From: Xylogone sp. PMI_703
Lineage: Eukaryota; Ascomycota; Leotiomycetes
Direction of reading: 5' to 3'
Length of the DNA stretch: 64,000 bases
Assembly: GCA_021399445.1 (NCBI GenBank)
Contig: JAJTUQ010000011.1
Coordinates: forward strand, 558,001-622,000
Part shown: in pieces, positions 1-64,000 of the stretch
Layout: each line of letters opens with the position of its first letter
How positions within the stretch are numbered: position 1 is the first letter of the stretch
Made by a program: the position numbers and the translations under genes
The notes under the pieces: model-generated
Told to the model about the DNA's origin: nothing
The model's input: only the letters and a program-made list of their open reading frames with translations
Database searches by the model: none

Positions 1-120
1 AAAATGAACACGCCTAAAGAAAATTAATAAATGCGTAAAATATAAACTACCCCCTTATCACCAATATAAAGGAAAATGATTCTTAAGCAATACACCTCTG
101 CAGATTAGCAGGGTCGATTT

Positions 121-210
121 CGATACCTGAGGTATCGATTCTACATCGATTCCAGGCGGTATTGATAAGGAATCGGCAGAATCGATACCGATCGATAAGG
201 AATCGATTCT
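121..210. repeat. Left subterminal ATCGAT repeat cluster of the hAT element
   Basis: Several partly overlapping copies of ATCGAT/GAATCGAT words sit in both orientations just inside the left terminal repeat. A matching cluster lies inside the right end at about 2553-2640. Such clusters are typical binding sites for hAT transposases; that role is inferred from position. Confidence 0.6.
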
Positions 211-290
211 CTATCTGCACGTGACCGGATAAGAGATGAACTCAATTCTTTTACCGCTTTTTAACGCCGTCTTCATATGTGACTTTTCAT

Positions 291-2433
291 ATGGTGATAT
301 CATCTAATATCTCTTATATAAATATGGCTTCTGAAGCTGATTCGTCTTGCTTCGTAAGGTCCTTCACTGAAGAGTCGAGTCAAAGTCGACGAACCAAATG
401 GAGGAGTCCGGTATGGGACTACTGTCGCACGCCAATCGTGGAAAATGAGGAGAACCCTGATTTCTTATATTGCTCTGGTTGTGTTGAACATGACAAGAAG
501 CCGTATGGTTCTAATCTTCCGACGAATATGAAGAAGCACCTTCGCACAGCGCACCAAATCATTGTTGAAAAGCGTATTGGGAAGATTCAAGCAGCCGTCG
601 TACAACAATTAAAGCAACTTCATCTGCAAGCAAAGGCGGCTGGCCAAGCGGAAGAATTCGATTCCGAAATTCTTCAGTCACGGCTCAATCCACAAACGAT
701 TGATGAAGCTTTGATTTCACTAATCATCGTGCGAAATCTCCCTTTTTCATGTGTTGAGTGGCCTGAGTTTCACACCTTATGTCAAGCATTAAACCCCGAA
801 TGCGAGGGCATAATTAGTACGGCGCACTCCACAATTACGAGGAAAGTAGAGGGATGTTGGAGCAATTACAAAGACGTTGTACGGCGAGATCTGCAATCGG
901 CAATCTCGCATATTCATCTCTCACTCGATATTTGGACCTCTCCAAATGGACACCTTCTTTTAGCAATATGTGCACACTATACTACGCACCTCCTCAAGAG
1001 ACAAAAAGCTCTTCTTGCCCTTCGTACAGTAGCAGGCCATAGCGGGGAGAACCAGTTTGATATAGTTCTTCTGGTCCTCAAAGATTACGGCATCGTACGA
1101 AAACTGGGAGCTATCGTTGCTGACAATGCCAGCCCAAATAATACACTTTGTCGAATAATAGAGAGTTATATGTTTGATAAGGAGGACTTGGAGTGGGATG
1201 CAGTGCACTGGCGGATTTCTTGTATTGGCCACATTATCAACCTTGCTGTACAAGGCGTCTTATTTGCAAATATTGTAGATTTAGAAGATCTTACGTCGTA
1301 CGACGATAAAGATAGAAAAGGGGAAAAGGGGGACGAAGAAGTGAGAAAGGCTAAATTCCGGCTTTTAGGACCACTTGGCAAAATGCATAATATCGTCATT
1401 CATATTCGTAGTTCGACTGCCCGGATCGCCGAGTTTTTAGCTCTTGCAGGAAGACGGGTTCCACTTGACAATCGGACGAGGTGGAATAGCTGGTATGAAA
1501 TGCTTGTTGTGGCACTAGATCTGAGGCCAGCTATCGACAACTATGTCCAAAACCACGAATCAGATCTAGAAGATGATGAGCTCTCTAGTGAAGACTGGAG
1601 AAAGCTTCGTACGATCAAGGAGTTTTTAAAACCATTTCATCGAGCTACTCTTTATACTGAAGGGGACTCTGCAGCAATCGACCGAGTTCTCTTTACAATG
1701 GACATATTAATTAAACATTTTCAGATTTCGCTTGTAAGTATTCCTCCTTTTTTAAGTTTAAAAGATACTTATCGGAAGATAGGCCGATTTCAAAAAGAAA
1801 AAAGATGCCGAGTTTATTTTTCGGATTCAAAAAGGGTGGGCAGTCTTTGATAAGTATTACTTTAAGACAGATATGTCTGCGTTATATGCTGCTGCTCTTA
1901 TTTTTCACCCGAGTCGTCGTGCGAGGTATATCGAGGTTAATTGGCCGAAGAAGTGGGCAAAGCCAACTATAGAAAAGGTTAAAAAGCTTTGGGAGAAGTA
2001 TCGAGAAGAGGTTCCGGCTCCTCCTACTTCGGTTTCTTTCTCATATGGGAGACTATCTGAAGAACTAAAAGAACTTGATACTTTTGATCAAATTGCTCAA
2101 ACTCTTGGGCAAGTTGCTCGGCCAGCAAGCCAAGACGAGTATCAAGATTATAATTCTGGAGAGTCGTACGATCCTGGTAAGACGGGAGCACTTGCGTGGT
2201 GGTGCCAAGATACCCAAAGACAACGCTGGCCTCGGCTTTCATATATGGCTATTGATATTCTTTCAATACCAGCTATGAGTGATGAACCAGAGCGAGTATT
2301 TTCAGGGGCTCGTCGTACGATATCGTGGGAGAGGGGGCAAATGGAGCCTGAAACCATTGAGTGGACAGAATGCCTTAAGCATTGGAAAAAGAGTGGGATT
2401 TTGAATAGTTTCATTGAGGATGAGCTTGAGTAA
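291..2433 (+). CDS. hAT transposase (BED zinc finger, hATC dimerisation domain), one intron
   Basis: This is the cut-and-paste transposase of the surrounding hAT element. Exon 1 ends at 1733 and exon 2 runs 1783-2433. The 49-bp intron 1734-1782 (GTAAGT...AG) restores one frame of about 700 codons with no stop, near the usual length of fungal hAT transposases. A BED-type zinc finger lies near residues 50-95 (CxxC in LYCSGC, then HLRTAH). The RNase-H-like core follows; the LSLDIWTS and GAIVADNASPN stretches resemble catalytic-core motifs of the family. The C-terminus has the hATC dimerisation signature (DILSIPAMSDEPERVFSGAR). The start is either ATG 291 or, in better context, ATG 324 (MASEADSS). 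Without the intron there would be a frameshift, so a broken gene is the alternative reading, but the splice signals and rejoined sequence favour an intact one. Confidence 0.85.
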
Positions 2434-2653
2434 ATTCTAGGGTTATGTATGATAATAAAAAAAAATCCTTCTTCACCTGATAATTTATTTATATATTGGG
2501 TACGACGGTGCTCTGTGGATGTGTGGTGCGCTGGTGCCTAAGGCGCTACTCCAGAATCGATCTCGTATCGATAAGAATCGATTCTTGCTGATACCGGAAT
2601 CGATACGTATCGATTCGCCTCTCTAGCGAATCAAAATCGAGCCTGCAGATTAG

Positions 2654-5464
2654 ATAGATACTGATTTTTATTTTACGAAACTCGATATATAATTCGATAG
2701 GGAGTTCTATGTCTACGAGAGCTGGAGAAAAATATTCTTGGATGAGCTGGAAGGAGCGGTTATAATGGCAGAAGATATTCGAAATCGACTGCTAGATTTC
2801 AAGGTAGAGAAATAAGAAGTATAGAAAAGAGAGAAGAGGAAGAGAGAGTTCGAACAGTGGGGAAGTTGGAGTAACAAGAAGGCGAAAATAGCATGAGATG
2901 GTAAATTTGTGTAATTCTAATTTGGAACATGTATTTTGACTTAACTGAAAATTTAATTTTGGTAATCCCATGGAGCGTAACTAAACTTGGCTCTGCCCTG
3001 GGGGAACATTAATTTTGATGGTGGCAACCTGATTGCCATAGACTCCTTGGTTTGCTGGGACCCATCGTCGGGCATCTTGGTTGATACACCGCTAGTGTGG
3101 TATTCATAGTAATTTCATTACGCTTTCGCGTCTGTGAAGGCCGTTAGGTTTCCTTGCCACGACTGGTACATATGCCATTCCTGAGTTGTTACCACTAGTG
3201 TTCTTTCGAAAGATATAATGCGTAACCGCATATCGTAAGACACTAGGCCAGAGACGAATGAAAGTGGGTAATGGCAGCGTCTAGCTTCTAAAATGAGATT
3301 TGCTGCTGTTCTGTGTTTCCCTATTATCATTGGAATCCCGAGGCGTTGTACCGCTTCTAGTGTCTTTCTAGCGAATTGTTATCTATCTGGGACCTTGTAT
3401 TATATCGACGCGTTCATTCATCGGGCCTAAATCGGGGAGTGTATATTTCTTTCATAAGTAATTAGATGTCCACTGCTTCATCTCCTAGGGAGTCATGCCA
3501 AACCAATGAGTGTGAAAGCCCTCTTTGTGCCCCATGTCAATAGATTTTAGAGACAATCAACCAGTGCATCCTCTTGAACGCTATGTTCCTTGTATCGTTC
3601 GGGATTCAGTAGTTCCATTACGACGACGCGTGATCAGCTCGCTGACAACTTCAAAAGGCTCGTTTTCTAAACCCTGCTGGACTTTGAACATTGCGTATGC
3701 AAGACGAAGCTTCAGTAATTTCGCTCTCTAGTGAGTTTTTAATTTCGTTCTCCCCCAGTAGTAATTGTAGCGGGCACACATACCTGGGTAGAACATGATT
3801 TCGAGTGAACCTTTATATAATACTCTTCTGGGTATTTATGAAACGCGTTATGCACATTATGAGCAATCTTTCGCGATTGGCATTTGCACAAGGCACGCAT
3901 CATCCACTATACTGAGCAGTGGATATGTTGCTAGTATGCATATAGAATATTCTACGGCACCGTAAAAATGAAGGCTCAACTAATACAGAGAAGGAAAAGG
4001 TATTACACCCTAATTAAGGCATAAGCCTCTATCCGATTTGTGAACATCTAATTGGTGAAAAAATTTCGGTGTGTTCAGAATTGCAACTATACTCTTTAAC
4101 ACCTGTTAGTATAGGACACTAGAGGGTCTGTATCCTACAGAGTGCGTGGAACAAATAGGAATACCAACCACATAGCTATTCCCAACAGATATTGCGATCT
4201 TATTATAGCTGGATCTCCAAGCCCCTGGAGGATTTGGATCAGGCTTAGTTGCCGAACTGCCGTGGGTGAACTTTGGTCAATGTCTGGAAACAACTTTACG
4301 CCGGTTAATCCTGGGAGTAAAGCTTTTGAAAGGCGAGATATGATCATTTATTAACTATTACGTGTGCGCGGACCTAAACGAGCCACTAGCAGCACTACTT
4401 ATAATTAGTTCCGGTGCTGCTGCTTGATATACGTCAGAGGTCAGAGCCCGGAGTTAAGCAGCAGCAACAATTATAGAAGTTAGGATCAATCATAAATAGA
4501 TTTGCGCGGGCCAGCGTCGTAACATGACATTGCCATTAGCCTTGGATACAATGGCAGCGATCTTAACTCTCGACACAGACTAGCGAATTACCAAAATGAG
4601 TCTAGTCTGGGGCGGCATTGCTGCAGACGACTAGCGGATCCTAGTGATTTTCTTTACTTAGTTAGGGTTAGTTACATTGTAAGGAGCTTATTTGATTCAA
4701 TAGTTCAATACAACTGTCTTTTATGAGCCCTATAAGATCGGCCATCCCATAACCTTCTAACAGATTGATAGCCTCCAAATCGAGCACATGTATACACTAC
4801 TCTATGATTATTGTTGTCGCGTTGACAAAGGTATAACCATTGGCACGTCCCCAGGCTTTAATTGAAGCTTTTAGAGCTCTAGATCAGGGTATAGGTCTTC
4901 TGCGGGAGCGGGACCGCATGGAGACGTCACTTTAAGTTAAAACAAAGTTATAAACGTAGTTAAAAAGCTTCAAAATATCGACAATTGCCTATATACTACC
5001 GTAATTACAACGCGTTATCAGTGTGCCCTAAACTTCCTGCAAATCTCAGTTCTCCGCTCCGTATCCCTATCTCTCGGTGTACATCTGGATCACTAACAAA
5101 ATACGTGGGCGAAGGTCTGCCGAGTAGATGCTGGTATCGGTTGGTCGCAAGTGGATTCAAGTGAGGCCTCTAAATATATTGGTGTCTCGTTAAGTGGTTG
5201 CGGCTGAGAGCGCCCGTTCGGACTGCAGGTCGCATATTCCCGATATGGGATCGCTCCACATGTGCCTGGGCCGACAACGATTCTGATACGAAACACGCAA
5301 GGCTCAACGATCCAACAGCGTCATCACCCGTTCGATTAGAACTGATATATCATCGTTTCTACGACTAATATACCACGCTAAGCTAGGAATATAGTAGGCA
5401 CGTGATAATACGTGCTACAGAGGGTGTAGTTGAGGAAGTCCCACTCTAAGATATATATCTAGTC
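2654..5464. other. Gene-poor stretch, no recognisable gene
   Basis: Only short overlapping frames are present and none matches a family I recognise. A purine-rich segment lies around 2760-2890. The one repeat I can support is an LTR-end fragment at 4699-4762. The rest looks like old, mutated non-coding DNA. The last few hundred bases may contain the promoter of the Hsp70-like gene. Confidence 0.6.
4699..4762 (+). repeat. Degenerate LTR 3'-end fragment
   Basis: This segment shares about 60 bp with the end of the solo LTR at 43632-43830, including the words CTTTTATGAGCC, GATCGG and CCATAACCT. It ends in TAACA, as an LTR of that family should. The left part of the LTR cannot be traced and no target duplication is visible, so this is an old truncated copy. 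Confidence 0.5.
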
Positions 5465-7845
5465 TTGTGGTTAAATTTGATGATAACCCTTTTCCGGTCC
5501 GTGATGGCAAAATTAGCATCCGGCGCGACCTACAACCGGAAAAGGAAAACATTTTCCAGCTCTACCCTCAACGAAAAGAGATTACGTTCTAGCCAGCTTG
5601 CTCCTCGTGACGAGTCGATCCTCGATGAAGCAGACCTGGGGGTTTCCAGAGCAGCGCGCGATGCAGATCCGCGGCTTTCTAGTGCAGATCGAGGTGCTGC
5701 CTCAGAGTCTTCCACAGCAAGGCAAGATCCAGGCCTAGGGACCTCCACAGCAGGGCAAGATGCAGCACCGCGGACTTCCAGTGGGGGGGATGACAAATCT
5801 TCGGTATGTTTACGTCTAATTCAAACTAGTTGCAATATGTATACTGACGCAGATGTTTCGATAGGTCCTAGGTCTTGACCACGGATCTATACTGTCTGCC
5901 ATGGCCATAAGGACGAAGGATCGCGGGATCACAAATGTCGACTGCTATCCCGATGAGCCACCCTCACATTACGATGGTTCGATTCCTCAAGTGCAATCAG
6001 AGGTAACAGTGATCGTTCAAAAAGGCGTTCCGATATACTTCTGTGGGTTCGAGGCTAGAACTCACGTTGGTATTACATTTACCTGTCTGAAGTTGATGAT
6101 CGACCTCGAATATGGAGATCCGGACGAGCATAAAGAGATGAGGGAAAAGAACCGACAAAAATTGAAAACACTGAATAAGAAATTGGAAACGCCTATCACA
6201 TTCGACACGCTCTTAAGACAGTTCCTCGAATACCTGCGTGAGCACTTGGAGGATTGGTGTCGTCCGAACGACGTACCTTTGCCTCGCAGGACTGTGGCCA
6301 CTTATCCCGTTCGTTGGGAACGATATCCGGAGGTTATCACTCGTTACCAAGAACTGGTTACAGCAGCCGGCTTCAAAGACGTCAGCATGTTAAATGAGGC
6401 TGAGGCTGCTGCAAATGCTTTGTTCACGGATAGATCGCCGGAGTGGTTTCAAGTAAATGGGGAAAGGGGGAGGATTGTTACTATCAACGACAATGGTGGC
6501 GTGACTTACGTAAGTTGTTTTCTCCCGGTCTTAGATATCATTGCCATGGCTAACGAAGTAAGTATTTGGTTGTTTACCGCGTCCGAAAAGATGGCGACAT
6601 AATTATTAAGGAGGAAATTTGGAGATATGGTAAGTCTTGTAGCCCCGAGTGTGATATGGCGCTGAGTGCCATAGGTGGAGAAGGAGGGATGGCGATCGTC
6701 CTTGACTTGGCGGCCCAATATCTTGCCAAAAACGTTACAAACCCCGAGCAGCTTCGAAAGTGCCTTGACGATCTTGACTTGGAGATGAAGATATATCCAA
6801 GGATGGGAAAAAATGCCATACAGGTTGGCAATCTTCCTGTTCTGATAACATGGTAAGGTGGCTTCCTGAAACTTTTGTCTTTTCTTCGTGCTGACTTGAC
6901 CTAAGCGCGCAAATTGAAGCGTGGTTTGAAGAGGGACTAAAACAGATACTTGAAGTTGTCGAGCGGTCTCGGGTACAATTCGAGGCCTTGGGGGTTGAGG
7001 AGGTTTTTGCGGTCGGTGGGACTTCGCAACAAACGAAATGGTTTCGGCCGAAGTTGATTGAGGCCCTGAGGCCCCTCGGGGTCGCATTTCCGTCACACCC
7101 ATCAGGGTCAAGTATCCCGTCAAACTTTAGCGGAACTACACTAGTTTTATAGTAGCCCTTTCATAGCCAGGGGTGCAACGTGTGCTGCAGATTATAATTG
7201 TGTAACAAGTTCTCGGCTCAATGACCTCAACATTGGTCATTTAGTTTCTCGGGGGTGTCAGCAATGCTTCATGAATAAGAAGATCTGGCCAAGAGGCGAT
7301 GTTTTTGAAGTAGTTGAAATGTTTAGATTGAAGGTAGATTGTCGTTCCTATCTGCATCATGAGCAGCATCACTGACTGAGTAGGGCGAACCCTTTGTGTC
7401 TGCGGACAAAGCGGAATGGCATTGGATGAAAATTGAAGATTGGAAGTGCGAAAATCTGAGAGACTTACTTGAGAATATGCACGTTGAGCTCTTCGCTACA
7501 GAAAAACAAAAAGAAGAGCTCGGCTTAGTTTCACATAAACATTTTCACGATGTAGCCCCCCGGAGTAACTTTAATATCAAGTTTGAGTCTCGTCGGGTGT
7601 TTGAAGAGCCCGATATAAAAAATTTCCTAGGGTTTGTGGAGGGCAATAAAGATTCAAAAAGGTGGGAATATTTCTGGGCAATACGGTTTTGGTGCGATGG
7701 TCTTGGTATTGTCATTGAGGTTGGATGGCGAGACGACTACACGAAAGAAGTTTGGAAGAAGGATAAGAAAGTGGTTGCGGCGGGGCCCGAAATCGCGCGA
7801 AAGAAATGGTATATTCGATGGGTTCTCGATGATAAGTCGACCTGA
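5465..7845 (+). CDS. Hsp70-like (actin-fold ATPase domain) protein, seven exons
   Basis: This belongs to the fungal Hsp70-like family, whose N-terminal ATPase fold resembles Hsp70 and whose cellular role is largely unknown. The exons I infer are 5465-5803, 5865-6509, 6563-6629, 6675-6852, 6906-7106, 7153-7333 and 7384-7845. All six introns are 45-61 bp with GT-AG ends, and the joined frame is 690 aa without a stop. A Ser/Ala/Asp-rich N-terminal tail (residues about 20-113) precedes the first nucleotide-binding segment (VLGLDHGS). Then come the helix-rich region with LNEAEAAANALF, the second phosphate segment (INDNGGVTY), the adenosine motif (FAVGGTSQ) and the HPSGSPFIARGA segment that normally closes the fold. 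The second phosphate loop is degenerate relative to the usual DxGGGT, so ATPase activity is doubtful. ATG 5504 is an alternative start. Exon 4 could also read through its 45-bp intron, which keeps frame. Confidence 0.75.
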
Positions 7846-7902
7846 GACACCGGGTAACTTTATCTCTTCACGATTATGATCGTAAACGGTAGGGTATTTC
7901 GT

Positions 7903-8732
7903 TTAGGTGAATGATGAAGAGGTATTTGGACTTGATAAACCACTGTAACCAAGAGATTTGATCTCTACTAGACTGCCGATTTGCGAGTTCAGCGAACTAA
8001 TTTCGAGGATGGAAATACCTTTTACTTCGTAATCGGGCTGCAGATGCTTTAACCAGCGAGTGTAATGATTGACTGATACGCAGTAGGTAGAGCCGCTGTT
8101 CCTCCAAGGTTGCTGGAGGTTCGCCCAGTTCCCCAAGCTCGTTGCGACACCCTCCAGATTTGATTTTGATTTCATTAATCAGGCTAGGTTAGTTGGGTCG
8201 CGATCTGCTCAACATGGACTTTGCTAAACCTCTTTCGTAGCTTTTCGACTCCTGGGAGTGAGCGTGAGCCAGACATGCTGGTCCATATCCCTCGGGAGAA
8301 GAACTTCTCTTCCTCAGCGTCGCGATCAGTATCGACCAGGTTCCCATTTCAGAATCCATATTTTTCAAAACCTGCCATCCAAGCTGAAAGCCCATCGAAG
8401 TCCTCTAGCTTCTCATGAAAGTTGCTGAGGGAAAGCTTCTCGGCGTCACTGCGAGAGTGATGGGACAGTGACTCCAATTTGTGATGTTTTGCGAAGAACC
8501 AATTCTATGGGAAGAGTGCACAAGTTGCTCTTAATCGGAAAACGCTACTGCAGAAATCGCTTCCAGCACAGAGCTCTTCCACGGTGACTGGTCCCCGCAA
8601 GATGATTCGTGGTAACGAAACATAATGGCTGATCCCTTGTGAATGTATGCGGTCGATACAGTTTAGTAAATCTAGTTGATCTTGAGAACACAAGCCGTTT
8701 AGCGCATGCGTGTGGAACGGTTTCGAGACCAT
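7903..8732 (-). pseudogene. Dynamin-family GTPase pseudogene
   Basis: Reading from 8732 leftwards, the start (DQLDLLNCIDRIHSQGISHY then VSLPRIIL) matches fungal dynamin-like GTPases just before the P-loop. After it the frame shifts, and the P-loop GDQSSGKSS of the family is damaged (DQSPWKSS), followed by VLEAISAVAF and a stop. Further on, LGWQVLKNMDSEMGTWS matches the end of the GTPase domain. Another shifted frame continues into the middle domain (ATLEEQRLYLLRISQSFTRL). The segment between P-loop and LGWQVLKNMD is mostly deleted, including the DxxG motif. Several frameshifts, a large deletion and a broken P-loop make this a dead copy. Confidence 0.75.
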
Positions 8733-9601
8733 TTTGAACGGTTGGTCAGACTCGTTTGGGGCGTGGGATTGTGGAGGGAAACATCAATGGAGCAAGGCAG
8801 CATCGACAATAAAATGCCACGGGATGCAGCCTCAGGGGAAAAAGCGGTGACGCATTTGAAGAGAGTATCACATGATTCGTAGCCTCATTCTATCACATTG
8901 GACATTGTTCCTTTCATTGCCGCATGACATTGCATATCCTTCCACCATGCCGAGACATGAGAGGCCTCATTTCATACAGTGTTACAGAGGCTGGCCCCTC
9001 GCCTCCTCTTAAATCAAGCTTTGCAATCGCCGAGTCACCATTATTGGAAGCCTACAGGTCATTGCACCTTTACTGTTCTTCTAGTAGCTAGTGTTAGATA
9101 GTCATTGGTTGCTCTGTGAAACTGGCTGTATATGAGCTCGAATACGACGTCGTATTTGGTTCGACGGTGGACAAAGTCCATCAAGCGAGCCAGGATCCAA
9201 GTCTAACCCCTCCCTCAGAACTTCAAAGCCTTATATCGTACAATGGTTTTGAAAGGGATACTGTAACAGAGACACAGAGAGTTACGTTAGTTATTGGCGT
9301 TAAATAGGCCCCTAAGACGCCATTTATCGGGCGGGGCCGAGAGTAAGACTGGTTAATTTCAGTCACAAGAGCAAACTGACTTCGTTCACTGCTCGAATTG
9401 ACAAACTGGCTTTATCATTGATGTTCACTTACCGGCATCAACTATGATCTCCAATCAAGTATACGTCTTGTGCGCAGGCAACAATTTGCACAGTACGAAT
9501 ATTAATCTAACTTGGTTTCACAATGCTTGACAAAGTCGCATTCTACACTCTCGCTACTCTAAATATTGCCTACTTCTCGCTGATATCGCAAACCCCACTC
9601 G
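8733..9601. other. No gene recognised
   Basis: Short frames only. A 63-codon plus-strand frame ends at 9307 but matches nothing I know. The right end may hold the promoter of the small frame at 9602. Confidence 0.5.
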
Positions 9602-9838
9602 ATGCCTCCGATATTTTACCTACTGCAGCGAGAGTACGGTTTCCTCGGTGAGAACCCAGCACAGACCCTCGGAGTTTACTCCAATGCCGACAAAGCCACC
9701 GCCGAGGCTCAAAAGCGTGCCGGCTTCAGGCCTAAATACCCGGGCTACCATGGACTAAATGAGTATCGTGTTATGGATTCGACAGGTGGCAGTATCAAAA
9801 TAATCCAAAGGGAGACCAAGGAGAAGATACGGGTTTAG
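9602..9838 (+). CDS. Small hypothetical protein (78 aa)
   Basis: The frame starts at ATG 9602 and ends at 9838. The product is basic and soluble, with no signal peptide or membrane segment. Residues 20-40 (GVYSNADKATAEAQKRAGFR) look like a helical segment of a real protein, and amino-acid use is balanced, which favours coding over chance. I do not recognise a family. It has no partner genes beside it. Confidence 0.4.
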   Translation: MPPIFYLLQREYGFLGENPAQTLGVYSNADKATAEAQKRAGFRPKYPGYHGLNEYRVMDSTGGSIKIIQRETKEKIRV

Positions 9839-10112
9839 AGGGTGGTGAACGGAACAGGTACAGCTTTACTTGCGCCGCGGCAGTAGGGCCTTTCTTGCAA
9901 TTACCGCTGAATGGTAAGGAAGATGAGCTCCAAAGTAGCATTTCGATTATCTATACATAGCACGTGCAATCATGTGACCCTAAATACTACCGACGGACAG
10001 AATCGGGCTACGATACGCACTTCATTCTCTATCTCCACCAACATCAACTGGCAAATATTTCCGAGCGAATCTTATCGTCTCTTAAATCTTATTTTGTTAC
10101 TAATACGGCGTA

Positions 10113-11093
10113 ATGATGCAAGTATCATATGCTATTGATGAATGCGGTGATGTAGTAATCATCTTAAAAAATCTAGACACTACTTTCGTGGAATGGCGTG
10201 ATGCTGAAGAACGTACTGGGCTAGCCCATCCGGTTGACGACCATTTCGTCTGGGGTTTCTTCGGAAAGGGAGTCAAGAGCAAAGAACAAAAAGGAAGCCT
10301 GACGGAGACTGTTGAATCATTAGACAGGATAAAGGATGTACTGGGCCTACAAAAAGTTTGACAGGTGATTTTGGGTGGGCGATACCGTCCTCAACTAAGA
10401 AGACGACCTCATTCAATTCGCCTGGATTGCTTGAACAATTTAGTGGGGATATGAGCAGAGCATTGATTAATGAAGTGAGTAGTAAGCTCTCGACGCTAAT
10501 TTGGAATATCTTGTCAAAAAATTTGTTCTACTATACAAATTGATTCTAATGCTTAGGTTAAGGATATCGAGATCCGTATACAAGTCTCCGGAAAACATTT
10601 AGTTCTAGCGTCCCCAGTCTTCAGAAGCCAGCTTACAGGTAGCTGAAAAGAGAGTTATAACCTTCACAAAGAAGGGTCGGTGGCGATTGGAGTTGATAGT
10701 TGGGACCCTGAGGCCTTCCTGGTTTTAATGAAAAGTTTTCACTGCCGTCATCGTGATGTACCCAGGGCAGTTAATGTTGAACTATTAGCAAAGATTATCC
10801 TTTTGGTGAGCTATTATGATTGCCTGGAAGTAGTTGAGGTTTATCTGGATGCGTGGCTTGCATCTGTGAGTGGAAGTTTCGCCACTATATACTCGCGTGA
10901 TTCGATTTTGTGGCTATGGATATCGTGTTTCCTTAAACTCGATGACCGATTTAAAGAAGCCACATCGATTGCCATAAAGCAGAGTAAATCTCGCGTCGAA
11001 TCGTTGGGTCTTCCTATAAGTAGCAGAATAATTGGTAATAGAGATGAATCCTCAGCATCGCATAATAAGCTTGTTAACCATTTCCACAGATAA
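10113..11093 (+). pseudogene. BTB/POZ-domain protein, disrupted
   Basis: The C-terminal part is a fungal BTB/POZ protein: EIRIQVSGKHLVLASPVFRS (from about 10567) is the classic BTB strand-helix start, and later stretches WDPEAFLVLMKSFHCRHRDV, ISCFLKLDDRFKEAT and SLGLPISSRI follow the order of this lineage. The N-terminus MMQVSYAIDECGDVVIILKN also fits. An intron with GTGAGT (about 10471) and a TTAG acceptor (about 10555) joins the middle to the BTB core. In-frame TGA at 10644-10646 falls where relatives have Trp (TGGWKES pattern), so TGG to TGA is likely. A further frame change near 10360 breaks the N-terminal part. These proteins usually act as protein-protein adaptors; this copy is probably dead. 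Confidence 0.65.
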
Positions 11094-11492
11094 AATAAAC
11101 AATAGGAGAGAGTCTAATATCGATAGTATAATCCGGAGACTCCATTATCAACTTGATCGCCTTCTTAAACATGATCACTGCTCTTTTGAATGTTGTTCAA
11201 TCTAGCTTGGGGCACTCAAAAAGGAAATGCACACAAACCATCTCCTCGAACCAAAACCGATGAGTCCTTTCTTAGGATTGGGTTTTGAAGAGCTTGTAAA
11301 GACAGTTGAATCGTTCGGAAGGCCTGAATGCCCTCGTCACGGCGGCCGGACTGATTCGTCTTACGCCGGGTATACTTGTGCGGCGCCCAGTGTGGGAGTT
11401 TGCTCATTTGAATTAAAACACTTCGACGAAGAAATGGAGATGGCACTCTCCAAATATTTAACCCAACATGAACATTCGCTCCATCAACCCTT
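11094..11492. other. Spacer, no gene recognised
   Basis: This lies between the BTB pseudogene and the 3' end of the chromodomain gene. Overlapping 76- and 89-codon frames on opposite strands at 11216-11496 match no family. Confidence 0.45.
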
Positions 11493-12661
11493 CTAAATAC
11501 TGATCCAACTTGGCTCAGTTGCTTTGCCCTTTAGCATCTCCTCAAATTCTTCGATCGCTCGAATTCCAACATTGGCTTCAGGCTCCCATGTGGGTTCCCA
11601 GTCCCCTCCCCAGTCAATGAAAAAATACCTTTCCATCGTGCCATCCGGAGCTCGGCGCCATTCATCGTCGAGGATACCTTTAACATCATACACATCATCC
11701 TCATTTTCATCATCCTGGCTATAGGTCTGATTGGCCTTTGCAGTTTCCTTGATATAGAATTCACCGTCATTTGCACGAGAGAGTCCTGTAAGCGATTTTG
11801 GTCTTGATAGGCTTGTTTCATAGAATGCATCATCTGATCTCGGTGTGGATATACTCAACATAGCTGATGATCCTTCGCGGGGTTCTGAAGAAGTTGATAC
11901 AGACATAGACACTAACATATTACCCCCTGGCGTATAACTGCTTAGCGTTTCTTGTAGCTGACGCGCCAGTGCAACCCGCGTAGGAATACCCATGTCATCC
12001 TCTTCACTTCCTTTATCAATGGCTATAAATTCCACGGTCCCCGAAACTGGCATAGACAGCGATGGCTGGCCTTCATGTCCAGAACGTCTTCTGGAACTAG
12101 TAACAGGTATATCTTCTGCCAAACGGAATCTCTTCGCAGGAGGACTGGGATCTGGTGCTAGCAACCCCATTCCGGAAACTGAAGGTCGTCTCAGGACATT
12201 AATAATATGTTCTCTTTTGCGCGGCCTTCGTGTCCTCTCAACTTTGACCCTTGATTTCCCCAACTTTTTCGCTGCATGCTTTTCTGGCTTTCTAAGGCGC
12301 CGTGCTTCTTTAGCTTCAATTATTGGAAGATCTTCCTCTGCTGCTCTCTTAGATTTGTTTGTCGGAATTCCCAATCCTCGAGAGTTCTGCTAGACACCCA
12401 ATCTAGAATGTTCTGTGGTTTTACACCAACCTGTGAATGACCGTCTTTGTAACCAACGAGATACCTTGGAGATCCCGACACGTTGACTAGATCAAGAATT
12501 ATTCCCTCTTTATCGTGTGGCGGCAGAAGAGATATTGGCGGCAGAGGAGGTCCACTTCCTGGCACGTATTTGGGCCGTTCAGTCAACTTAAAGTTGAAAT
12601 GAGAGGTTTTCCGCCAAAGGTTGACCTCCGTGGGTAAGAGTGGGAATTGTTTAGGACCCAT
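11493..12661 (-). pseudogene. Chromodomain protein with one frameshift
   Basis: The best start is ATG 12661 (MGPKQFPLLP). The N-terminal part includes RYLVGYKDGHSQVG and ILDWVSSRTLEDWEF. Near 12340-12375 the frame must change by one base: the first frame ends soon after QTNLREQQR, while the second continues with EEDLPIIEAKEARRLRKP. That segment is a Lys/Arg-rich nuclear-type linker, followed by Ser-rich disorder and a C-terminal chromodomain (about residues 235-275 of the second frame: YDVKGILDDEWRRAPDG then RYFFIDWGGDWEPTWEPE). The aromatic cage-type residues are present. Chromodomains bind methylated histone tails; in fungi such proteins can be host genes or derived from retrotransposon integrases. 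No intron fits the frame change, so I call it a frameshifted gene. Confidence 0.65.
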
Positions 12662-13985
12662 ATTTTCATCGTTAAGAATCAAGAGTGCGAAGTCGCATGC
12701 TGATAGAAAGAAAGGTTGAGCAAAAAAAAGAAGGAAAAAAAGGAATCGCACTAGCTGATGAAAGATGCCACTGGGATATTCATCGATGATGATGATGATG
12801 TTCTATTCCGTCCGGCTAAGCCTAACAGGGCACTAGTGCTACGATTCTATCTAATACAATTCTGTCGGAACACAGGGTCCGATTATGGTAGAATGCAAAG
12901 AGTTAATTGAATTATGTGATCAAGTTTTTGAGTGCAATTACAGTACGTACAATTTATAATGGAAATTGCACTGATGGACTACGAATGGAATAGCCTCGCA
13001 TAGCAGGGTTCTCCTGACTATCCTATTGAGGCAATAGAGTTTACGGTCCGTATGCGCAACCGCAATTGTTCTGACAAAGTGATATTACATAGCAAAGATC
13101 ATTTCACCAAGTAAACTATGTCCCGGTGTGGCGAAAATCCCGTAGTAAGGATGACACACCCAACTAAATTGTAATTATTTCAACATCCAAAGAATATTTT
13201 CCATTCTCCACTACCCTATCTCATAAACGATATAGTTTATACCTTACCAGCGAGTTTTCTAATCCATAGCTTCCTTATTGGCTAATTAACTGCGTGGAAG
13301 GCATCCTGTTCCTAAACCTCTTCTTTTCTAAAGTGCCTATCTTCTACATATTGCAAAGGGTTTGATGACTTGAAATTTTGATAGAAGTTGCAATCGTACA
13401 GTATTGACGTTCCGTATAACGAAAATTTTCTATTTCGTGGGATTTGAGCAGCATGAGATTACAGGGGTGAGAACTCCTGGTCGGAGTCCCCGCTATTTCT
13501 GGATTCAGCTTTTGTCAAAGCATCCTCTATAACCACACTGGGGTGTGAAAAGTCCCAGCGCGAAATGGTCATCAGTCAGTGCCATTATCTGCACCGCGAG
13601 CACGCTGTATCAGCAAGGGGGTGTGAGTGTAACAGTACGCTTTCCCTAAATGGGAAGTAAAGCTAATCGTAGATATTTTGGCAGGGTCCACGTCCACCAG
13701 ATCTCACCCATGTAATCTCGAGCACCTTAGACCTGAGATATGCATAATTGATCTCTACTACATAGGCACGCCTATTTTTAAAACTATGCTAGAGTTTTAA
13801 GTTAGAGGAGCGATGTTCGTAGTGGAAAATGCATAATTTATTCCAACAGACGCTATACTACGTAGCATTTACCAAGCAATTAACTAGCCGACAAATAGAC
13901 CTTGGAGGAGAGGAACATAAAACCAGAAGTAAACTACGCCAAATTTGAGGCTAGAAAAGTATCATAATGCCAAGGTTATTTTTCA
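12662..13985. other. No gene recognised
   Basis: AT-leaning sequence with many stops in all frames. It includes the upstream region of the chromodomain gene at its left end. I see no repeat structure or coding remnant that I can name. Confidence 0.5.
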
Positions 13986-14930
13986 TTGATATTTTGCAAT
14001 TCAATTGACGTCCTCAGTTTTACGGAGGGATTTTCGCCACACCGGGATCTCGTTTATTCTCAGTTATATCCACTTAAAATCAAAGAATCAGAGCCAATTG
14101 CTGAAGCATTTGGCCAATTTATTATAGCTTTTTTGCCTCCGAGGATTATTCAGTGCGACAACGGCAGAGAGTGCAAAGAGACGTTTTTGATAGTATTACG
14201 CAAATATGGAATTTGAATAATCAGAGTAGCTCTTAGATCACCACAAACTCAAGGCCTTATTGAGCAAATCAAGGGAGTGGTTGAAGAGCCTGAAAAGCTA
14301 ATAATGGGTCTACTGAGTGGAAAGATGGTTTGATAGAGGTCACACTTGTAATGGATATTCAAGAACACTCAAGAATTGGCTGTGCACCTGCTGAGCTTTT
14401 ATTCAGAGAATGGGGGGCTTATTTTGATTAGTTGAACAGCAAAGAGCGTAAAGATCTTACACCTGGAATCCTTCAGGAAGATCCTACGCAAAGTCCAATC
14501 TTGAATCAGATTTGGAATTTGATTTACTTACTAGTAATATGCCGATTGACCCTCAGCTTATTAATAGCCAATCAGAGTCTCAACCTACGACTGAATCAGG
14601 GATTGAATCAGAGATTCTAGCTCAAGTAGAAGCTAAATTAAGAGCTCAATCAGCTTCCGATCCTATAATTCAAAAAGCTCAACAATCAACTCAGAAAGGC
14701 AAGAGCTAAGATGGGGACAGGTTACATATTTAAGGATTAAAATAGAAATGCGCGTAGATACAAGATTCAAAAATACTCCAAGAATCGTCATATTGAGCAC
14801 TTCAATATAGGAGATAATGTTTCATTGCAAGAGAGGATACGACTTCTACTGACAATCGAGGTTTGTTTGCATGTATTGGTAGCTGTATTGGTGTATGGGC
14901 CGGGTTGGGCTATGACTGAGTTGATCTACT
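13986..14930 (+). pseudogene. Integrase (DDE, rve-type) remnant of a retroelement
   Basis: The plus strand preserves pieces of an rve integrase in order but in different frames. FLPPRIIQCDNGRECKETF (about 14130) carries the second Asp of the DDE core. RSPQTQGLIEQIKGVVE (about 14235) is the following conserved helix. ELAVHLLSFYSENGG-type decay of GCAPAELLFRE lies near 14385. A C-terminal piece RYKIQKYSKNRHIEHFNIGD lies near 14755. Stops and frame changes separate them, so the element is long dead. No LTRs can be matched around it. Confidence 0.6.
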
Positions 14931-17335
14931 GAATCGACAGCCAATGACACTACAGTGGCAAACATATACACGTCAGAATATCTCTTCATCCCTATACGGC
15001 CCTGAATTGGTGTCGCCACTAGTCTGTGTTTTCTTTTGCCAGTATAATTGACTGTTTCACAATCTGGTAATAGACGGCCAACACTTACAGCCACCGAGAT
15101 GACGACTGTTCCCTTTTAAGTTTTGCGCCGACCTAGCTTCGCATCCGTGTTGGCCTTTGAAGATTAAGAATTTCAAGCAGATGATCATTAGTATTACACC
15201 TCGCACCTTCCATAGACTAAGCCATTAGCCAATGATCACTCAGCATTTTCCTCTCTTACGAAATTGGTTCACTGGTTCGATTCCATTACGTGTTATTTGC
15301 GGTGCTTAACCTTGTCCCCTGAAAATACTTCGTTCATACTATCGTGCGTTCTTACTACACCCATGCATATGTCGCCTCACACCATGTTATTCCCATTTAT
15401 TAATCTGGAGAATACTATAGGTCAGCAATACTTTAACGCCTGCTATTTTTGGTCTTGAGCCTTTACGGTCCTGCTCCGTCTTTCACCTAGCTCTTATGCT
15501 TCTGACTAATGAGTCAGGAAGTTTCAGCTCTGCTGTTTGACAAGTTCTGTTTCTTTGTTTGAAGCGGAGGTTTGGAGCTAGTAAAAGCTGGCATTTCATT
15601 ACCAGTAGAGTGGGGCGCTGCGAATTTGATTCTTTGTCCGGGGTGGAACTCAGAACTAGCTGCCCTGCAAGACCCCTCTGTTAGTCACTGCAAGTTACAG
15701 GATCGCACGCTTTCCAATACAGATTCCACTGAGATTAATCAACTGCACACAGAAAGAGTTGTTGCCGTAAGCTTTTATAGGTGGGACCCTGCAGTTTGCT
15801 TTCTGTATCGCAGAGCCTGAATTGTGAATCCCCCATGGTCGGCATGTATTCGAGATCATCCTGCCGGAAAATGAGCAATTCCAAATTCCCGGCAGGTATT
15901 TAGTCAGCTCCCAGATTTTGATCTGTGAGCCACGGCTAGCGTCTCTATTATTGACAATCAGAGCAGATTCCTTTCTCGGTTGGCTTAGACTCCGGGTGCA
16001 AAGACTGCTTGCGCTGATCTAACACCAGGGCTTTGCATTACGAACTCATAATATGAGGCTTGCTGTTCAGCAATACTATGGTGTGTAAGTAGCTCCCATG
16101 ACAAGTTGTCTGAGGAGCCACGGAGGCCACAGATAAAAGTAATCCATTACTATTCATAAATAAATGTTGTCACGGGGTTAACATTGCGTTGGTGTGGCCG
16201 GTATAAGTCATTTCAATTCTTTACCCTTTGGAGCCATACCACTAGGGCAACTTATCTGAGAACATTGGTAAGGATGGGTCATTAGTAACAAAGAAGAATG
16301 TGTCACAGAGGAGGGCCGAATTCAGACCTCGCTTTACAAATTACACATCATTCCAGCTCATTTAACCAACCAGAATAGCCAGTTGCACGATCCAGTCATG
16401 ACAGTAGAAATCCGCCATTGTATTCCCCTCGAAGAGATTATATAAGACAACTTTTCCATACAAATTAGGAACTCAAGCTAAGCCAATCCGAGATGGCACC
16501 ACACGAGCGACGCGGCGAAGGCGGGCATCTCTTTTGCACTACCTCAAGTGAGAGGCGACGCACGTCTTATCCGAGGGAGGGGAGTGGCCGAGCAATCACT
16601 TCTCCTATGTTGGGTGATGGCATATTTACGCAACAGGGCGATACTCGGAAACACTCCGGTGAGCAAGAGATGGCAATCCAAGTTGAGCCAATTTTACCTC
16701 TGAAGAGCCCCCGTGTAACCAGCTGTAGATACACTGGGATCAACGAAAACCACATGCACGAGAGCCTTAAATTGATGTAGTTGATTAGTCAGGACGGCCC
16801 TGGTTTAGTTGATTTAGTTGAGTGTAACACACTAAGTTGATCATCTAGTGTAAGTCGTGTACCAGTAGTTGATTGGGCCCCTGTGTAGGGTAAGCTCATT
16901 ATAGGTCAAGCAATAGTGCAGGACGTCCCAGTATTACGCATCTCCAGCAAACCTAATGTCAGAACATATAACAGGGAAGCAGCCAGGCATTGAGAGATTT
17001 CTTTTTGTTCTGACACCTAACTAGCTAATACCTATGAACTACGCATAACTGCAAGTAATCTGATCAAGAAGAGATTGGCGACTTTTCGTCTGTTTGGATT
17101 AATCCTAGAGTATGTGCCAAAACTGAATCCCAGAATGCGGGATTGATTGTGAATCCAAACTCACCGAAACTAGGCTACCTGGTAATTTATTGGTCTCAAA
17201 CGATGCGCTTGTGACTCGGCTATCATGTTTATGTTCGCGGTTGCCCCGACAATAAGTAGGCGACCGCCCAATTGATAACGGGTGCTACAACCATTGATTT
17301 CATTTCAGCTCGATAAACCACCATACCCGTACAGT
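14931..17335. other. Gene-poor stretch; one unassigned 95-codon frame
   Basis: No family is recognisable. A frame from ATG 16493 to 16780 (95 codons, rich in Arg, Gly and Ser) has a plausible start context but no similarity I know. Short AGTTGAT repeats occur around 16770-16820. The right end is the upstream region of the kinase-like gene. Confidence 0.45.
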
Positions 17336-19385
17336 ATGTCCTCGAGGCGGGAACCGGATTTTGCGCATCTTGAGCAGCTTCTTCAAGAAGCGCGTGCACA
17401 AGCAGAGAAGGAGCGACGACGTGCAGAGGAAGCCGACGAGCGTGCAGAGGAAGAACGACGACGCGCAGAGGAAGAACGAAGACGTGCTGAGGACGAGCAG
17501 CGAAATCGAATAGAGGAGGAAAAGAAGACAAGACCCACAACTTTCGAAGAATACCTACGTGCCTGTCATACACTTCTCTCAAAACCGCTTCGTGTCCAGA
17601 CAGACAAAAGCCTCAGCACACAGGGCTCCATCACCAGCCCCAAAAACAAGCCCTGCCCGACCCAGCTGAAACCTTGGACGGACTTTCCGATTCTGCAGCA
17701 ACAACTCTTTGAAAATGTCTGCGCATATATTCCTTCCCAGGCAAAATGCTTTAGCTCCACCCAGTATCTCACTGAGCTTGGGCAAGACCTTTGCGACCGA
17801 CCACTGGCGAGCGAGAAGGATCTGGAGACGTATCAGCGCTTAGCCGTTGAGCGACCGACAACCAACATCATCTCTCAGCTTCAACGGATAGAGGAGGCTC
17901 GCCGTGCGTTCAATTTGGGCGAGGGCATCATTTTCGAGAACCATGCCAATACCCTCAGCGACAACAGCGAAGAGGTTCAGCAAAGTCTGCAGTTTTTGAG
18001 CGTCTCGGACAGAGGGCAAGCTTCCAGCTCGAATCCGAAGCCGCGAAACACCGATCAGATTTGTGTATACAAGAATGCAGATGGCACACGGAGCCTCTGT
18101 ACGGTCGTGGAATACAAACCTTCTCACAAGCTGTCGGTCTTCAATCTAAGGGCCGGGCTTTTGCGGGCGGACAGCGGGTCTATGAATGTCCTTGAGGATG
18201 TCGTCAATCGGATCACAATACCGACAGACCCGGAGGAGAAGTTTGTATACCACTCTGAGCGACTAACGACAGCTGCTGTAACCCAAACATATGGATATAT
18301 GATCGAGAACGGCCTCGAGTTTGGCAAGTTGGCTACGGGAGAAGCCGACGTTTTCCTCCAGGTCAAGGAGGATGAACCGCATACGCTTTATTACCATCTC
18401 GCAGAACCCAACCTCGAAGCGGAAGCGCAGAGCGACATTGGCATCTTGATTTCTCGCACCGCCGTGGGCCAGACTTTAACCTTCTGCTTAATGGCCCTAA
18501 ACTCGAAACCTCGCAGCCAAAAATGGCGAAATCACGCGCTAGAGACAGCATGCAGGGCCGTGATCGACCACGAAGCAATCTTACGACAGATACCCGCTGA
18601 AGAGAAGACCTTGAGAAGCGCAGGGATCCTACGCGGCAGTCTGATATTAGACGGATGCCTTCTATCAAACCCTCACAGGCGGCCGAAGAGAGTGATGTTG
18701 GCCGCCGACGATACTGCACACAGGCCTGCTTATTAGGGCTCGTGCGAAGAGGTCCTTTGGACGAGGCTTGCCCAAATGTCAATGCACATCGGAGTCACGG
18801 GACTGGCAACGAACATGCTTTAGGGCGGAAGTCCCTTGCCCAACTTATGTCGCGTCAACTCGCGGAAGACCCTGATGATGGGTGTGAGCTGAGCCACTCG
18901 GAAAGCAAGGCGCCCGTGGTGCTTTGTTCAGATTGACGCTGGAATCGTATGGATATACTTTCGTTGCCAAAGGGACCGTGACGGCATTCAAAGCAAAGTT
19001 AAAGCACGAAGGTTTGGTTTACCGGCACTTGCACGAAGTCCAAGGAGAGCTTATACCGGTCTACCTTGGGAACATCTCTCTCGTCCGGCCTTATTTTCTT
19101 GACGTTGGGGTTAGAATAGTTCACATGCTTCTCATGTCATGGGCAGGCGAGCAGGCCCGGGCGGATTCGATGTTGGCCATGGGACGAGATTTGGCTGTGG
19201 AAACGAGCAGGGCAGTGACAAAGATCCTGGATTGCGGCGTGGAGCATGGGGACGTGCGGGCACCGAACGTGCTATGTAATGATGCAGGTGGAAAGGTGAT
19301 GCTGGTGGATTTTGAGCGTTCAGAGATCTTGAAGCAGAAGCAGAAGCCAATCCTTCAGGGGATATCGCCTAACCGGGAGCATTAG
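17336..19385 (+). pseudogene. Fungal protein-kinase-like (FunK1-type) gene with two frameshifts
   Basis: ATG 17336 opens a 466-codon frame. Residues about 10-65 form a highly charged coiled coil (repeated EERRRAEEERRRAE), followed by a conserved family-specific region (ERPTTNIISQLQRIEEAR, VVEYKPSHKL, ILISRTAVGQTLTF). Around 18600-18690 the frame shifts to YCTQACLLGLVRRGPLDEAC. At 18886-18895 a second shift follows, where GAGCT is directly repeated before GAGCC: removing five bases would restore the family reading EPLGKQGARGALF. The kinase-like lobe then runs on, with SYGYTFVAKGT, the catalytic-loop-like HGDVRAPNVL and MLVDFERSEIL, and ends with the normal family C-terminus at 19385. Both breaks interrupt the protein, so it is a recent pseudogene or contains sequence errors. 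Confidence 0.7.
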
Positions 19386-21781
19386 GCTCACCAGCTCATT
19401 GCAATAGCGGTCTCATAAATTCTAAGGTTTTGAGATTCTGGCCGAACCTCTTCGCATACTGCCAGTTACTAGTACCAGGACAAGTTACCAGGACTAGAGC
19501 TAGTTGCTAGTACCTTGCAACAAATCAACGGCCAGCAAGTAAGGTTATCTCAAAGAATGCCTAGCATTCGTCTAACTAATATTGTCTTTCGTTTAGCGAA
19601 AGAATATCATGGCTACAGCCCCACACCTCTGCGAGCAATGAAAGGAGCAACATATGTTTCTGTCACATACAAAAGGCTGTGACCGCGAATAAGAAATTTA
19701 CTGAGGAACTTTGCAGGGCAGACTATATCAATAGCAGTTACTTGTATCCCTGTTTTGGTGGGAAGAGTTTGTAGAGTCTGAAACGGAGAAGACTCTGGAA
19801 AGTCCGCCGCATTGCAAAGACGGGTCGTCTTTCACTCCTGCTGCATTCTATTACATTTATCGTAGGTTTAGCGTGATGGTAGATCTCGGTTCCGATTGCA
19901 ATCTATTTTCACCAAAGAAGACCGCGAAATAGAATAGAAAATGCAAAGTTGGAATATTGGTAAATGGTTTTCCTGTGATGCAAATCGGGATTTCCAGCCC
20001 CACTGCTATCCTCACTTCCTGCTTGTGGCGTGACTGGCTGCAGCATATAGATATCTCGGAGAACGGGAGGTATTGCTAAAGAAAATACTCGATTCTGACA
20101 GGAATCCTTCCAAAAGCCAATCTGTGAAGTTACATGACCGCCTGTTGGGGTTCTAAACACACAGAGAACCAGAGCGATGCTGAATATGTTGCAAAATTTA
20201 GATTTGCCCATATGTGAGAATTTCTATAGGGTAGACGTTATTGGAACGCAAGGGGATTGGTCTACGGTATTGAAATTTCATACGGTCGCATTATTAAAAG
20301 GTCATGCAGCTTCGGAGTTTTACAAGATCTAGTCTAGTATGTTATGTAGATACCACTCATATAGTAACCATATACTAGCCCTGTACTCATCTAAGTTGAT
20401 TTTATAAACCGCTTCTCCTCTGACGCAGCTCCTCCAACGTCCCGCTTCACGACACACAAGCGCCTCTGAAGAAAATGGTCCGAGAGATATCAGATATCAG
20501 ATTTCCTAGTTAGGACGGATATCGGATTACTCTGCTATTAGACATGCACTTGTTAGGGACGGGAAGATAAGACAGGAGCACATTCGTGAGACACGAGTCT
20601 ATCTCCCCAAAATGCTACCGTATTACAGGAGAGCGAGTTATTGATTACCAAGGTAAATGCACAGCCTCGTGCTCTATCTAGAGATGGTCTGCTTTGGCGG
20701 GGATATCACAGAAGCTCACAGGCAAAACACAGAAGTAAATTCATCCATCATTTCAAGGCAGACATAGAACGTAACAGAACATTAAACACCGGTGCCGATA
20801 GATCTATTCTCGGCAACCCGTAGCAGAGAGAAGTGGATCCATGCCTTTAAAAGCCGTTACGACATTCTACTCATTTCATATTTTCTTGCAAATCATAAGA
20901 CTCTTCGTATGACAAAGCTAACTTAAGACCCTGCATTGCATTTCGAAGGTAGGATGGGAGAGGTGGGAGATCCGGCAGATTGTATATATATGATCCATGC
21001 CTTCCTATCCAAGTTAATATTTGAAAGGACCATCAGAATTAGTACGATCTAAATACACATGCATGATAAAAGTAATATTGAACGCATTGCTTGACCCGGA
21101 AGACGATCCCCTAACCAGGGCGCTACCCCAATATGGTTGCTATGCAACCACCAGAACTATGAGGATGGCTTAAATGCTTCTATTACGTTCCTCTGTCAAT
21201 ATCGGACGCCCGTCACCCAAAGCCCCAGGTAAATTCTCGTACGCAAAAATCATTTCTTTGTCCCAGACAGAAATTGACACTATATTGAAAACCACTATGC
21301 GGATCCACAGCTCTCGCCAGGACTTGCGAGAGTCATAAAAACGACTATTAGGGAGCCAAGCCTGCAACGACCCCTGATTAGGTGGCCTACCACAGTAGAC
21401 GACGATCGGGCTTGGTATTCTGTTTGATCTGCCTTATCGCTCTGTGTCACCGTCTTGCCGTAATAGCCATATGCTGGTCATTATGGAATGCGCACGAAAG
21501 CGTTGGGGATTCAATGATGAATCTGGAAGGAGAAGTCCGTGCAAGGATATCAGAGAGACATAGTGGTTGTTAAAGATGATCAATATAAAGATGATCAATA
21601 ATTTCTTTGTCACACGTTCTGACTAGGAAGTGTTCTGGTAGCACGATTTCAGTTCCCTTTGTTGCGCTTGCGTGCCAGTTGATCATTTCTTCTTGGTACA
21701 GTAAAATTGAGAACAGTCACGTAAAACGGTCCTACTAGGCGACGTGTGAGCGTGATTCAAAAAATATCATGGCAGATCTTA
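19386..21781. other. No gene recognised
   Basis: Decayed sequence with short frames. A 100-codon minus-strand frame (20211-19909) begins with a hydrophobic stretch but matches no family. Some local microrepeats occur, for example AAAGATGATCAATA twice near 21570-21600. Nothing else can be supported. Confidence 0.45.
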
Positions 21782-22027
21782 TGTTGAGGTTTTGCAATGG
21801 GCTCATATAAAAGCGCGGGGATGAATACGGAACCGCTGTATTGTATTGATTGCTTAATTGCTTAAAGAGTATACAGCTACAGTTGGCTCTATATATACAT
21901 TAGTACTACAGCCATAACTACGGCCGTATAGGTCTGTAGAGGCCGATGGTTGCCTAGAATAAGCCCTAGATATATAAGCGAAGAGCCCTGTGTAGTGGCG
22001 TAACCGTATCCTCCGAATGTTATGGTT
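21782..22027 (+). repeat. Solo-LTR-like repeat, family A copy 1 (degenerate)
   Basis: It begins TGTTGAGGTTTTGCAATGGG and aligns along its length with the repeats at 28292 and 50255 through shared words ATTGATTGCTTAA, ACAGCTACA, CTATATATA, AAGCCCTAGATAT and GTAGTGGC. The expected TGCAACA end is changed to TTATGGTTA. No target duplication is visible. Confidence 0.6.
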
Positions 22028-22591
22028 ATAAAGCGGATTATCGGACTTCAGCTAATTTTCCAGTATGGAACCATCATAACAGAAATATATATTGTACTAC
22101 AACACAATATAAATATCTTAAAGTAATAATTAAATAGACCCAGTCGCCATACAACTCATTCCACCATTGACAAGCTACACTTTAAAATCTCCACATATTA
22201 GCTTTATTTCTGCTATTGTAAGTTACCCCCTCTAGGACGCGTTGACCCCGATTATTGGTCTTGGGGCCTCAGCCCCTCGATTCTACATCACTAAGCCTTA
22301 GCAGACGAGGTTGCCTCAGGAGCGGGCTCACTAGATCCCCTATAGCAACGCGCACACCTACCAAGAAAGCGATGCCCGAATCAGACTTTAGTGGGAATCT
22401 CATGCTTCCCACAAGGATTCGCCGTTTATCATGTTTCACCACATGTAGGATGAGGATATTTGAACGGCAATTGCCACCTAGCTGAAGCCAAGTGAGAACT
22501 TGATACACATTAATGACAACATCGCCCCATCTCGACTCCCTTCAACACTTCCTATCTTCATACAGGAAAGGATCTCGTAGCAGCAGCCTCT
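22028..22591. other. No clear gene
   Basis: AT-rich at its left side, then a GC-richer block 22255-22508 open on both strands (76 and 79 codons). I do not recognise either translation. The right end is the upstream region of the small frame at 22592. Confidence 0.4.
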
Positions 22592-22795
22592 ATGACCTCT
22601 TACCCAAATGATTTCGCTGTCTCTGCTGATCTATCCGAAGAGGAGCAAGCTTCCCAACAGGCGGAGACCTCAACCGATATTAACAGCGATTTTGGCGTGG
22701 GGGATGAAGGTTACGAGATAGATAACACTGGCACGACGTCGATTTCATTGACATCAAATAGCGTTATCGTGAAGCCTGTTTTACGTGACACATGA
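22592..22795 (+). pseudogene. Possible N-terminal stub of a LaeA-like methyltransferase
   Basis: A 67-codon frame is rich in Asp, Glu, Ser and Thr and ends with NTGTTSISLTSNSVI then a stop. Fungal LaeA-like methyltransferases often start with an acidic Ser/Thr-rich tail leading into a Ser/Thr-Leu-Thr-Ser-Ser segment just before the catalytic domain, and this frame resembles that tail. No SAM-binding motif follows: downstream is AT-rich DNA. If the assignment is right, this is a truncated stub. It could also be a chance frame. Confidence 0.25.
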
Positions 22796-23113
22796 CCCAT
22801 ATAACCTCTTTGCAGATTTTGAAGCAAAATGGAAAATCCTTAGCCTTTATACAACCGAAAATGTATTTTAGTCTCTTTTGCTTCTTAAATAAATATTAAA
22901 TCTATATAAAATTATTGTCTTAATCTCTGTCAATTTTCAATTATCTCAGCCTATTCATTTTCTACATATCCACGGTTTGAATTTACATTTTAAATTAAAA
23001 TTCCCATTCTAATTCCGTTTTGTTATTCTATATTAACGGAAAAGCTTCTACTAGTATAAAGTGCACGGAGTCAATTGAGGGAGGTAAGGCTTTGACCGGA
23101 AGAATAAATTTCT
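22796..23113. other. AT-rich spacer
   Basis: Very AT-rich sequence (runs such as AAATAAATATTAAATC) with no coding signal. It may be a relic of C-to-T decay, but I cannot measure dinucleotide bias by eye reliably. Confidence 0.5.
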
Positions 23114-23227
23114 GGAGCGAATATGAATGTTGGCATTATTCATGTGAATAATATTCATTTTATTCATATTCATAGGGCGCGAATATGAATAAAGCCAATA
23201 TTCGTATTCATTTATTCGTTTCGGAGC
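23114..23227. repeat. Imperfect palindrome of GAATATGAAT words, MITE-like
   Basis: Between two copies of GGAGC (23114-23118 and 23223-23227) lies about 104 bp. Its left part (CGAATATGAATGTTGGC) is an imperfect inverted copy of its right part (GCCAATATTCGTATTCA). Several further ATTCAT/ATGAAT words sit between. It can fold as one long hairpin. The GGAGC pair could be a 5-bp target duplication, but a chance match is possible. Confidence 0.5.
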
Positions 23228-23329
23228 CCTAGGACTCTTCAGTGCTATCGGAATCAGAACCTTCCGAAACATCCTCCCCCAGATGGTGCAATACGTCGTC
23301 AGAAATTGTAACGGTGAAGCCTCGACAAG

Positions 23330-25242
23330 CTATACAGCATTGACGATCTTAACATAATAAATTTCCAACAGTTCGGTAAGATCCACACGTTGTAAAGTGT
23401 TTCTCATGGCCGTGGCTAGATATATCAAGACATGAACACAGAGAGTAATCAGAGAGTTCTCGTACTCTTCATCTAGTATCATATTGGGCCATTGCTGATA
23501 CATGCTCTCCATGACATTATAACGCGCCATGAGAGTAGCAATATTTGCTAATGCCGTAAGAATCGGAATACGTTTGTTGAGTTCGTCGCCTGAGGCGTTC
23601 ATCACTTGACACTATATTATTCATTAGCATTTCAATGTCGAATGAAATTTAGCTCCCACATACTCTAGTAGTCATGCAAAAGGAGACCCAAGCTGAAGCA
23701 CCGATTTTGAATTCAACAGTATCACGCATGACCTTTATAATCTCTTCAATCTTACTAAAGGATTCAAAGACTATACCAAAAGTATCATGGTCTTTTACAT
23801 CCTTCATTTGCCTTTTTACTTGATCAATATCTATGAATAATTGTTCAACTACTGCAATTACTACGTCCGTAACGCTGTTAGAGAGTCCCGAAGAGTTGAG
23901 TCGGTAAGCATAGTTCCAGGCGTTGTGATGCCATTGCCAAGTTCTAAGATCTTCACCTTGCAATTTTTCGAGTGCTCGATGCCAAAGTTGGCTCCAAGAT
24001 GAACTCCGACGATCAATGGTAATAGTTGCGACAAGTTGCGGCTCACCTTGTGGACTGCGAAAATAATCAGTATGAGAGATCATCTGTGGCTGAGGGACGA
24101 GTTCACTACTGGAACTATCGGAATCAACACTGGAAACGGCGTGTATAGGCAGGTCTGAAGTGTTGGGGGAGATCCGGGAAGGTTCAGCAAAACTGTTAGC
24201 TTTAGGTTCCGCTTCCACATCCATGATGTAACCTCCATCTCTCGCAGGGCCTTCAGGATTAATACCATTCAAACAGACATTATTGAGGTTCGTGGATTCC
24301 TCCAGATATAGCTTATGACTCTCCATACTCGGTCTTAGGATAGATGAAGTCCAAGATTCAGCATCCTGTCGTGTCATCTTGAAATGTTTCATAGCCGATT
24401 CTATCGTATCTGTTCTCCATCTTTGAACAAGCACCTCATTGTTATCAACGAGATCGTGGCTCTGATGGGATACAGCACTATGAAAAGAGTCAACTGATTC
24501 CATAGCTTCGGAGTTGCGCACGGTGGGGAGTCTCCCCGGTAAAGCGACGCCTGTAATAGAGTAATTTGGGACTGACTTCTCAACTTCTTTTGCAGCAACA
24601 GTGACTGAAGGCGTCGGTATAGCGTGATTGCTTCGCTGGACAAAATACGTTGTAGGCGGAGGGAACTGCTGGAAATTGGTGAAGACAGCTATTTCTGAGG
24701 CTTTAGACTTCAAACAACCCTGAGGCGTCAGAGTCGTTCTAGAGATCGAATCGTCCAATTGCTGTCCTATAGAGATGCCAGTCAATTTCCTTCTCGTTTT
24801 CTCTAGATCCTCCATAGCTTCCCGCGCCAATTTCTCATCTTTCGTTCCCTGAATCAAACTCGGGTTAGACACCCCCATTGCATTTAGCATATGATCTGCT
24901 TTTAAGGCGCTCAGCAGACTCAAAATCCCCATCAGACTTAGCTTCAGATCCCGCAGCCTCGCAAGCAGCTTCATGACCTCCTTCTCCTTATAGAGCCATT
25001 TCATCCGTGCCCACACACTCCCGCACGCTGTCCGAATACCGGTTATTTTTAGCATCGAGCAACGTCGAGAGAAGCTGGAGCTCTTCTGAGAAAGTCTCCA
25101 GATCGTGCGCGAGATCTTTTATATTGGCAGAAGCATTTGACAGAGCGTCAGCGACCTCGTAGAGGGTTTTGGAAATGGAGTAGACAGTCGCTGCGAGCTG
25201 GGCGACGCTGGCAATCGACCCGATGACCTCAAGGCCGGACAT
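23330..25242 (-). pseudogene. STAND/NLR-type N-terminal (Helo-like) protein, truncated and frameshifted
   Basis: From ATG 25242 the first about 65 residues (MSGLEVIGSIASVAQLAATV, then DLAHDLETFSEELQLLSTLL) match the fungal N-terminal domain of STAND proteins (PigL_N, Helo-like). At about 25000-25040 the frame changes; the second frame reads MKWLYKEKEVMKLLARL and onward for about 450 codons through a Ser-rich linker. A 52-bp GT-AG intron (23663-23612 on the minus strand) links it to a last exon ending at 23330. That exon (NEELNKR-like ELNKRIPILTALANIATLMA, then MYQQWPNMILDEEYENSLI) resembles the N-terminal segment before NACHT domains. No NACHT or repeat domain follows. Full proteins of this kind mediate allorecognition and cell death. 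This one is a remnant or a truncated helper form. Confidence 0.6.
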
Positions 25243-25992
25243 TCTTTCAACGCTGGTTCATGTCATACAATGCATCGGCAGCGACGCACAAGTGCATAGA
25301 CGCACAGGCGGCGGGACACTATAAAAGAGGATAGTTTGTGGCTTACGAAGTCACTCTGTCTATAAAATAGTAGATAATTGTGGGGGAAATACGGCGGACA
25401 AGGATAAATATTCTTCTTGGTCCAGGGGTCACTGTAGCGAACATTTACTTGCCTCGCCCAGTGGTCCCTCGCCATTGGTGCGCATGAAGTAGTCCATGTC
25501 CCTCCGGGCTGCTAGCTGGGGTGTGCTCTGTGAACAGTCTTGCACTCGGAACGTTGATCTCGTCCGGACTATCTGCTGCAGGCATGAAATTGTTCTCTCA
25601 GCAGTTTGCAAGACGGATCTTTAGCTCGAGCAACGAGACTAGGCGCCATTCTATTACCCGATTGCTAAATTTTAAAAGCGCAAGACTGGCATCCCCTCCT
25701 GTCTTGGCTTGAGCTGTAGGGACAGCCATTACCGATTTGGTAATTCAGGCCTCAATTTTAAATTTCTCCCTAGGGTTTTAAGTAGAGGTTCCAGTGATGC
25801 CCCGTTAACTGAATGTACACGCCACTCCCCGGTGATGGCATGTTGGACATGATTTATTTCCCGGAGTACTGGTATAAAAGGAAGAGAGTGGCAGCAAACG
25901 GAAAAGCGTTCTCTTTCAATCTCATCTATCCTCCTTCCAAAGCAAAAAGGAGCATCTCTGTACCAATTTAAGGGGGCCCATTACTTCCCACA
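25243..25992. other. Intergenic region; promoter of the GH39-like gene at its right end
   Basis: No gene is seen in 25243-25800. The last 150 bases carry a TATA box and a CCGGAG word (about 25862) that fits the CreA carbon-repression consensus SYGGRG. Confidence 0.5.
25873..25879 (+). promoter_or_regulatory. TATA box of the GH39-like gene
   Basis: TATAAAA lies 114 bp before the ATG at 25993, followed by a pyrimidine-rich stretch (TCTCTTTCAATCTCATC) typical of fungal transcription starts. Confidence 0.6.
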
Positions 25993-27567
25993 ATGAGTTT
26001 GCTGTTCAAAATATCGCTCCTTGCCGTTGGCGTTTCTGCGGTACCTGCTCTTCAAGCCCGTGCCGATAATACTGCCGTCGTGCATTTAGGTACCTCGACT
26101 GGAAATCCAAAGCATCTTGCTTCTGGGTTTATATATGGAATCCCTGACAATGGGGACCAGATTCCTTCTCACTTGTAAGTCCAGCTTTAACGTCACAAAG
26201 TTCTCCAGCTCCTTCTTGCAAGGCTGAACCGAGATCTAACGTACCCGCCTGAGAGTAAAGCTGGTCAGACCTTGACATCAATGGCTGTCGCACTGGCGGT
26301 GCTCAATGGGGTGCCCCGCGTCGAGGATGGGTCTGGGGCTTGAATGAATACAAAGGCCGTTTCCAGTCGTCCTTGTCCAACTACCTCGTTTGCCGCAGTC
26401 ATGGCGCTGAAGTAAGCTGGCTGAATCACGATATCTGGGGCACAGATCACACTAATTCGAGCACAATCTGGCCTGGTGACAACGGTCAGTGGGCCAGCTA
26501 CGACGCATTTGTCCATCAGCTACTAGAGGACCTCTACGCTAATAATGCCATCGACGGTTCCGTCTACGAGATCTGGAACGAGCCAGATATCAGCATTTTC
26601 TGGAAAGGCAAGGGCGGTATGCAGCAGTGGATTAACCTCTATATCCGCACCCACAAGATCATCCGCTCTGACTCTCGCTTCGATGGCCTCAAGATCGCCG
26701 GGCCGAGCCTGGCTTTCACGCCGACCCCGGGCAATCTTTGGTGGACCGAATGGCTACGACAGATTGCTGGTAATGGCACAATCCCGGACGAGTACACCTA
26801 CCATCTGGAGGGTGCCGCGAACGATGTCAAAAATGATCCATCTTATACTAACCGTAGTCTCTCAGCTCTGCTCGCAACATACCATTTGCCCCAGAGGCAA
26901 GTTAATGTAAACGAATACGCTGAGCTTTCTGAGCAGGTACCTGCGTCTTACGCATGGTGGATTGCCGGCCTGGAACGTGTTAACTCCATTGGTTTGCTCG
27001 GAAACTGGCAAGGAGGTACTGTCTTACATGATTTGTTTGCCAACCTTTTGAGTATGTTCAAGTTTTGCCTATTTCTCTGCCCTATATTTCCACCACTTGA
27101 TGGCAGCACATTGCTGATGAGGCTAAAACGCTTTTCCAGCCAAACACTCCAACCCTCAGGACTATGCTGCGACCGATTATGCACCAGCGCCTGGTTACTG
27201 GGTTTATCACTACTATGCCACGAACATGACTGGCCATCGGGTTGCAGTTGACCGCTCTGGCGATACACACCTAGATGTCTATGCCACAGTGGGTAACGAT
27301 AGGGTCCGCCTCTTGGTCGGTTCAAAGCTGGTCACTGGCACATGGTATGTGACAATTGACGACCTTGAGGCTGTCGGCTTTCCTTCATCTGGTTCACTCT
27401 CCATCGATACTTGGGGCTTTGATGGATCCAATGTTTTTGCCGCTCAGGCGCCGCCGAGCTTCCGCAACACCGTTTCGCATGGTTACTCTGGCGGCTCTGT
27501 TACATTTCCCATCTATCAGACAGACAATCATACGGCTTGGGCGTTCGAGTTCAGTGTTAGATCATGA
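25993..27567 (+). CDS. Secreted GH39-like (clan GH-A) glycosidase, three exons
   Basis: Exons are 25993-26174, 26261-27051 and 27140-27567. The introns (86 and 88 bp) have GTAAGT and GTATGT donors, and the joined frame is 466 aa with no stop. Residues 1-24 (MSLLFKISLLAVGVSAVPAL) form a signal peptide. A TIM-barrel catalytic domain follows. YEIWNEPDISIFW carries the Asn-Glu acid/base pair of clan GH-A, and RQVNVNEYAELSEQVP carries the probable nucleophile Glu. The C-terminal third (LDVYATVGNDRVRLL, then FPIYQTDNHTAWAFEF) is a beta-sandwich as in GH39-type enzymes. It probably acts outside the cell on xylo- or arabino-oligosaccharides; the exact substrate is not known. It is the left-most gene of the hemicellulase cluster and has no CBM1. 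Confidence 0.8.
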
Positions 27568-28291
27568 GGCATATAAGTTGTACTACCCCGATGTATATAA
27601 ATATACTCGCCACTACTTCAGAACTTGGAAGCAACAAACGTATGAATATTCTCCCAATATAAATATTTACAAGTTCACTTCTGGTGGCCGTTACTGTAAG
27701 TATCCGTGAATAACTGATTAACCCATCCTTTTCTGTCAGTTGCTACACCTCATACTTCTTTATTTCATTGGGATCGGCCCTTACCATTGTCTGGCCGTCT
27801 GGTTTTATCAAATATCAAATTCTTTCCCTTATTTATCAGCATCATCTTTAGGGCTAGGGCCTGTTTCGATTCGCTTGAATTGCTCCTGAACTGAAATTTA
27901 GGCGGGAGATTCAGCCAAATCGAAACAGTTACTCCTGAATTCTCCTGAATCGATCGTTTACCTTTACTAGTAAGCTCCACTTTCTGAATCTCAATTTAAG
28001 CCTGAATTGATTTTATATGAAAACGGTAAAGTCTGACTTCAATTTCTGCTCTTGTATTGTGTTGTAGAGTTGTCTAATCTAGATTACTAGATCATAAGGG
28101 TAAGGTAAATGTCTGAGAATTGTATGAATATATAAATGTTATATTAAATATAAGTCTAAGAAATGTATTTAGATTGAGCATAAAGAGTTTACTTTTATAT
28201 TCTTATAGTATACTTATATAATAATAAATCTTTATTAGACCTTCGAATTAGACACTTTGTATTAAGTGTATAAGACAAGATATATATATAA
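27568..28291. other. Intergenic, AT-rich, with one small inverted repeat
   Basis: The only structure I see is CTGTTTCGATT at 27861-27871 with its inverted copy AATCGAAACAG at 27918-27928. The left copy is preceded by GGGC, like the ends of some PIF/Harbinger-type MITEs. The right end lacks the matching GCCC, so this is at most a damaged small element. No gene. Confidence 0.45.
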
Positions 28292-28510
28292 TGTTGACTG
28301 GAAACGCAGGAATACAGAACCACTATTGCATTGATTGCTTAAAGAGTCTACAACTACAGCAGATTCTATATATACAGAGAGTTACGGTTGTACAGGCACC
28401 CTATAGTTGCCTACATTGGTAGCCTACCGTAAACCCTATCCGTAAGCCCTAGCATAGGCAGCTGTAAGAACACTGTGAAGTGGCATCCGTAAACTCCAAA
28501 TATTGCAACA
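28292..28510 (+). repeat. Solo-LTR-like repeat, family A copy 2
   Basis: 219 bp starting TGTTG and ending CAACA, a perfect 5-bp inverted end of LTR type. It aligns with the copies at 21782 and 50255 but lacks the first about 20 internal bases (GAGGTTTTGCAATGGG). No matching target duplication is seen (TATAA left, TCTCC right). Confidence 0.65.
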
Positions 28511-29209
28511 TCTCCAGATGTAGCAGAGAGATTGTCTCAAGCCGCACTCTACATACCACGTGCCAAGTATAAAGACTTATATTAAAAACAGATACAAGGA
28601 AGTAAATAGAGTGACCGGAACGCTATGAGCTCTAGTTGGGTCATCCTTCGGCGCTAAAAGCTTATTAAATGAGGGGTCTCCGTTGTGTATAAAGTGCCTG
28701 TGCGCATGAGTTTAATAACCGCTGAAAGGCGATTCGAGCGCATATATCATAGGGTAATTGAAGCCACAAAACATGGCGACTTAATGTTCTTATTGCTGCT
28801 GGTTTAAAAGCATGCTCATCTTTTCAAGTAGAGGGTAAATGTCGTCGTGGTTACACTGCGGGGTATAAACGTGGGGGCAAACTTAGTTAACTAAAAGAAC
28901 CTGTGTCAGAGATATTGCTTACGTAATTGGCGTTGGCCAATCATAGCTGTAGAAGCTAACGGTCGGTAAAAGAGAAGAGTTTTACCGGTTTACCCCTATG
29001 TATAGTACATCATCAAGACCAGCAACGAATAGAGTCTCTGTACTATACAATTTATATGTGGAGTAGCCTAACCACTGCGCCATAACCTCTGACAACCTGA
29101 GCAGCTTACCTAAGCAAGCTCTTATTCGGACCGTCTCCTCCATGGGCATAGACTCTGTGGCTATGGTATACAATATGCTTCTCGCGTATGGCGGCAATAA
29201 CAATCTTTA

Positions 29210-29215
29210 GGCTAA
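29210..29215 (+). promoter_or_regulatory. Possible XlnR-type site (GGCTAA) upstream of GH27
   Basis: GGCTAA, 240 bp before the start codon, fits the GGCTAR core bound by the fungal xylanase regulator XlnR. A single hexamer of this kind is expected about once per kilobase by chance, so the assignment is weak on its own. Confidence 0.35.
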
Positions 29216-29356
29216 TACACCGCACCATGCACACCACGGGAGGCAAACGCATCGATTCCATCAATTAGACGTTTTAACATTTATGAGGTATTGTTATTAT
29301 TATTCGTTAGCAATGTTTCCCCTTCAGCGTAGAGCATATTTACCCGAAGCAGCTGA

Positions 29357-29363
29357 TATAAAT
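29357..29363 (+). promoter_or_regulatory. TATA box of the GH27 gene
   Basis: TATAAAT lies 92 bp before the ATG at 29455. Confidence 0.5.
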
Positions 29364-29454
29364 ATGCTGTGATGAGATCGAACTGGTGCCGATATCAAAT
29401 CCAACATCGTGAACTGCTCATGACAGAAAAGCAAACCATCACAAATATGAAAAT

Positions 29455-30998
29455 ATGCGTTCCCAAATCCTTATCCAGGCTGTCGTGAGCTTTGTTTGTA
29501 TCGTTAGTGGAGCTCCGTATATCGAGAGGAGAATTTCCAACGGGGTAGGCAGAACGCCAGCTTTAGGATGGAACAGTTGGGTAAGTTGTCGAGTCCACGC
29601 CTGCATTTAAAGTTGAAGTGGCAGGCAGAGCTGATGCTGGGTAAATAAGAATGCCTTTGGCTGTTCCGGTGCTTCAGCATCATCAGCTCTTACAGCTGCT
29701 AACCAACTCGTCAATCTCGGACTTAAGCAACTCGGCTATGAGTATGTTAATATTGACGATTGCTGGTCTCAGCAGCAGCGTAATGGTTCTGGCTATCTCG
29801 TGCCTGATCTAACCAAATGGCCGAATGGCATTCCAGCAGTTGTGGACAAGATTCATGGCATGGGTCTGAAATTCGGTCTATATGGAGATGCTGGTACTAA
29901 AACCTGTGCTGGCCATCCCGGCTCACAGGGCCATGAGCAGCAGGATGCGGACTTGTTAGGAAGTTGGGGCGTAGACTATTGGAAGTACGACAACTGCTAC
30001 ACTGCCTGCAACGGAGAGAATCCAGTTCCACAGACATGTTGGATCCCACGAGATTCGGAGGCGTGGTACACCACTTTCGGAAATTACTTGAAAGCCGTCA
30101 GCCATCCAATATTGTATTCGCTATGCTCTTGGGGTCTCGACAATGTTTGGACTTGGGGTGGATCAGTAGGCAACTCTTGGAGAATGCATTCTGATATCTC
30201 TAATGAGTGGTCATCGATTGTCGCAATTGCGTCGACAGCGGCGGGAATTTCGCAGTATGCCGGCCCTGGAGGATTTAATGACTTAGATATGATGGTACGT
30301 ATTCGCCTAAGCGTGGTGGGGAGAGCTAAATCTTCTAGGAAATTGGTAACGGTGGTCTCACAGAGGCTGAGGAGCGAGCGCACTTTGGCATCTGGGCAAT
30401 AGCAAAATCACCCATCATTCTTGGAACCAACCTTGCTTCCATTCCATCCTCGTCTCTCGCTATTATTAAGAATGCAGTATGTATATGACTTGTCTCATGT
30501 TGTTCGATGCTAAAGAGATATTCATAGGACATTCTCTCCATTAACCAAGATTCTCTTGGCAAAGCTGCCAGCTACTTCGTCCCTTCCGGTGCTTCCCCTC
30601 CTGTGTCCGGCCGCCTCTACCCGTACTGGGCTGGCCCACTCAGCGATGGTGTCGTGATTGGGATCGTAGCTGCAGACGATGCCGGTAGTTTCAATGTTAA
30701 GTTCGCCGATGTGCCGGGGTTAGAGCAGGGAACATACGGTTGGAAGGAGCTATATAGCGGCACTTCAGGTTCGGGTACCGGCATATCAGTAACCCTAGGA
30801 ACACACGACATGGCTATCTATAAGGTTACGAAATCGGGTACAGCGCCCGCAACTACCACGTCAGCACCAACAGGTATGCCTGCCGGTGTAGCCCAAAGAT
30901 ATGGACAATGTGGTGGCAGCGGCTGGACGGGGCCAACGACTTGTGTTAGCCCGTACACGTGCCAAGTTTCGAATGAGTGGTATTCCCAGTGCCTCTAA
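29455..30998 (+). CDS. Secreted GH27 alpha-galactosidase with C-terminal CBM1, four exons
   Basis: Exons are 29455-29580, 29650-30294, 30339-30476 and 30528-30998; the three introns are 69, 44 and 51 bp. The frame joins to 459 aa. Residues 1-20 ([20 protein letters not shown]) are a signal peptide. The GH27 barrel starts at [14 protein letters not shown] and continues with [14 protein letters not shown] holds the nucleophile Asp, and SWRMHSDI holds the probable acid/base Asp. A beta-sandwich domain follows, then a Thr/Ala/Pro linker and a full CBM1 ([20 protein letters not shown], ending WYSQCL). It would release alpha-galactose from galactoglucomannan or arabinoxylan side chains while bound to cellulose. 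CBM1 on GH27 is less common than unlinked GH27. The gene looks intact. Confidence 0.93.
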
Positions 30999-31753
30999 TA
31001 GCCAAGGCCCCGTGCTACGTACGGAAGATATCTATATCTTATCTACATAAATAATTCCAAGCCATATACATGCCTTTTCCATGAGGGACGACCATAATAA
31101 TTGGATCACATCTGAACAATTCGTGAAATGCACCTCCCAAACCGTTGCACTATAGACACGATATCACCCTTGAACCGGAGCATGTGTTTATGCCATATCT
31201 CACTGGCAGAGAACTGTTGAGGCTAGTCCAAAACATTGGGCCTTAAACTTGAGAATCCTAACCTGAATCTCCAAAGCGTAATGATCCGACCGGGCATCAT
31301 TGCTAAGCTGTAATCTTACAATTAAACCACAGAACTCCCTATAACTTAGATCCACAGTCCTTCGAAAATCAAGATGTACAGTATACTGATATCGTTGTAT
31401 GGCTCAGCTTACAACTCCATGCGGCGGCCGACTCACCGTTTGGCGTCTGCGCCTCTAGTACACAGCGCATATACTATTCCAGATTTACTACATTTGTCCC
31501 CTAAATCTCGGCCATTCTCGATTCATTCTCGTGGCCGCAGGCAAAATATGTGAAATCCAATTATTCCCACAGTCTACAAACGCTAGGCTATGGAGCTCCG
31601 CTTCCGCTGCTTTTGTGAATCTGAGTGGGCACACCTAGCTAATCCCGCCACATCTCTAACACCCAGGCTTCGAACCGACCGTAACCTCTGCGGCGGTATT
31701 CTTGGCCTTTTTGATATTCGCCGCGACTCATTAGCGTAGGTTCCGTAGCACGA
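30999..31753. other. Intergenic, no gene recognised
   Basis: 3' region of the GH27 gene followed by sequence with no recognisable frame or repeat. Confidence 0.5.
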
Positions 31754-32652
31754 CTACCGCTGCGGCGTCAGCACACCCGGCCGGTAAGGCAACAGGTCGT
31801 AGCTGCCGCCAGAGTCGGTGGCTCGTCCCTGGTAGAGGAATCGCAGGTCGCACGGATCAATTGCCATTGTCTGATCGGGGTTATTTCGAACAAGGTCGCC
31901 ATGGCTAATGTCATTAGTCTAGGTCGCACCGCTATTAGCTTTACTAGTAAAAAAAAGGGACTCGCTAGAAGTTTGTTGTGTCCATGAGCCATTCAGTCCG
32001 GTCGATACATTCAGTATCAAATTCACTAATACTTCTAGAGAAGAGCGGTTGCACTGATGACCATTTAATTGCATTAATAGAATCACTTGACGTTCGATAG
32101 GAAAACGTTGTGGGTCCCGATTGATATGCGAGTACTCAGACGTCTTTTGGGAAGAAGTAGAAGAGTGTGGGTACGACGCTGGCCGACCTCATCCATTCTG
32201 GCTCATCGAGCTTATATCATCCTAGTTAGAGAAGAGATTGAAATTCATAAAGCCGTAATTAGACCCCGTGTTATAGTCCGACACATAACGAGATGTTGGC
32301 CATTATAGACAACATTGGTGAAGTCCTTTAGGGAGACCCAGCCTGATTTCGGGATCGTTAGCGGCCCGGTCGATGTTCAGTGGTATGTGCATACAGCTGT
32401 GGCGCCTGCCGAGGTGGAGCTTGCTTGCGTTGTTCCACCTCCGGTACATGGAATACATTGAGAATTGTATTCATTAGAATAGTTGCAGCAGGCGCCAGAT
32501 ACGCGAGTGGTTGGCCCAGACCACGCAGCTCCACCACCTGAACGACTAGCGTTGTACAGAAGTGTATTCTACTTACATTGACCCCACAGGGCTGATTGAG
32601 CAGATACAACCAGCGATAACGCCGCAATCAACACGGCTACATAATGAACCAT
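31754..32652 (-). pseudogene. CBM1-GH62 alpha-L-arabinofuranosidase pseudogene
   Basis: From ATG 32652 the minus strand reads a signal peptide (MVHYVAVLIAALSLVVSAQS) and LWGQC. A short GT-AG intron of about 39 bp follows, then the rest of a CBM1 ([23 protein letters not shown]), a Gly/Thr/Ser linker and VCTYH, with a stop where GH62 begins. Beyond the stop GH62 pieces are clear but in different frames: [31 protein letters not shown], then, after a large internal deletion, [33 protein letters not shown] and [13 protein letters not shown]62 enzymes remove arabinose from arabinoxylan. The deletion removes much of the beta-propeller, so the gene is dead. Its place between live hemicellulase genes shows that the cluster once had one more debranching enzyme. 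Confidence 0.85.
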
Positions 32653-33602
32653 GGTAAGAGTTTGCCGTCAACAAGCCTGGAGAACTGTACACGTCCTACA
32701 TTTTACCTCCTATATTTATATTATTACTACGGCTTCGAACTAGTTCATGTTTATGCCCGGTGGTAAAATTCCGGCGGTAAATTGGTTCTGGAAGAACACG
32801 AGACGACAGTTACAGCGGAGCGCCTGGCCTGCAAGGTTCTTCCTCATCAGACGTGCAGATCCTCAAAGCATTGATTTGCAGAGTCTCGGCTACACGTAAT
32901 AAGTATATTAGATGGTGTATTAGCGCACCTATTATCTGTGCAGATTTAGAGTTTAGCATATATCGTAAGGTCAAGAACGTCATCACATGTCTAGTGTTTT
33001 ATCATCCGAGCATTCAGCATTTCCGGGTAGAAGATTCCCTGGGTAATTGGATAGCACATTTTGCATTTCATCTCAATCACACCTTCATTTACACCATATC
33101 AAACAGCTTATTTGAACTATGGCCAAATTTTGAGAAACCGATGAAGAAGACCTCATAGTTCCCTCTTTGTTGTGCATGTGGCGGGCAAACATCCTCGAGT
33201 ACCAAGGGGAAATTTTAGCCTACGCCAACTGCGTGGGTTAACAGACCAGAGAGAAGGGCTTCTATCTAAAGTTTTAGGACTCTAAGTTGCATGGATCCTA
33301 TAAATCCTAAATACTCATCCTAAGCAACACACGGCATATATCCCGGCGGCCTTAGCTCAAACTCACAGCACGGAACATAGGCACGCATTTCAACAGCTAT
33401 ATTTTCTCTGAATTTGAATAGAAACCATGTTGAATCGAAAGGACATCGCTCTTCTAATGGCGGATTTGGTTAGCACAGATATGCTATAATTGCTCCATAC
33501 AAACAAAGTCCTAAGCGGAATGCCCTTTCTTCTTTGTTTACGCAAATACGCCCTCTTCGAATTTATACCAACGCCATCAATAATCAACAGTCCTGTCGAT
33601 GC
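32653..33602. other. Intergenic, no gene recognised
   Basis: The left end is the former promoter of the GH62 gene (TATATTTATA near 32711). A 101-codon frame at 32853-33158 matches nothing I know. Confidence 0.5.
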
Positions 33603-34686
33603 TTAAGATAGCAGGCTCACGATGGCATTATAGGCGGGCTTCGGTTGGTAGTTGCCATCGAACAGCAGGGGGTGATCGCCAGATCTCCACGAGTGCTACA
33701 ACACGTAATCAGCTTGGTTTTTTTATGCCGTTTGATATCTCTCGGTCTGCGACTTACTGCATCGCTTGTACCCCAAGTAGTAATCCCAACGCATTTTGGG
33801 ACCTGTAAGCAGGCATTGGTAACGGCAACGTAGTCATTCGGCGGCGCGTTGGTGATATCGAGCTCCGTTATAGCTACTTCGGACACGACGGCGCTCAATG
33901 CTTGAAGGGCACCGAGAGTGCCCGATGAACCGCCCGCTCCAAGATGGCTTTGCGAGCCGATGCCATCAATAGGGACTCCAGCGGCTATCCAATTTTTAAC
34001 ATGAGGCACGATGCCATTGGCAACTTTGCCATAGCTGGCACTGTCGAGGTTATAGTCGTTAATATAGAGTTTAGCGTGAGGATCGGCCTTCCGAGCAGCG
34101 TTGAAGGCAATAGAAACAAACCGGTCTCCTAGCACCCGGCTAAAGACAGAGTCGCGAAGTGAGCCGTCCTCATTGAAGATCTCGTTCACGACGTCCTATA
34201 TCAGGCTCAGCTCAAGAGCATAACATGAGGAGGGGTTACGCATACCCATGCATAGATCTTTCCAGCATATCTGCCGGCAACGGTGCTGACGTGGTTCTCA
34301 ATTACTTGAGTAAGCTCATTTGGGTCTGAGATAGCAGATACCCAGCTAGGGAGTTGCGCATGCCATAGGAGATTATGGCCACGGATGACCAGGCCGTGAG
34401 AAGTAGCGAACTGGACGAACTGGTCCGCGCCATTGAAATTAAACTTTCCCCGAGAGGGCTCTGTCGCATCCCATTTCATGCTGTTCTCCGGCGTAACGGC
34501 ACCGAAGTCAGCTATGATAGTATTGGCATCTTGAGTGTTGGCAATATCAACGGGATCGGTTATGGAACCAAAATAATGCTTCCCTTTGGCCTTGAACAGC
34601 TGGTTAATGCTTGCCAGCTGGCTCGCGAGTGGGCTGCCTGAGACTAGCGTCGCCGCTAATAGAGCTATAATTGCTGTTTGCTTCAT
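33603..34686 (-). CDS. Secreted GH10 endo-beta-1,4-xylanase, three exons
   Basis: Exons on the minus strand are 34686-34246, 34195-33758 and 33695-33603. The introns are 50 and 62 bp (GTATGC and GTAAGT donors, TATAG and TGTAG acceptors). The product is 323 aa, the normal length for a single-domain fungal GH10. Residues 1-17 ([17 protein letters not shown]) are a signal peptide. The barrel shows [49 protein letters not shown] (acid/base Glu across the first intron), [23 protein letters not shown] (nucleophile Glu), GITTWGTSD and the usual end [20 protein letters not shown]. It cuts the xylan backbone between substituents. There is no CBM. The gene is intact. Confidence 0.95.
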
Positions 34687-34773
34687 GGTAACAAATTTTA
34701 AAGGGCACTGAAAAGTTGCGAATAGATGGATGAGTGATGAACGAGTTGAGATACTTGTGACTGAGCTCGCACA

Positions 34774-34780
34774 TTTTATA
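34774..34780 (-). promoter_or_regulatory. TATA box of the GH10 gene
   Basis: TATAAAA on the minus strand, 88 bp before the GH10 start codon. Confidence 0.5.
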
Positions 34781-34910
34781 CTACACAAAATGCTACTCTT
34801 CCATAATAGCCTCAACTCTGGATAATTATCCCGTAGAACGCGGAAGTGATGTTCGAAGTAAATAGCTCAGTGCTGATCGAAGCACATTATCCGTCAGCGA
34901 CGAGAGTTGA

Positions 34911-34916
34911 GGCTAG
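34911..34916 (+). promoter_or_regulatory. Possible XlnR-type site (GGCTAG) upstream of GH10
   Basis: GGCTAG, about 225 bp before the GH10 start, fits the degenerate GGCTAR core. GGCTAC follows 17 bases later. Weak evidence alone. Confidence 0.3.
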
Positions 34917-35757
34917 CAACGGAAGTGGCTACTATGAGCGGAAATTCCAAATATTACTATCCTGGGAAACAATCACACTTACTGTCTGTTTGCTTGGCAG
35001 ATGAGAAACATGGCTTTGCAAATTATGCTGGCAAGGATAGAGTTGTAGTGTAATATATTTGCTGCTTGGCACAGAGCAGGTTATTATATCGCGACTTAAT
35101 CTCGAGGCTTACCGTTGGTTTTTACTGGATCGTAGTGTACATCTACCGGGATCTTGGAAGTCTTGTATTAGAATTGCTATGGCATTAATCGAGCCGCACC
35201 ATGCCCATTCCCCCCCTTGTACTCTATTATTATACTGGCTCTATATTCCCGAATGGCATCACACGTTTATTCGCGCGCCTATATGGTGGCATATTTTGCT
35301 TCTCCACATTTGGGCTTCGATGTCTCTGGGGTGCAGGCATCCCGCGCCGATCCCCACGATGCCTACCTTCCTTCAGTGGAAGAATATTTTCATTTTCTGC
35401 CGTATTTCCGGCAGTGGAGGCGTGAAGCATTGGCGGTCCATTCCGGCTGTTGTAATATGGTGTAAACTCTTCTTTAATGATATGCGATACAACAATACCC
35501 TCAGTATTAGGATGAATTTTTTTTTTTGTCCCGATTAAATTTCTATACAATATTCGATATTCAGTAATATCGTTCTATAGCATATACATGACTGTAAATG
35601 CTGCATAAAGTATGGTATAAGACAACATAATTCATAAATATGAAACACAAAGAGTTTCCGCTTGTATATCTTTAGGCTCCTACCTGGGGCAAGACCCTTG
35701 GCTGTGCCCCGCCCCGGGGGGAAGGCGGGGGGCCAGCATACTCGACCCATAGCGATC

Positions 35758-35902
35758 TGTCGCATAGATTACGGTCTGTAAATGCAATTGATGATGGATG
35801 GTTGTGTATTCAGGAGTGTAAGCTATGGAAGACCGTTATATACGATGAAATAGGGGTTCGGCATTTACCGGCGCTACAGTACAGCCACCGTATTATGCAA
35901 CA
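35758..35902 (+). mobile_element. 145-bp TG..CA element (solo-LTR/TRIM-like), copy 1
   Basis: The element starts TGTCGCATA and ends TATGCAACA, inverted repeats with one mismatch, and is flanked on both sides by CGATC (35753-35757 and 35903-35907), a perfect 5-bp target duplication. About 90 percent identical to the copy at 39834-39977. It has no coding capacity. The TG..CA ends and 5-bp duplication suggest a very short solo LTR of a retrotransposon or TRIM. Confidence 0.85.
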
Positions 35903-36142
35903 CGATCCAAAGAGTCCCGGTCGGTGGATAGTCCTTCTGTTACTCCGTACAGTACTTCCTCTCTTATTATCTCAAGCCGATTGATGTTTGTAGGGAGATA
36001 TCGGACCGGGTAGTCGTGATTACCAACAGTGATGAACCAGTAAGTTAAAGAGTTCATATTTATGACTTTATATACTTCGATCTAGTTTCTCAATTCCTTA
36101 GCACCCTAAGATTACATAGATACCCACCGCAGCTTTCTATTC

Positions 36143-37693
36143 CTAGTTCAAGCACTGCGAGTACCACATGTTTGAGATACGGCAGTTACCCTGTGCGCAG
36201 CACGATGGACCCATCCACCCACTACCGCCACACTGGCCATACAGCGTGGCACACGGCGCTGACGACTGGGATGTCCGAAACGTAGTAGCAGAAGAGGAGG
36301 AGGAAGAACCACTACTTTTAAAGAACTGCCAGTAATCGAAGCTGAACAAGTTGCCAGAGCCGCCGGTGAAGTGGAAGTAGAGGTCGTGCGTGCCTGTCGC
36401 GCCACTGATTGGACAGGTCACCGTGGCCCACGTCTGCGCACCGCCAGTGCTAGGTACGGTGCAGGTGCCTATGAGAGCTCCGGTCGAGCTGCCCAGGCGA
36501 AGTTCAATCTTGCCTCCATTGCTCGCCGAAGCAATACGAGCAGCGAAGGACACGGCCCCTGACCCAAAAGCGACGCCCTTGACCTTAATATAATCGCCGT
36601 TGTTGATGTTGGTGACATCCATGCCGCCCTCGGCGCAGACCTCAGTGCTCATGCCCCACGACCAAGCATTTGTTTCAGCCTCCTGGCGCACGTATGGATT
36701 GAGCGACGCGATCTGCGCAGCGCCCGCCGTGCTCATCGTGAGGCTTGGGATGGTGCCATCCGCATTGTAAGTAAACTCCTCGACGCACACGGATCGATCG
36801 TACCCGCCGCCGCCGGGCAGCGCGCCGTTGTGGTAGAAGAAGTAGGAATGGCCTTGGTAGTCAATGACGCCTGGGTGGTTGGTGAAGCTCCCGCCTTGCG
36901 TGGGCATTACGACACCTTTGTATGTCCAGGGCCCAGTGATCGTGGGAGCCGTCGAGTAGCGGATATCTTCTGAGCAGCAGTCAGCCGCATAGACGAGGTA
37001 ATACAAATCGTTGGCATCGCGCTTGTAGATCCACGGGCCCTCTTCAAACGTGGTTGGGCGTTGGGCAGTGCCTCCAGGCCGGACGCCAAAGCCCGCCGTG
37101 GTGAGATTCACCGTATGGATGCCTCCACTGTAGGAGATCATATCCTCGTTTAATATGACATACCACAAGTTGGGGTTGCCCCAGTAGAGATATGCCTTGC
37201 CGTCATCGTCAATCCACACTGTCGGATCGATACCATTGTTCTCGACAAGCGCGTGGCCCAGGGCGTCTATGTACGGACCCGTGATAGAGCTGCTTACGCC
37301 CACACCGATGGCCATGGAGCCGTCCTTCGCGCGGACCGGAGCATAATAATAGAACTTATTGTTCCGTTCAACTACTTGACCTGCCCACGCATTGGCGTTG
37401 CACCAGGAAAAGGTCGCCAGGCTCATAACCTGGCCATGGTCCTGCCAGTTGGCCATGTCAATTGTCGAGAAGAGGTGCCAGTTCTTCATTTCGTACGCTG
37501 TCGCTCCGTTCTCATCATGATCAACAAAAACATAAAGGCGTCCGTTATAGACAATGGGCGCTGGGTCTGCAGTGTAAATTGTCTGAATAATCGGATTATC
37601 TGATTTGGCTACACCCGCTCCGTCGAGCAGAGCGCCCAGCAATAGCAACCCTAGCGACATAGTCACTATTCGCCATAACGTGAACGAGGACAT
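36143..37693 (-). CDS. Secreted GH43 glycosidase with CBM6 and CBM1
   Basis: One uninterrupted exon. I choose ATG 37693 ([20 protein letters not shown]), which gives a good signal peptide; an in-frame ATG at 37750 would add 19 residues without signal character. The product is 516 aa. The GH43 five-bladed propeller covers residues about 30-330: [16 protein letters not shown] (general base Asp), [20 protein letters not shown] (pKa-setting Asp) and [12 protein letters not shown] (acid Glu) are all present. A CBM6 ([13 protein letters not shown] to FSFDYWQFF, about 335-460) binds xylan-type chains. A Ser-rich linker and a C-terminal CBM1 ([20 protein letters not shown], ending YSQCLN) bind cellulose. 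It probably removes arabinose from, or cuts xylose off, arabinoxylan; the subfamily cannot be fixed by eye. Intact. Confidence 0.92.
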
Positions 37694-39672
37694 GGAAACG
37701 ATTCTTGGTAACGAGTTAAAGCATGGAGTAGCTACACATCTAGTGGCCATATCGCAATGAGTCCACAGGAGGGAATCGCACTTTCATATGATGTAAAATA
37801 ACATATAACTTAGAATGTGATCCTGTCTCAACCAGAACCTATTTCTCAGTATTTATCCGTTACAGGTCAGCTGTCAACCCCCTCCCACCCAAGTCTCTTC
37901 AACTAGTTGCATCCGCCGACTCAATATGTCGTGTAGTAATACTATTATCGGCTTACTGAGCGGCGTGAATGCCGAAAAAAACGGCCTCATCTCCTGCTTT
38001 GGTAGCATTGAAACTGTGTTCTGCAGGTATAAACGAATCTCCGAGACTTTTCTACCTAATTGCCTGCGCGGGCTGATGTATCCTACGAAGGCGCTATGAT
38101 TAGTGAGTTTAGCCGTAGTTACCCTTGAACCTAATTTGATTGCTTTGCCTCGTGTTATAAACATCCCCGGTCTGAAACCTACGCTTTGGACGGAGTACAT
38201 ATATGAATTGTGGGTTCATATACTCGCAGATATGAGGGTGGCCGAATGTCCGTACATCTGCTTTTTCCGCCAATATGCGTGTTATACAGTACCATTAACT
38301 AAAAGCGAACCAATCACTAAATTCCTCCTCTTTATCAGTTCAGTAAATTAATCAGGGGTCGTCTGTCGAATCGCGCTGTTTTGCGGGGGCGTCGGCTAAA
38401 CAAGAACAAAAAGCCTTTACGCGGTATCCTGTTGAGAGAATCCCTGAAGTTCCCGTTCGATTTTCATGTGCCTGAAGATTTTGTTCGGCCGATGGCTTGA
38501 AACCATTTCTGCTTTATTTAGTAGGATGGAAGCCATTCAGTGCTTGACCTGGGGATAGAGTCCGAGAATCCTATCCAAAACAGCGGCATAGGATAATTTT
38601 TTACAGAACTAGGGAGTCGAGAGTAAAACTATTATCGTAGGAATATGGCTTTATAATAAGGCTTTTCTCACCCTCGGGGATGGCCAACATCATGGCTTCA
38701 GGGAGAGTATTAAGCACTGCAGTCTGCAGTTTGAAATGCAGGCAATAAGGCGTCGAAGAATACATGCTAGAAAAGATGATTATTTGTCTTCATGTCTGAA
38801 CTTCTCCATACTTTGGTGTTAGTTTTAGTCAATCGGCTCTGGGCTGTATTTCACATCCGTATTGGCAATTGCTTTCCATTATTCTCCTTTGGCGAATAAT
38901 TAACCGACGGTAACTAGGCACTTATTTTGCTGTTGAGGAACTTGACGGACTGGTAATTTATCGGTTATTCGGTCTCGAATTTGATTACTATCGTCTATTG
39001 CTCGACTGACGAGAATACCTCTCTGTTAAGGGTATCTAGGTGTCTAGTCCGAGATATCGGCAGACCAATATCATATGATATTAGATTAGATGTTTCTACA
39101 GTCATTTCATTGACGTTCTACAAAATGAGAATAGTGTGATCCACGCACGTTACATGATTGTAATCTGTGCAGGAAGGGGACGGAAAATGCCGTATCTGTT
39201 GGCAATGTTGAAATTTGGAGCACAATAGAGCGACAAGCTTATGTATTTTATATACTATATAGGCGGACAGATATCGATTATTTTGAGTTAAATAATCTAT
39301 ATTGTTTTTGTCTCACAAGTTATAATATCTCTTAATATAACTTTAAAGTTTTATGGAAGCGATAGTGTGAGTGTAACAATAACGCAGGCGAGAGTAGGCA
39401 AGAATAGAGCTGAGCGATAAGAACAACATGAAACAACACAAACAGGCGCACAAGGCTTCACGAGAACGAACCACTCCTTGGTAGAGTATGAAAAGGTTGT
39501 TGATTGCTGAAGAGAATTTCTCGCTGGTTTATACCAACTCTGCTCGGAATTACTACGGGTATTGTACGCATGTTTCCCTACCAAAGTACCAAAGTACGAC
39601 GCTCCATCGACCCAGTTTCTAGCCCCGCGTGCCCCGCAATCCCCAGGACCTGGCTAAGATACAGCAAAGGTA

Positions 39673-39694
39673 CGGTCTGGACCAGTCCAGACCG
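39673..39694. repeat. 22-bp palindrome
   Basis: CGGTCTGGAC and its exact inverted copy GTCCAGACCG are separated by two bases. It could be a dimeric factor site or the joined ends of a lost element. Confidence 0.6.
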
Positions 39695-39833
39695 TCAATT
39701 TATGGTTCAGTCTTGGATTTTCGAGGCCGAATCATTTCTATCTTTGATTCAAATGAGGGCGGTAAGTTTCGACAAACGACTGATGACATAGCTCAGATCG
39801 CATCTTGTTGCAGCCTATGTCGTAATCTATTGT

Positions 39834-39977
39834 TGTCGCATAGATTACGGTCTGTAAATGAAATTGACGATGGATGGTTGTATATTAAGGAGTGTAAGCT
39901 ATAGAAGACCGTTATATATGGTGAAATAGGGGTTCGGCATTTACCGGCGCTACAGTACAGCCACCATTTATGCAACA
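39834..39977 (+). mobile_element. 144-bp TG..CA element (solo-LTR/TRIM-like), copy 2
   Basis: Starts TGTCGCATA and ends TATGCAACA, with a perfect 5-bp target duplication ATTGT (39829-39833 and 39978-39982). Closely similar to 35758-35902 along its whole length, but with a different duplication, so the two are independent insertions. Confidence 0.87.
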
Positions 39978-40284
39978 ATTGTAAGGGGATAGGGTAAGTG
40001 TCAATCACACACAGTGTGCAATAAGCAGGGGTATCGCATTTATGGCAGTAACCAGAAGTGATAGGAAGGAAACGGGAGGTTAACTTTGTCTGTGTTCGTT
40101 TTAGGCACATATGAACATTGCTCCGGCGGCCTGAGCAGAAGAAATTCAACACGCGGTCAGCTGCAACTCCGCTCCACCACGCTATGTACATCCCCGACCT
40201 TCAAAACCACCAAGCAATCCGATGATCATACTACGTGAAAGAGAAGTCGGCCTTCTCGTCTGGCGACCGCACTGCCACCATCTC

Positions 40285-40999
<715 letters not shown>

Positions 41000-41075
41000 C
41001 TATCGAATGGATGTGTGCAGATGGAAGAGAATGATGTGCTGGTGAGGGTCAATGTTGCTGCGAATTCATTCTCAT

Positions 41076-41083
41076 GTATATAT
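41076..41083 (-). promoter_or_regulatory. TATA box of the GH11 gene
   Basis: An ATATATAC-type TATA element, about 100 bp before the GH11 start codon on the minus strand. Confidence 0.5.
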
Positions 41084-41162
41084 TCTGCGAAAGTGACCAT
41101 TTATCCTTTTACCCGCACGACAATCTGCTCGAATATATGCATTTGGCCTCGTGAGCTTTGGT

Positions 41163-41169
41163 GGCTAAA
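41163..41169 (+). promoter_or_regulatory. XlnR-type site (GGCTAAA) upstream of GH11
   Basis: An exact GGCTAAA, the full consensus recognised by XlnR/Xyr1-type activators, about 185 bp before the GH11 start codon. Confidence 0.5.
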
Positions 41170-41261
41170 TGAGCGGAGCTTGTTTTGCGCATGTATAAAT
41201 GAATATTATACCTCACAAGCTCCACATCTGGCGTAGAACATCTTGGAAGAGGATGCTCGTA

Positions 41262-41916
41262 CTAGTATTCACCGGTCAACCGGACAGCCCCCTCAACCGG
41301 ACACTTTATAGGTGCTTTAGGCTATACTTCAGCACTCGCTACAGGCTCACAGACGCTAAGAGGCCCTGAAATATGTACCCTAATTTCTCACTTAAAACCC
41401 CTATTATCACTCAGTTCTTGTAGTTGTATAGACTAACTACATTTTAAGCTTTATAAGGCCTAAATGCACTGTAATTACAATATATTATAAAACTTATCAG
41501 GCTTTAAAGCTTATAATTACAAAGTTGCTTATAACTCGCTTGGAGGTCAAGGCAAACGAAAGTATACAATAGTATGGCCTAAATTTTTAGGCTCTAATTT
41601 TAGAAAGGTCTGAAGTCCAATTCGTATTGTATTTTTATTCATAAATTAGCTTTATCAGCTAAATTGTAGTAACTGATCAATTTACTATTTACTTACCTGT
41701 TACGTTATACTTTATATTATTAGTCAATCTCTCTTTTACTCTGTGTAGTTAACCCCCTGACAATTTTAGCAATTTACAGTGAATAGTAAGAGATTAAGGG
41801 TACATATTTCAGGGCCTCTTAGCGTCTCTGAGCCTGTAGCGAGTGCTGAAGTATAGCCTAAAGCACCTATAAAGTGTCCGGTTGAGGGGGCTGTCCGGTT
41901 GACCGGTGAATACTGG
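41262..41916. mobile_element. Non-autonomous Tc1/mariner-type MITE with about 120-bp terminal inverted repeats
   Basis: 655 bp flanked by TA dinucleotides (41260-41261 and 41917-41918). The two ends are inverted copies of each other over about 120 bp (left 41262-41384, right about 41794-41916) with only one or two differences; the repeat starts C(T/C)AGTATTCACCGG and contains two CAACCGGACA words. The 400-bp middle is AT-rich and has no transposase. TA flanks and long ends suggest a derivative mobilised by a Tc1/mariner (pogo/Fot-like) transposase. The superfamily assignment is inferred. Confidence 0.85.
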
Positions 41917-43199
41917 TAAGTAAATCGAGCAGGGGTCGCCCCGAGATAGCTCGGTAGTTTCGTGTTTGCGCCGCATAAAGCCACCCTCGGCACTCCAGCG
42001 GGTAAAAGCGCCGCAATCGGGTAGAAAGTGTAGAGGTGGGAAAGTGGGGATTTCCTATTTTCACCCCCGCAAATCGCAACCACCATATATCCTGCGCGAT
42101 ATATTAACTTGCTGAAAGCCGGCAATATCACGACAGCAGGTTCTAGTACAGTAATCGCGCACGAGAGGCGGCTAAATATCGTAGCATAGAATCGGGTTGA
42201 CATTTTGTCGATCACATTACACAGCAACCAAGCAACCAAAATGTGCAGATAGTTTCATCGTCAACGTTTCCGTGATGCCGGCCATTGCTTTAACAAAGAA
42301 AAGAGAGCACCATACTAATCCCTTGTGTATAGTTATCTTAGACTATCATTCGTTGAAGCTACTGATTGTAGCTGTTCAAAATAACAATCACTTACCAATA
42401 CAAATATATATGAGCTCTTTAAAACCTCAAAGATGCGTCGACAGCCAATCGAAACGGTATATGCCATATCTAAGAAATGAATGGCTACAATCAAAAGACG
42501 AGTGGGGATTCATAATATCTATGGTTAAAACACAACCAGCCTGGCATATGTGAAGCATTCAGCGGGTCATCTCCTTCTATGCCCCAGAGCCGTTATCTGT
42601 TATGGCAACCTGCATTTGGCCCGCTAAAGAGATTGAAGCTAGGATGAAAATTATACCCTATTAACCGTAAGGAAGGAGTTCAGCCTGTCCGGGAAACAAT
42701 TAGAACATCATCTGGGGCGTCTGAGAGCGAATCGGACAGTCGGATTACGAGGGGGATTTCGACTGGTTGGTTGCTCGCGTCATTTAACTACTGTATAGCG
42801 AACTTGCTAAAAGTTCTGCTGAGAAAGAGATTCAAAATACAGTCAAATGCAAATATTCAAGCTGCATCAACAGATATCCACAGGATTCTCCTCATACCAT
42901 GAACACATTGCCTTTGATAAATATAAATGCAAAGCTCTTCAACAAACCCCGAAATGGTTAGATGTGATACAGCCTAAATAAATACATAAAGCTATTCTCT
43001 CATCTCTTTCCCTTCCAATTACACTGAATATCAAAACGTGCTAAACTTAGCCTATATCTCGTTAGTAAACAAGATCATGGGTTTTGGAGATTATCTACAA
43101 ACACTATCTCAAAATCGAAGTTAGCTCTATCCACATTATAAGACAATGGTAGGTAAGGAGAAGGGCGGAGCAATATCCCGAAAGTTCACAGAGAGGGAA
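41917..43199. other. Intergenic, no gene recognised
   Basis: A 118-codon plus-strand frame at 42197-42553 matches nothing I know. The right end is the 3' region of the esterase pseudogene. Confidence 0.5.
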
Positions 43200-44598
43200 C
43201 TTTACTTGAGAATAGTAGGCGTTCAAGCACGTATACTTGTAGGGTGATGCACACTTGGTGGGGGCCTGTCCACCCTCAGCCACTACTGTAAAGAAGGTGG
43301 TAAGCAATATTCCTCAGACTCTTTCATCAAATGTTCTCAAGACTTGCCATCGTCCTCATTGTAATGCGGTACTAACATCAGAGCCTGCACCTGACAGTGT
43401 AGTAGTATTACGTGCCTTAATGTTGATAGTGACAACGTAGTGGTAGTAGAATCAGGAATACCAAACCACGCAAGATCATCATCCACACGTACAGGTGGAG
43501 TGTGTCCTACGTTGTAACACGAGATTCCCACTCACTTCATGCCGTCGTTATATACAATTGTGTAGCCTGTGATGGGAGTGTTAGTTTCATTGTGGTTGAA
43601 TGATACGCCGAGCAGGTTGGACCGTTGTTTCTGTTGAAGTGTTGCCTACGGGTACCTATAGGTAACCACTGATATGGCCTGTAAGCTGGGCTTATTGTAG
43701 CCGGTTACAGGTCTTTACAGATCCCTATACATATATAGCAATACTTGCCCACTATACAGTTAGTCCGGTAGTTCAATTCAGTTGTCTTTCATGAGCCTAA
43801 TACGATCGGAATACCATAACCTCCTCAATAGTTTCAACTCCTCACCGAAGTTAGAATAGTAAAGAGTTGTGTCGATGGTTCCGTGGAAGCTGTCGAGACA
43901 AAAAGTCAAATAAGGACCTAGGGTGGAACAGGATGGAGACATGTATCAACATCTTTGGACGGCTTCTACTGTATCCAAGGTAGTACCCATGAGCTTGACC
44001 ACCCCACTGCTGGACCGTCTTCATCAGATTCCACCGGCACACTGGCTATCCCAAGCAGGTGCTACCATCTGAGTAGTGGCACCTGAAGCATAGAAGCAAC
44101 CACCAGGAACACCTCCATAGAGGGTGCTGGCGTTGAAAATATCAGGGTAAGCTCCTGCTAAAAGGTTGGCCATTGTCGCTCCGGAGCCGCTGCTAGTCAC
44201 GTAGACTCTATTCATGTCGCCGCCGCAGTGGGTTTCGACGTATTTCACCATGTTTCACAATCATTTGGCTCGTTCGTGCGTGAGCGATACAGTGGAAGAG
44301 ACATCCCAACATTTGCCACTAGATGGAGAACTTGGGTAGATCACAACGTAACCATATTTATCTGCATTTTGAGCATATCCCTGAGTTTCACTGAAATAGC
44401 TTGGTCCAGTACCTGCGCAGTGGTGTATAGCAACTATAATCGGCGATGAGGCCACTTCGCTGGTTGGTACATGCACTTACATCTTAGCATTCATGGGCGC
44501 TGAGGTCAAGCCGGTGACTTCTGAAGGAATGACGACAGCGGCGCATCCACTAGAGGTATTACAGCCACAGCTACCATCAATGTCAAATGCAGGAACAT
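43200..44598 (-). pseudogene. CE1 acetyl xylan esterase with CBM1, broken by a solo LTR
   Basis: ATG 44598 opens a signal peptide (MFLHLTLMVAVAVIPLVDAP). A one-base shift follows, then EVTGL and NAKM, then TAA where relatives have Tyr, then VHVPTSEVASSPIIVAIHHC. Further pieces in order: YAQNADKYGYVVIYPSSPSS, CWDVSS, a frame change, then MVKYVETHCGGDMNRVYVTS and SGSGATMANLL, where the family nucleophile Ser lies (relatives read GSSSGAMM; here SGSGATM). Then PGYSGSRPKM-like SRSRPKMLIH, an intron and HGTIDTTLYYSNFGEELK. There a 199-bp solo LTR interrupts the gene. Beyond it SNLLGVSFNHNETNTPITGY, NVGHTPPVRVDDDLAWFGI (catalytic His) and a decayed CBM1 (TKCASPYKYTCLNAYYSQ) complete the order. The enzyme would have removed acetyl groups from xylan. 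It is clearly dead. Confidence 0.85.
43632..43830 (+). mobile_element. Solo LTR inserted in the acetyl xylan esterase pseudogene
   Basis: 199 bp starting TGTTGA and ending TCAATA (TCAACA expected), flanked by a perfect 5-bp duplication GTTTC (43627-43631 and 43831-43835). Removing the insert and one GTTTC rejoins the esterase frame as GEELK-QRSNLLG, as in relatives. Its last 60 bp are shared with the fragment at 4699-4762. Confidence 0.88.
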
Positions 44599-44841
44599 GC
44601 CGGTAACCGAGACTGTTTACTTTTTCGAAGCTGATTAGAAAGTGATGAACATTACTTCGGCTTTCAGTATTTCAGGATGGACGAGAGTTTGCAGAATCGG
44701 CAAATTCATTTCTTTATATACAAAAATGGCCACACGAGTCAACCTTGCATTCATCTAGTTGTGTAATTACCAAGTAACTACTGTAGCCTAAGATCGTGTT
44801 TCATAATAATACTGATGTTTCAGAAATTAAAGAATTAGATA

Positions 44842-47638
44842 GGGTATACTTAAATCCACTTGACTGTTTTCTTATTTTCACTTCACACAGACCACTACCT
44901 CCGAATACCGGATGTCTAACGCGTCTCTTCTCCACATACATTTTATTAGTAATATTGAGTAACAGCCGACTACCGGGCTATAAGCGCATAACCACTATGA
45001 TCACCCTTCTACACCGTATATACAGTGGAGACCTAAACTTTCAGACTCAACTTTGCGGTAAGCAATAGCTATTGCTGTAGTTATGGCCACATTATGTAGT
45101 ATATATAGACTTGCTGTAGCTCCCAGAATATACAACGAATTCAACGATCTTGAATCTATTCCTTGTGTTTCCTTGAATCACTGTACTTTTCAGTAGGCAC
45201 TACCGTTTCCTACCACTTTTTATTTGACTATATCCTCTATCAATGGCAACTATTACTTCTCCATGCGGTCCTGCACCCCCAGAAGCATCTTACTCTGATC
45301 TACCATCATTATATACAGCAATTCAGGCCTTTGCGCGTGAAAACGGTTATGCATTTGCTGTTCGGGACAACCAAGCGAAGAGGGTTACGTATATTTGCGA
45401 TCGAGGCGGTCAATACCAGTCCAAAGGCAAAAACCCTGATGTCCATCCTTCTAAACAGCGCAATGGTTCTACGAAAAAGTGTGGCTGTAAGATGAAAGTG
45501 GTGGCAAAAAGGGACGGCGATACCTGGAAAGTCCAGGTTATAGAAGGTATTCATAACCATAATGCCTCTGCATCGGCTGTAGCCCATCCAGCACACAGAA
45601 ATGGTGCACTGGATGCTCATTTGCGTGCTTATCCAAGGCTAGAGCTGGAGTCCGGAACGCTCAAATCCTCAGCTTTTTCCGTATAGAACACCCGGAGGTT
45701 CTGATTACTGGGAGTGATATCACAAATGTCACTCAAAGCGCAAGGAATGAGGAATTAGATGGCTGGACACCAATACAGTGGTTATTGTATGTTTAACTAT
45801 CTTCCGCTTTGACTATTTACTAACAGATCGGGAGCATTTACAACAAGAGGGCTTTAATCCGTCATATATGCTTGATTCCGCTAATCAGCTAGTTCATCTC
45901 TTCTATGTCCATCCAGATGCGATTACTTTATATCAACAACACCCTGACGTCATATTGATGGATTACACATATAAAACCAATCGATTCCGCATGTCACTAC
46001 TCAATATCTGTGCTATAACTGGTGGAAATAAAGTTGTTCAAGTTGGGTTAGCATTCCTCTCAAATGAGAATGAAGATGCTTATAATTGGGCTTTGGCACG
46101 GGTACAAGAGTTGATGCAAAAGTACTTTATCCTAGAGCCAGTTTCTATTGTAACTAATAGAGAACTGGCCTTGATGAATAGTATCAATACATTCTTCCCA
46201 GAATCCAGTCATTTCCTTTGCCGGTGGCACGTTAATACGAACATATTGGCCAGAACCAAGAAGTTCTTTCTAGCGCCAGTTATGGAAGATGGGGTCATAC
46301 AAAGGTACCCTCAATTCCGGGAATTCCTTCAAGCATGGAGGACTCTTTTAGATTCTCCTACTTTTGAAGCCTATACATCAAATCTCATACAGTTTCACGC
46401 TTTCCCTGATGGCGCGGTTCAATATGCGGAAAACACTTGGTTGGTCCCATGGAAAGAGAAGTTAGTTCGATATTGGGTTGATCAACAGTTACATTTTGGT
46501 GTACTTGTCACATTAACTATCGAAGGTTGTCATAGTGTTTTAAAAGGTTATTTGCAACGAGGAAACGGAGATTTGAAAGATGTATTCGATCGCCTTACAT
46601 ACTTCTGGAAAGCTCAGCATGATGGCATCAATACAACTAAATCCCAAGAGCAACTTCGTCAAAAACACAGCTTAAATACCCCTCTTTTAGCTGCTGTTAA
46701 AGGCAATGTTTATGACTATGCACTGAAGAAGATAGTGGTTGAACAGGCAAAGCTTCCTAGAGATCAATCTATTGCTTTGCTGGAGTGTAATTGCACAATT
46801 GAACGTACTTTAGGATTGCCATGTTATCACACGATATGGAGAAGGCAAAGAGATGGTGGCGTGATTCTCCCTGAGGATATACATGTTCATTGGTACTATA
46901 TTAGGCCAGATGAAAGTATTCCTTTTGCCTTTAAACATTCGAGAGCCTGTTCTCAACCCACAGATTGTGAAAGGCAAAGGAAGGCCTAGAGGAGCTCTTA
47001 ATAGAGGTCGGAGATCAGATATTAATACAATATCTGGTACTAGGCGGTTATCCTCCGCCTTTGAACTGCCTTCTAGTTCAGCTCCACCAGCTCTACAATC
47101 TTCAACTTCAAGGGCAACCTCTCCCTTGGGAAATCACAGTTCTGGCCGTATAACTAGCAATGTAGGCCTACAGCGAATCAAAGATCTTGGGATCGATTCA
47201 TACGAGCCTGGGACCATGCGAGAAAGGGCCTACCAGCGTGGTATTTCATCAATTTACCATACAGATTCTATTGAAGATACAGCTATATTAGCTGACGAGA
47301 GAATGATGGACTTGGAGGGGTGGGACGAGGAAGATAATGCCGAAATTGAGTCTCAAAAGACCCAAGAGTACGTAGTAGTCTCGACCGGAGTTGAGTCTCA
47401 AAAGACTCAAGAGTACATAGTAGTTTCAGTATAACTTCATTTTTGCCATATTAGGAAATACATATATTTGCGCTTAAATCATTATGAGGATCACTGGTTG
47501 CATGGCTGAGACTCTTTGTACAGTACTAATTTGTATGCGATCGCGAGGCTGGGATGTGCGAAAATACGCTCCGGTGTCGGCGGGGTGGTCTGTGTGAAGT
47601 GAAAATAAGAAAACAGTCAAGTGGATTTAAGTATACCC
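44842..47638. mobile_element. Complete Mutator-like element (MULE)
   Basis: 2797 bp between inverted repeats of at least 54 bp starting GGGTATACTTAAATCCACTT (left 44842; the inverted copy ends at 47638), extending with mismatches to about 70 bp. The element is flanked by a perfect 8-bp direct repeat ATTAGATA (44834-44841 and 47639-47646). MULEs make 8-11 bp duplications. It encloses a single transposase gene with a FAR1-type N-terminus and MULE core. Nearly identical ends suggest a fairly young insertion, although the transposase frame is broken. Confidence 0.92.
45243..47434 (+). pseudogene. MULE transposase (FAR1-like DNA binding, MULE core), frameshifted
   Basis: The first part (45243-45686) is a FAR1/WRKY-GCM1-type zinc-binding domain: AIQAFARENGYAFAVRDNQA, YICDRGGQY, KKCGCKMKVVAKR and IEGIHNHNAS carry the C-C-H-H pattern. 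A frame change near 45660-45690 leads to FFRIEHPEVLIT and ELDGWTPIQWLL. After a probable intron at 45786-45826 the MULE core follows: HPDVILMDYTYKTNRFRM (first Asp), SIVTNRELALMNSINTFFPE (normally TDRE, here TNRE), HFLCRWHVNTNIL and a SWIM-like CNCTIERTLGLPCYHTI. At about 46920-46935 another one-base shift moves into REPVLNPQIVKGKGRPRGAL and a disordered tail ending 47434. The D-to-N change and at least two frame breaks make it unlikely to be functional. Confidence 0.82.
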
Positions 47639-48176
47639 ATTAGATATTTACAATTATATGAAAATAATTAACTATCTGTCAAAAATTTTTGCTCAATATT
47701 GCCCTTAAATTCAGTGCGCCGTCCGAGTGGGAAATACGTTACGTGATCCAGTATCTCTAAGGTTTTCTCGGAACAATGGTCCCAGTGTGGTATAAGACAA
47801 AGAATTGATTGAATTAACTATCCTACAATGCAATTACAGGACAATATAATCCCGTGCGGGTGCCTTGGAGAGGTGGCGTTATGAAGGCACGTGGCGTAGC
47901 CAAGTCAAGCAAATCGCCAATACGTAGTAGCGGAGCCAGCACTGCTTTCCGTGGACAAGTTCAATATAGTAGGTTTACGCCTACAGTGTTTGATATTTTC
48001 GAATTATATTTATCACAAAGAAGGAAGAAGAGCTAGAGAGCTCGTGAGACTCCAGTAGATACAGGAGGAGCTTGGGCCATAATCGGTTGGTCCGTCAACA
48101 AAGGAGATGCATGCCCTGACAGGTCCTCTTGCCAAACCAACAAAACGGCCAGCGCTGCTAGACATCTGCTGTTCCG
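47639..48176. other. Spacer between the MULE and the GH54 gene
   Basis: A 60-codon frame at 47854-48036 matches nothing. The rest is the 3' region of GH54. Confidence 0.45.
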
Positions 48177-49349
48177 TCATACACACTGAGAATAATATGG
48201 ATTTTGCGCCTGGCAGGTATACGGCGAATTACAGGTTTTGGGACCGGTCCACCCGTTTCCGCCACACTGGCCCCAGTGTGTCTGGCTAGCACCCGAAGGT
48301 TGGGTGGTGGTTCCTTTTCCCGGAATCGAGGTGGAGTATCTGGCAGCTACGATGTTGGCCTGCACTGCGTTCTCAGTGTCGTCGGATGGATAGCCAGAGG
48401 TCATCACACCCTCGTAGAACGTGCCTTGGGCACCGTCACTGTTGTCCCCGCCAGTGCCAAGAATAATGGCGCCCTCTTTGTGCATTGGGTTATATCCACT
48501 TGGGCGCACGCCGTTATAGAATGTCGACAGCGAGCCAGAAGCAGCGTTACTGCCACGGATTGCCCACTGGTTTGCTTTTCCTTTGACAACCGCGGTAGTG
48601 AACCGGTATGAGATAGAGGGGTCGGCAGGATTGTTCTTGGCACTTTGGCCAGAGAATAGACCGTTCTCAAGATCGGCCATAATCCAAGGGCCACTACCAG
48701 AACCAGTACCCCAGACATTACAGTTGCCAAAATAGATAGCTTCCATATGACCAGCACCCGTATCGCGACTGCTAACCTCAGCATTACCGTAGTCAAAGCA
48801 GCAGCCACCATTATAATGAGTCCCATCAAGGACGGCGTATATACCTTCCGGTTCGTCGCCTGTAGCTGTCCCAGTGGCGGCGTTGTTGCGGTAGCCAGTG
48901 CCAGGGGCGACAAAGACGCCGTATGCTTTCTGACCGTTTAGCGAGATAGGTGCACTGGCCGCATTAGCCAAGTTATCGTAGCCATTGGGTCCCGGGCCCC
49001 TCGCAGCGCCTCCAGGTGGAGCGTCGGTGAGGTGATTACCATGACCAGACTGGTCGTAAATAATAGTAATCAGGCAAGTTGTACCAGCACAAAAAGAGTC
49101 TTGGGTAGCAGCATTAGCAACCCCACCAGCGGATAGCGGTGCGATAGTGGTTGTAGCACCATCTGAGCCACGTTTCACCTGGTAAAGCGGGCCGCTATAA
49201 GCGCTATAGAGGGAGCGAGTAGTGCTGTGCGCCGCAACGCATGGCGTGCCGCCGGAGGCATAGATGTCGCAGGGCCCAGCGGCAACAAAAGAGCCCGTGA
49301 CAGCAAGGCCTAGAGCCAAGGCGCGCTGGAGGTTCGGTCGTGAGGACAT
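48177..49349 (-). CDS. Secreted GH54 alpha-L-arabinofuranosidase with C-terminal CBM1
   Basis: One exon, 390 aa, from ATG 49349. Residues 1-24 are a signal peptide. The catalytic beta-sandwich starts [20 protein letters not shown] and shows [60 protein letters not shown] (nucleophile Glu in DLENG) and [19 protein letters not shown] (acid/base Asp in GGDNS). Classical GH54 enzymes end in an arabinose-binding CBM42 of about 160 residues. Here the catalytic domain is followed by a short Thr/Gly/Ser linker and a CBM1 ([16 protein letters not shown], ending YYSQCV), so the usual module has been replaced. It should remove arabinose from arabinoxylan or arabinan near cellulose. The gene is intact. 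Confidence 0.94.
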
Positions 49350-49548
49350 TTCTAATGGGTTTTGTTAGGGGAATAGTAGAACGAGCAATCTTATCAAGAA
49401 AATATCTAAACAGCCACCAATACAGGACACCGCGGAGGCTTAAGAACTTACGACTCCGTATAAGTACTAAACATGGAATAAAATATACTGTCTAATCAAT
49501 TGGTCTCCGGGAGGTTCTAAGTCCGGGTGCTCATTGGCTATAGGAGAC

Positions 49549-49554
49549 GGCTAA
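49549..49554 (+). promoter_or_regulatory. Possible XlnR-type site (GGCTAA) upstream of GH54
   Basis: GGCTAA, 200 bp before the GH54 start, fits the GGCTAR core. Weak alone. Confidence 0.35.
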
Positions 49555-49706
49555 GCATCGTTTTATGCGCTCGAATAGGAATGATTATACTTGTAAAATG
49601 GAACCAATAGAGATGGAATAAAATATTCCGTCTAACTAACGGCCTCCGGAGTTTCATCTCTATATGCCTATTCTCAAGTAGAGAGAGACGCCGGCGGCTA
49701 TGTAAT

Positions 49707-50195
49707 GTTCTATCCGCTCCTATACAATATCCATACGGAAATGAGGAGGGGTTAATTAAAATAGCAATTAGCAAAATATTAATCACTGTATCACTGCAAG
49801 ATATTGTATATCGGGAAACAAGAGCAAAGTTACACTAGATCTCTACCCTTGCTACAATTTTTTCCTAGGAGCTATTTTCTTATTAAACTTTTATGACCCC
49901 GCTGTGTTGGTGCAGCATATATTAATATATGTCTGGCTTATTTTTAGCTAGCGTATCGTTCTATCCGCTCCTATCGGGGTACAGTATTCATGGGGGAGTG
50001 AGCGGGGTCGGGTGGGCTGGCAGTTATGAGATGAGACACTCATCACTGTAGAACCGCCAGATATATTGCGGAGTAAGAGTAATATTACATTGAACGTTGC
50101 CCATACTACAGTAATCTCCTGGGCCCTCTTCATTGAATTCTCACGACCTCGCTGTGCCACCGCCCCACGCATTAGTACACATCTGGCTTGCTCTG
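49707..50195. repeat. Diverged direct duplication of about 240 bp
   Basis: Copy A is about 49707-49940 and copy B about 49957-50195. Both start GTTCTATCCGCTCCTAT and share, in order, ATCACTGTA, an AGATAT motif, a TACA...TTCCTAGGAGC/CTCCTGGGCCC segment, GACC(C/T)CGCTGTG and ATCTGGCTT-type ends. Copy A is more AT-rich, as if it had gained C-to-T changes. Origin unknown; possibly a duplicated LTR. Confidence 0.55.
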
Positions 50196-50254
50196 ACTTA
50201 GTGCTTCAAGTACACCTAACAGCTCTTCCTTCTCTGCCTTTAGTTGGGATTTTG

Positions 50255-50485
50255 TGTCGAGGTTTGGCAATGGGCTCATATGGAAACGCAGGGTTGAATA
50301 CAGTACAACTGAATTGCTTGATTGCTCACAGAGTCTACAGCTACAATTGATCCTATATATATGATGGAGTTACGCCCGTAGAGCACTGAGAGTTGCCTAA
50401 AGTAAGCCCTAGATATAGGCCCTAGCATCGGTGACTGAGAGATTCCAATGTAGTGGCAGAACCGTCTCCTCCGAATATTGCAACA
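50255..50485 (+). repeat. Solo-LTR-like repeat, family A copy 3
   Basis: 231 bp starting TGTCGAGGTTTGGCAATGGG and ending CAACA. It aligns with 21782-22027 and 28292-28510. No target duplication is visible (TTTTG left, TTATA right). Confidence 0.65.
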
Positions 50486-51739
50486 TTATATATATAGGGC
50501 ATTTAAACTCCTAATAAGCTTTGACCCTTTGTCGGATAATGCTGAAACGCGTAGTTCTTAAAGTGCGGGGAAACAATGTTACGCCACCATTACACCTTTA
50601 TATTAGCCGCCTCTGGTAATTCCGTCAGGCATGTCAACTGAAAGACAACAGCTCGTCCAACGTGATAGGCCGGTACACAGTCGAAACGATAGCCAGTACA
50701 TTTGTATGAAGCTCTGCATCTTCTGCATCTTTTACACCCTTAATCTGATGTATCATTCGCCTGTAGAAGGGATCAAGTCTAGGCGGAAACACAGTCACCT
50801 TTTTCTTAGCTTTTCATCCCGGGGCTTTGGAGAGTTCTTCACATACTAAAGCCACCCAAAGAAACGTGCCATCTGCGTTTAGCGACAAGTGATACCGGAC
50901 GGCCTCACGCGTATCACTAATATATTTGTTTCGCTCCGCCAAATTTAGATTTTGATGATTTAGATTTAAATTTTAGCAACAACCGATCTTTAAGTACACT
51001 AAGTCTTTTAAAACAACACAAGATGGGGGGATCTTTTGTACGATGGATAATCTTAATGAAAAGCGAGGATTACTTCTTAGATTTTCAAGTGTACAAACAA
51101 CGGTTAACCTTTTGCTTGTTGAGGATGGTGAACCTTTTCCTCTTCAGATAAGCAAAATTGATACAAACCTGGGATACTCTCTGGACACAAGGACGATTAT
51201 CCTTCGCAAGTCGTCGTTAGGGTCGGGTATATAGTGTGGTAAGAAAACATGCTTCATAATAATAATTCTATTTCGAGCTTTCCTAAAGGAGTGGAAATTA
51301 AACTTAAAAAAAGACAACCTTTTTATACTCAAGCAATGGTGTAGTTCGTTCTTGTGATGTCTTGATATACAGTGCGTTCATGCCTGTGGTTATCCCCGTT
51401 CCGGTCCGTTGGCCAACCAGCCGACCCGTTCACCAACTTTCTGCATATCTTCCACTTTTGAAATATTTCATTCAAAATTTTCTTTTAAGTTATAATAGTA
51501 ATGGATTATAGAGGACTTGAGCTTTAAAGCCGTATAAATAAAAGCATGACTTTAAAACTGGTATAAGGTTAATGTCACAAACCAGCTCAACGCTGGAGGC
51601 CTGAGGCTCGGTAGCTAGTTTACACAGAGAACTTGATACGCGAAGCTCGAGTCACGTGATACTAATTACCTAAGCAGGATCGGAGAAGTTGGCGATCATC
51701 CGGACTGATCCTCAAGACCCCAATTCAAGCAATAACTAT

Positions 51740-54700
51740 ACATGGGTGCCAGCCTGCGGCTCACACGAAGCCTTCGAAATTCCATAAAATGTTGGAGAAT
51801 CTTAGAAAGACATGTTGGAATAATCCGTTGATAATGGTCAGTGAAATTGATAAAGTTTCAGGTATGAGTGCACATCCATGTAAGCGAACACGTGACAAAG
51901 GATTAAGAGCCATCAGTTGGAGTCACATGAGACGTTAACTGTAGAAAGAATTGACCATAGAGATGAACAGCTTGTATAAAGAATTACATCTTAAGAGAAG
52001 ACAGAACTCTATTATAATATACGTTTTCGTTGGGTAATAGGGCTATTATTCAGGCTTGATGAGGCAGAAATACCAGCTTGCAACATGAAACAGGAGGCAA
52101 TAATTACAGCTAAGCGTAACTATATCACAAACCTCGCAAGAAATGCCTCAAAAGGAAGAAAAAAACAACATATCATGTTTCTGATAATTTAAGTCGAATT
52201 ACGAAGCAGACATGATACACGATATAAAACGAAGAATGAAACTGGAAGGAAGAGACTCACTCCACAAGCCATAACTGTATCACAAATCTCTCAGGAAATA
52301 CCTCAAAAGTAAAGAAAAAAAGGAATATATCATATCTCTAGCAATTTAAGACGAATTGCGAAGCAGACATACACGATGCAAAACGAGGAAAATACTGCGT
52401 GTTAAGAAAGTTGTTTCATAGGCTAGTATGCCTCAGTTCCAAAGCTCTAAGCCAGGAAAGCTTGACGCAAACTTAAGATTATGAACCAAGAGAACTCTCC
52501 CACAAACTTATTGTTTGCTGTTCCAAAGCCTCAAGTCGGGACAGTTCCACTTGGAGATCCGTATGAGGGACAAATGATGCGTCTTTAAGGGTGATCGGCT
52601 CTCGCAACCAGACCCCCGACAAGGATTTGACCCTGCCAAGCTGGACATTGATCGAAGTCCATTTGCCATGCTGGTCAACGCCACGCTGCTTACCAAATAG
52701 AAGATCTAGGATGAGGCTGTCGAACGTACTACCCTGGCTCTTATAATCGGTGAAGGCGAATCCAAGCGTCAATGGGACCTGATGTCGGTAAAACGATAGG
52801 CCTGGTATGCTAGGGATCTCACCTCTCATCTGTACCGGGAAGACAGGAACAAGGCCGTCGGGAATATTAGAGAATGATTGGCTGTGATCATGTGTAGGTC
52901 GAACAAGGACGCATAGCGGAGGAACTGTACATAGAATGAACTGGGCATCGAGTTCCATCCATGAAGCTATCCACATTGTTAGCATATCAGACATGCAAGA
53001 AAGATAACTATTTATGTACCTCGCACGTCTGTATCTAGGATGGCTTCTTCGGCAGTCCCCCTCATACCATTGACCAGGCCAGCATATGTATTCGTATTCT
53101 GTTGCAGCATAATTGGCATACCCTTCGTAAAGGCAAAGAAGCCGGGGCCTTTGAGATATCCTTGCTCACCGACCTGGTATATCATCCTGAGCAGCGTAAG
53201 GGGATCCAAATTCGTGCCGGTAGGTGCATCGTGTCTGGCAGGGAAGAGATAGATCTTCTGACCTCGTTTTTTGGCAAACGCTTGGAGATGTTCAAGGTTG
53301 GCTTCTTCGCGTATGCGATTGAGTCGTATGATGGCCCTTTCTGGTGGAGTCTCCCCATTTGCAACTCTGTTTTCCATAGTACACGAATTAAGAGTAGCAA
53401 CATCGTCCTCGGTCAAAGTAGCGGACCGCGCTCTCTGAAGTAAATCCTGAAATGCCGGATCTTCTGCCTAACGCATCTGCTCCGTCAGGAATACTACTTG
53501 AGTAAAATGACTCCAGATAGATTTTCCTGACTGCAGGACAGCAATATCGTTGATAGTCTGGCTCCATATAGCGTGGCCGCGGACTGGTTTGAACTGGTTA
53601 AAATCTCCTAGAAATATGACGACAGGTAGCCCACCAAAAACTGTATCAGACACCCGATTCAAGTCCCAGATAGCATTACACCGATCATTGATCTGGACCA
53701 GGTTCTCGAGACTAACCATACTGGTCTCGTCGAGGATGAAGATCTTCTTATGAGAAAGTCTAGACTTCGTTGCTTGACGAAGAGGCTGGTTTCCATTCTT
53801 GCCAAATCCGAGAGCGGAATGGTAAGTGGCGCCGTTGACATTCGCAGCAGCCGCACCAGTTGAAGCGGTGAGTAGGACATCATCATGCTTTCGTATTATC
53901 AAGAGGCCAAACATAAAAGCCTTGATAAGATGAGTCTTGCCAACTCCCCCAATACCACCAAGATAGAGCAAGAACTGATCACGGACAGAATTGATCTGAA
54001 CGGGATGTAGAATACGGAGGAATAGGGCCTTGATGACCATTCGTTGCTTTTGGTTTAGAGGGTACTGGCTAGTGATCAGAGCTAGCAAATTTTCTATGGA
54101 TGAATCGGCCTGAAATGAAGCTTGTAAATATCGCAAAGACGCCATAGATTCTGTGCTGTAACCAAGAACTGGAACGAGAGCAACTTCCGGTCCGCCTCTA
54201 TCAAATCCAGTGGAAACGGCGATATCGATGTCGGCGTCGCCGTCGTCAAAATCTGACTGTTCTCGATCTTTAAAGGCCTTCGACTCTTTGAACCAAGTTT
54301 TAACTAGAGAGCTAGGCATAAACTGGGCACCAAGCAATGGGGGGTTCCGGGAAAACCGCAACGAAGAGAGGCTATCAGTAGTAATACCAGGGAAAGCTAA
54401 AGCAGCCTGAAGTAGGCTGCTTTCTGTTGGTTCAAGCGTGGCAAAGTCGAATCCTACATTAGCTTCCTCGTCATCGTTATATATCTCATGGTCTACAGCT
54501 TCAAGATAGTCATCAAACTCTATACCGCGCTCCTTCCTGTCCTGATCAGCTGCTTCTTTGCTCCGTCGCAGAAGCATGACATTCTCTGATAGCTGGACCA
54601 GATACGGAGGGAGAGACGGGACAATGAAGTTCCACAGCCACGTGTTTTTGTATTGTGCAGCACGGAGAGATGCTATATGGTTACTTCGAAAGCCTTGAAG

Positions 54701-57700
54701 CTTATTCCATGGGAAGAATAGGCCGAGTAGAACCTCGTGTATCTCATCTTGAGTCTTTAGTGTAGTATCGAGAATATCATTATCCTTCTCTGACATAGAA
54801 GTAAAACTGCCACATAGAGAGGGAGTCTTTAACGACTTTAGGGAACTGACGGAGACTTGGAGATGAGTCGTATGTAGCGGGTGAGAAGGATCAAACGGAA
54901 AACGGAAGGCTCGATCCTTAGCGCCTTTAAACGTCTGCACGAATATCTGGGACGCATATTCATAGAAACATAGATGAGCCAGTCGGGCGCCTCGATGTTC
55001 GTAGTTCTCGTATATGGACGGGCGGCGAGTACGACCGTCAAAGTTAACGTACTGATTTGCGGTTTCTGGTATTTCCTCAGAGCTAGTCTCGTCTAACAAG
55101 GCGTTCAGAACCCTCCGGAAGTGTATCTTGACCCAGTAAAAATTGATCGTGACGGACCTGTCGCTCTTTGGAATATAAGCAGACGGTTGACCTAGCAGGA
55201 AGTGAGCCACAGCTGGGGCGCCAACCTCGACATCCCTCGTAAAGCGATTATAGGCCTTCAGCGCGAATTTAGACATATCAAGGGGCGGTGGAGCTGGTAG
55301 GCCGGCATCCTCAGCGGCTGCCGCTTCGGCCGTCTCTTGGGCCTTCTTCAAGACAGCGGCAGCTAGTACAAGCTGGCCTCGGTCAACCTGAGCTTTAGTC
55401 GCATAGTTTGTCATGTAGTAAACGGCGGCAAGGACTTTGGGAGACGACGGGGTGAAGTTAACGTCATGATTGCATCTTATCGCAGACGCGATGGCAGGGT
55501 TGTACTTGTTCACATATTGGTGATTCCTCTCCATCCGTATATAGCCCTCTTCCGTAACCATAGATTTTGGAACAAGCGGTCTTGGGAACAGAAACCTGCA
55601 TATCTGCGAGAGTGACTGCCTCTGAATATCTGAACATTGCAGAGCGTCGTCAGTGTCCGTTGCCATTCCTTCACTCTGAACAATTGGAACCGAGCTCGCT
55701 TTTGTACGTGACCTTGGACCCTTCTTCTGGTATTTGGTACAGGTCTTGCTATGAATGTGCATCTGGACTCGGGCCGCCACATTATTCGAGTCAATATCTA
55801 GAGCCTCCTGGAATTCAGCCGGGGTCATATCTTCTCGTAAAGTAAAAACGGATGTACCAGGAGTCTCTGATTGGAATTGCTGACCCAGACTAATATCTAC
55901 CGTCTCTCTGACTATTGAGCGGACATAAGAGATGACTCGCTCCCTGAATCCAGGGTCGGACTTTAATCTTTGATATAAATTTGCGGCGCCAAAGTTCCCA
56001 GCGAGCCAGGCAAATCCGTGTAGGTGCAGCATCATCCGTGTCGTCGACTCGACTATCCCAAAATGAGAAGTCACCGTACCGAAGACCCCAGGCTCCCTAG
56101 ATAGCGTCTTGAAGAAGCAGCTAAAGAACGAGGTCACGACGACATGAAAGAACTGGGCGACGAGACTTGGATTCTTGATCGTGAGCTGTAAGATTCTTGA
56201 CTTAATATTAGGTTCATCCAGCGAGATCTCTTCGCCAGCAAGTCTGACCACAAAGATATTACCAATATCTTTAGGGTTAAGCGTGAACCAAATAAGCGGT
56301 AGTCCAAGACGGCCAATCTTGCCGAAGATCAGGTTCCTGAATTTCATCTTCTCTCCAAAAGACTCTGGATTGAATGATGATATTATTCTCATATTAGTGA
56401 TCAGACTATGGATAGCAGGGTTCGAAATCTTCTTCCCGTCATTAAATTCCTCCGCCGCCCGTTGGAGATCATCGGCTGACAGTCTAGCAAGGTCCTCAGT
56501 AGCTTTGGCCCAATAACCGTTCTTGACCTGGACGTAGTTCCCAAAAGAAGCTTGTCGGATAAGTATTAAATCGTAGATATAAAACATAAAGGTATGGTGT
56601 TGAGAGAAGCTATAAATATTAGAAAGACGGAATAGGAAGTATGGAATACCTACAGTAGCGAATGGTGAAGCATAGCATATTTCGCAAAGGCCTTAAGAGA
56701 TACCTCCTCTGGGCGGTTTCCATTCACATCGCCTAGATGGCCGCCAATACCAAACGGAAACAGAGTAAGGAAGGCTGCCGTAAAATAATCTGGGTCAGTA
56801 AAGGCATTTATGAGCGGTAGTTCTTGTGTCGTCTTGTAAGATATATGTAGTGGCCAAGATTTATCGTTTAATATCCCCCCTTCATCATCATAGTCATCGG
56901 TAGTATATTCTTCGCCTGGGACCGAGCCGTCTGAATCCTGCTCTTGAAGAATTGCCTGGAGACTTGCCAAAGCAGCAGGAGTAGAGTGAAGATCTTGACC
57001 ATGAAGATCGGAGAAATAAGACCGGCTGAGAATACTACCAGGCTCAGCGTCTCCTACTTCTGCATCTAACTCGTTCTCAAAAGCCCCATCCCGTAACGAC
57101 GTAGCATAACCTTCCCGCTCGTCTTCTACCGGAGTATCTGTCGAACCAGGCTCAGGACCCAAAGTAATAAAGGCGTCTCTAATCTCTTGAGGAATGTGAT
57201 GATCAGGCCAAGAGTCCAAAACGGGATAGTCTATAGTCACCGATTTGTAGACGGGATTATTAGCACAGAGCCATAACAAAGCATTCAGAACCTTCGCTTT
57301 ATCAACAGAGCAGAAGCGAGCAAGATTCTCTTCCGACGGCGGGGTTCCCCGATCCCAGCTAACGGTAATAGTTGTGTGATCTTGTAACCTCTTAGCTGGT
57401 AAGATTCTTAAAAGGCTACTTGGATCCTGTCTCACGGCCACGGAATGGCCACGGCTGCCCCTATAACTCATACCACTCTTGGCACCCGACGTAAGTTTTA
57501 GGAATACACCGATGACGTGAACTCGTGCAATGAACGCCTCTTCGACAGTATTAAGATTCTTCAGAACTTCTGGATAGCCTTGACAAAAGAGACAATTGAC
57601 AAAATTAGCGGCTGAAAATAGAGGTATAGCCCGTTTCGCGATCGCAGAGTTACAGGTAGTACACAGGCTAACCGAATCGTCCTTGACAGCGCAACAATCA

Positions 57701-58937
57701 GGTTCCGTTTTCGTTTTTTCAAAGAAGTATACCAAATTCGCGTCTTGGAGGCTGATGCTGAGCACCTCCTCTTCTTGGAACAACCCCCCACATAGCCCGC
57801 AAGGTAGGCGTCTTGAGGCATCTGATATGGCCTTTTGGTAGGTCTTCATACACGACATCTGAATTGATGGGGTAATCTCCTCTGGGAAAGTGGTCGATGC
57901 TTGCCTCATGTACTGATACTCCTCATCTAGAAAAGACGGAATTGGACCGTCGTAAGCAATGATCCGCTGTTGTGTAAGTGATTCCCGCTTATTTTTTCGA
58001 GCTTGGGTAATAGCCTCGTGGTGTAAGTGGGCTCGCATTCCAGCGTCATCTCGGTGCTCCCTGTCCCTGCGACGCTCTTCTTCTTGCTGATGAAATCGGT
58101 CTTCTCTATCCCTACGGCGCTGTTCATCTTGCTGGATAGCCAGCGCTTCCTTCCGCTCTCGAACTGACTTACTATGGTTGGATACCTTTATAGACCGTCT
58201 CTTTCTCCGTTCTTCTTTCTCAATTCTTTGCCTTGTAAGCCGCTGTTCTTCTAACCTCCTCCTCTCTACTACTGTCTGCTCAAGTGCCCGAACCTTCTTT
58301 CTCTGCTGCTCAATCTCCGCTGCTAAGTTCCGTGGGCTTTTAGGACCATCTTCTTGCCTCGTAAGCTGTGAATCATTTAATTGTCATCTCTCCGTTATTG
58401 CATTTTCAAATGCTTGGATTCTCTGGTTCTGCCGTTCAGCCCTCTCAGCCAACCTCTGCCGGTTGCGCTCAAGCGCCTGAACCCTCTCTATCTGCTGCTC
58501 AACCCTCTCTATCAGACTCTGCCGGCTTATCAGTTCATTATCTTGAGAAATAGGTGCAGTAGGGATAAAGTTAGTAGGAGGTAGCATAATAGCGTCAAAT
58601 TAACAACAGAATAACTAAGTCTGAAATCAAAGTAAATGACTAAACTATAAAGCAGCAGACACAACTAGTTATACAGCTGAACACCATCCTCCCCCATCCT
58701 ACCAAAATTAAAAAAGAAAATACTGAAACATGATTGATGCTGAAGATGAAGCACTAAGTAAAACATGCACGTCCTTCGATCGACAATGTATTATTTCATC
58801 ATTGATACCGCAATCCCAAGGCAGAAACACGTGCCCCAAAAAAAATCGGATCTCGGAGAAACTAAAGACCGAACCCTCCGCACTCTCTCTCTTCGAAGAT
58901 CCTTCTCTCTGAGCTTTTCAGCTCATTTCGAAGGCAA
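51740..58937 (-). mobile_element. Helitron, about 7.2 kb, near-complete
   Basis: The element reads on the minus strand. Its 3' end (left, 51740-51780) has a hairpin (AGCCTGCGGCT) and its 5' end (right, about 58905-58937) another (GAGCTTTTCAGCTC). Each hairpin is next to one arm of an 11-bp inverted repeat, GCCTTCGAAAT at 51770-51780 and its inverse at 58925-58935. The boundaries were set by comparison with the second copy at 58943-60673: sequence identity starts at ACATGGGTGCC on the left of both and stops after CGAAGGCAA on the right of both. It carries one RepHel gene. Paired short inverted repeats at both ends recall the Helitron2-type end structure. Confidence 0.85.
52479..58587 (-). pseudogene. 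Helitron RepHel protein (Rep plus PIF1 helicase), two nonsense codons
   Basis: Exons on the minus strand: 58587-56654, 56609-53020 and 52966-52479. Introns are 44 and 53 bp, and the joined frame is 2004 codons. Residues 1-185 form a charged coiled coil. Cys pairs (LPCGLCGG, CTTCN, CLFCQG; about 260-330) look like the zinc-binding DUF6570 region. The Rep nuclease has its HUH motif in MMLHLHGFAWL (about 840) and the tyrosine pair in VYYMTNYATK (about 1042-1047). The PIF1 helicase has Walker A LGGIGGVGKTHL (about 1533), Walker B FILDETSM and the C-terminal FAFTDYKSQGST. Only two defects are seen: TGA at 58384-58386 (relatives likely CGA) and TAG at 53468-53470 (likely CAG). It mediates rolling-circle transposition. 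The gene is very close to intact. Confidence 0.88.
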
Positions 58938-58942
58938 TTTCG

Positions 58943-60673
58943 ACATGGGTGCCAGCCTGCGGCTCACACGAAGCCTTCGAAATTCCATAAAAATGTTGGA
59001 GAATTCTTAGAAGACATGTTGGAATAACCCGTTGATAAGTGTATGGTCAGTGAAATTGATAAAGTTTCAGGTATTCATCCATGTAAGCGAACACGTCACA
59101 AAGGATTAAGAGTCGTCAGTTGGAGTCGCATGAGACGTTAACTGTAGAAAGAATTGACCATAGAGATGAACAGCTTGTATAAAGAATTACATCTTAAGAG
59201 AAGACAGAACTCTATTATAATTTACGTTTTCGTTTGGTAACGGGGCTATTATTCAGGCTTGATGAGGCAGAAATACCAGCTTGCAACATGAAACAGTGGG
59301 CAATAATGTAAGGCTTGGTGTCCTAACCGTAATTGTATCACAAACCTCGCAGGAAATGTCTCAAAAGGAAGAAAAAACAATATATCATGTCTCTTGACAA
59401 TTCAAGTCGAATTATGAAGCAGACATGATACACGAATATAAAACAAAGAATGAAACTGGATGTGAAGAGATTTATTCCACAAGCCATAACTTTATCATAA
59501 ATCTTTGAGGAAATGCCTCAGAAGTAAAGAAAAAAGTAACATATCATATCTCTAGTAATTCAAGTCGAATTACGAAGCAGACATGATACACGATGCAAAA
59601 CGAAGAATGATACTACGTGTTAAGAGAGTTGCTTCATAGGCTAGTATGCCTCTGTTCCAATGCTCTAAGACCGGAAAGCTTGACGCAGACTTAAGATTAT
59701 GAATTAAGAGAACTCTCCCACAAACTAATTGTTTGCTGTTCCAAAGCCTCAAGTCGGGACAGTTCCACTTGGAGATCCGTATGAGGGACAAATGATATGT
59801 CTTTAAGCGTGATCGGTTCTCGCGACCAGACCCCCGACAAGGATTTGACCCTGCCAAGCTGGACATTGATCGAAGTCCATTTGCCATGCTGGTCGACACC
59901 ACGCTGCTTACCAAAGAGGAGATCTAGAATGAGACTGTCGAAGTGCTACCCTGGCTCTTATAGTCAGTGAAGGCGAATCCAAGCGTCAAGGGGACCTGAT
60001 GTCGGTAAAACGACAGACCCGGTATGGTAAGGATCTGTCCTCTCATCTGCACTGGGAAGACAGGAACAAGACCGGTGGGAACATTAGAAAATGATAGGTT
60101 GTGTTCATGTGCAGGTCGAACAAGGACACATAGCAGAGGAACTGCACATAGAATAAACTGGCTGTCAAGTTCCATCCATGAAGCTATTGACATAGTTAGC
60201 CAGATATGCAAGAAAGATAACCATTTAAATACTATACCTTTCACATCAGGATCTAAGATAACTTCTTCGGCAGTGCCCCTCATGCCATTGACCAGGCCCA
60301 GTATATGTATTCGTATTCTGTTGAAGCATAATTGGCATACCTTTTGTAAAGGCAAAGAAGCCTGGTCCTTTGAGATATCCTTGCTCACCGACCTGGTATG
60401 GAAGCTATGGATTCTGTGCAATAACCAAGAATTGGAACCAGAGCAGCTTCTGGGTCCCTACATTCCTGAGACACTCCCTGTATAAAGAAGAAAATCACAT
60501 AAGGATCTTACATTACCATCAGGTAAGGTTCACGTGAGGATAAAATCTGACAAATTACGGGTTAGATTTTCACCGTTCGGAAAAACTGACCCACCCTCTC
60601 TCTTTTTTTTTTCTCCCTTTTCTCCCTCTTCGAATCACCTTCTCTCTGAGCTTTCAGCTCATTTCGAAGGCAA
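58943..60673 (-). mobile_element. Second, internally deleted Helitron copy in tandem with the first
   Basis: Sequence from 58943 repeats that from 51740 nearly base for base through about 60398 (equivalent to 53180 in the first copy). It then jumps to sequence equivalent to about 54143 for some 60 bp, then to unrelated or 5'-leader sequence, and ends with the same right terminus (ATTTCGAAGGC at 60661-60671). Only five bases separate it from the first copy, and both have the same orientation. The deletion removes most of the RepHel gene, so it is non-autonomous. Confidence 0.85.
59698..60398 (-). pseudogene. Remnant of the RepHel helicase C-terminus in Helitron copy 2
   Basis: This corresponds to residues near the end of the RepHel helicase in copy 1: LVNGMRGTAEEVILDPDVKG, ASWMELDSQFILCAVPLLC and LGFAFTDYKSQGST are preserved. 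A two-base deletion near 59942 shifts the frame after SQGST (copy 1 continues FDSLILDLLFGKQ). The N-terminal Rep and Walker motifs are absent because of the internal deletion. Confidence 0.75.
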
Positions 60674-60863
60674 GGCAAATTCCAGCCGGAAACTCAACTT
60701 TTTGAAGCCGAATTACTTTACTTGCCTGGCTTTTCACACGACGAACCCGAATATGCTAGGTTTTCCGCTGTCATATGACATGCTCAAGGTTCCTATCGTT
60801 CTCCCAGTAATTTATGCCATAATTAATGCCATAATTTATTCGCCGATGCCTGAATTGCTGGGG

Positions 60864-60895
60864 GTGTCCGGTTGAGGCGAACTGTCCGGTTGACT
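60864..60895. repeat. Terminal-repeat fragment related to the 655-bp MITE
   Basis: GTGTCCGGTTGAGG, six bases, then CTGTCCGGTTGAC reproduces the double GTCCGGTTGA pattern of the right end of the element at 41262-41916 with a variant spacer. The rest of the element is not seen, so this is a truncated or divergent relative. Confidence 0.6.
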
Positions 60896-61290
60896 AATAA
60901 GTCCTTGTCTTACCCGAGAGCGGCTCGACTGCCCTAACGCTCGTCTCCACAATCCTGAACGTAATGGGTGATTTGCTCGCCGAAGTCTCGAAACGATTCT
61001 CAACCGTCGGCGTTCGACGGAGCTATCGTCCATTTCCTAGCCCTGTCTATCCTGTAGATCAATCGCCTGCACTCCCATGGATTGTTTTCTCACACCTATC
61101 TTCCAATCATGAAAGCTATGGATGACTCTAAAACCCAGCTGGATATTGGAGGTCACTCCTCAGGTTAGATATCACCTAAGCTCGCGGGGGGGATTTAACC
61201 GATCTGGGGGTTAATCTCTCATTAGCTCCAGCTTAGAGCTCGACTCCACCAGGAGCCACCATTCATCCTGTGTTAACGCCGCTTCTGGGG

Positions 61291-61307
61291 TATATACAGT
61301 ATATATA
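61291..61307 (+). promoter_or_regulatory. TATA region of the MFS transporter gene
   Basis: Alternating TATATACAG and TATATATA words about 135 bp before the ATG at 61438, followed by a pyrimidine-rich stretch with TTCACTTCTTCC. Confidence 0.4.
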
Positions 61308-61437
61308 TGCTACCTAGATCCCATTCAAGTCCCTATTTCACTTCTTCCAGAAAACACACTTACCATTTCCTGCTGTTCTTTTTTTTGTTTTTGAAGCCGC
61401 TACACCTCGTTAAACCAACCCTCAATTTCTTTGCGAG

Positions 61438-63060
61438 ATGGCAGCCGAGGCTGATGACATAAAAAACGAGAGCCAACATGTTGAGCTCACGACGATGAAC
61501 ACAGACGCTGACGACGCGACCCGCCACTGGATTGGTTCTGCGGAAGATGCCCGTCTGGCCACCGAGGAGGAGCATCGCATGACCATCCTCAGCGCTATCA
61601 GGAAGTACCCAAAGGCCTGTCTCTGGTGCATGGCTATCTCCTTGACCATTATTATGGATGGCTATGACGGGGCCCTGCTGGGATCGCTCTCTGCGTTTCC
61701 TTCATTCCGGAACCACTTTGGCGAGTACATCAACCCTAAATCCGGTTCTCAGATTCCTGCCCAGTGGCAGCTCGCCCTTGGCTGCTCCAGCCCAGTCGGA
61801 AATATCATTGGAATATATTTGGGCGGCATCACAACGGATAGGTTCGGCTACAAGCGGTCCTTGTTGATCTGGTTGGCTTTCTTGACTGCGTGTATTTTTA
61901 TATCTTTCTTTGCCGTATCGATCTCTGTCATCTTTGCTGGAGAGGTTCTTTGTGGCCTGTCTTGGGGAGTGTTCGCGACCATGGCCCCTGCATACGTTGC
62001 TGAAGTCTGTCCGGTCGTGTTGCGTGGTCTCATGGAAATCTGGGTTACCATGTGCTGGGGTATCGGTCAGCTTCTCTCATATTCTGTTCTCCTCACTCTC
62101 AACCACGAGACGTCGATGTGGGGATGGCGCATCCCTTTTGCTGTTCAGTGGGTATGGCCAGCCATTATTATTCCCTTGGCTCTCTTTGCCCCTGAGTCGC
62201 CATGGTGGCTTGTCCGCAAGGGCAAGGCTGTTGAGGCTGAAAACTCGATCATGCGACTGACCAGCAAAAACAACCGAGAGGGTGCCCGACGTGCAGTGGC
62301 ATTGATCGTTGAAACGAACAATCTCGAGAAAACCATGCATGAAGGTGCTGGATACATCGACTGCTTTCGTGGCACCAACTTATGGCGAACCGAAATCGCG
62401 TGCTGTGCCTGGGCAAGCCAGTTGTGGGTCGGGTTTGTGATTGCATCCTATTCAACTTACTTCTTTGAGCTGGCCGGCCTCAATCCTGCTGACGCATACA
62501 AAATGAGTGTGGGCCAAGGCGGTCTGCACCTTCTCTTCGACATCATCGCAATTCCGGTGGTTGCTACAGTTGGTCGGCGTCGCATGTTCCTTTGGGGGTT
62601 TGCCGTTATGAGTCTCTTCATGTTCCTGATCGGATTTGTTGCACTTGCGCCCGAGACCCCCGGTGTTGGTTACGCATCTTCATTCCTTTTCTTAGCCTGG
62701 AATTGTACCTATCAGACGACTGTTGGACCTGGGGCTTACATTGTGGTCAGTGAGGTGTCGTCTTCTCGACTTCGCGCTAAGACTGTGGCTTTGGCAAGAA
62801 ACGCTTACCTTCTGTCTATTTTGATCAATTACTTTGTCGGCCCCTATATCCTCAATCCCAGTAAAGGAAACTGGAAGGGCAAGACAGGTTTCCTGACTGG
62901 CAGCATCATCGTTCTTTGCTGGATCTGGGCCTGGTTCCGTCTTCCTGAGACTAAAGGTCGCACTTATGAGGAGCTGGATATCTTGTTTTCGAAGAAGCTC
63001 AAGACACGTGAGTTCAAGAATTATCCTGTTGATGTTGTAAGTCAAAAGTGCACTGAGTAA
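61438..63060 (+). CDS. MFS sugar transporter (alpha-glucoside/hexose permease type)
   Basis: One exon, 540 aa, from ATG 61438. About 60 cytosolic residues precede 12 membrane segments (first: CLWCMAISLTIIMDGYDGAL). Family signatures are complete: GGITTDRFGYKR between segments 2 and 3, PESPWWLVRKGKAVEAENSI after segment 6 with a long charged loop, VGRRRMFLWG between segments 8 and 9, and PETKGRTYEELDILFSKKLK at the cytosolic end. Overall layout resembles fungal maltose/alpha-glucoside:proton symporters of the MAL31 group, but members of this group also carry other sugars, so the substrate is open. It would sit in the plasma membrane. It lies 12 kb right of the GH54 gene across two Helitrons. 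It is intact and may serve uptake for the enzyme cluster; that link is inference. Confidence 0.9.
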   Translation: MAAEADDIKNESQHVELTTMNTDADDATRHWIGSAEDARLATEEEHRMTILSAIRKYPKACLWCMAISLTIIMDGYDGALLGSLSAFPSFRNHFGEYINPKSGSQIPAQWQLALGCSSPVGNIIGIYLGGITTDRFGYKRSLLIWLAFLTACIFISFFAVSISVIFAGEVLCGLSWGVFATMAPAYVAEVCPVVLRGLMEIWVTMCWGIGQLLSYSVLLTLNHETSMWGWRIPFAVQWVWPAIIIPLALFAPESPWWLVRKGKAVEAENSIMRLTSKNNREGARRAVALIVETNNLEKTMHEGAGYIDCFRGTNLWRTEIACCAWASQLWVGFVIASYSTYFFELAGLNPADAYKMSVGQGGLHLLFDIIAIPVVATVGRRRMFLWGFAVMSLFMFLIGFVALAPETPGVGYASSFLFLAWNCTYQTTVGPGAYIVVSEVSSSRLRAKTVALARNAYLLSILINYFVGPYILNPSKGNWKGKTGFLTGSIIVLCWIWAWFRLPETKGRTYEELDILFSKKLKTREFKNYPVDVVSQKCTE

Positions 63061-63244
63061 GTCGGGTTCAGTGAGGGATTGTGAGAAAACTCTACTCAGA
63101 AAGACCAAAAAAACCATTAAACCTTTAAATACACTAAAAGGCCTTTAAAATTATGATATATTATTTTCTAGTAAATATATATATATATATTTAAATACAC
63201 TTATTTCTGTTAAGATTATGACCATTAGGCTCATATTATGGAAG

Positions 63245-63437
63245 TGTTGGTTCACTAGGCACTACCGTATTGTAGGGTTGAATAGGCTTATATTGGCTAA
63301 TGCATTGTATGCTTATACTTATATTCAGTATTTAAGGAGTTGCACCCTTAAATACTCTCTTACCGGATTATTAGTCGTTCCACTCCGATCGCATAGCTAC
63401 CGAGCGCCAGTATGCTCTGCTCCCATAATTCCTAACA
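63245..63437 (-). repeat. 3' LTR of the copia element
   Basis: 193 bp. On the plus strand it starts TGTTGG and ends CCTAACA; the TGTT/AACA ends form the usual LTR inverted repeat. A polypurine tract abuts it on the pol side. Confidence 0.8.
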
Positions 63438-63514
63438 CTCCTACTCAGATCATACAGGTGCTATGATGTAGTCTATGTCAGTTTCACCTCGTCAACATCA
63501 TTTTTCAGCCACTC

Positions 63515-64000
63515 CTACTGCCTCTTAGCTGCTCCTACTGTTGCCAGACCAAGTAATTCCTTGAACCGCGTGAACATCGTCTTCTGCAACGGCTTTGTCA
63601 TGCCATCGGCTACCATGTCTGCTGTAGGAACATAGTTTACCTCAATACGTTTACGTTCCTCCAAGTCACGGATGTAATGGTAGCAGATATCAATATGCTT
63701 TGATCGCTCGTGAAGGTGTGGGTTCTTTACCAGCGCGAGCGCGCCTTGGTTGTCCCCCAATATTTGTACAGTCATCGGGTCTGGCCCAATATATTGAGGG
63801 AATCCCATATCGCGGAGTATTTGAGCGATCCATTGGCTCTGCTTGGCGCACATTGACATTGCAATGTATTCTGATTCAGTGCTTGAAGTTGCCACTGAAC
63901 GTTGCTTCTTACTCCCCCAGGAAACAGGTCCTCCGTAAAGCATGGCCACATTTCCTGAAGTGCTCTTCCGGTCGGTTTTGTCTCCTGCCCAGTCTGCATC
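63515..64000 (-). CDS. Copia pol C-terminus (RNase H), partial at window edge
   Basis: The open frame enters from the right edge (DADWAGDKTDRKSTSGNVAM) and stops at 63515. It is the RNase H domain of Ty1/copia polyproteins: VSWGSKKQRSVATSSTESEY (third catalytic acidic residue region), DNQGALALVKNPHLHERSKH, IDICYHYIRDLEERKRIEV and the closing VADGMTKPLQKTMFTRFKEL. No stop or shift is seen in the visible 162 codons, so the copy may be intact. Protease, integrase and reverse transcriptase should lie to the right, outside the window. Confidence 0.9.
   Translation of the reverse strand, partial: DADWAGDKTDRKSTSGNVAMLYGGPVSWGSKKQRSVATSSTESEYIAMSMCAKQSQWIAQILRDMGFPQYIGPDPMTVQILGDNQGALALVKNPHLHERSKHIDICYHYIRDLEERKRIEVNYVPTADMVADGMTKPLQKTMFTRFKELLGLATVGAAKRQ

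Follow-up and report, generated by a model that had tools for sequence, protein, structure and literature searches.

The window analysed here, 64,000 nucleotides of one contig (C3) of Xylogone sp. PMI_703, contains a 23.4 kb core of six intact hemicellulase genes (GH39-like, GH27-CBM1, GH10, GH43-CBM6-CBM1, GH11, and GH54-CBM1) and two relics (GH62 and CE1), identified by Pfam, genome-wide HMM searches, and hand-built gene models (Table 1). Pfam matched GH27 and its CBM1, GH10, GH43 with CBM6 and CBM1, GH54 with CBM1, and the Sugar_tr transporter at the expected sites; GH62 and GH11 were located by the genome-wide HMM searches, apart from the Pfam scan of window ORFs. We keep the label "GH39-like" because the Pfam GH39 score of 24.7 bits falls short of the cut-off of 26, and PDB matches of the product to GH39 beta-xylosidases are weak (no more than 30 bits). 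GH62 is dead because of its in-frame stops, and CE1 because of stops and because the central Ser of what we take to be its nucleophile motif reads as Gly. The transporter lies 12 kb beyond the last CAZyme gene of the window, and its PDB relatives are glucose transporters and a D-xylose/H+ symporter. This inventory agrees with a first-pass annotation of the sequence, which had listed eight arabinoxylan CAZyme genes in about 23 kb, two of them relics, with a sugar transporter 12 kb further on and no unrelated host gene between the first and last CAZyme (we found none among the selected ORFs scanned with Pfam). The same annotation proposed a synteny comparison with Eurotiales; the host is instead a Leotiomycete, the spliced GH27 model being identical, letter for letter, to a public Xylogone sp. 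PMI_703 protein.

Table 1. Features of the window (window coordinates; C1, C4, and C20 are other contigs of the same genome)
Feature	Position	Strand	Details
hAT-type transposon remnant, left window edge	240-2433	+	Dimer_Tnp_hAT in 1783-2430
CGGNTAAW site	25653-25660	-	340 bp before GH39-like
GH39-like glycosidase	25993-27567	+	Intact; 3 exons (25993-26174, 26261-27051, 27140-27567); spliced model 466 aa
Solo LTR, high-copy family	28904-29095		C3/C4 duplication breakpoint inside LTR
Segment duplicated on C4	28944-50002		C4:483698-499259, with indels; blastn 92-98%
CGGNTAAW site	29339-29346	-	116 bp before GH27
GH27 alpha-galactosidase, C-terminal CBM1	29455-30998	+	Intact; 4 exons; Pfam and model
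C3/C4 tract over GH27 and 0.45 kb past it	29944-31443		99.6%; neighbours 97-98.4%; sliding identity
GH62-CBM1 relic	31766-32600	-	Two in-frame stops, both also in C4 copy
Near-identical C3/C4 tract over GH10, spacer, GH43	33444-37443		99.6-100%, coding and spacer alike; sliding identity
GH10 xylanase, no CBM	33603-34686	-	Intact; 3 exons; Pfam; model 323 aa
CGGNTAAW site	34886-34893	-	200 bp before GH10
GH43-CBM6-CBM1 arabinofuranosidase/xylosidase	36143-37693	-	Intact; 1 exon; Pfam
Three CGGNTAAW sites (37852, 38108, 38393)	37852-38400		Before GH43
Segment collinear with C1 (GH11, CE1, spacer)	40182-44841		C1:800331-804126; DNA 86-90%
GH11 xylanase, no CBM	40285-40978	-	Intact; 2 exons; HMM search; model 214 aa
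CGGNTAAW site	41108-41115	-	130 bp before GH11
660-bp element, 122-bp terminal inverted repeats	41258-41918		Missing from same site on C1
CE1 (Esterase_PHB) relic	44020-44600	-	Stops
MULE insertion	44842-47686	+	Transposase 45751-46986; FAR1 domain 45228-45683
Segment related to C20 (GH54 and flanks)	48091-50253		C20:836292-838491; DNA 72-82%
GH54 arabinofuranosidase, CBM1 replacing CBM42	48177-49349	-	Intact; 1 exon
Helitron (PIF1-like helicase, Helitron_like_N, DUF6570)	51740-58383	-	Pfam
Second Helitron copy, partial	58943-60399	-	Sequence comparison
CGGNTAAW site	61194-61201		244 bp before transporter
MFS sugar transporter	61438-63060	+	Intact open frame; Pfam Sugar_tr 289 bits

The genes are where the first-pass annotation placed them, but the locus reaches well past the limits it had drawn. 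To the left of the window, the same contig carries GH31, a GH141-like gene, an aldo-keto reductase, two transporters, and one transcription factor; and a second, diverged copy of the island on C4 adds GH36, GH62, a CBM1-linked esterase, GH3, GH43, GH95, and a GH93-like gene. Both copies carry transporters, a reductase, and transcription factors, and in the island regulators the Fungal_trans domain alone was detected. The outermost 1.5-2 kb at either end of C3 and of C4 contain no TTAGGG or CCCTAA. Seven CAZyme families lie within 20 kb (C3:588-606 kb), more CAZyme genes between terminal CAZyme genes than chance would place there: when the 55 loci of these families in 50.1 Mb (HMM exon matches merged by hand) were placed at random 200,000 times, ignoring contig structure, the largest group was 5 and was reached once.

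Core gene order is the same on C3 and C4, with open frames of GH27, GH10, GH43, and GH54 in both and identical GH10 ORF proteins (100%); GH11 is missing from the C4 copy, where the alignment has a gap. Core divergence ranges from 0 to about 10% per 500-bp step. Between the copies the flank block lies in opposite orientation with respect to the core, its proteins share 69-98% identity, and genes without a counterpart occur on either side. After the tract over GH10 and GH43 identity drops to 92.9-97.4%, and it is 92.9-95.5% from 37944 on; such near-identity inside otherwise diverged copies points to gene conversion between C3 and C4. Conversion is also possible for the GH27 tract, which weighs less because identity in the left core is 97-98.6% throughout, even in spacer. 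As a cause of the relics we rejected RIP: C-to-T before A makes up 25-33% of transitions in three blocks, showing no strong bias in a raw count not adjusted for dinucleotide content.

Sequence related to parts of the island occurs at two other places in the chromosomes (GH11-CE1 on C1 and GH54 on C20), so that the whole appears to be a mosaic built by segmental duplication. Collinearity with C1 resumes beyond the MULE, at 47640-47821, and the MULE is missing from both the C4 and C1 copies; the larger Helitron has a copy at C4:509206-515607. With 40 of 122 candidates scored, the solo LTR has at least 37 further copies of 95-98% identity, several of them paired about 5 kb apart like full elements, and the ORF at 240-1847, though without a Pfam match, is similar to C4 ORFs adjoining a hAT-domain ORF. 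Those transposon insertions that can be ordered came later.

CGGNTAAW, given as the XlnR preference from work in A. oryzae (in the available text of PMC6486530), recurs upstream of the island genes. Specifically, i) the six intact window genes have 7 sites upstream and none downstream; ii) the enzyme genes found only on C4 have 10 in 7 upstream kb (expected 1.7; P printed as 0.000 in 2000 draws), and flank genes 9 in 7 kb (expected 1.7; P 0.001), two of these being double-counted in a common GH31/AKR promoter; iii) six control genes have 1 in 6 kb (expected 1.5; P 0.73); iv) the motif ranks first of 10,080 letter permutations, with 27 occurrences in 21 kb against a mean of 4.9, about fivefold; and v) circular shifts of the gene set, a milder result than the other tests, reach the observed count in 110 of 20,000 (C3) and 50 of 20,000 (C4). 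Outside the window, gene starts for these counts were the first ATG of the open frame or were placed by hand. At least one site lies upstream of 15 of the 21 island genes, and none within 1 kb upstream of the remaining six (GH54, GH62, GH3, GH95, and both transcription factors). GGCTAR, the second XlnR-type motif, occurs 6 times upstream and 6 times downstream of the six window genes, and neither it (P 0.26) nor GGCWWWW (P 0.12) nor SYGGRG (P 0.07) is significantly enriched in the window promoters. Promoter sites of this kind are as expected of an XlnR/AraR regulon, and by its enrichment the common motif supports shared control. Since XlnR targets are scattered across the genome in other fungi, it is no evidence that clustering as such is important.

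We consider it probable that the locus is a duplicated hemicellulose-utilisation island whose arabinoxylan half lies in the window. Smaller hemicellulase groups would have been brought together by segmental duplication and the whole island then duplicated, with gene conversion between the copies preserving the similarity of GH27, GH10, and GH43 as GH62 and CE1 decayed. The enzymes, predicted to be secreted from their N-termini as judged by eye, would divide the work: GH10 and GH11 cutting the xylan backbone, GH43 and GH54 removing arabinose, and GH27 removing galactose, with MFS transporters importing the released sugars. An XlnR/AraR-family activator is predicted to induce the genes jointly on xylose or arabinose freed from the polymer, presumably in trans as in other fungi, with no operon; duplication, and perhaps also selection for linkage, would account for the physical clustering. 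Against this reading, the GH54 and GH43 homologues of Oidiodendron maius, the named species closest to Xylogone for both genes, are on different contigs. By the length of the longest contig per protein cluster, a weak proxy for synteny, GH54 agrees with GH43 or GH27 in none of 8 cases paired by eye, and 2 of the 8 have a GH54 with CBM1.

The alternative that survives best, to which we give somewhat less than an even chance, is an ordinary loose CAZyme-rich region: a pile-up of duplications in a transposon-rich, fast-evolving compartment, with no selected linkage or unit function, and any co-regulation like that of scattered XlnR targets. CAZyme-rich regions are already known (in the available parts of PMC4469458, PMC3562324, and PMC4812632); of the eight enzyme genes in the window two are relics, and the second copy lacks GH11; and GH43 and GH27 share a contig, judged by the length of the longest contig per protein cluster, in only 3 of 9 other named species or strains (by eye, from both top-120 lists, a weak proxy), one pair being 269 locus tags apart. 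Set against these are the substrate coherence of the gene set, with transporters, reductase, and transcription factors in both copies, and the four enzyme frames kept open in each. A stronger form of the island reading, a self-contained polysaccharide-utilisation island of about 90 kb with arabinoxylan and xyloglucan side-chain enzymes, transporters, intracellular sugar metabolism, and its own regulators, mosaic and in two copies with gene conversion, is one that we entertain tentatively and lean against.

That the cluster arrived whole by horizontal transfer, whether from a bacterium or from another fungus, is unlikely; the first-pass annotation had raised transfer as a possible origin. The flank GH31 is 74% identical over 364 residues to an Oscillospiraceae MAG protein, and Xylogone sp. 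PMI_703 is among the ten fungal genomes richest in prokaryote-derived genes (in the available text of PMC11708051), but GH54 (90%) and GH43 (85%) are nearest to Oidiodendron maius and GH27 (68-73%) to other Leotiomycetes, introns interrupt GH39-like, GH27, GH10, and GH11, and other sites in the genome hold paralogues of parts of the island. Assembly or movement by a Starship, a cargo-carrying giant transposon, is more improbable still: the surroundings are transposon-rich, copies lie on two contigs, and DUF3435 genes exist in the genome, but at neither copy does a DUF3435 captain stand at one end reading inward, the nearest (C3:425508-426661, minus strand) being about 157 kb from the first window enzyme gene and pointing away, the sole one on C4, at 36.9-38.2 kb, being separated from the island by about 420 kb, and the inverted flank unlike one moved unit. 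An assembly artefact, with C3 and C4 being two alleles or a falsely duplicated sequence, might be suggested by their like core gene order but is excluded in practice by the divergence of the core and by flanks that are inverted, diverged at the protein level, and furnished with unique genes.

The first-pass interpretation is partly supported. The locus bears on two questions: whether PUL-like units for plant polymers are built by fungi, and whether gene linkage has a regulatory purpose. Because two diverged copies, related segments elsewhere in the genome, and a common motif occur together, both questions are testable in one strain, through the order of assembly, how linkage affects induction, and what part gene conversion plays in preserving useful enzymes as others decay. 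No earlier description of the locus appeared among the matches listed for Xylogone, Oidiodendron CAZyme, CAZyme-cluster, and fucose/xyloglucan-cluster literature (titles and abstract openings), and a search for fungal "hemicellulase gene cluster" gave no fungal loci among matches by title.

Like bacterial PULs, the island places the enzymes for one polymer group next to transporters and regulators. It differs from them in that its genes are separate, several with introns, and have their own promoters, and operons are absent; the SusC/SusD pair of a strict bacterial PUL was not found among the ORFs scanned with Pfam. FUR1-linked L-fucose neighbourhoods, in the available text of PMC12370193, have a regulator of the Zn2Cys6 type close to genes for an alpha-fucosidase, a permease, and an oxidoreductase, and the Xylogone flank block resembles them with its regulator, GH141-like or GH95 gene, transporter, and aldo-keto reductase; the L-fucose dehydrogenase of T. 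reesei is an SDR rather than an aldo-keto reductase, and that text mentions no arabinoxylan core. In T. reesei, according to the available text of PMC4812632, CAZyme genes group non-randomly into 20 loose clusters of at least three, 71 genes in all, generally with no impact of clustering on expression and no specific function assignable from location; the Xylogone island has more genes, closer spacing, and in addition transporters and transcription factors. Known fungal CAZyme gene clusters, as far as the available descriptions go, likewise combine different families, in groups of 2-13 genes spanning 3.6-175 kb, one with MFS sugar transporters and some co-induced on xylan, cellulose, or straw; unlike them, the Xylogone set belongs to one substrate group, the island exists twice, as diverged copies that share near-identical tracts, it is heavily interspersed with transposons, and it has a common XlnR/AraR-type motif. 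Clustered fungal CAZyme genes are already known, and the Xylogone island is a variant of large size, coherent in substrate and duplicated, that shows with unusual clarity the grouping of hemicellulose-digesting genes in a fungus.

The genome comprises 50.1 Mb in 25 contigs, and the window (C3:558001-622000) carries six intact hemicellulase genes (GH39-like, which scores under the Pfam cut-off; GH27-CBM1; GH10; GH43-CBM6-CBM1; GH11; and GH54-CBM1) and GH62 and CE1 relics, with a Sugar_tr transporter beginning 12 kb beyond GH54; transposons assigned by domain (hAT, MULE, and Helitron), a solo LTR, and a TIR element are also present. The GH54 has a CBM1 (48177-48295) where CBM42 is more usual. 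Minus-strand ORFs left of the GH39-like gene (23649-25257), which lack a Pfam match and which we take to resemble a fungal STAND-type N-terminal domain, are possibly an ordinary host gene. The hemicellulase gene group proposed in the first-pass annotation is borne out, and the island is larger than described there, continuing left of the window on C3 (see table) and recurring as a second, diverged copy on contig C4.

Genes of the island on C3 to the left of the window
Gene	Position on C3	Remark
Transporter	533.9-535.5 kb	assigned via C4 counterpart
GH141-like	536.8-539.8 kb	assigned via C4 counterpart, which matches BT_1002
Aldo-keto reductase	540.7-542.1 kb	
GH31	542.5-544.7 kb (542550-544739)	
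Transporter, second	546.3-548.1 kb	5' end assumed
Transcription factor	550.8-553.1 kb	

Counterparts of four of these flank genes are inverted on C4 at 456.8-468 kb, followed by a counterpart of the flank regulator (69% identical), GH36, a second regulator, and then the duplicated core; beyond the core lie an intact GH62, a CBM1 beside an esterase (PF00756, perhaps a feruloyl esterase), GH3, a GH93-like gene (two ORFs without a Pfam match, which we take to resemble GH93), a GH43 with GH43_C2, and GH95. Such grouping far exceeds random placement: among 55 loci of seven CAZyme families counted genome-wide (fragments and relics included; list merged by hand from the matches), seven, representing all seven families, fall in C3:588-606 kb and another seven, from six of the families, in C4:484-501 kb; the two groups are copies of each other rather than independent, and the biggest group in 200,000 random placements was five, reached once.

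Window 28944-50002 aligns with C4:483698-499259 in pieces of 92-98% identity, and identity in 500-bp steps is uneven: i) 97-98.6% for spacer to the left of GH10; ii) 99.6-100% at 33444-37443, spanning GH10, spacer, and most of GH43; iii) 97.4% past 37443, dropping to 92.9-95.5% until 39676; iv) 89.5-94.6% in the CE1 segment; and v) 94.6-98.8% around GH54. A GH27 tract (29944-31443) also reaches 99.6%, with smaller contrast to its surroundings. At the end of the 33444-37443 tract, which includes spacer, identity falls from 99.6% to below 96% within about 1 kb. We read this jump as the mark of gene conversion or later exchange; slow evolution of coding sequence would not by itself explain it. 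Two in-frame stops are common to both core GH62 relics, so inactivation of this gene most likely preceded the duplication, unless exchange spread the dead copy. A 132-bp direct repeat (95%) flanks GH43 (35758-35889 and 39834-39965), the latter copy within a stretch absent from C4. A second collinear duplicated stretch, with Helitron-like PIF1-like helicase ORFs, is located distally to the island at C3:627983-637835 and C4:591269-598276.

The core appears to be a mosaic. Its GH11-spacer-CE1 part (window 40182-44841) runs collinear with C1:800331-804126 (86-90%), and the match resumes beyond the MULE to 47821; from 48091 the window instead matches C20:836292-838491 (72-82%), where GH54 precedes GH62 and GH11, the GH54-GH62 order being that of C4. 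The join of C1-like and C20-like segments is found on both C3 and C4, and is therefore older than their duplication. Among the three copies of the GH11-CE1 part (C3, C4, C1), only C3 has the MULE, and the corresponding C1 site has no TIR element (C4 lacks the whole GH11 stretch, making the site unreadable there), so both elements arrived after the genes already adjoined. The C20 match to GH54 skips most of the CBM1 stretch and no CBM1 match was found in the C20 GH54; the Oidiodendron maius homologue has a CBM1, suggesting loss on C20. A 472-bp piece at C24:430073-430544, 98% identical to the window GH54 gene and with MULE-end-like sequence within about 3 kb, may reflect recent capture by a transposon.

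The GH27 model, once spliced, gives a protein with the same sequence as a Xylogone sp. PMI_703 alpha-galactosidase and nearest to other Leotiomycetes, the class of Xylogone; O. maius is the nearest named species for GH54 and GH43. The flank GH31, which strongly matches the alpha-xylosidase MeXyl31, is 74% identical to an Oscillospiraceae MAG protein (Clostridia) and probably a bacterial gene. An mBio study (PMC11708051) lists this strain as one of the ten fungal genomes carrying the largest numbers of genes derived from prokaryotes.

According to PMC6486530, on the basis of A. oryzae work, XlnR prefers CGGNTAAW and AraR CGGDTAAW. Testing began with four motifs in the window promoters and then moved to gene sets outside the window. 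CGGNTAAW stood out in the window (7 sites, P 0.002, 2000 draws; none downstream of the six window genes), recurred in enzyme genes found only on C4 (10 sites over 7 kb; printed P of 0.000, 2000 draws) and flank genes (9 sites in 7 kb, two counted twice, P 0.001), was unremarkable in six control genes (1 site in 6 kb, P 0.73), and ranks first among all 10,080 arrangements of its letters. Circular shifts were less extreme (110/20,000 for C3, 50/20,000 for C4), and 6 of the 21 genes lack a site. GGCTAR, another XlnR-type motif, showed no enrichment in the window, where 6 sites lie upstream and 6 downstream of the genes, and was somewhat enriched in the C4-only set (10 vs 4.8, P 0.02). The promoter motifs support control by an XlnR/AraR-type activator; enrichment does not show that linkage itself matters.

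About 15 kb beyond the C4 island, a Zn_clus regulator, UbiD, and flavoprotein genes lie near one another (C4:552003-558348), a group which we take to resemble the sdrA-fdcA-padA decarboxylase group of Aspergillus; the island esterase might release ferulate. A reducing polyketide synthase with SDR and P450 genes (C4:567055-581328) is likely a secondary-metabolite cluster.

The island may act as a functional unit. Fungal CAZyme clusters are already known as a kind, and this one is a notable variant, being large and coherent and having two copies, a shared motif, and a conversion tract.
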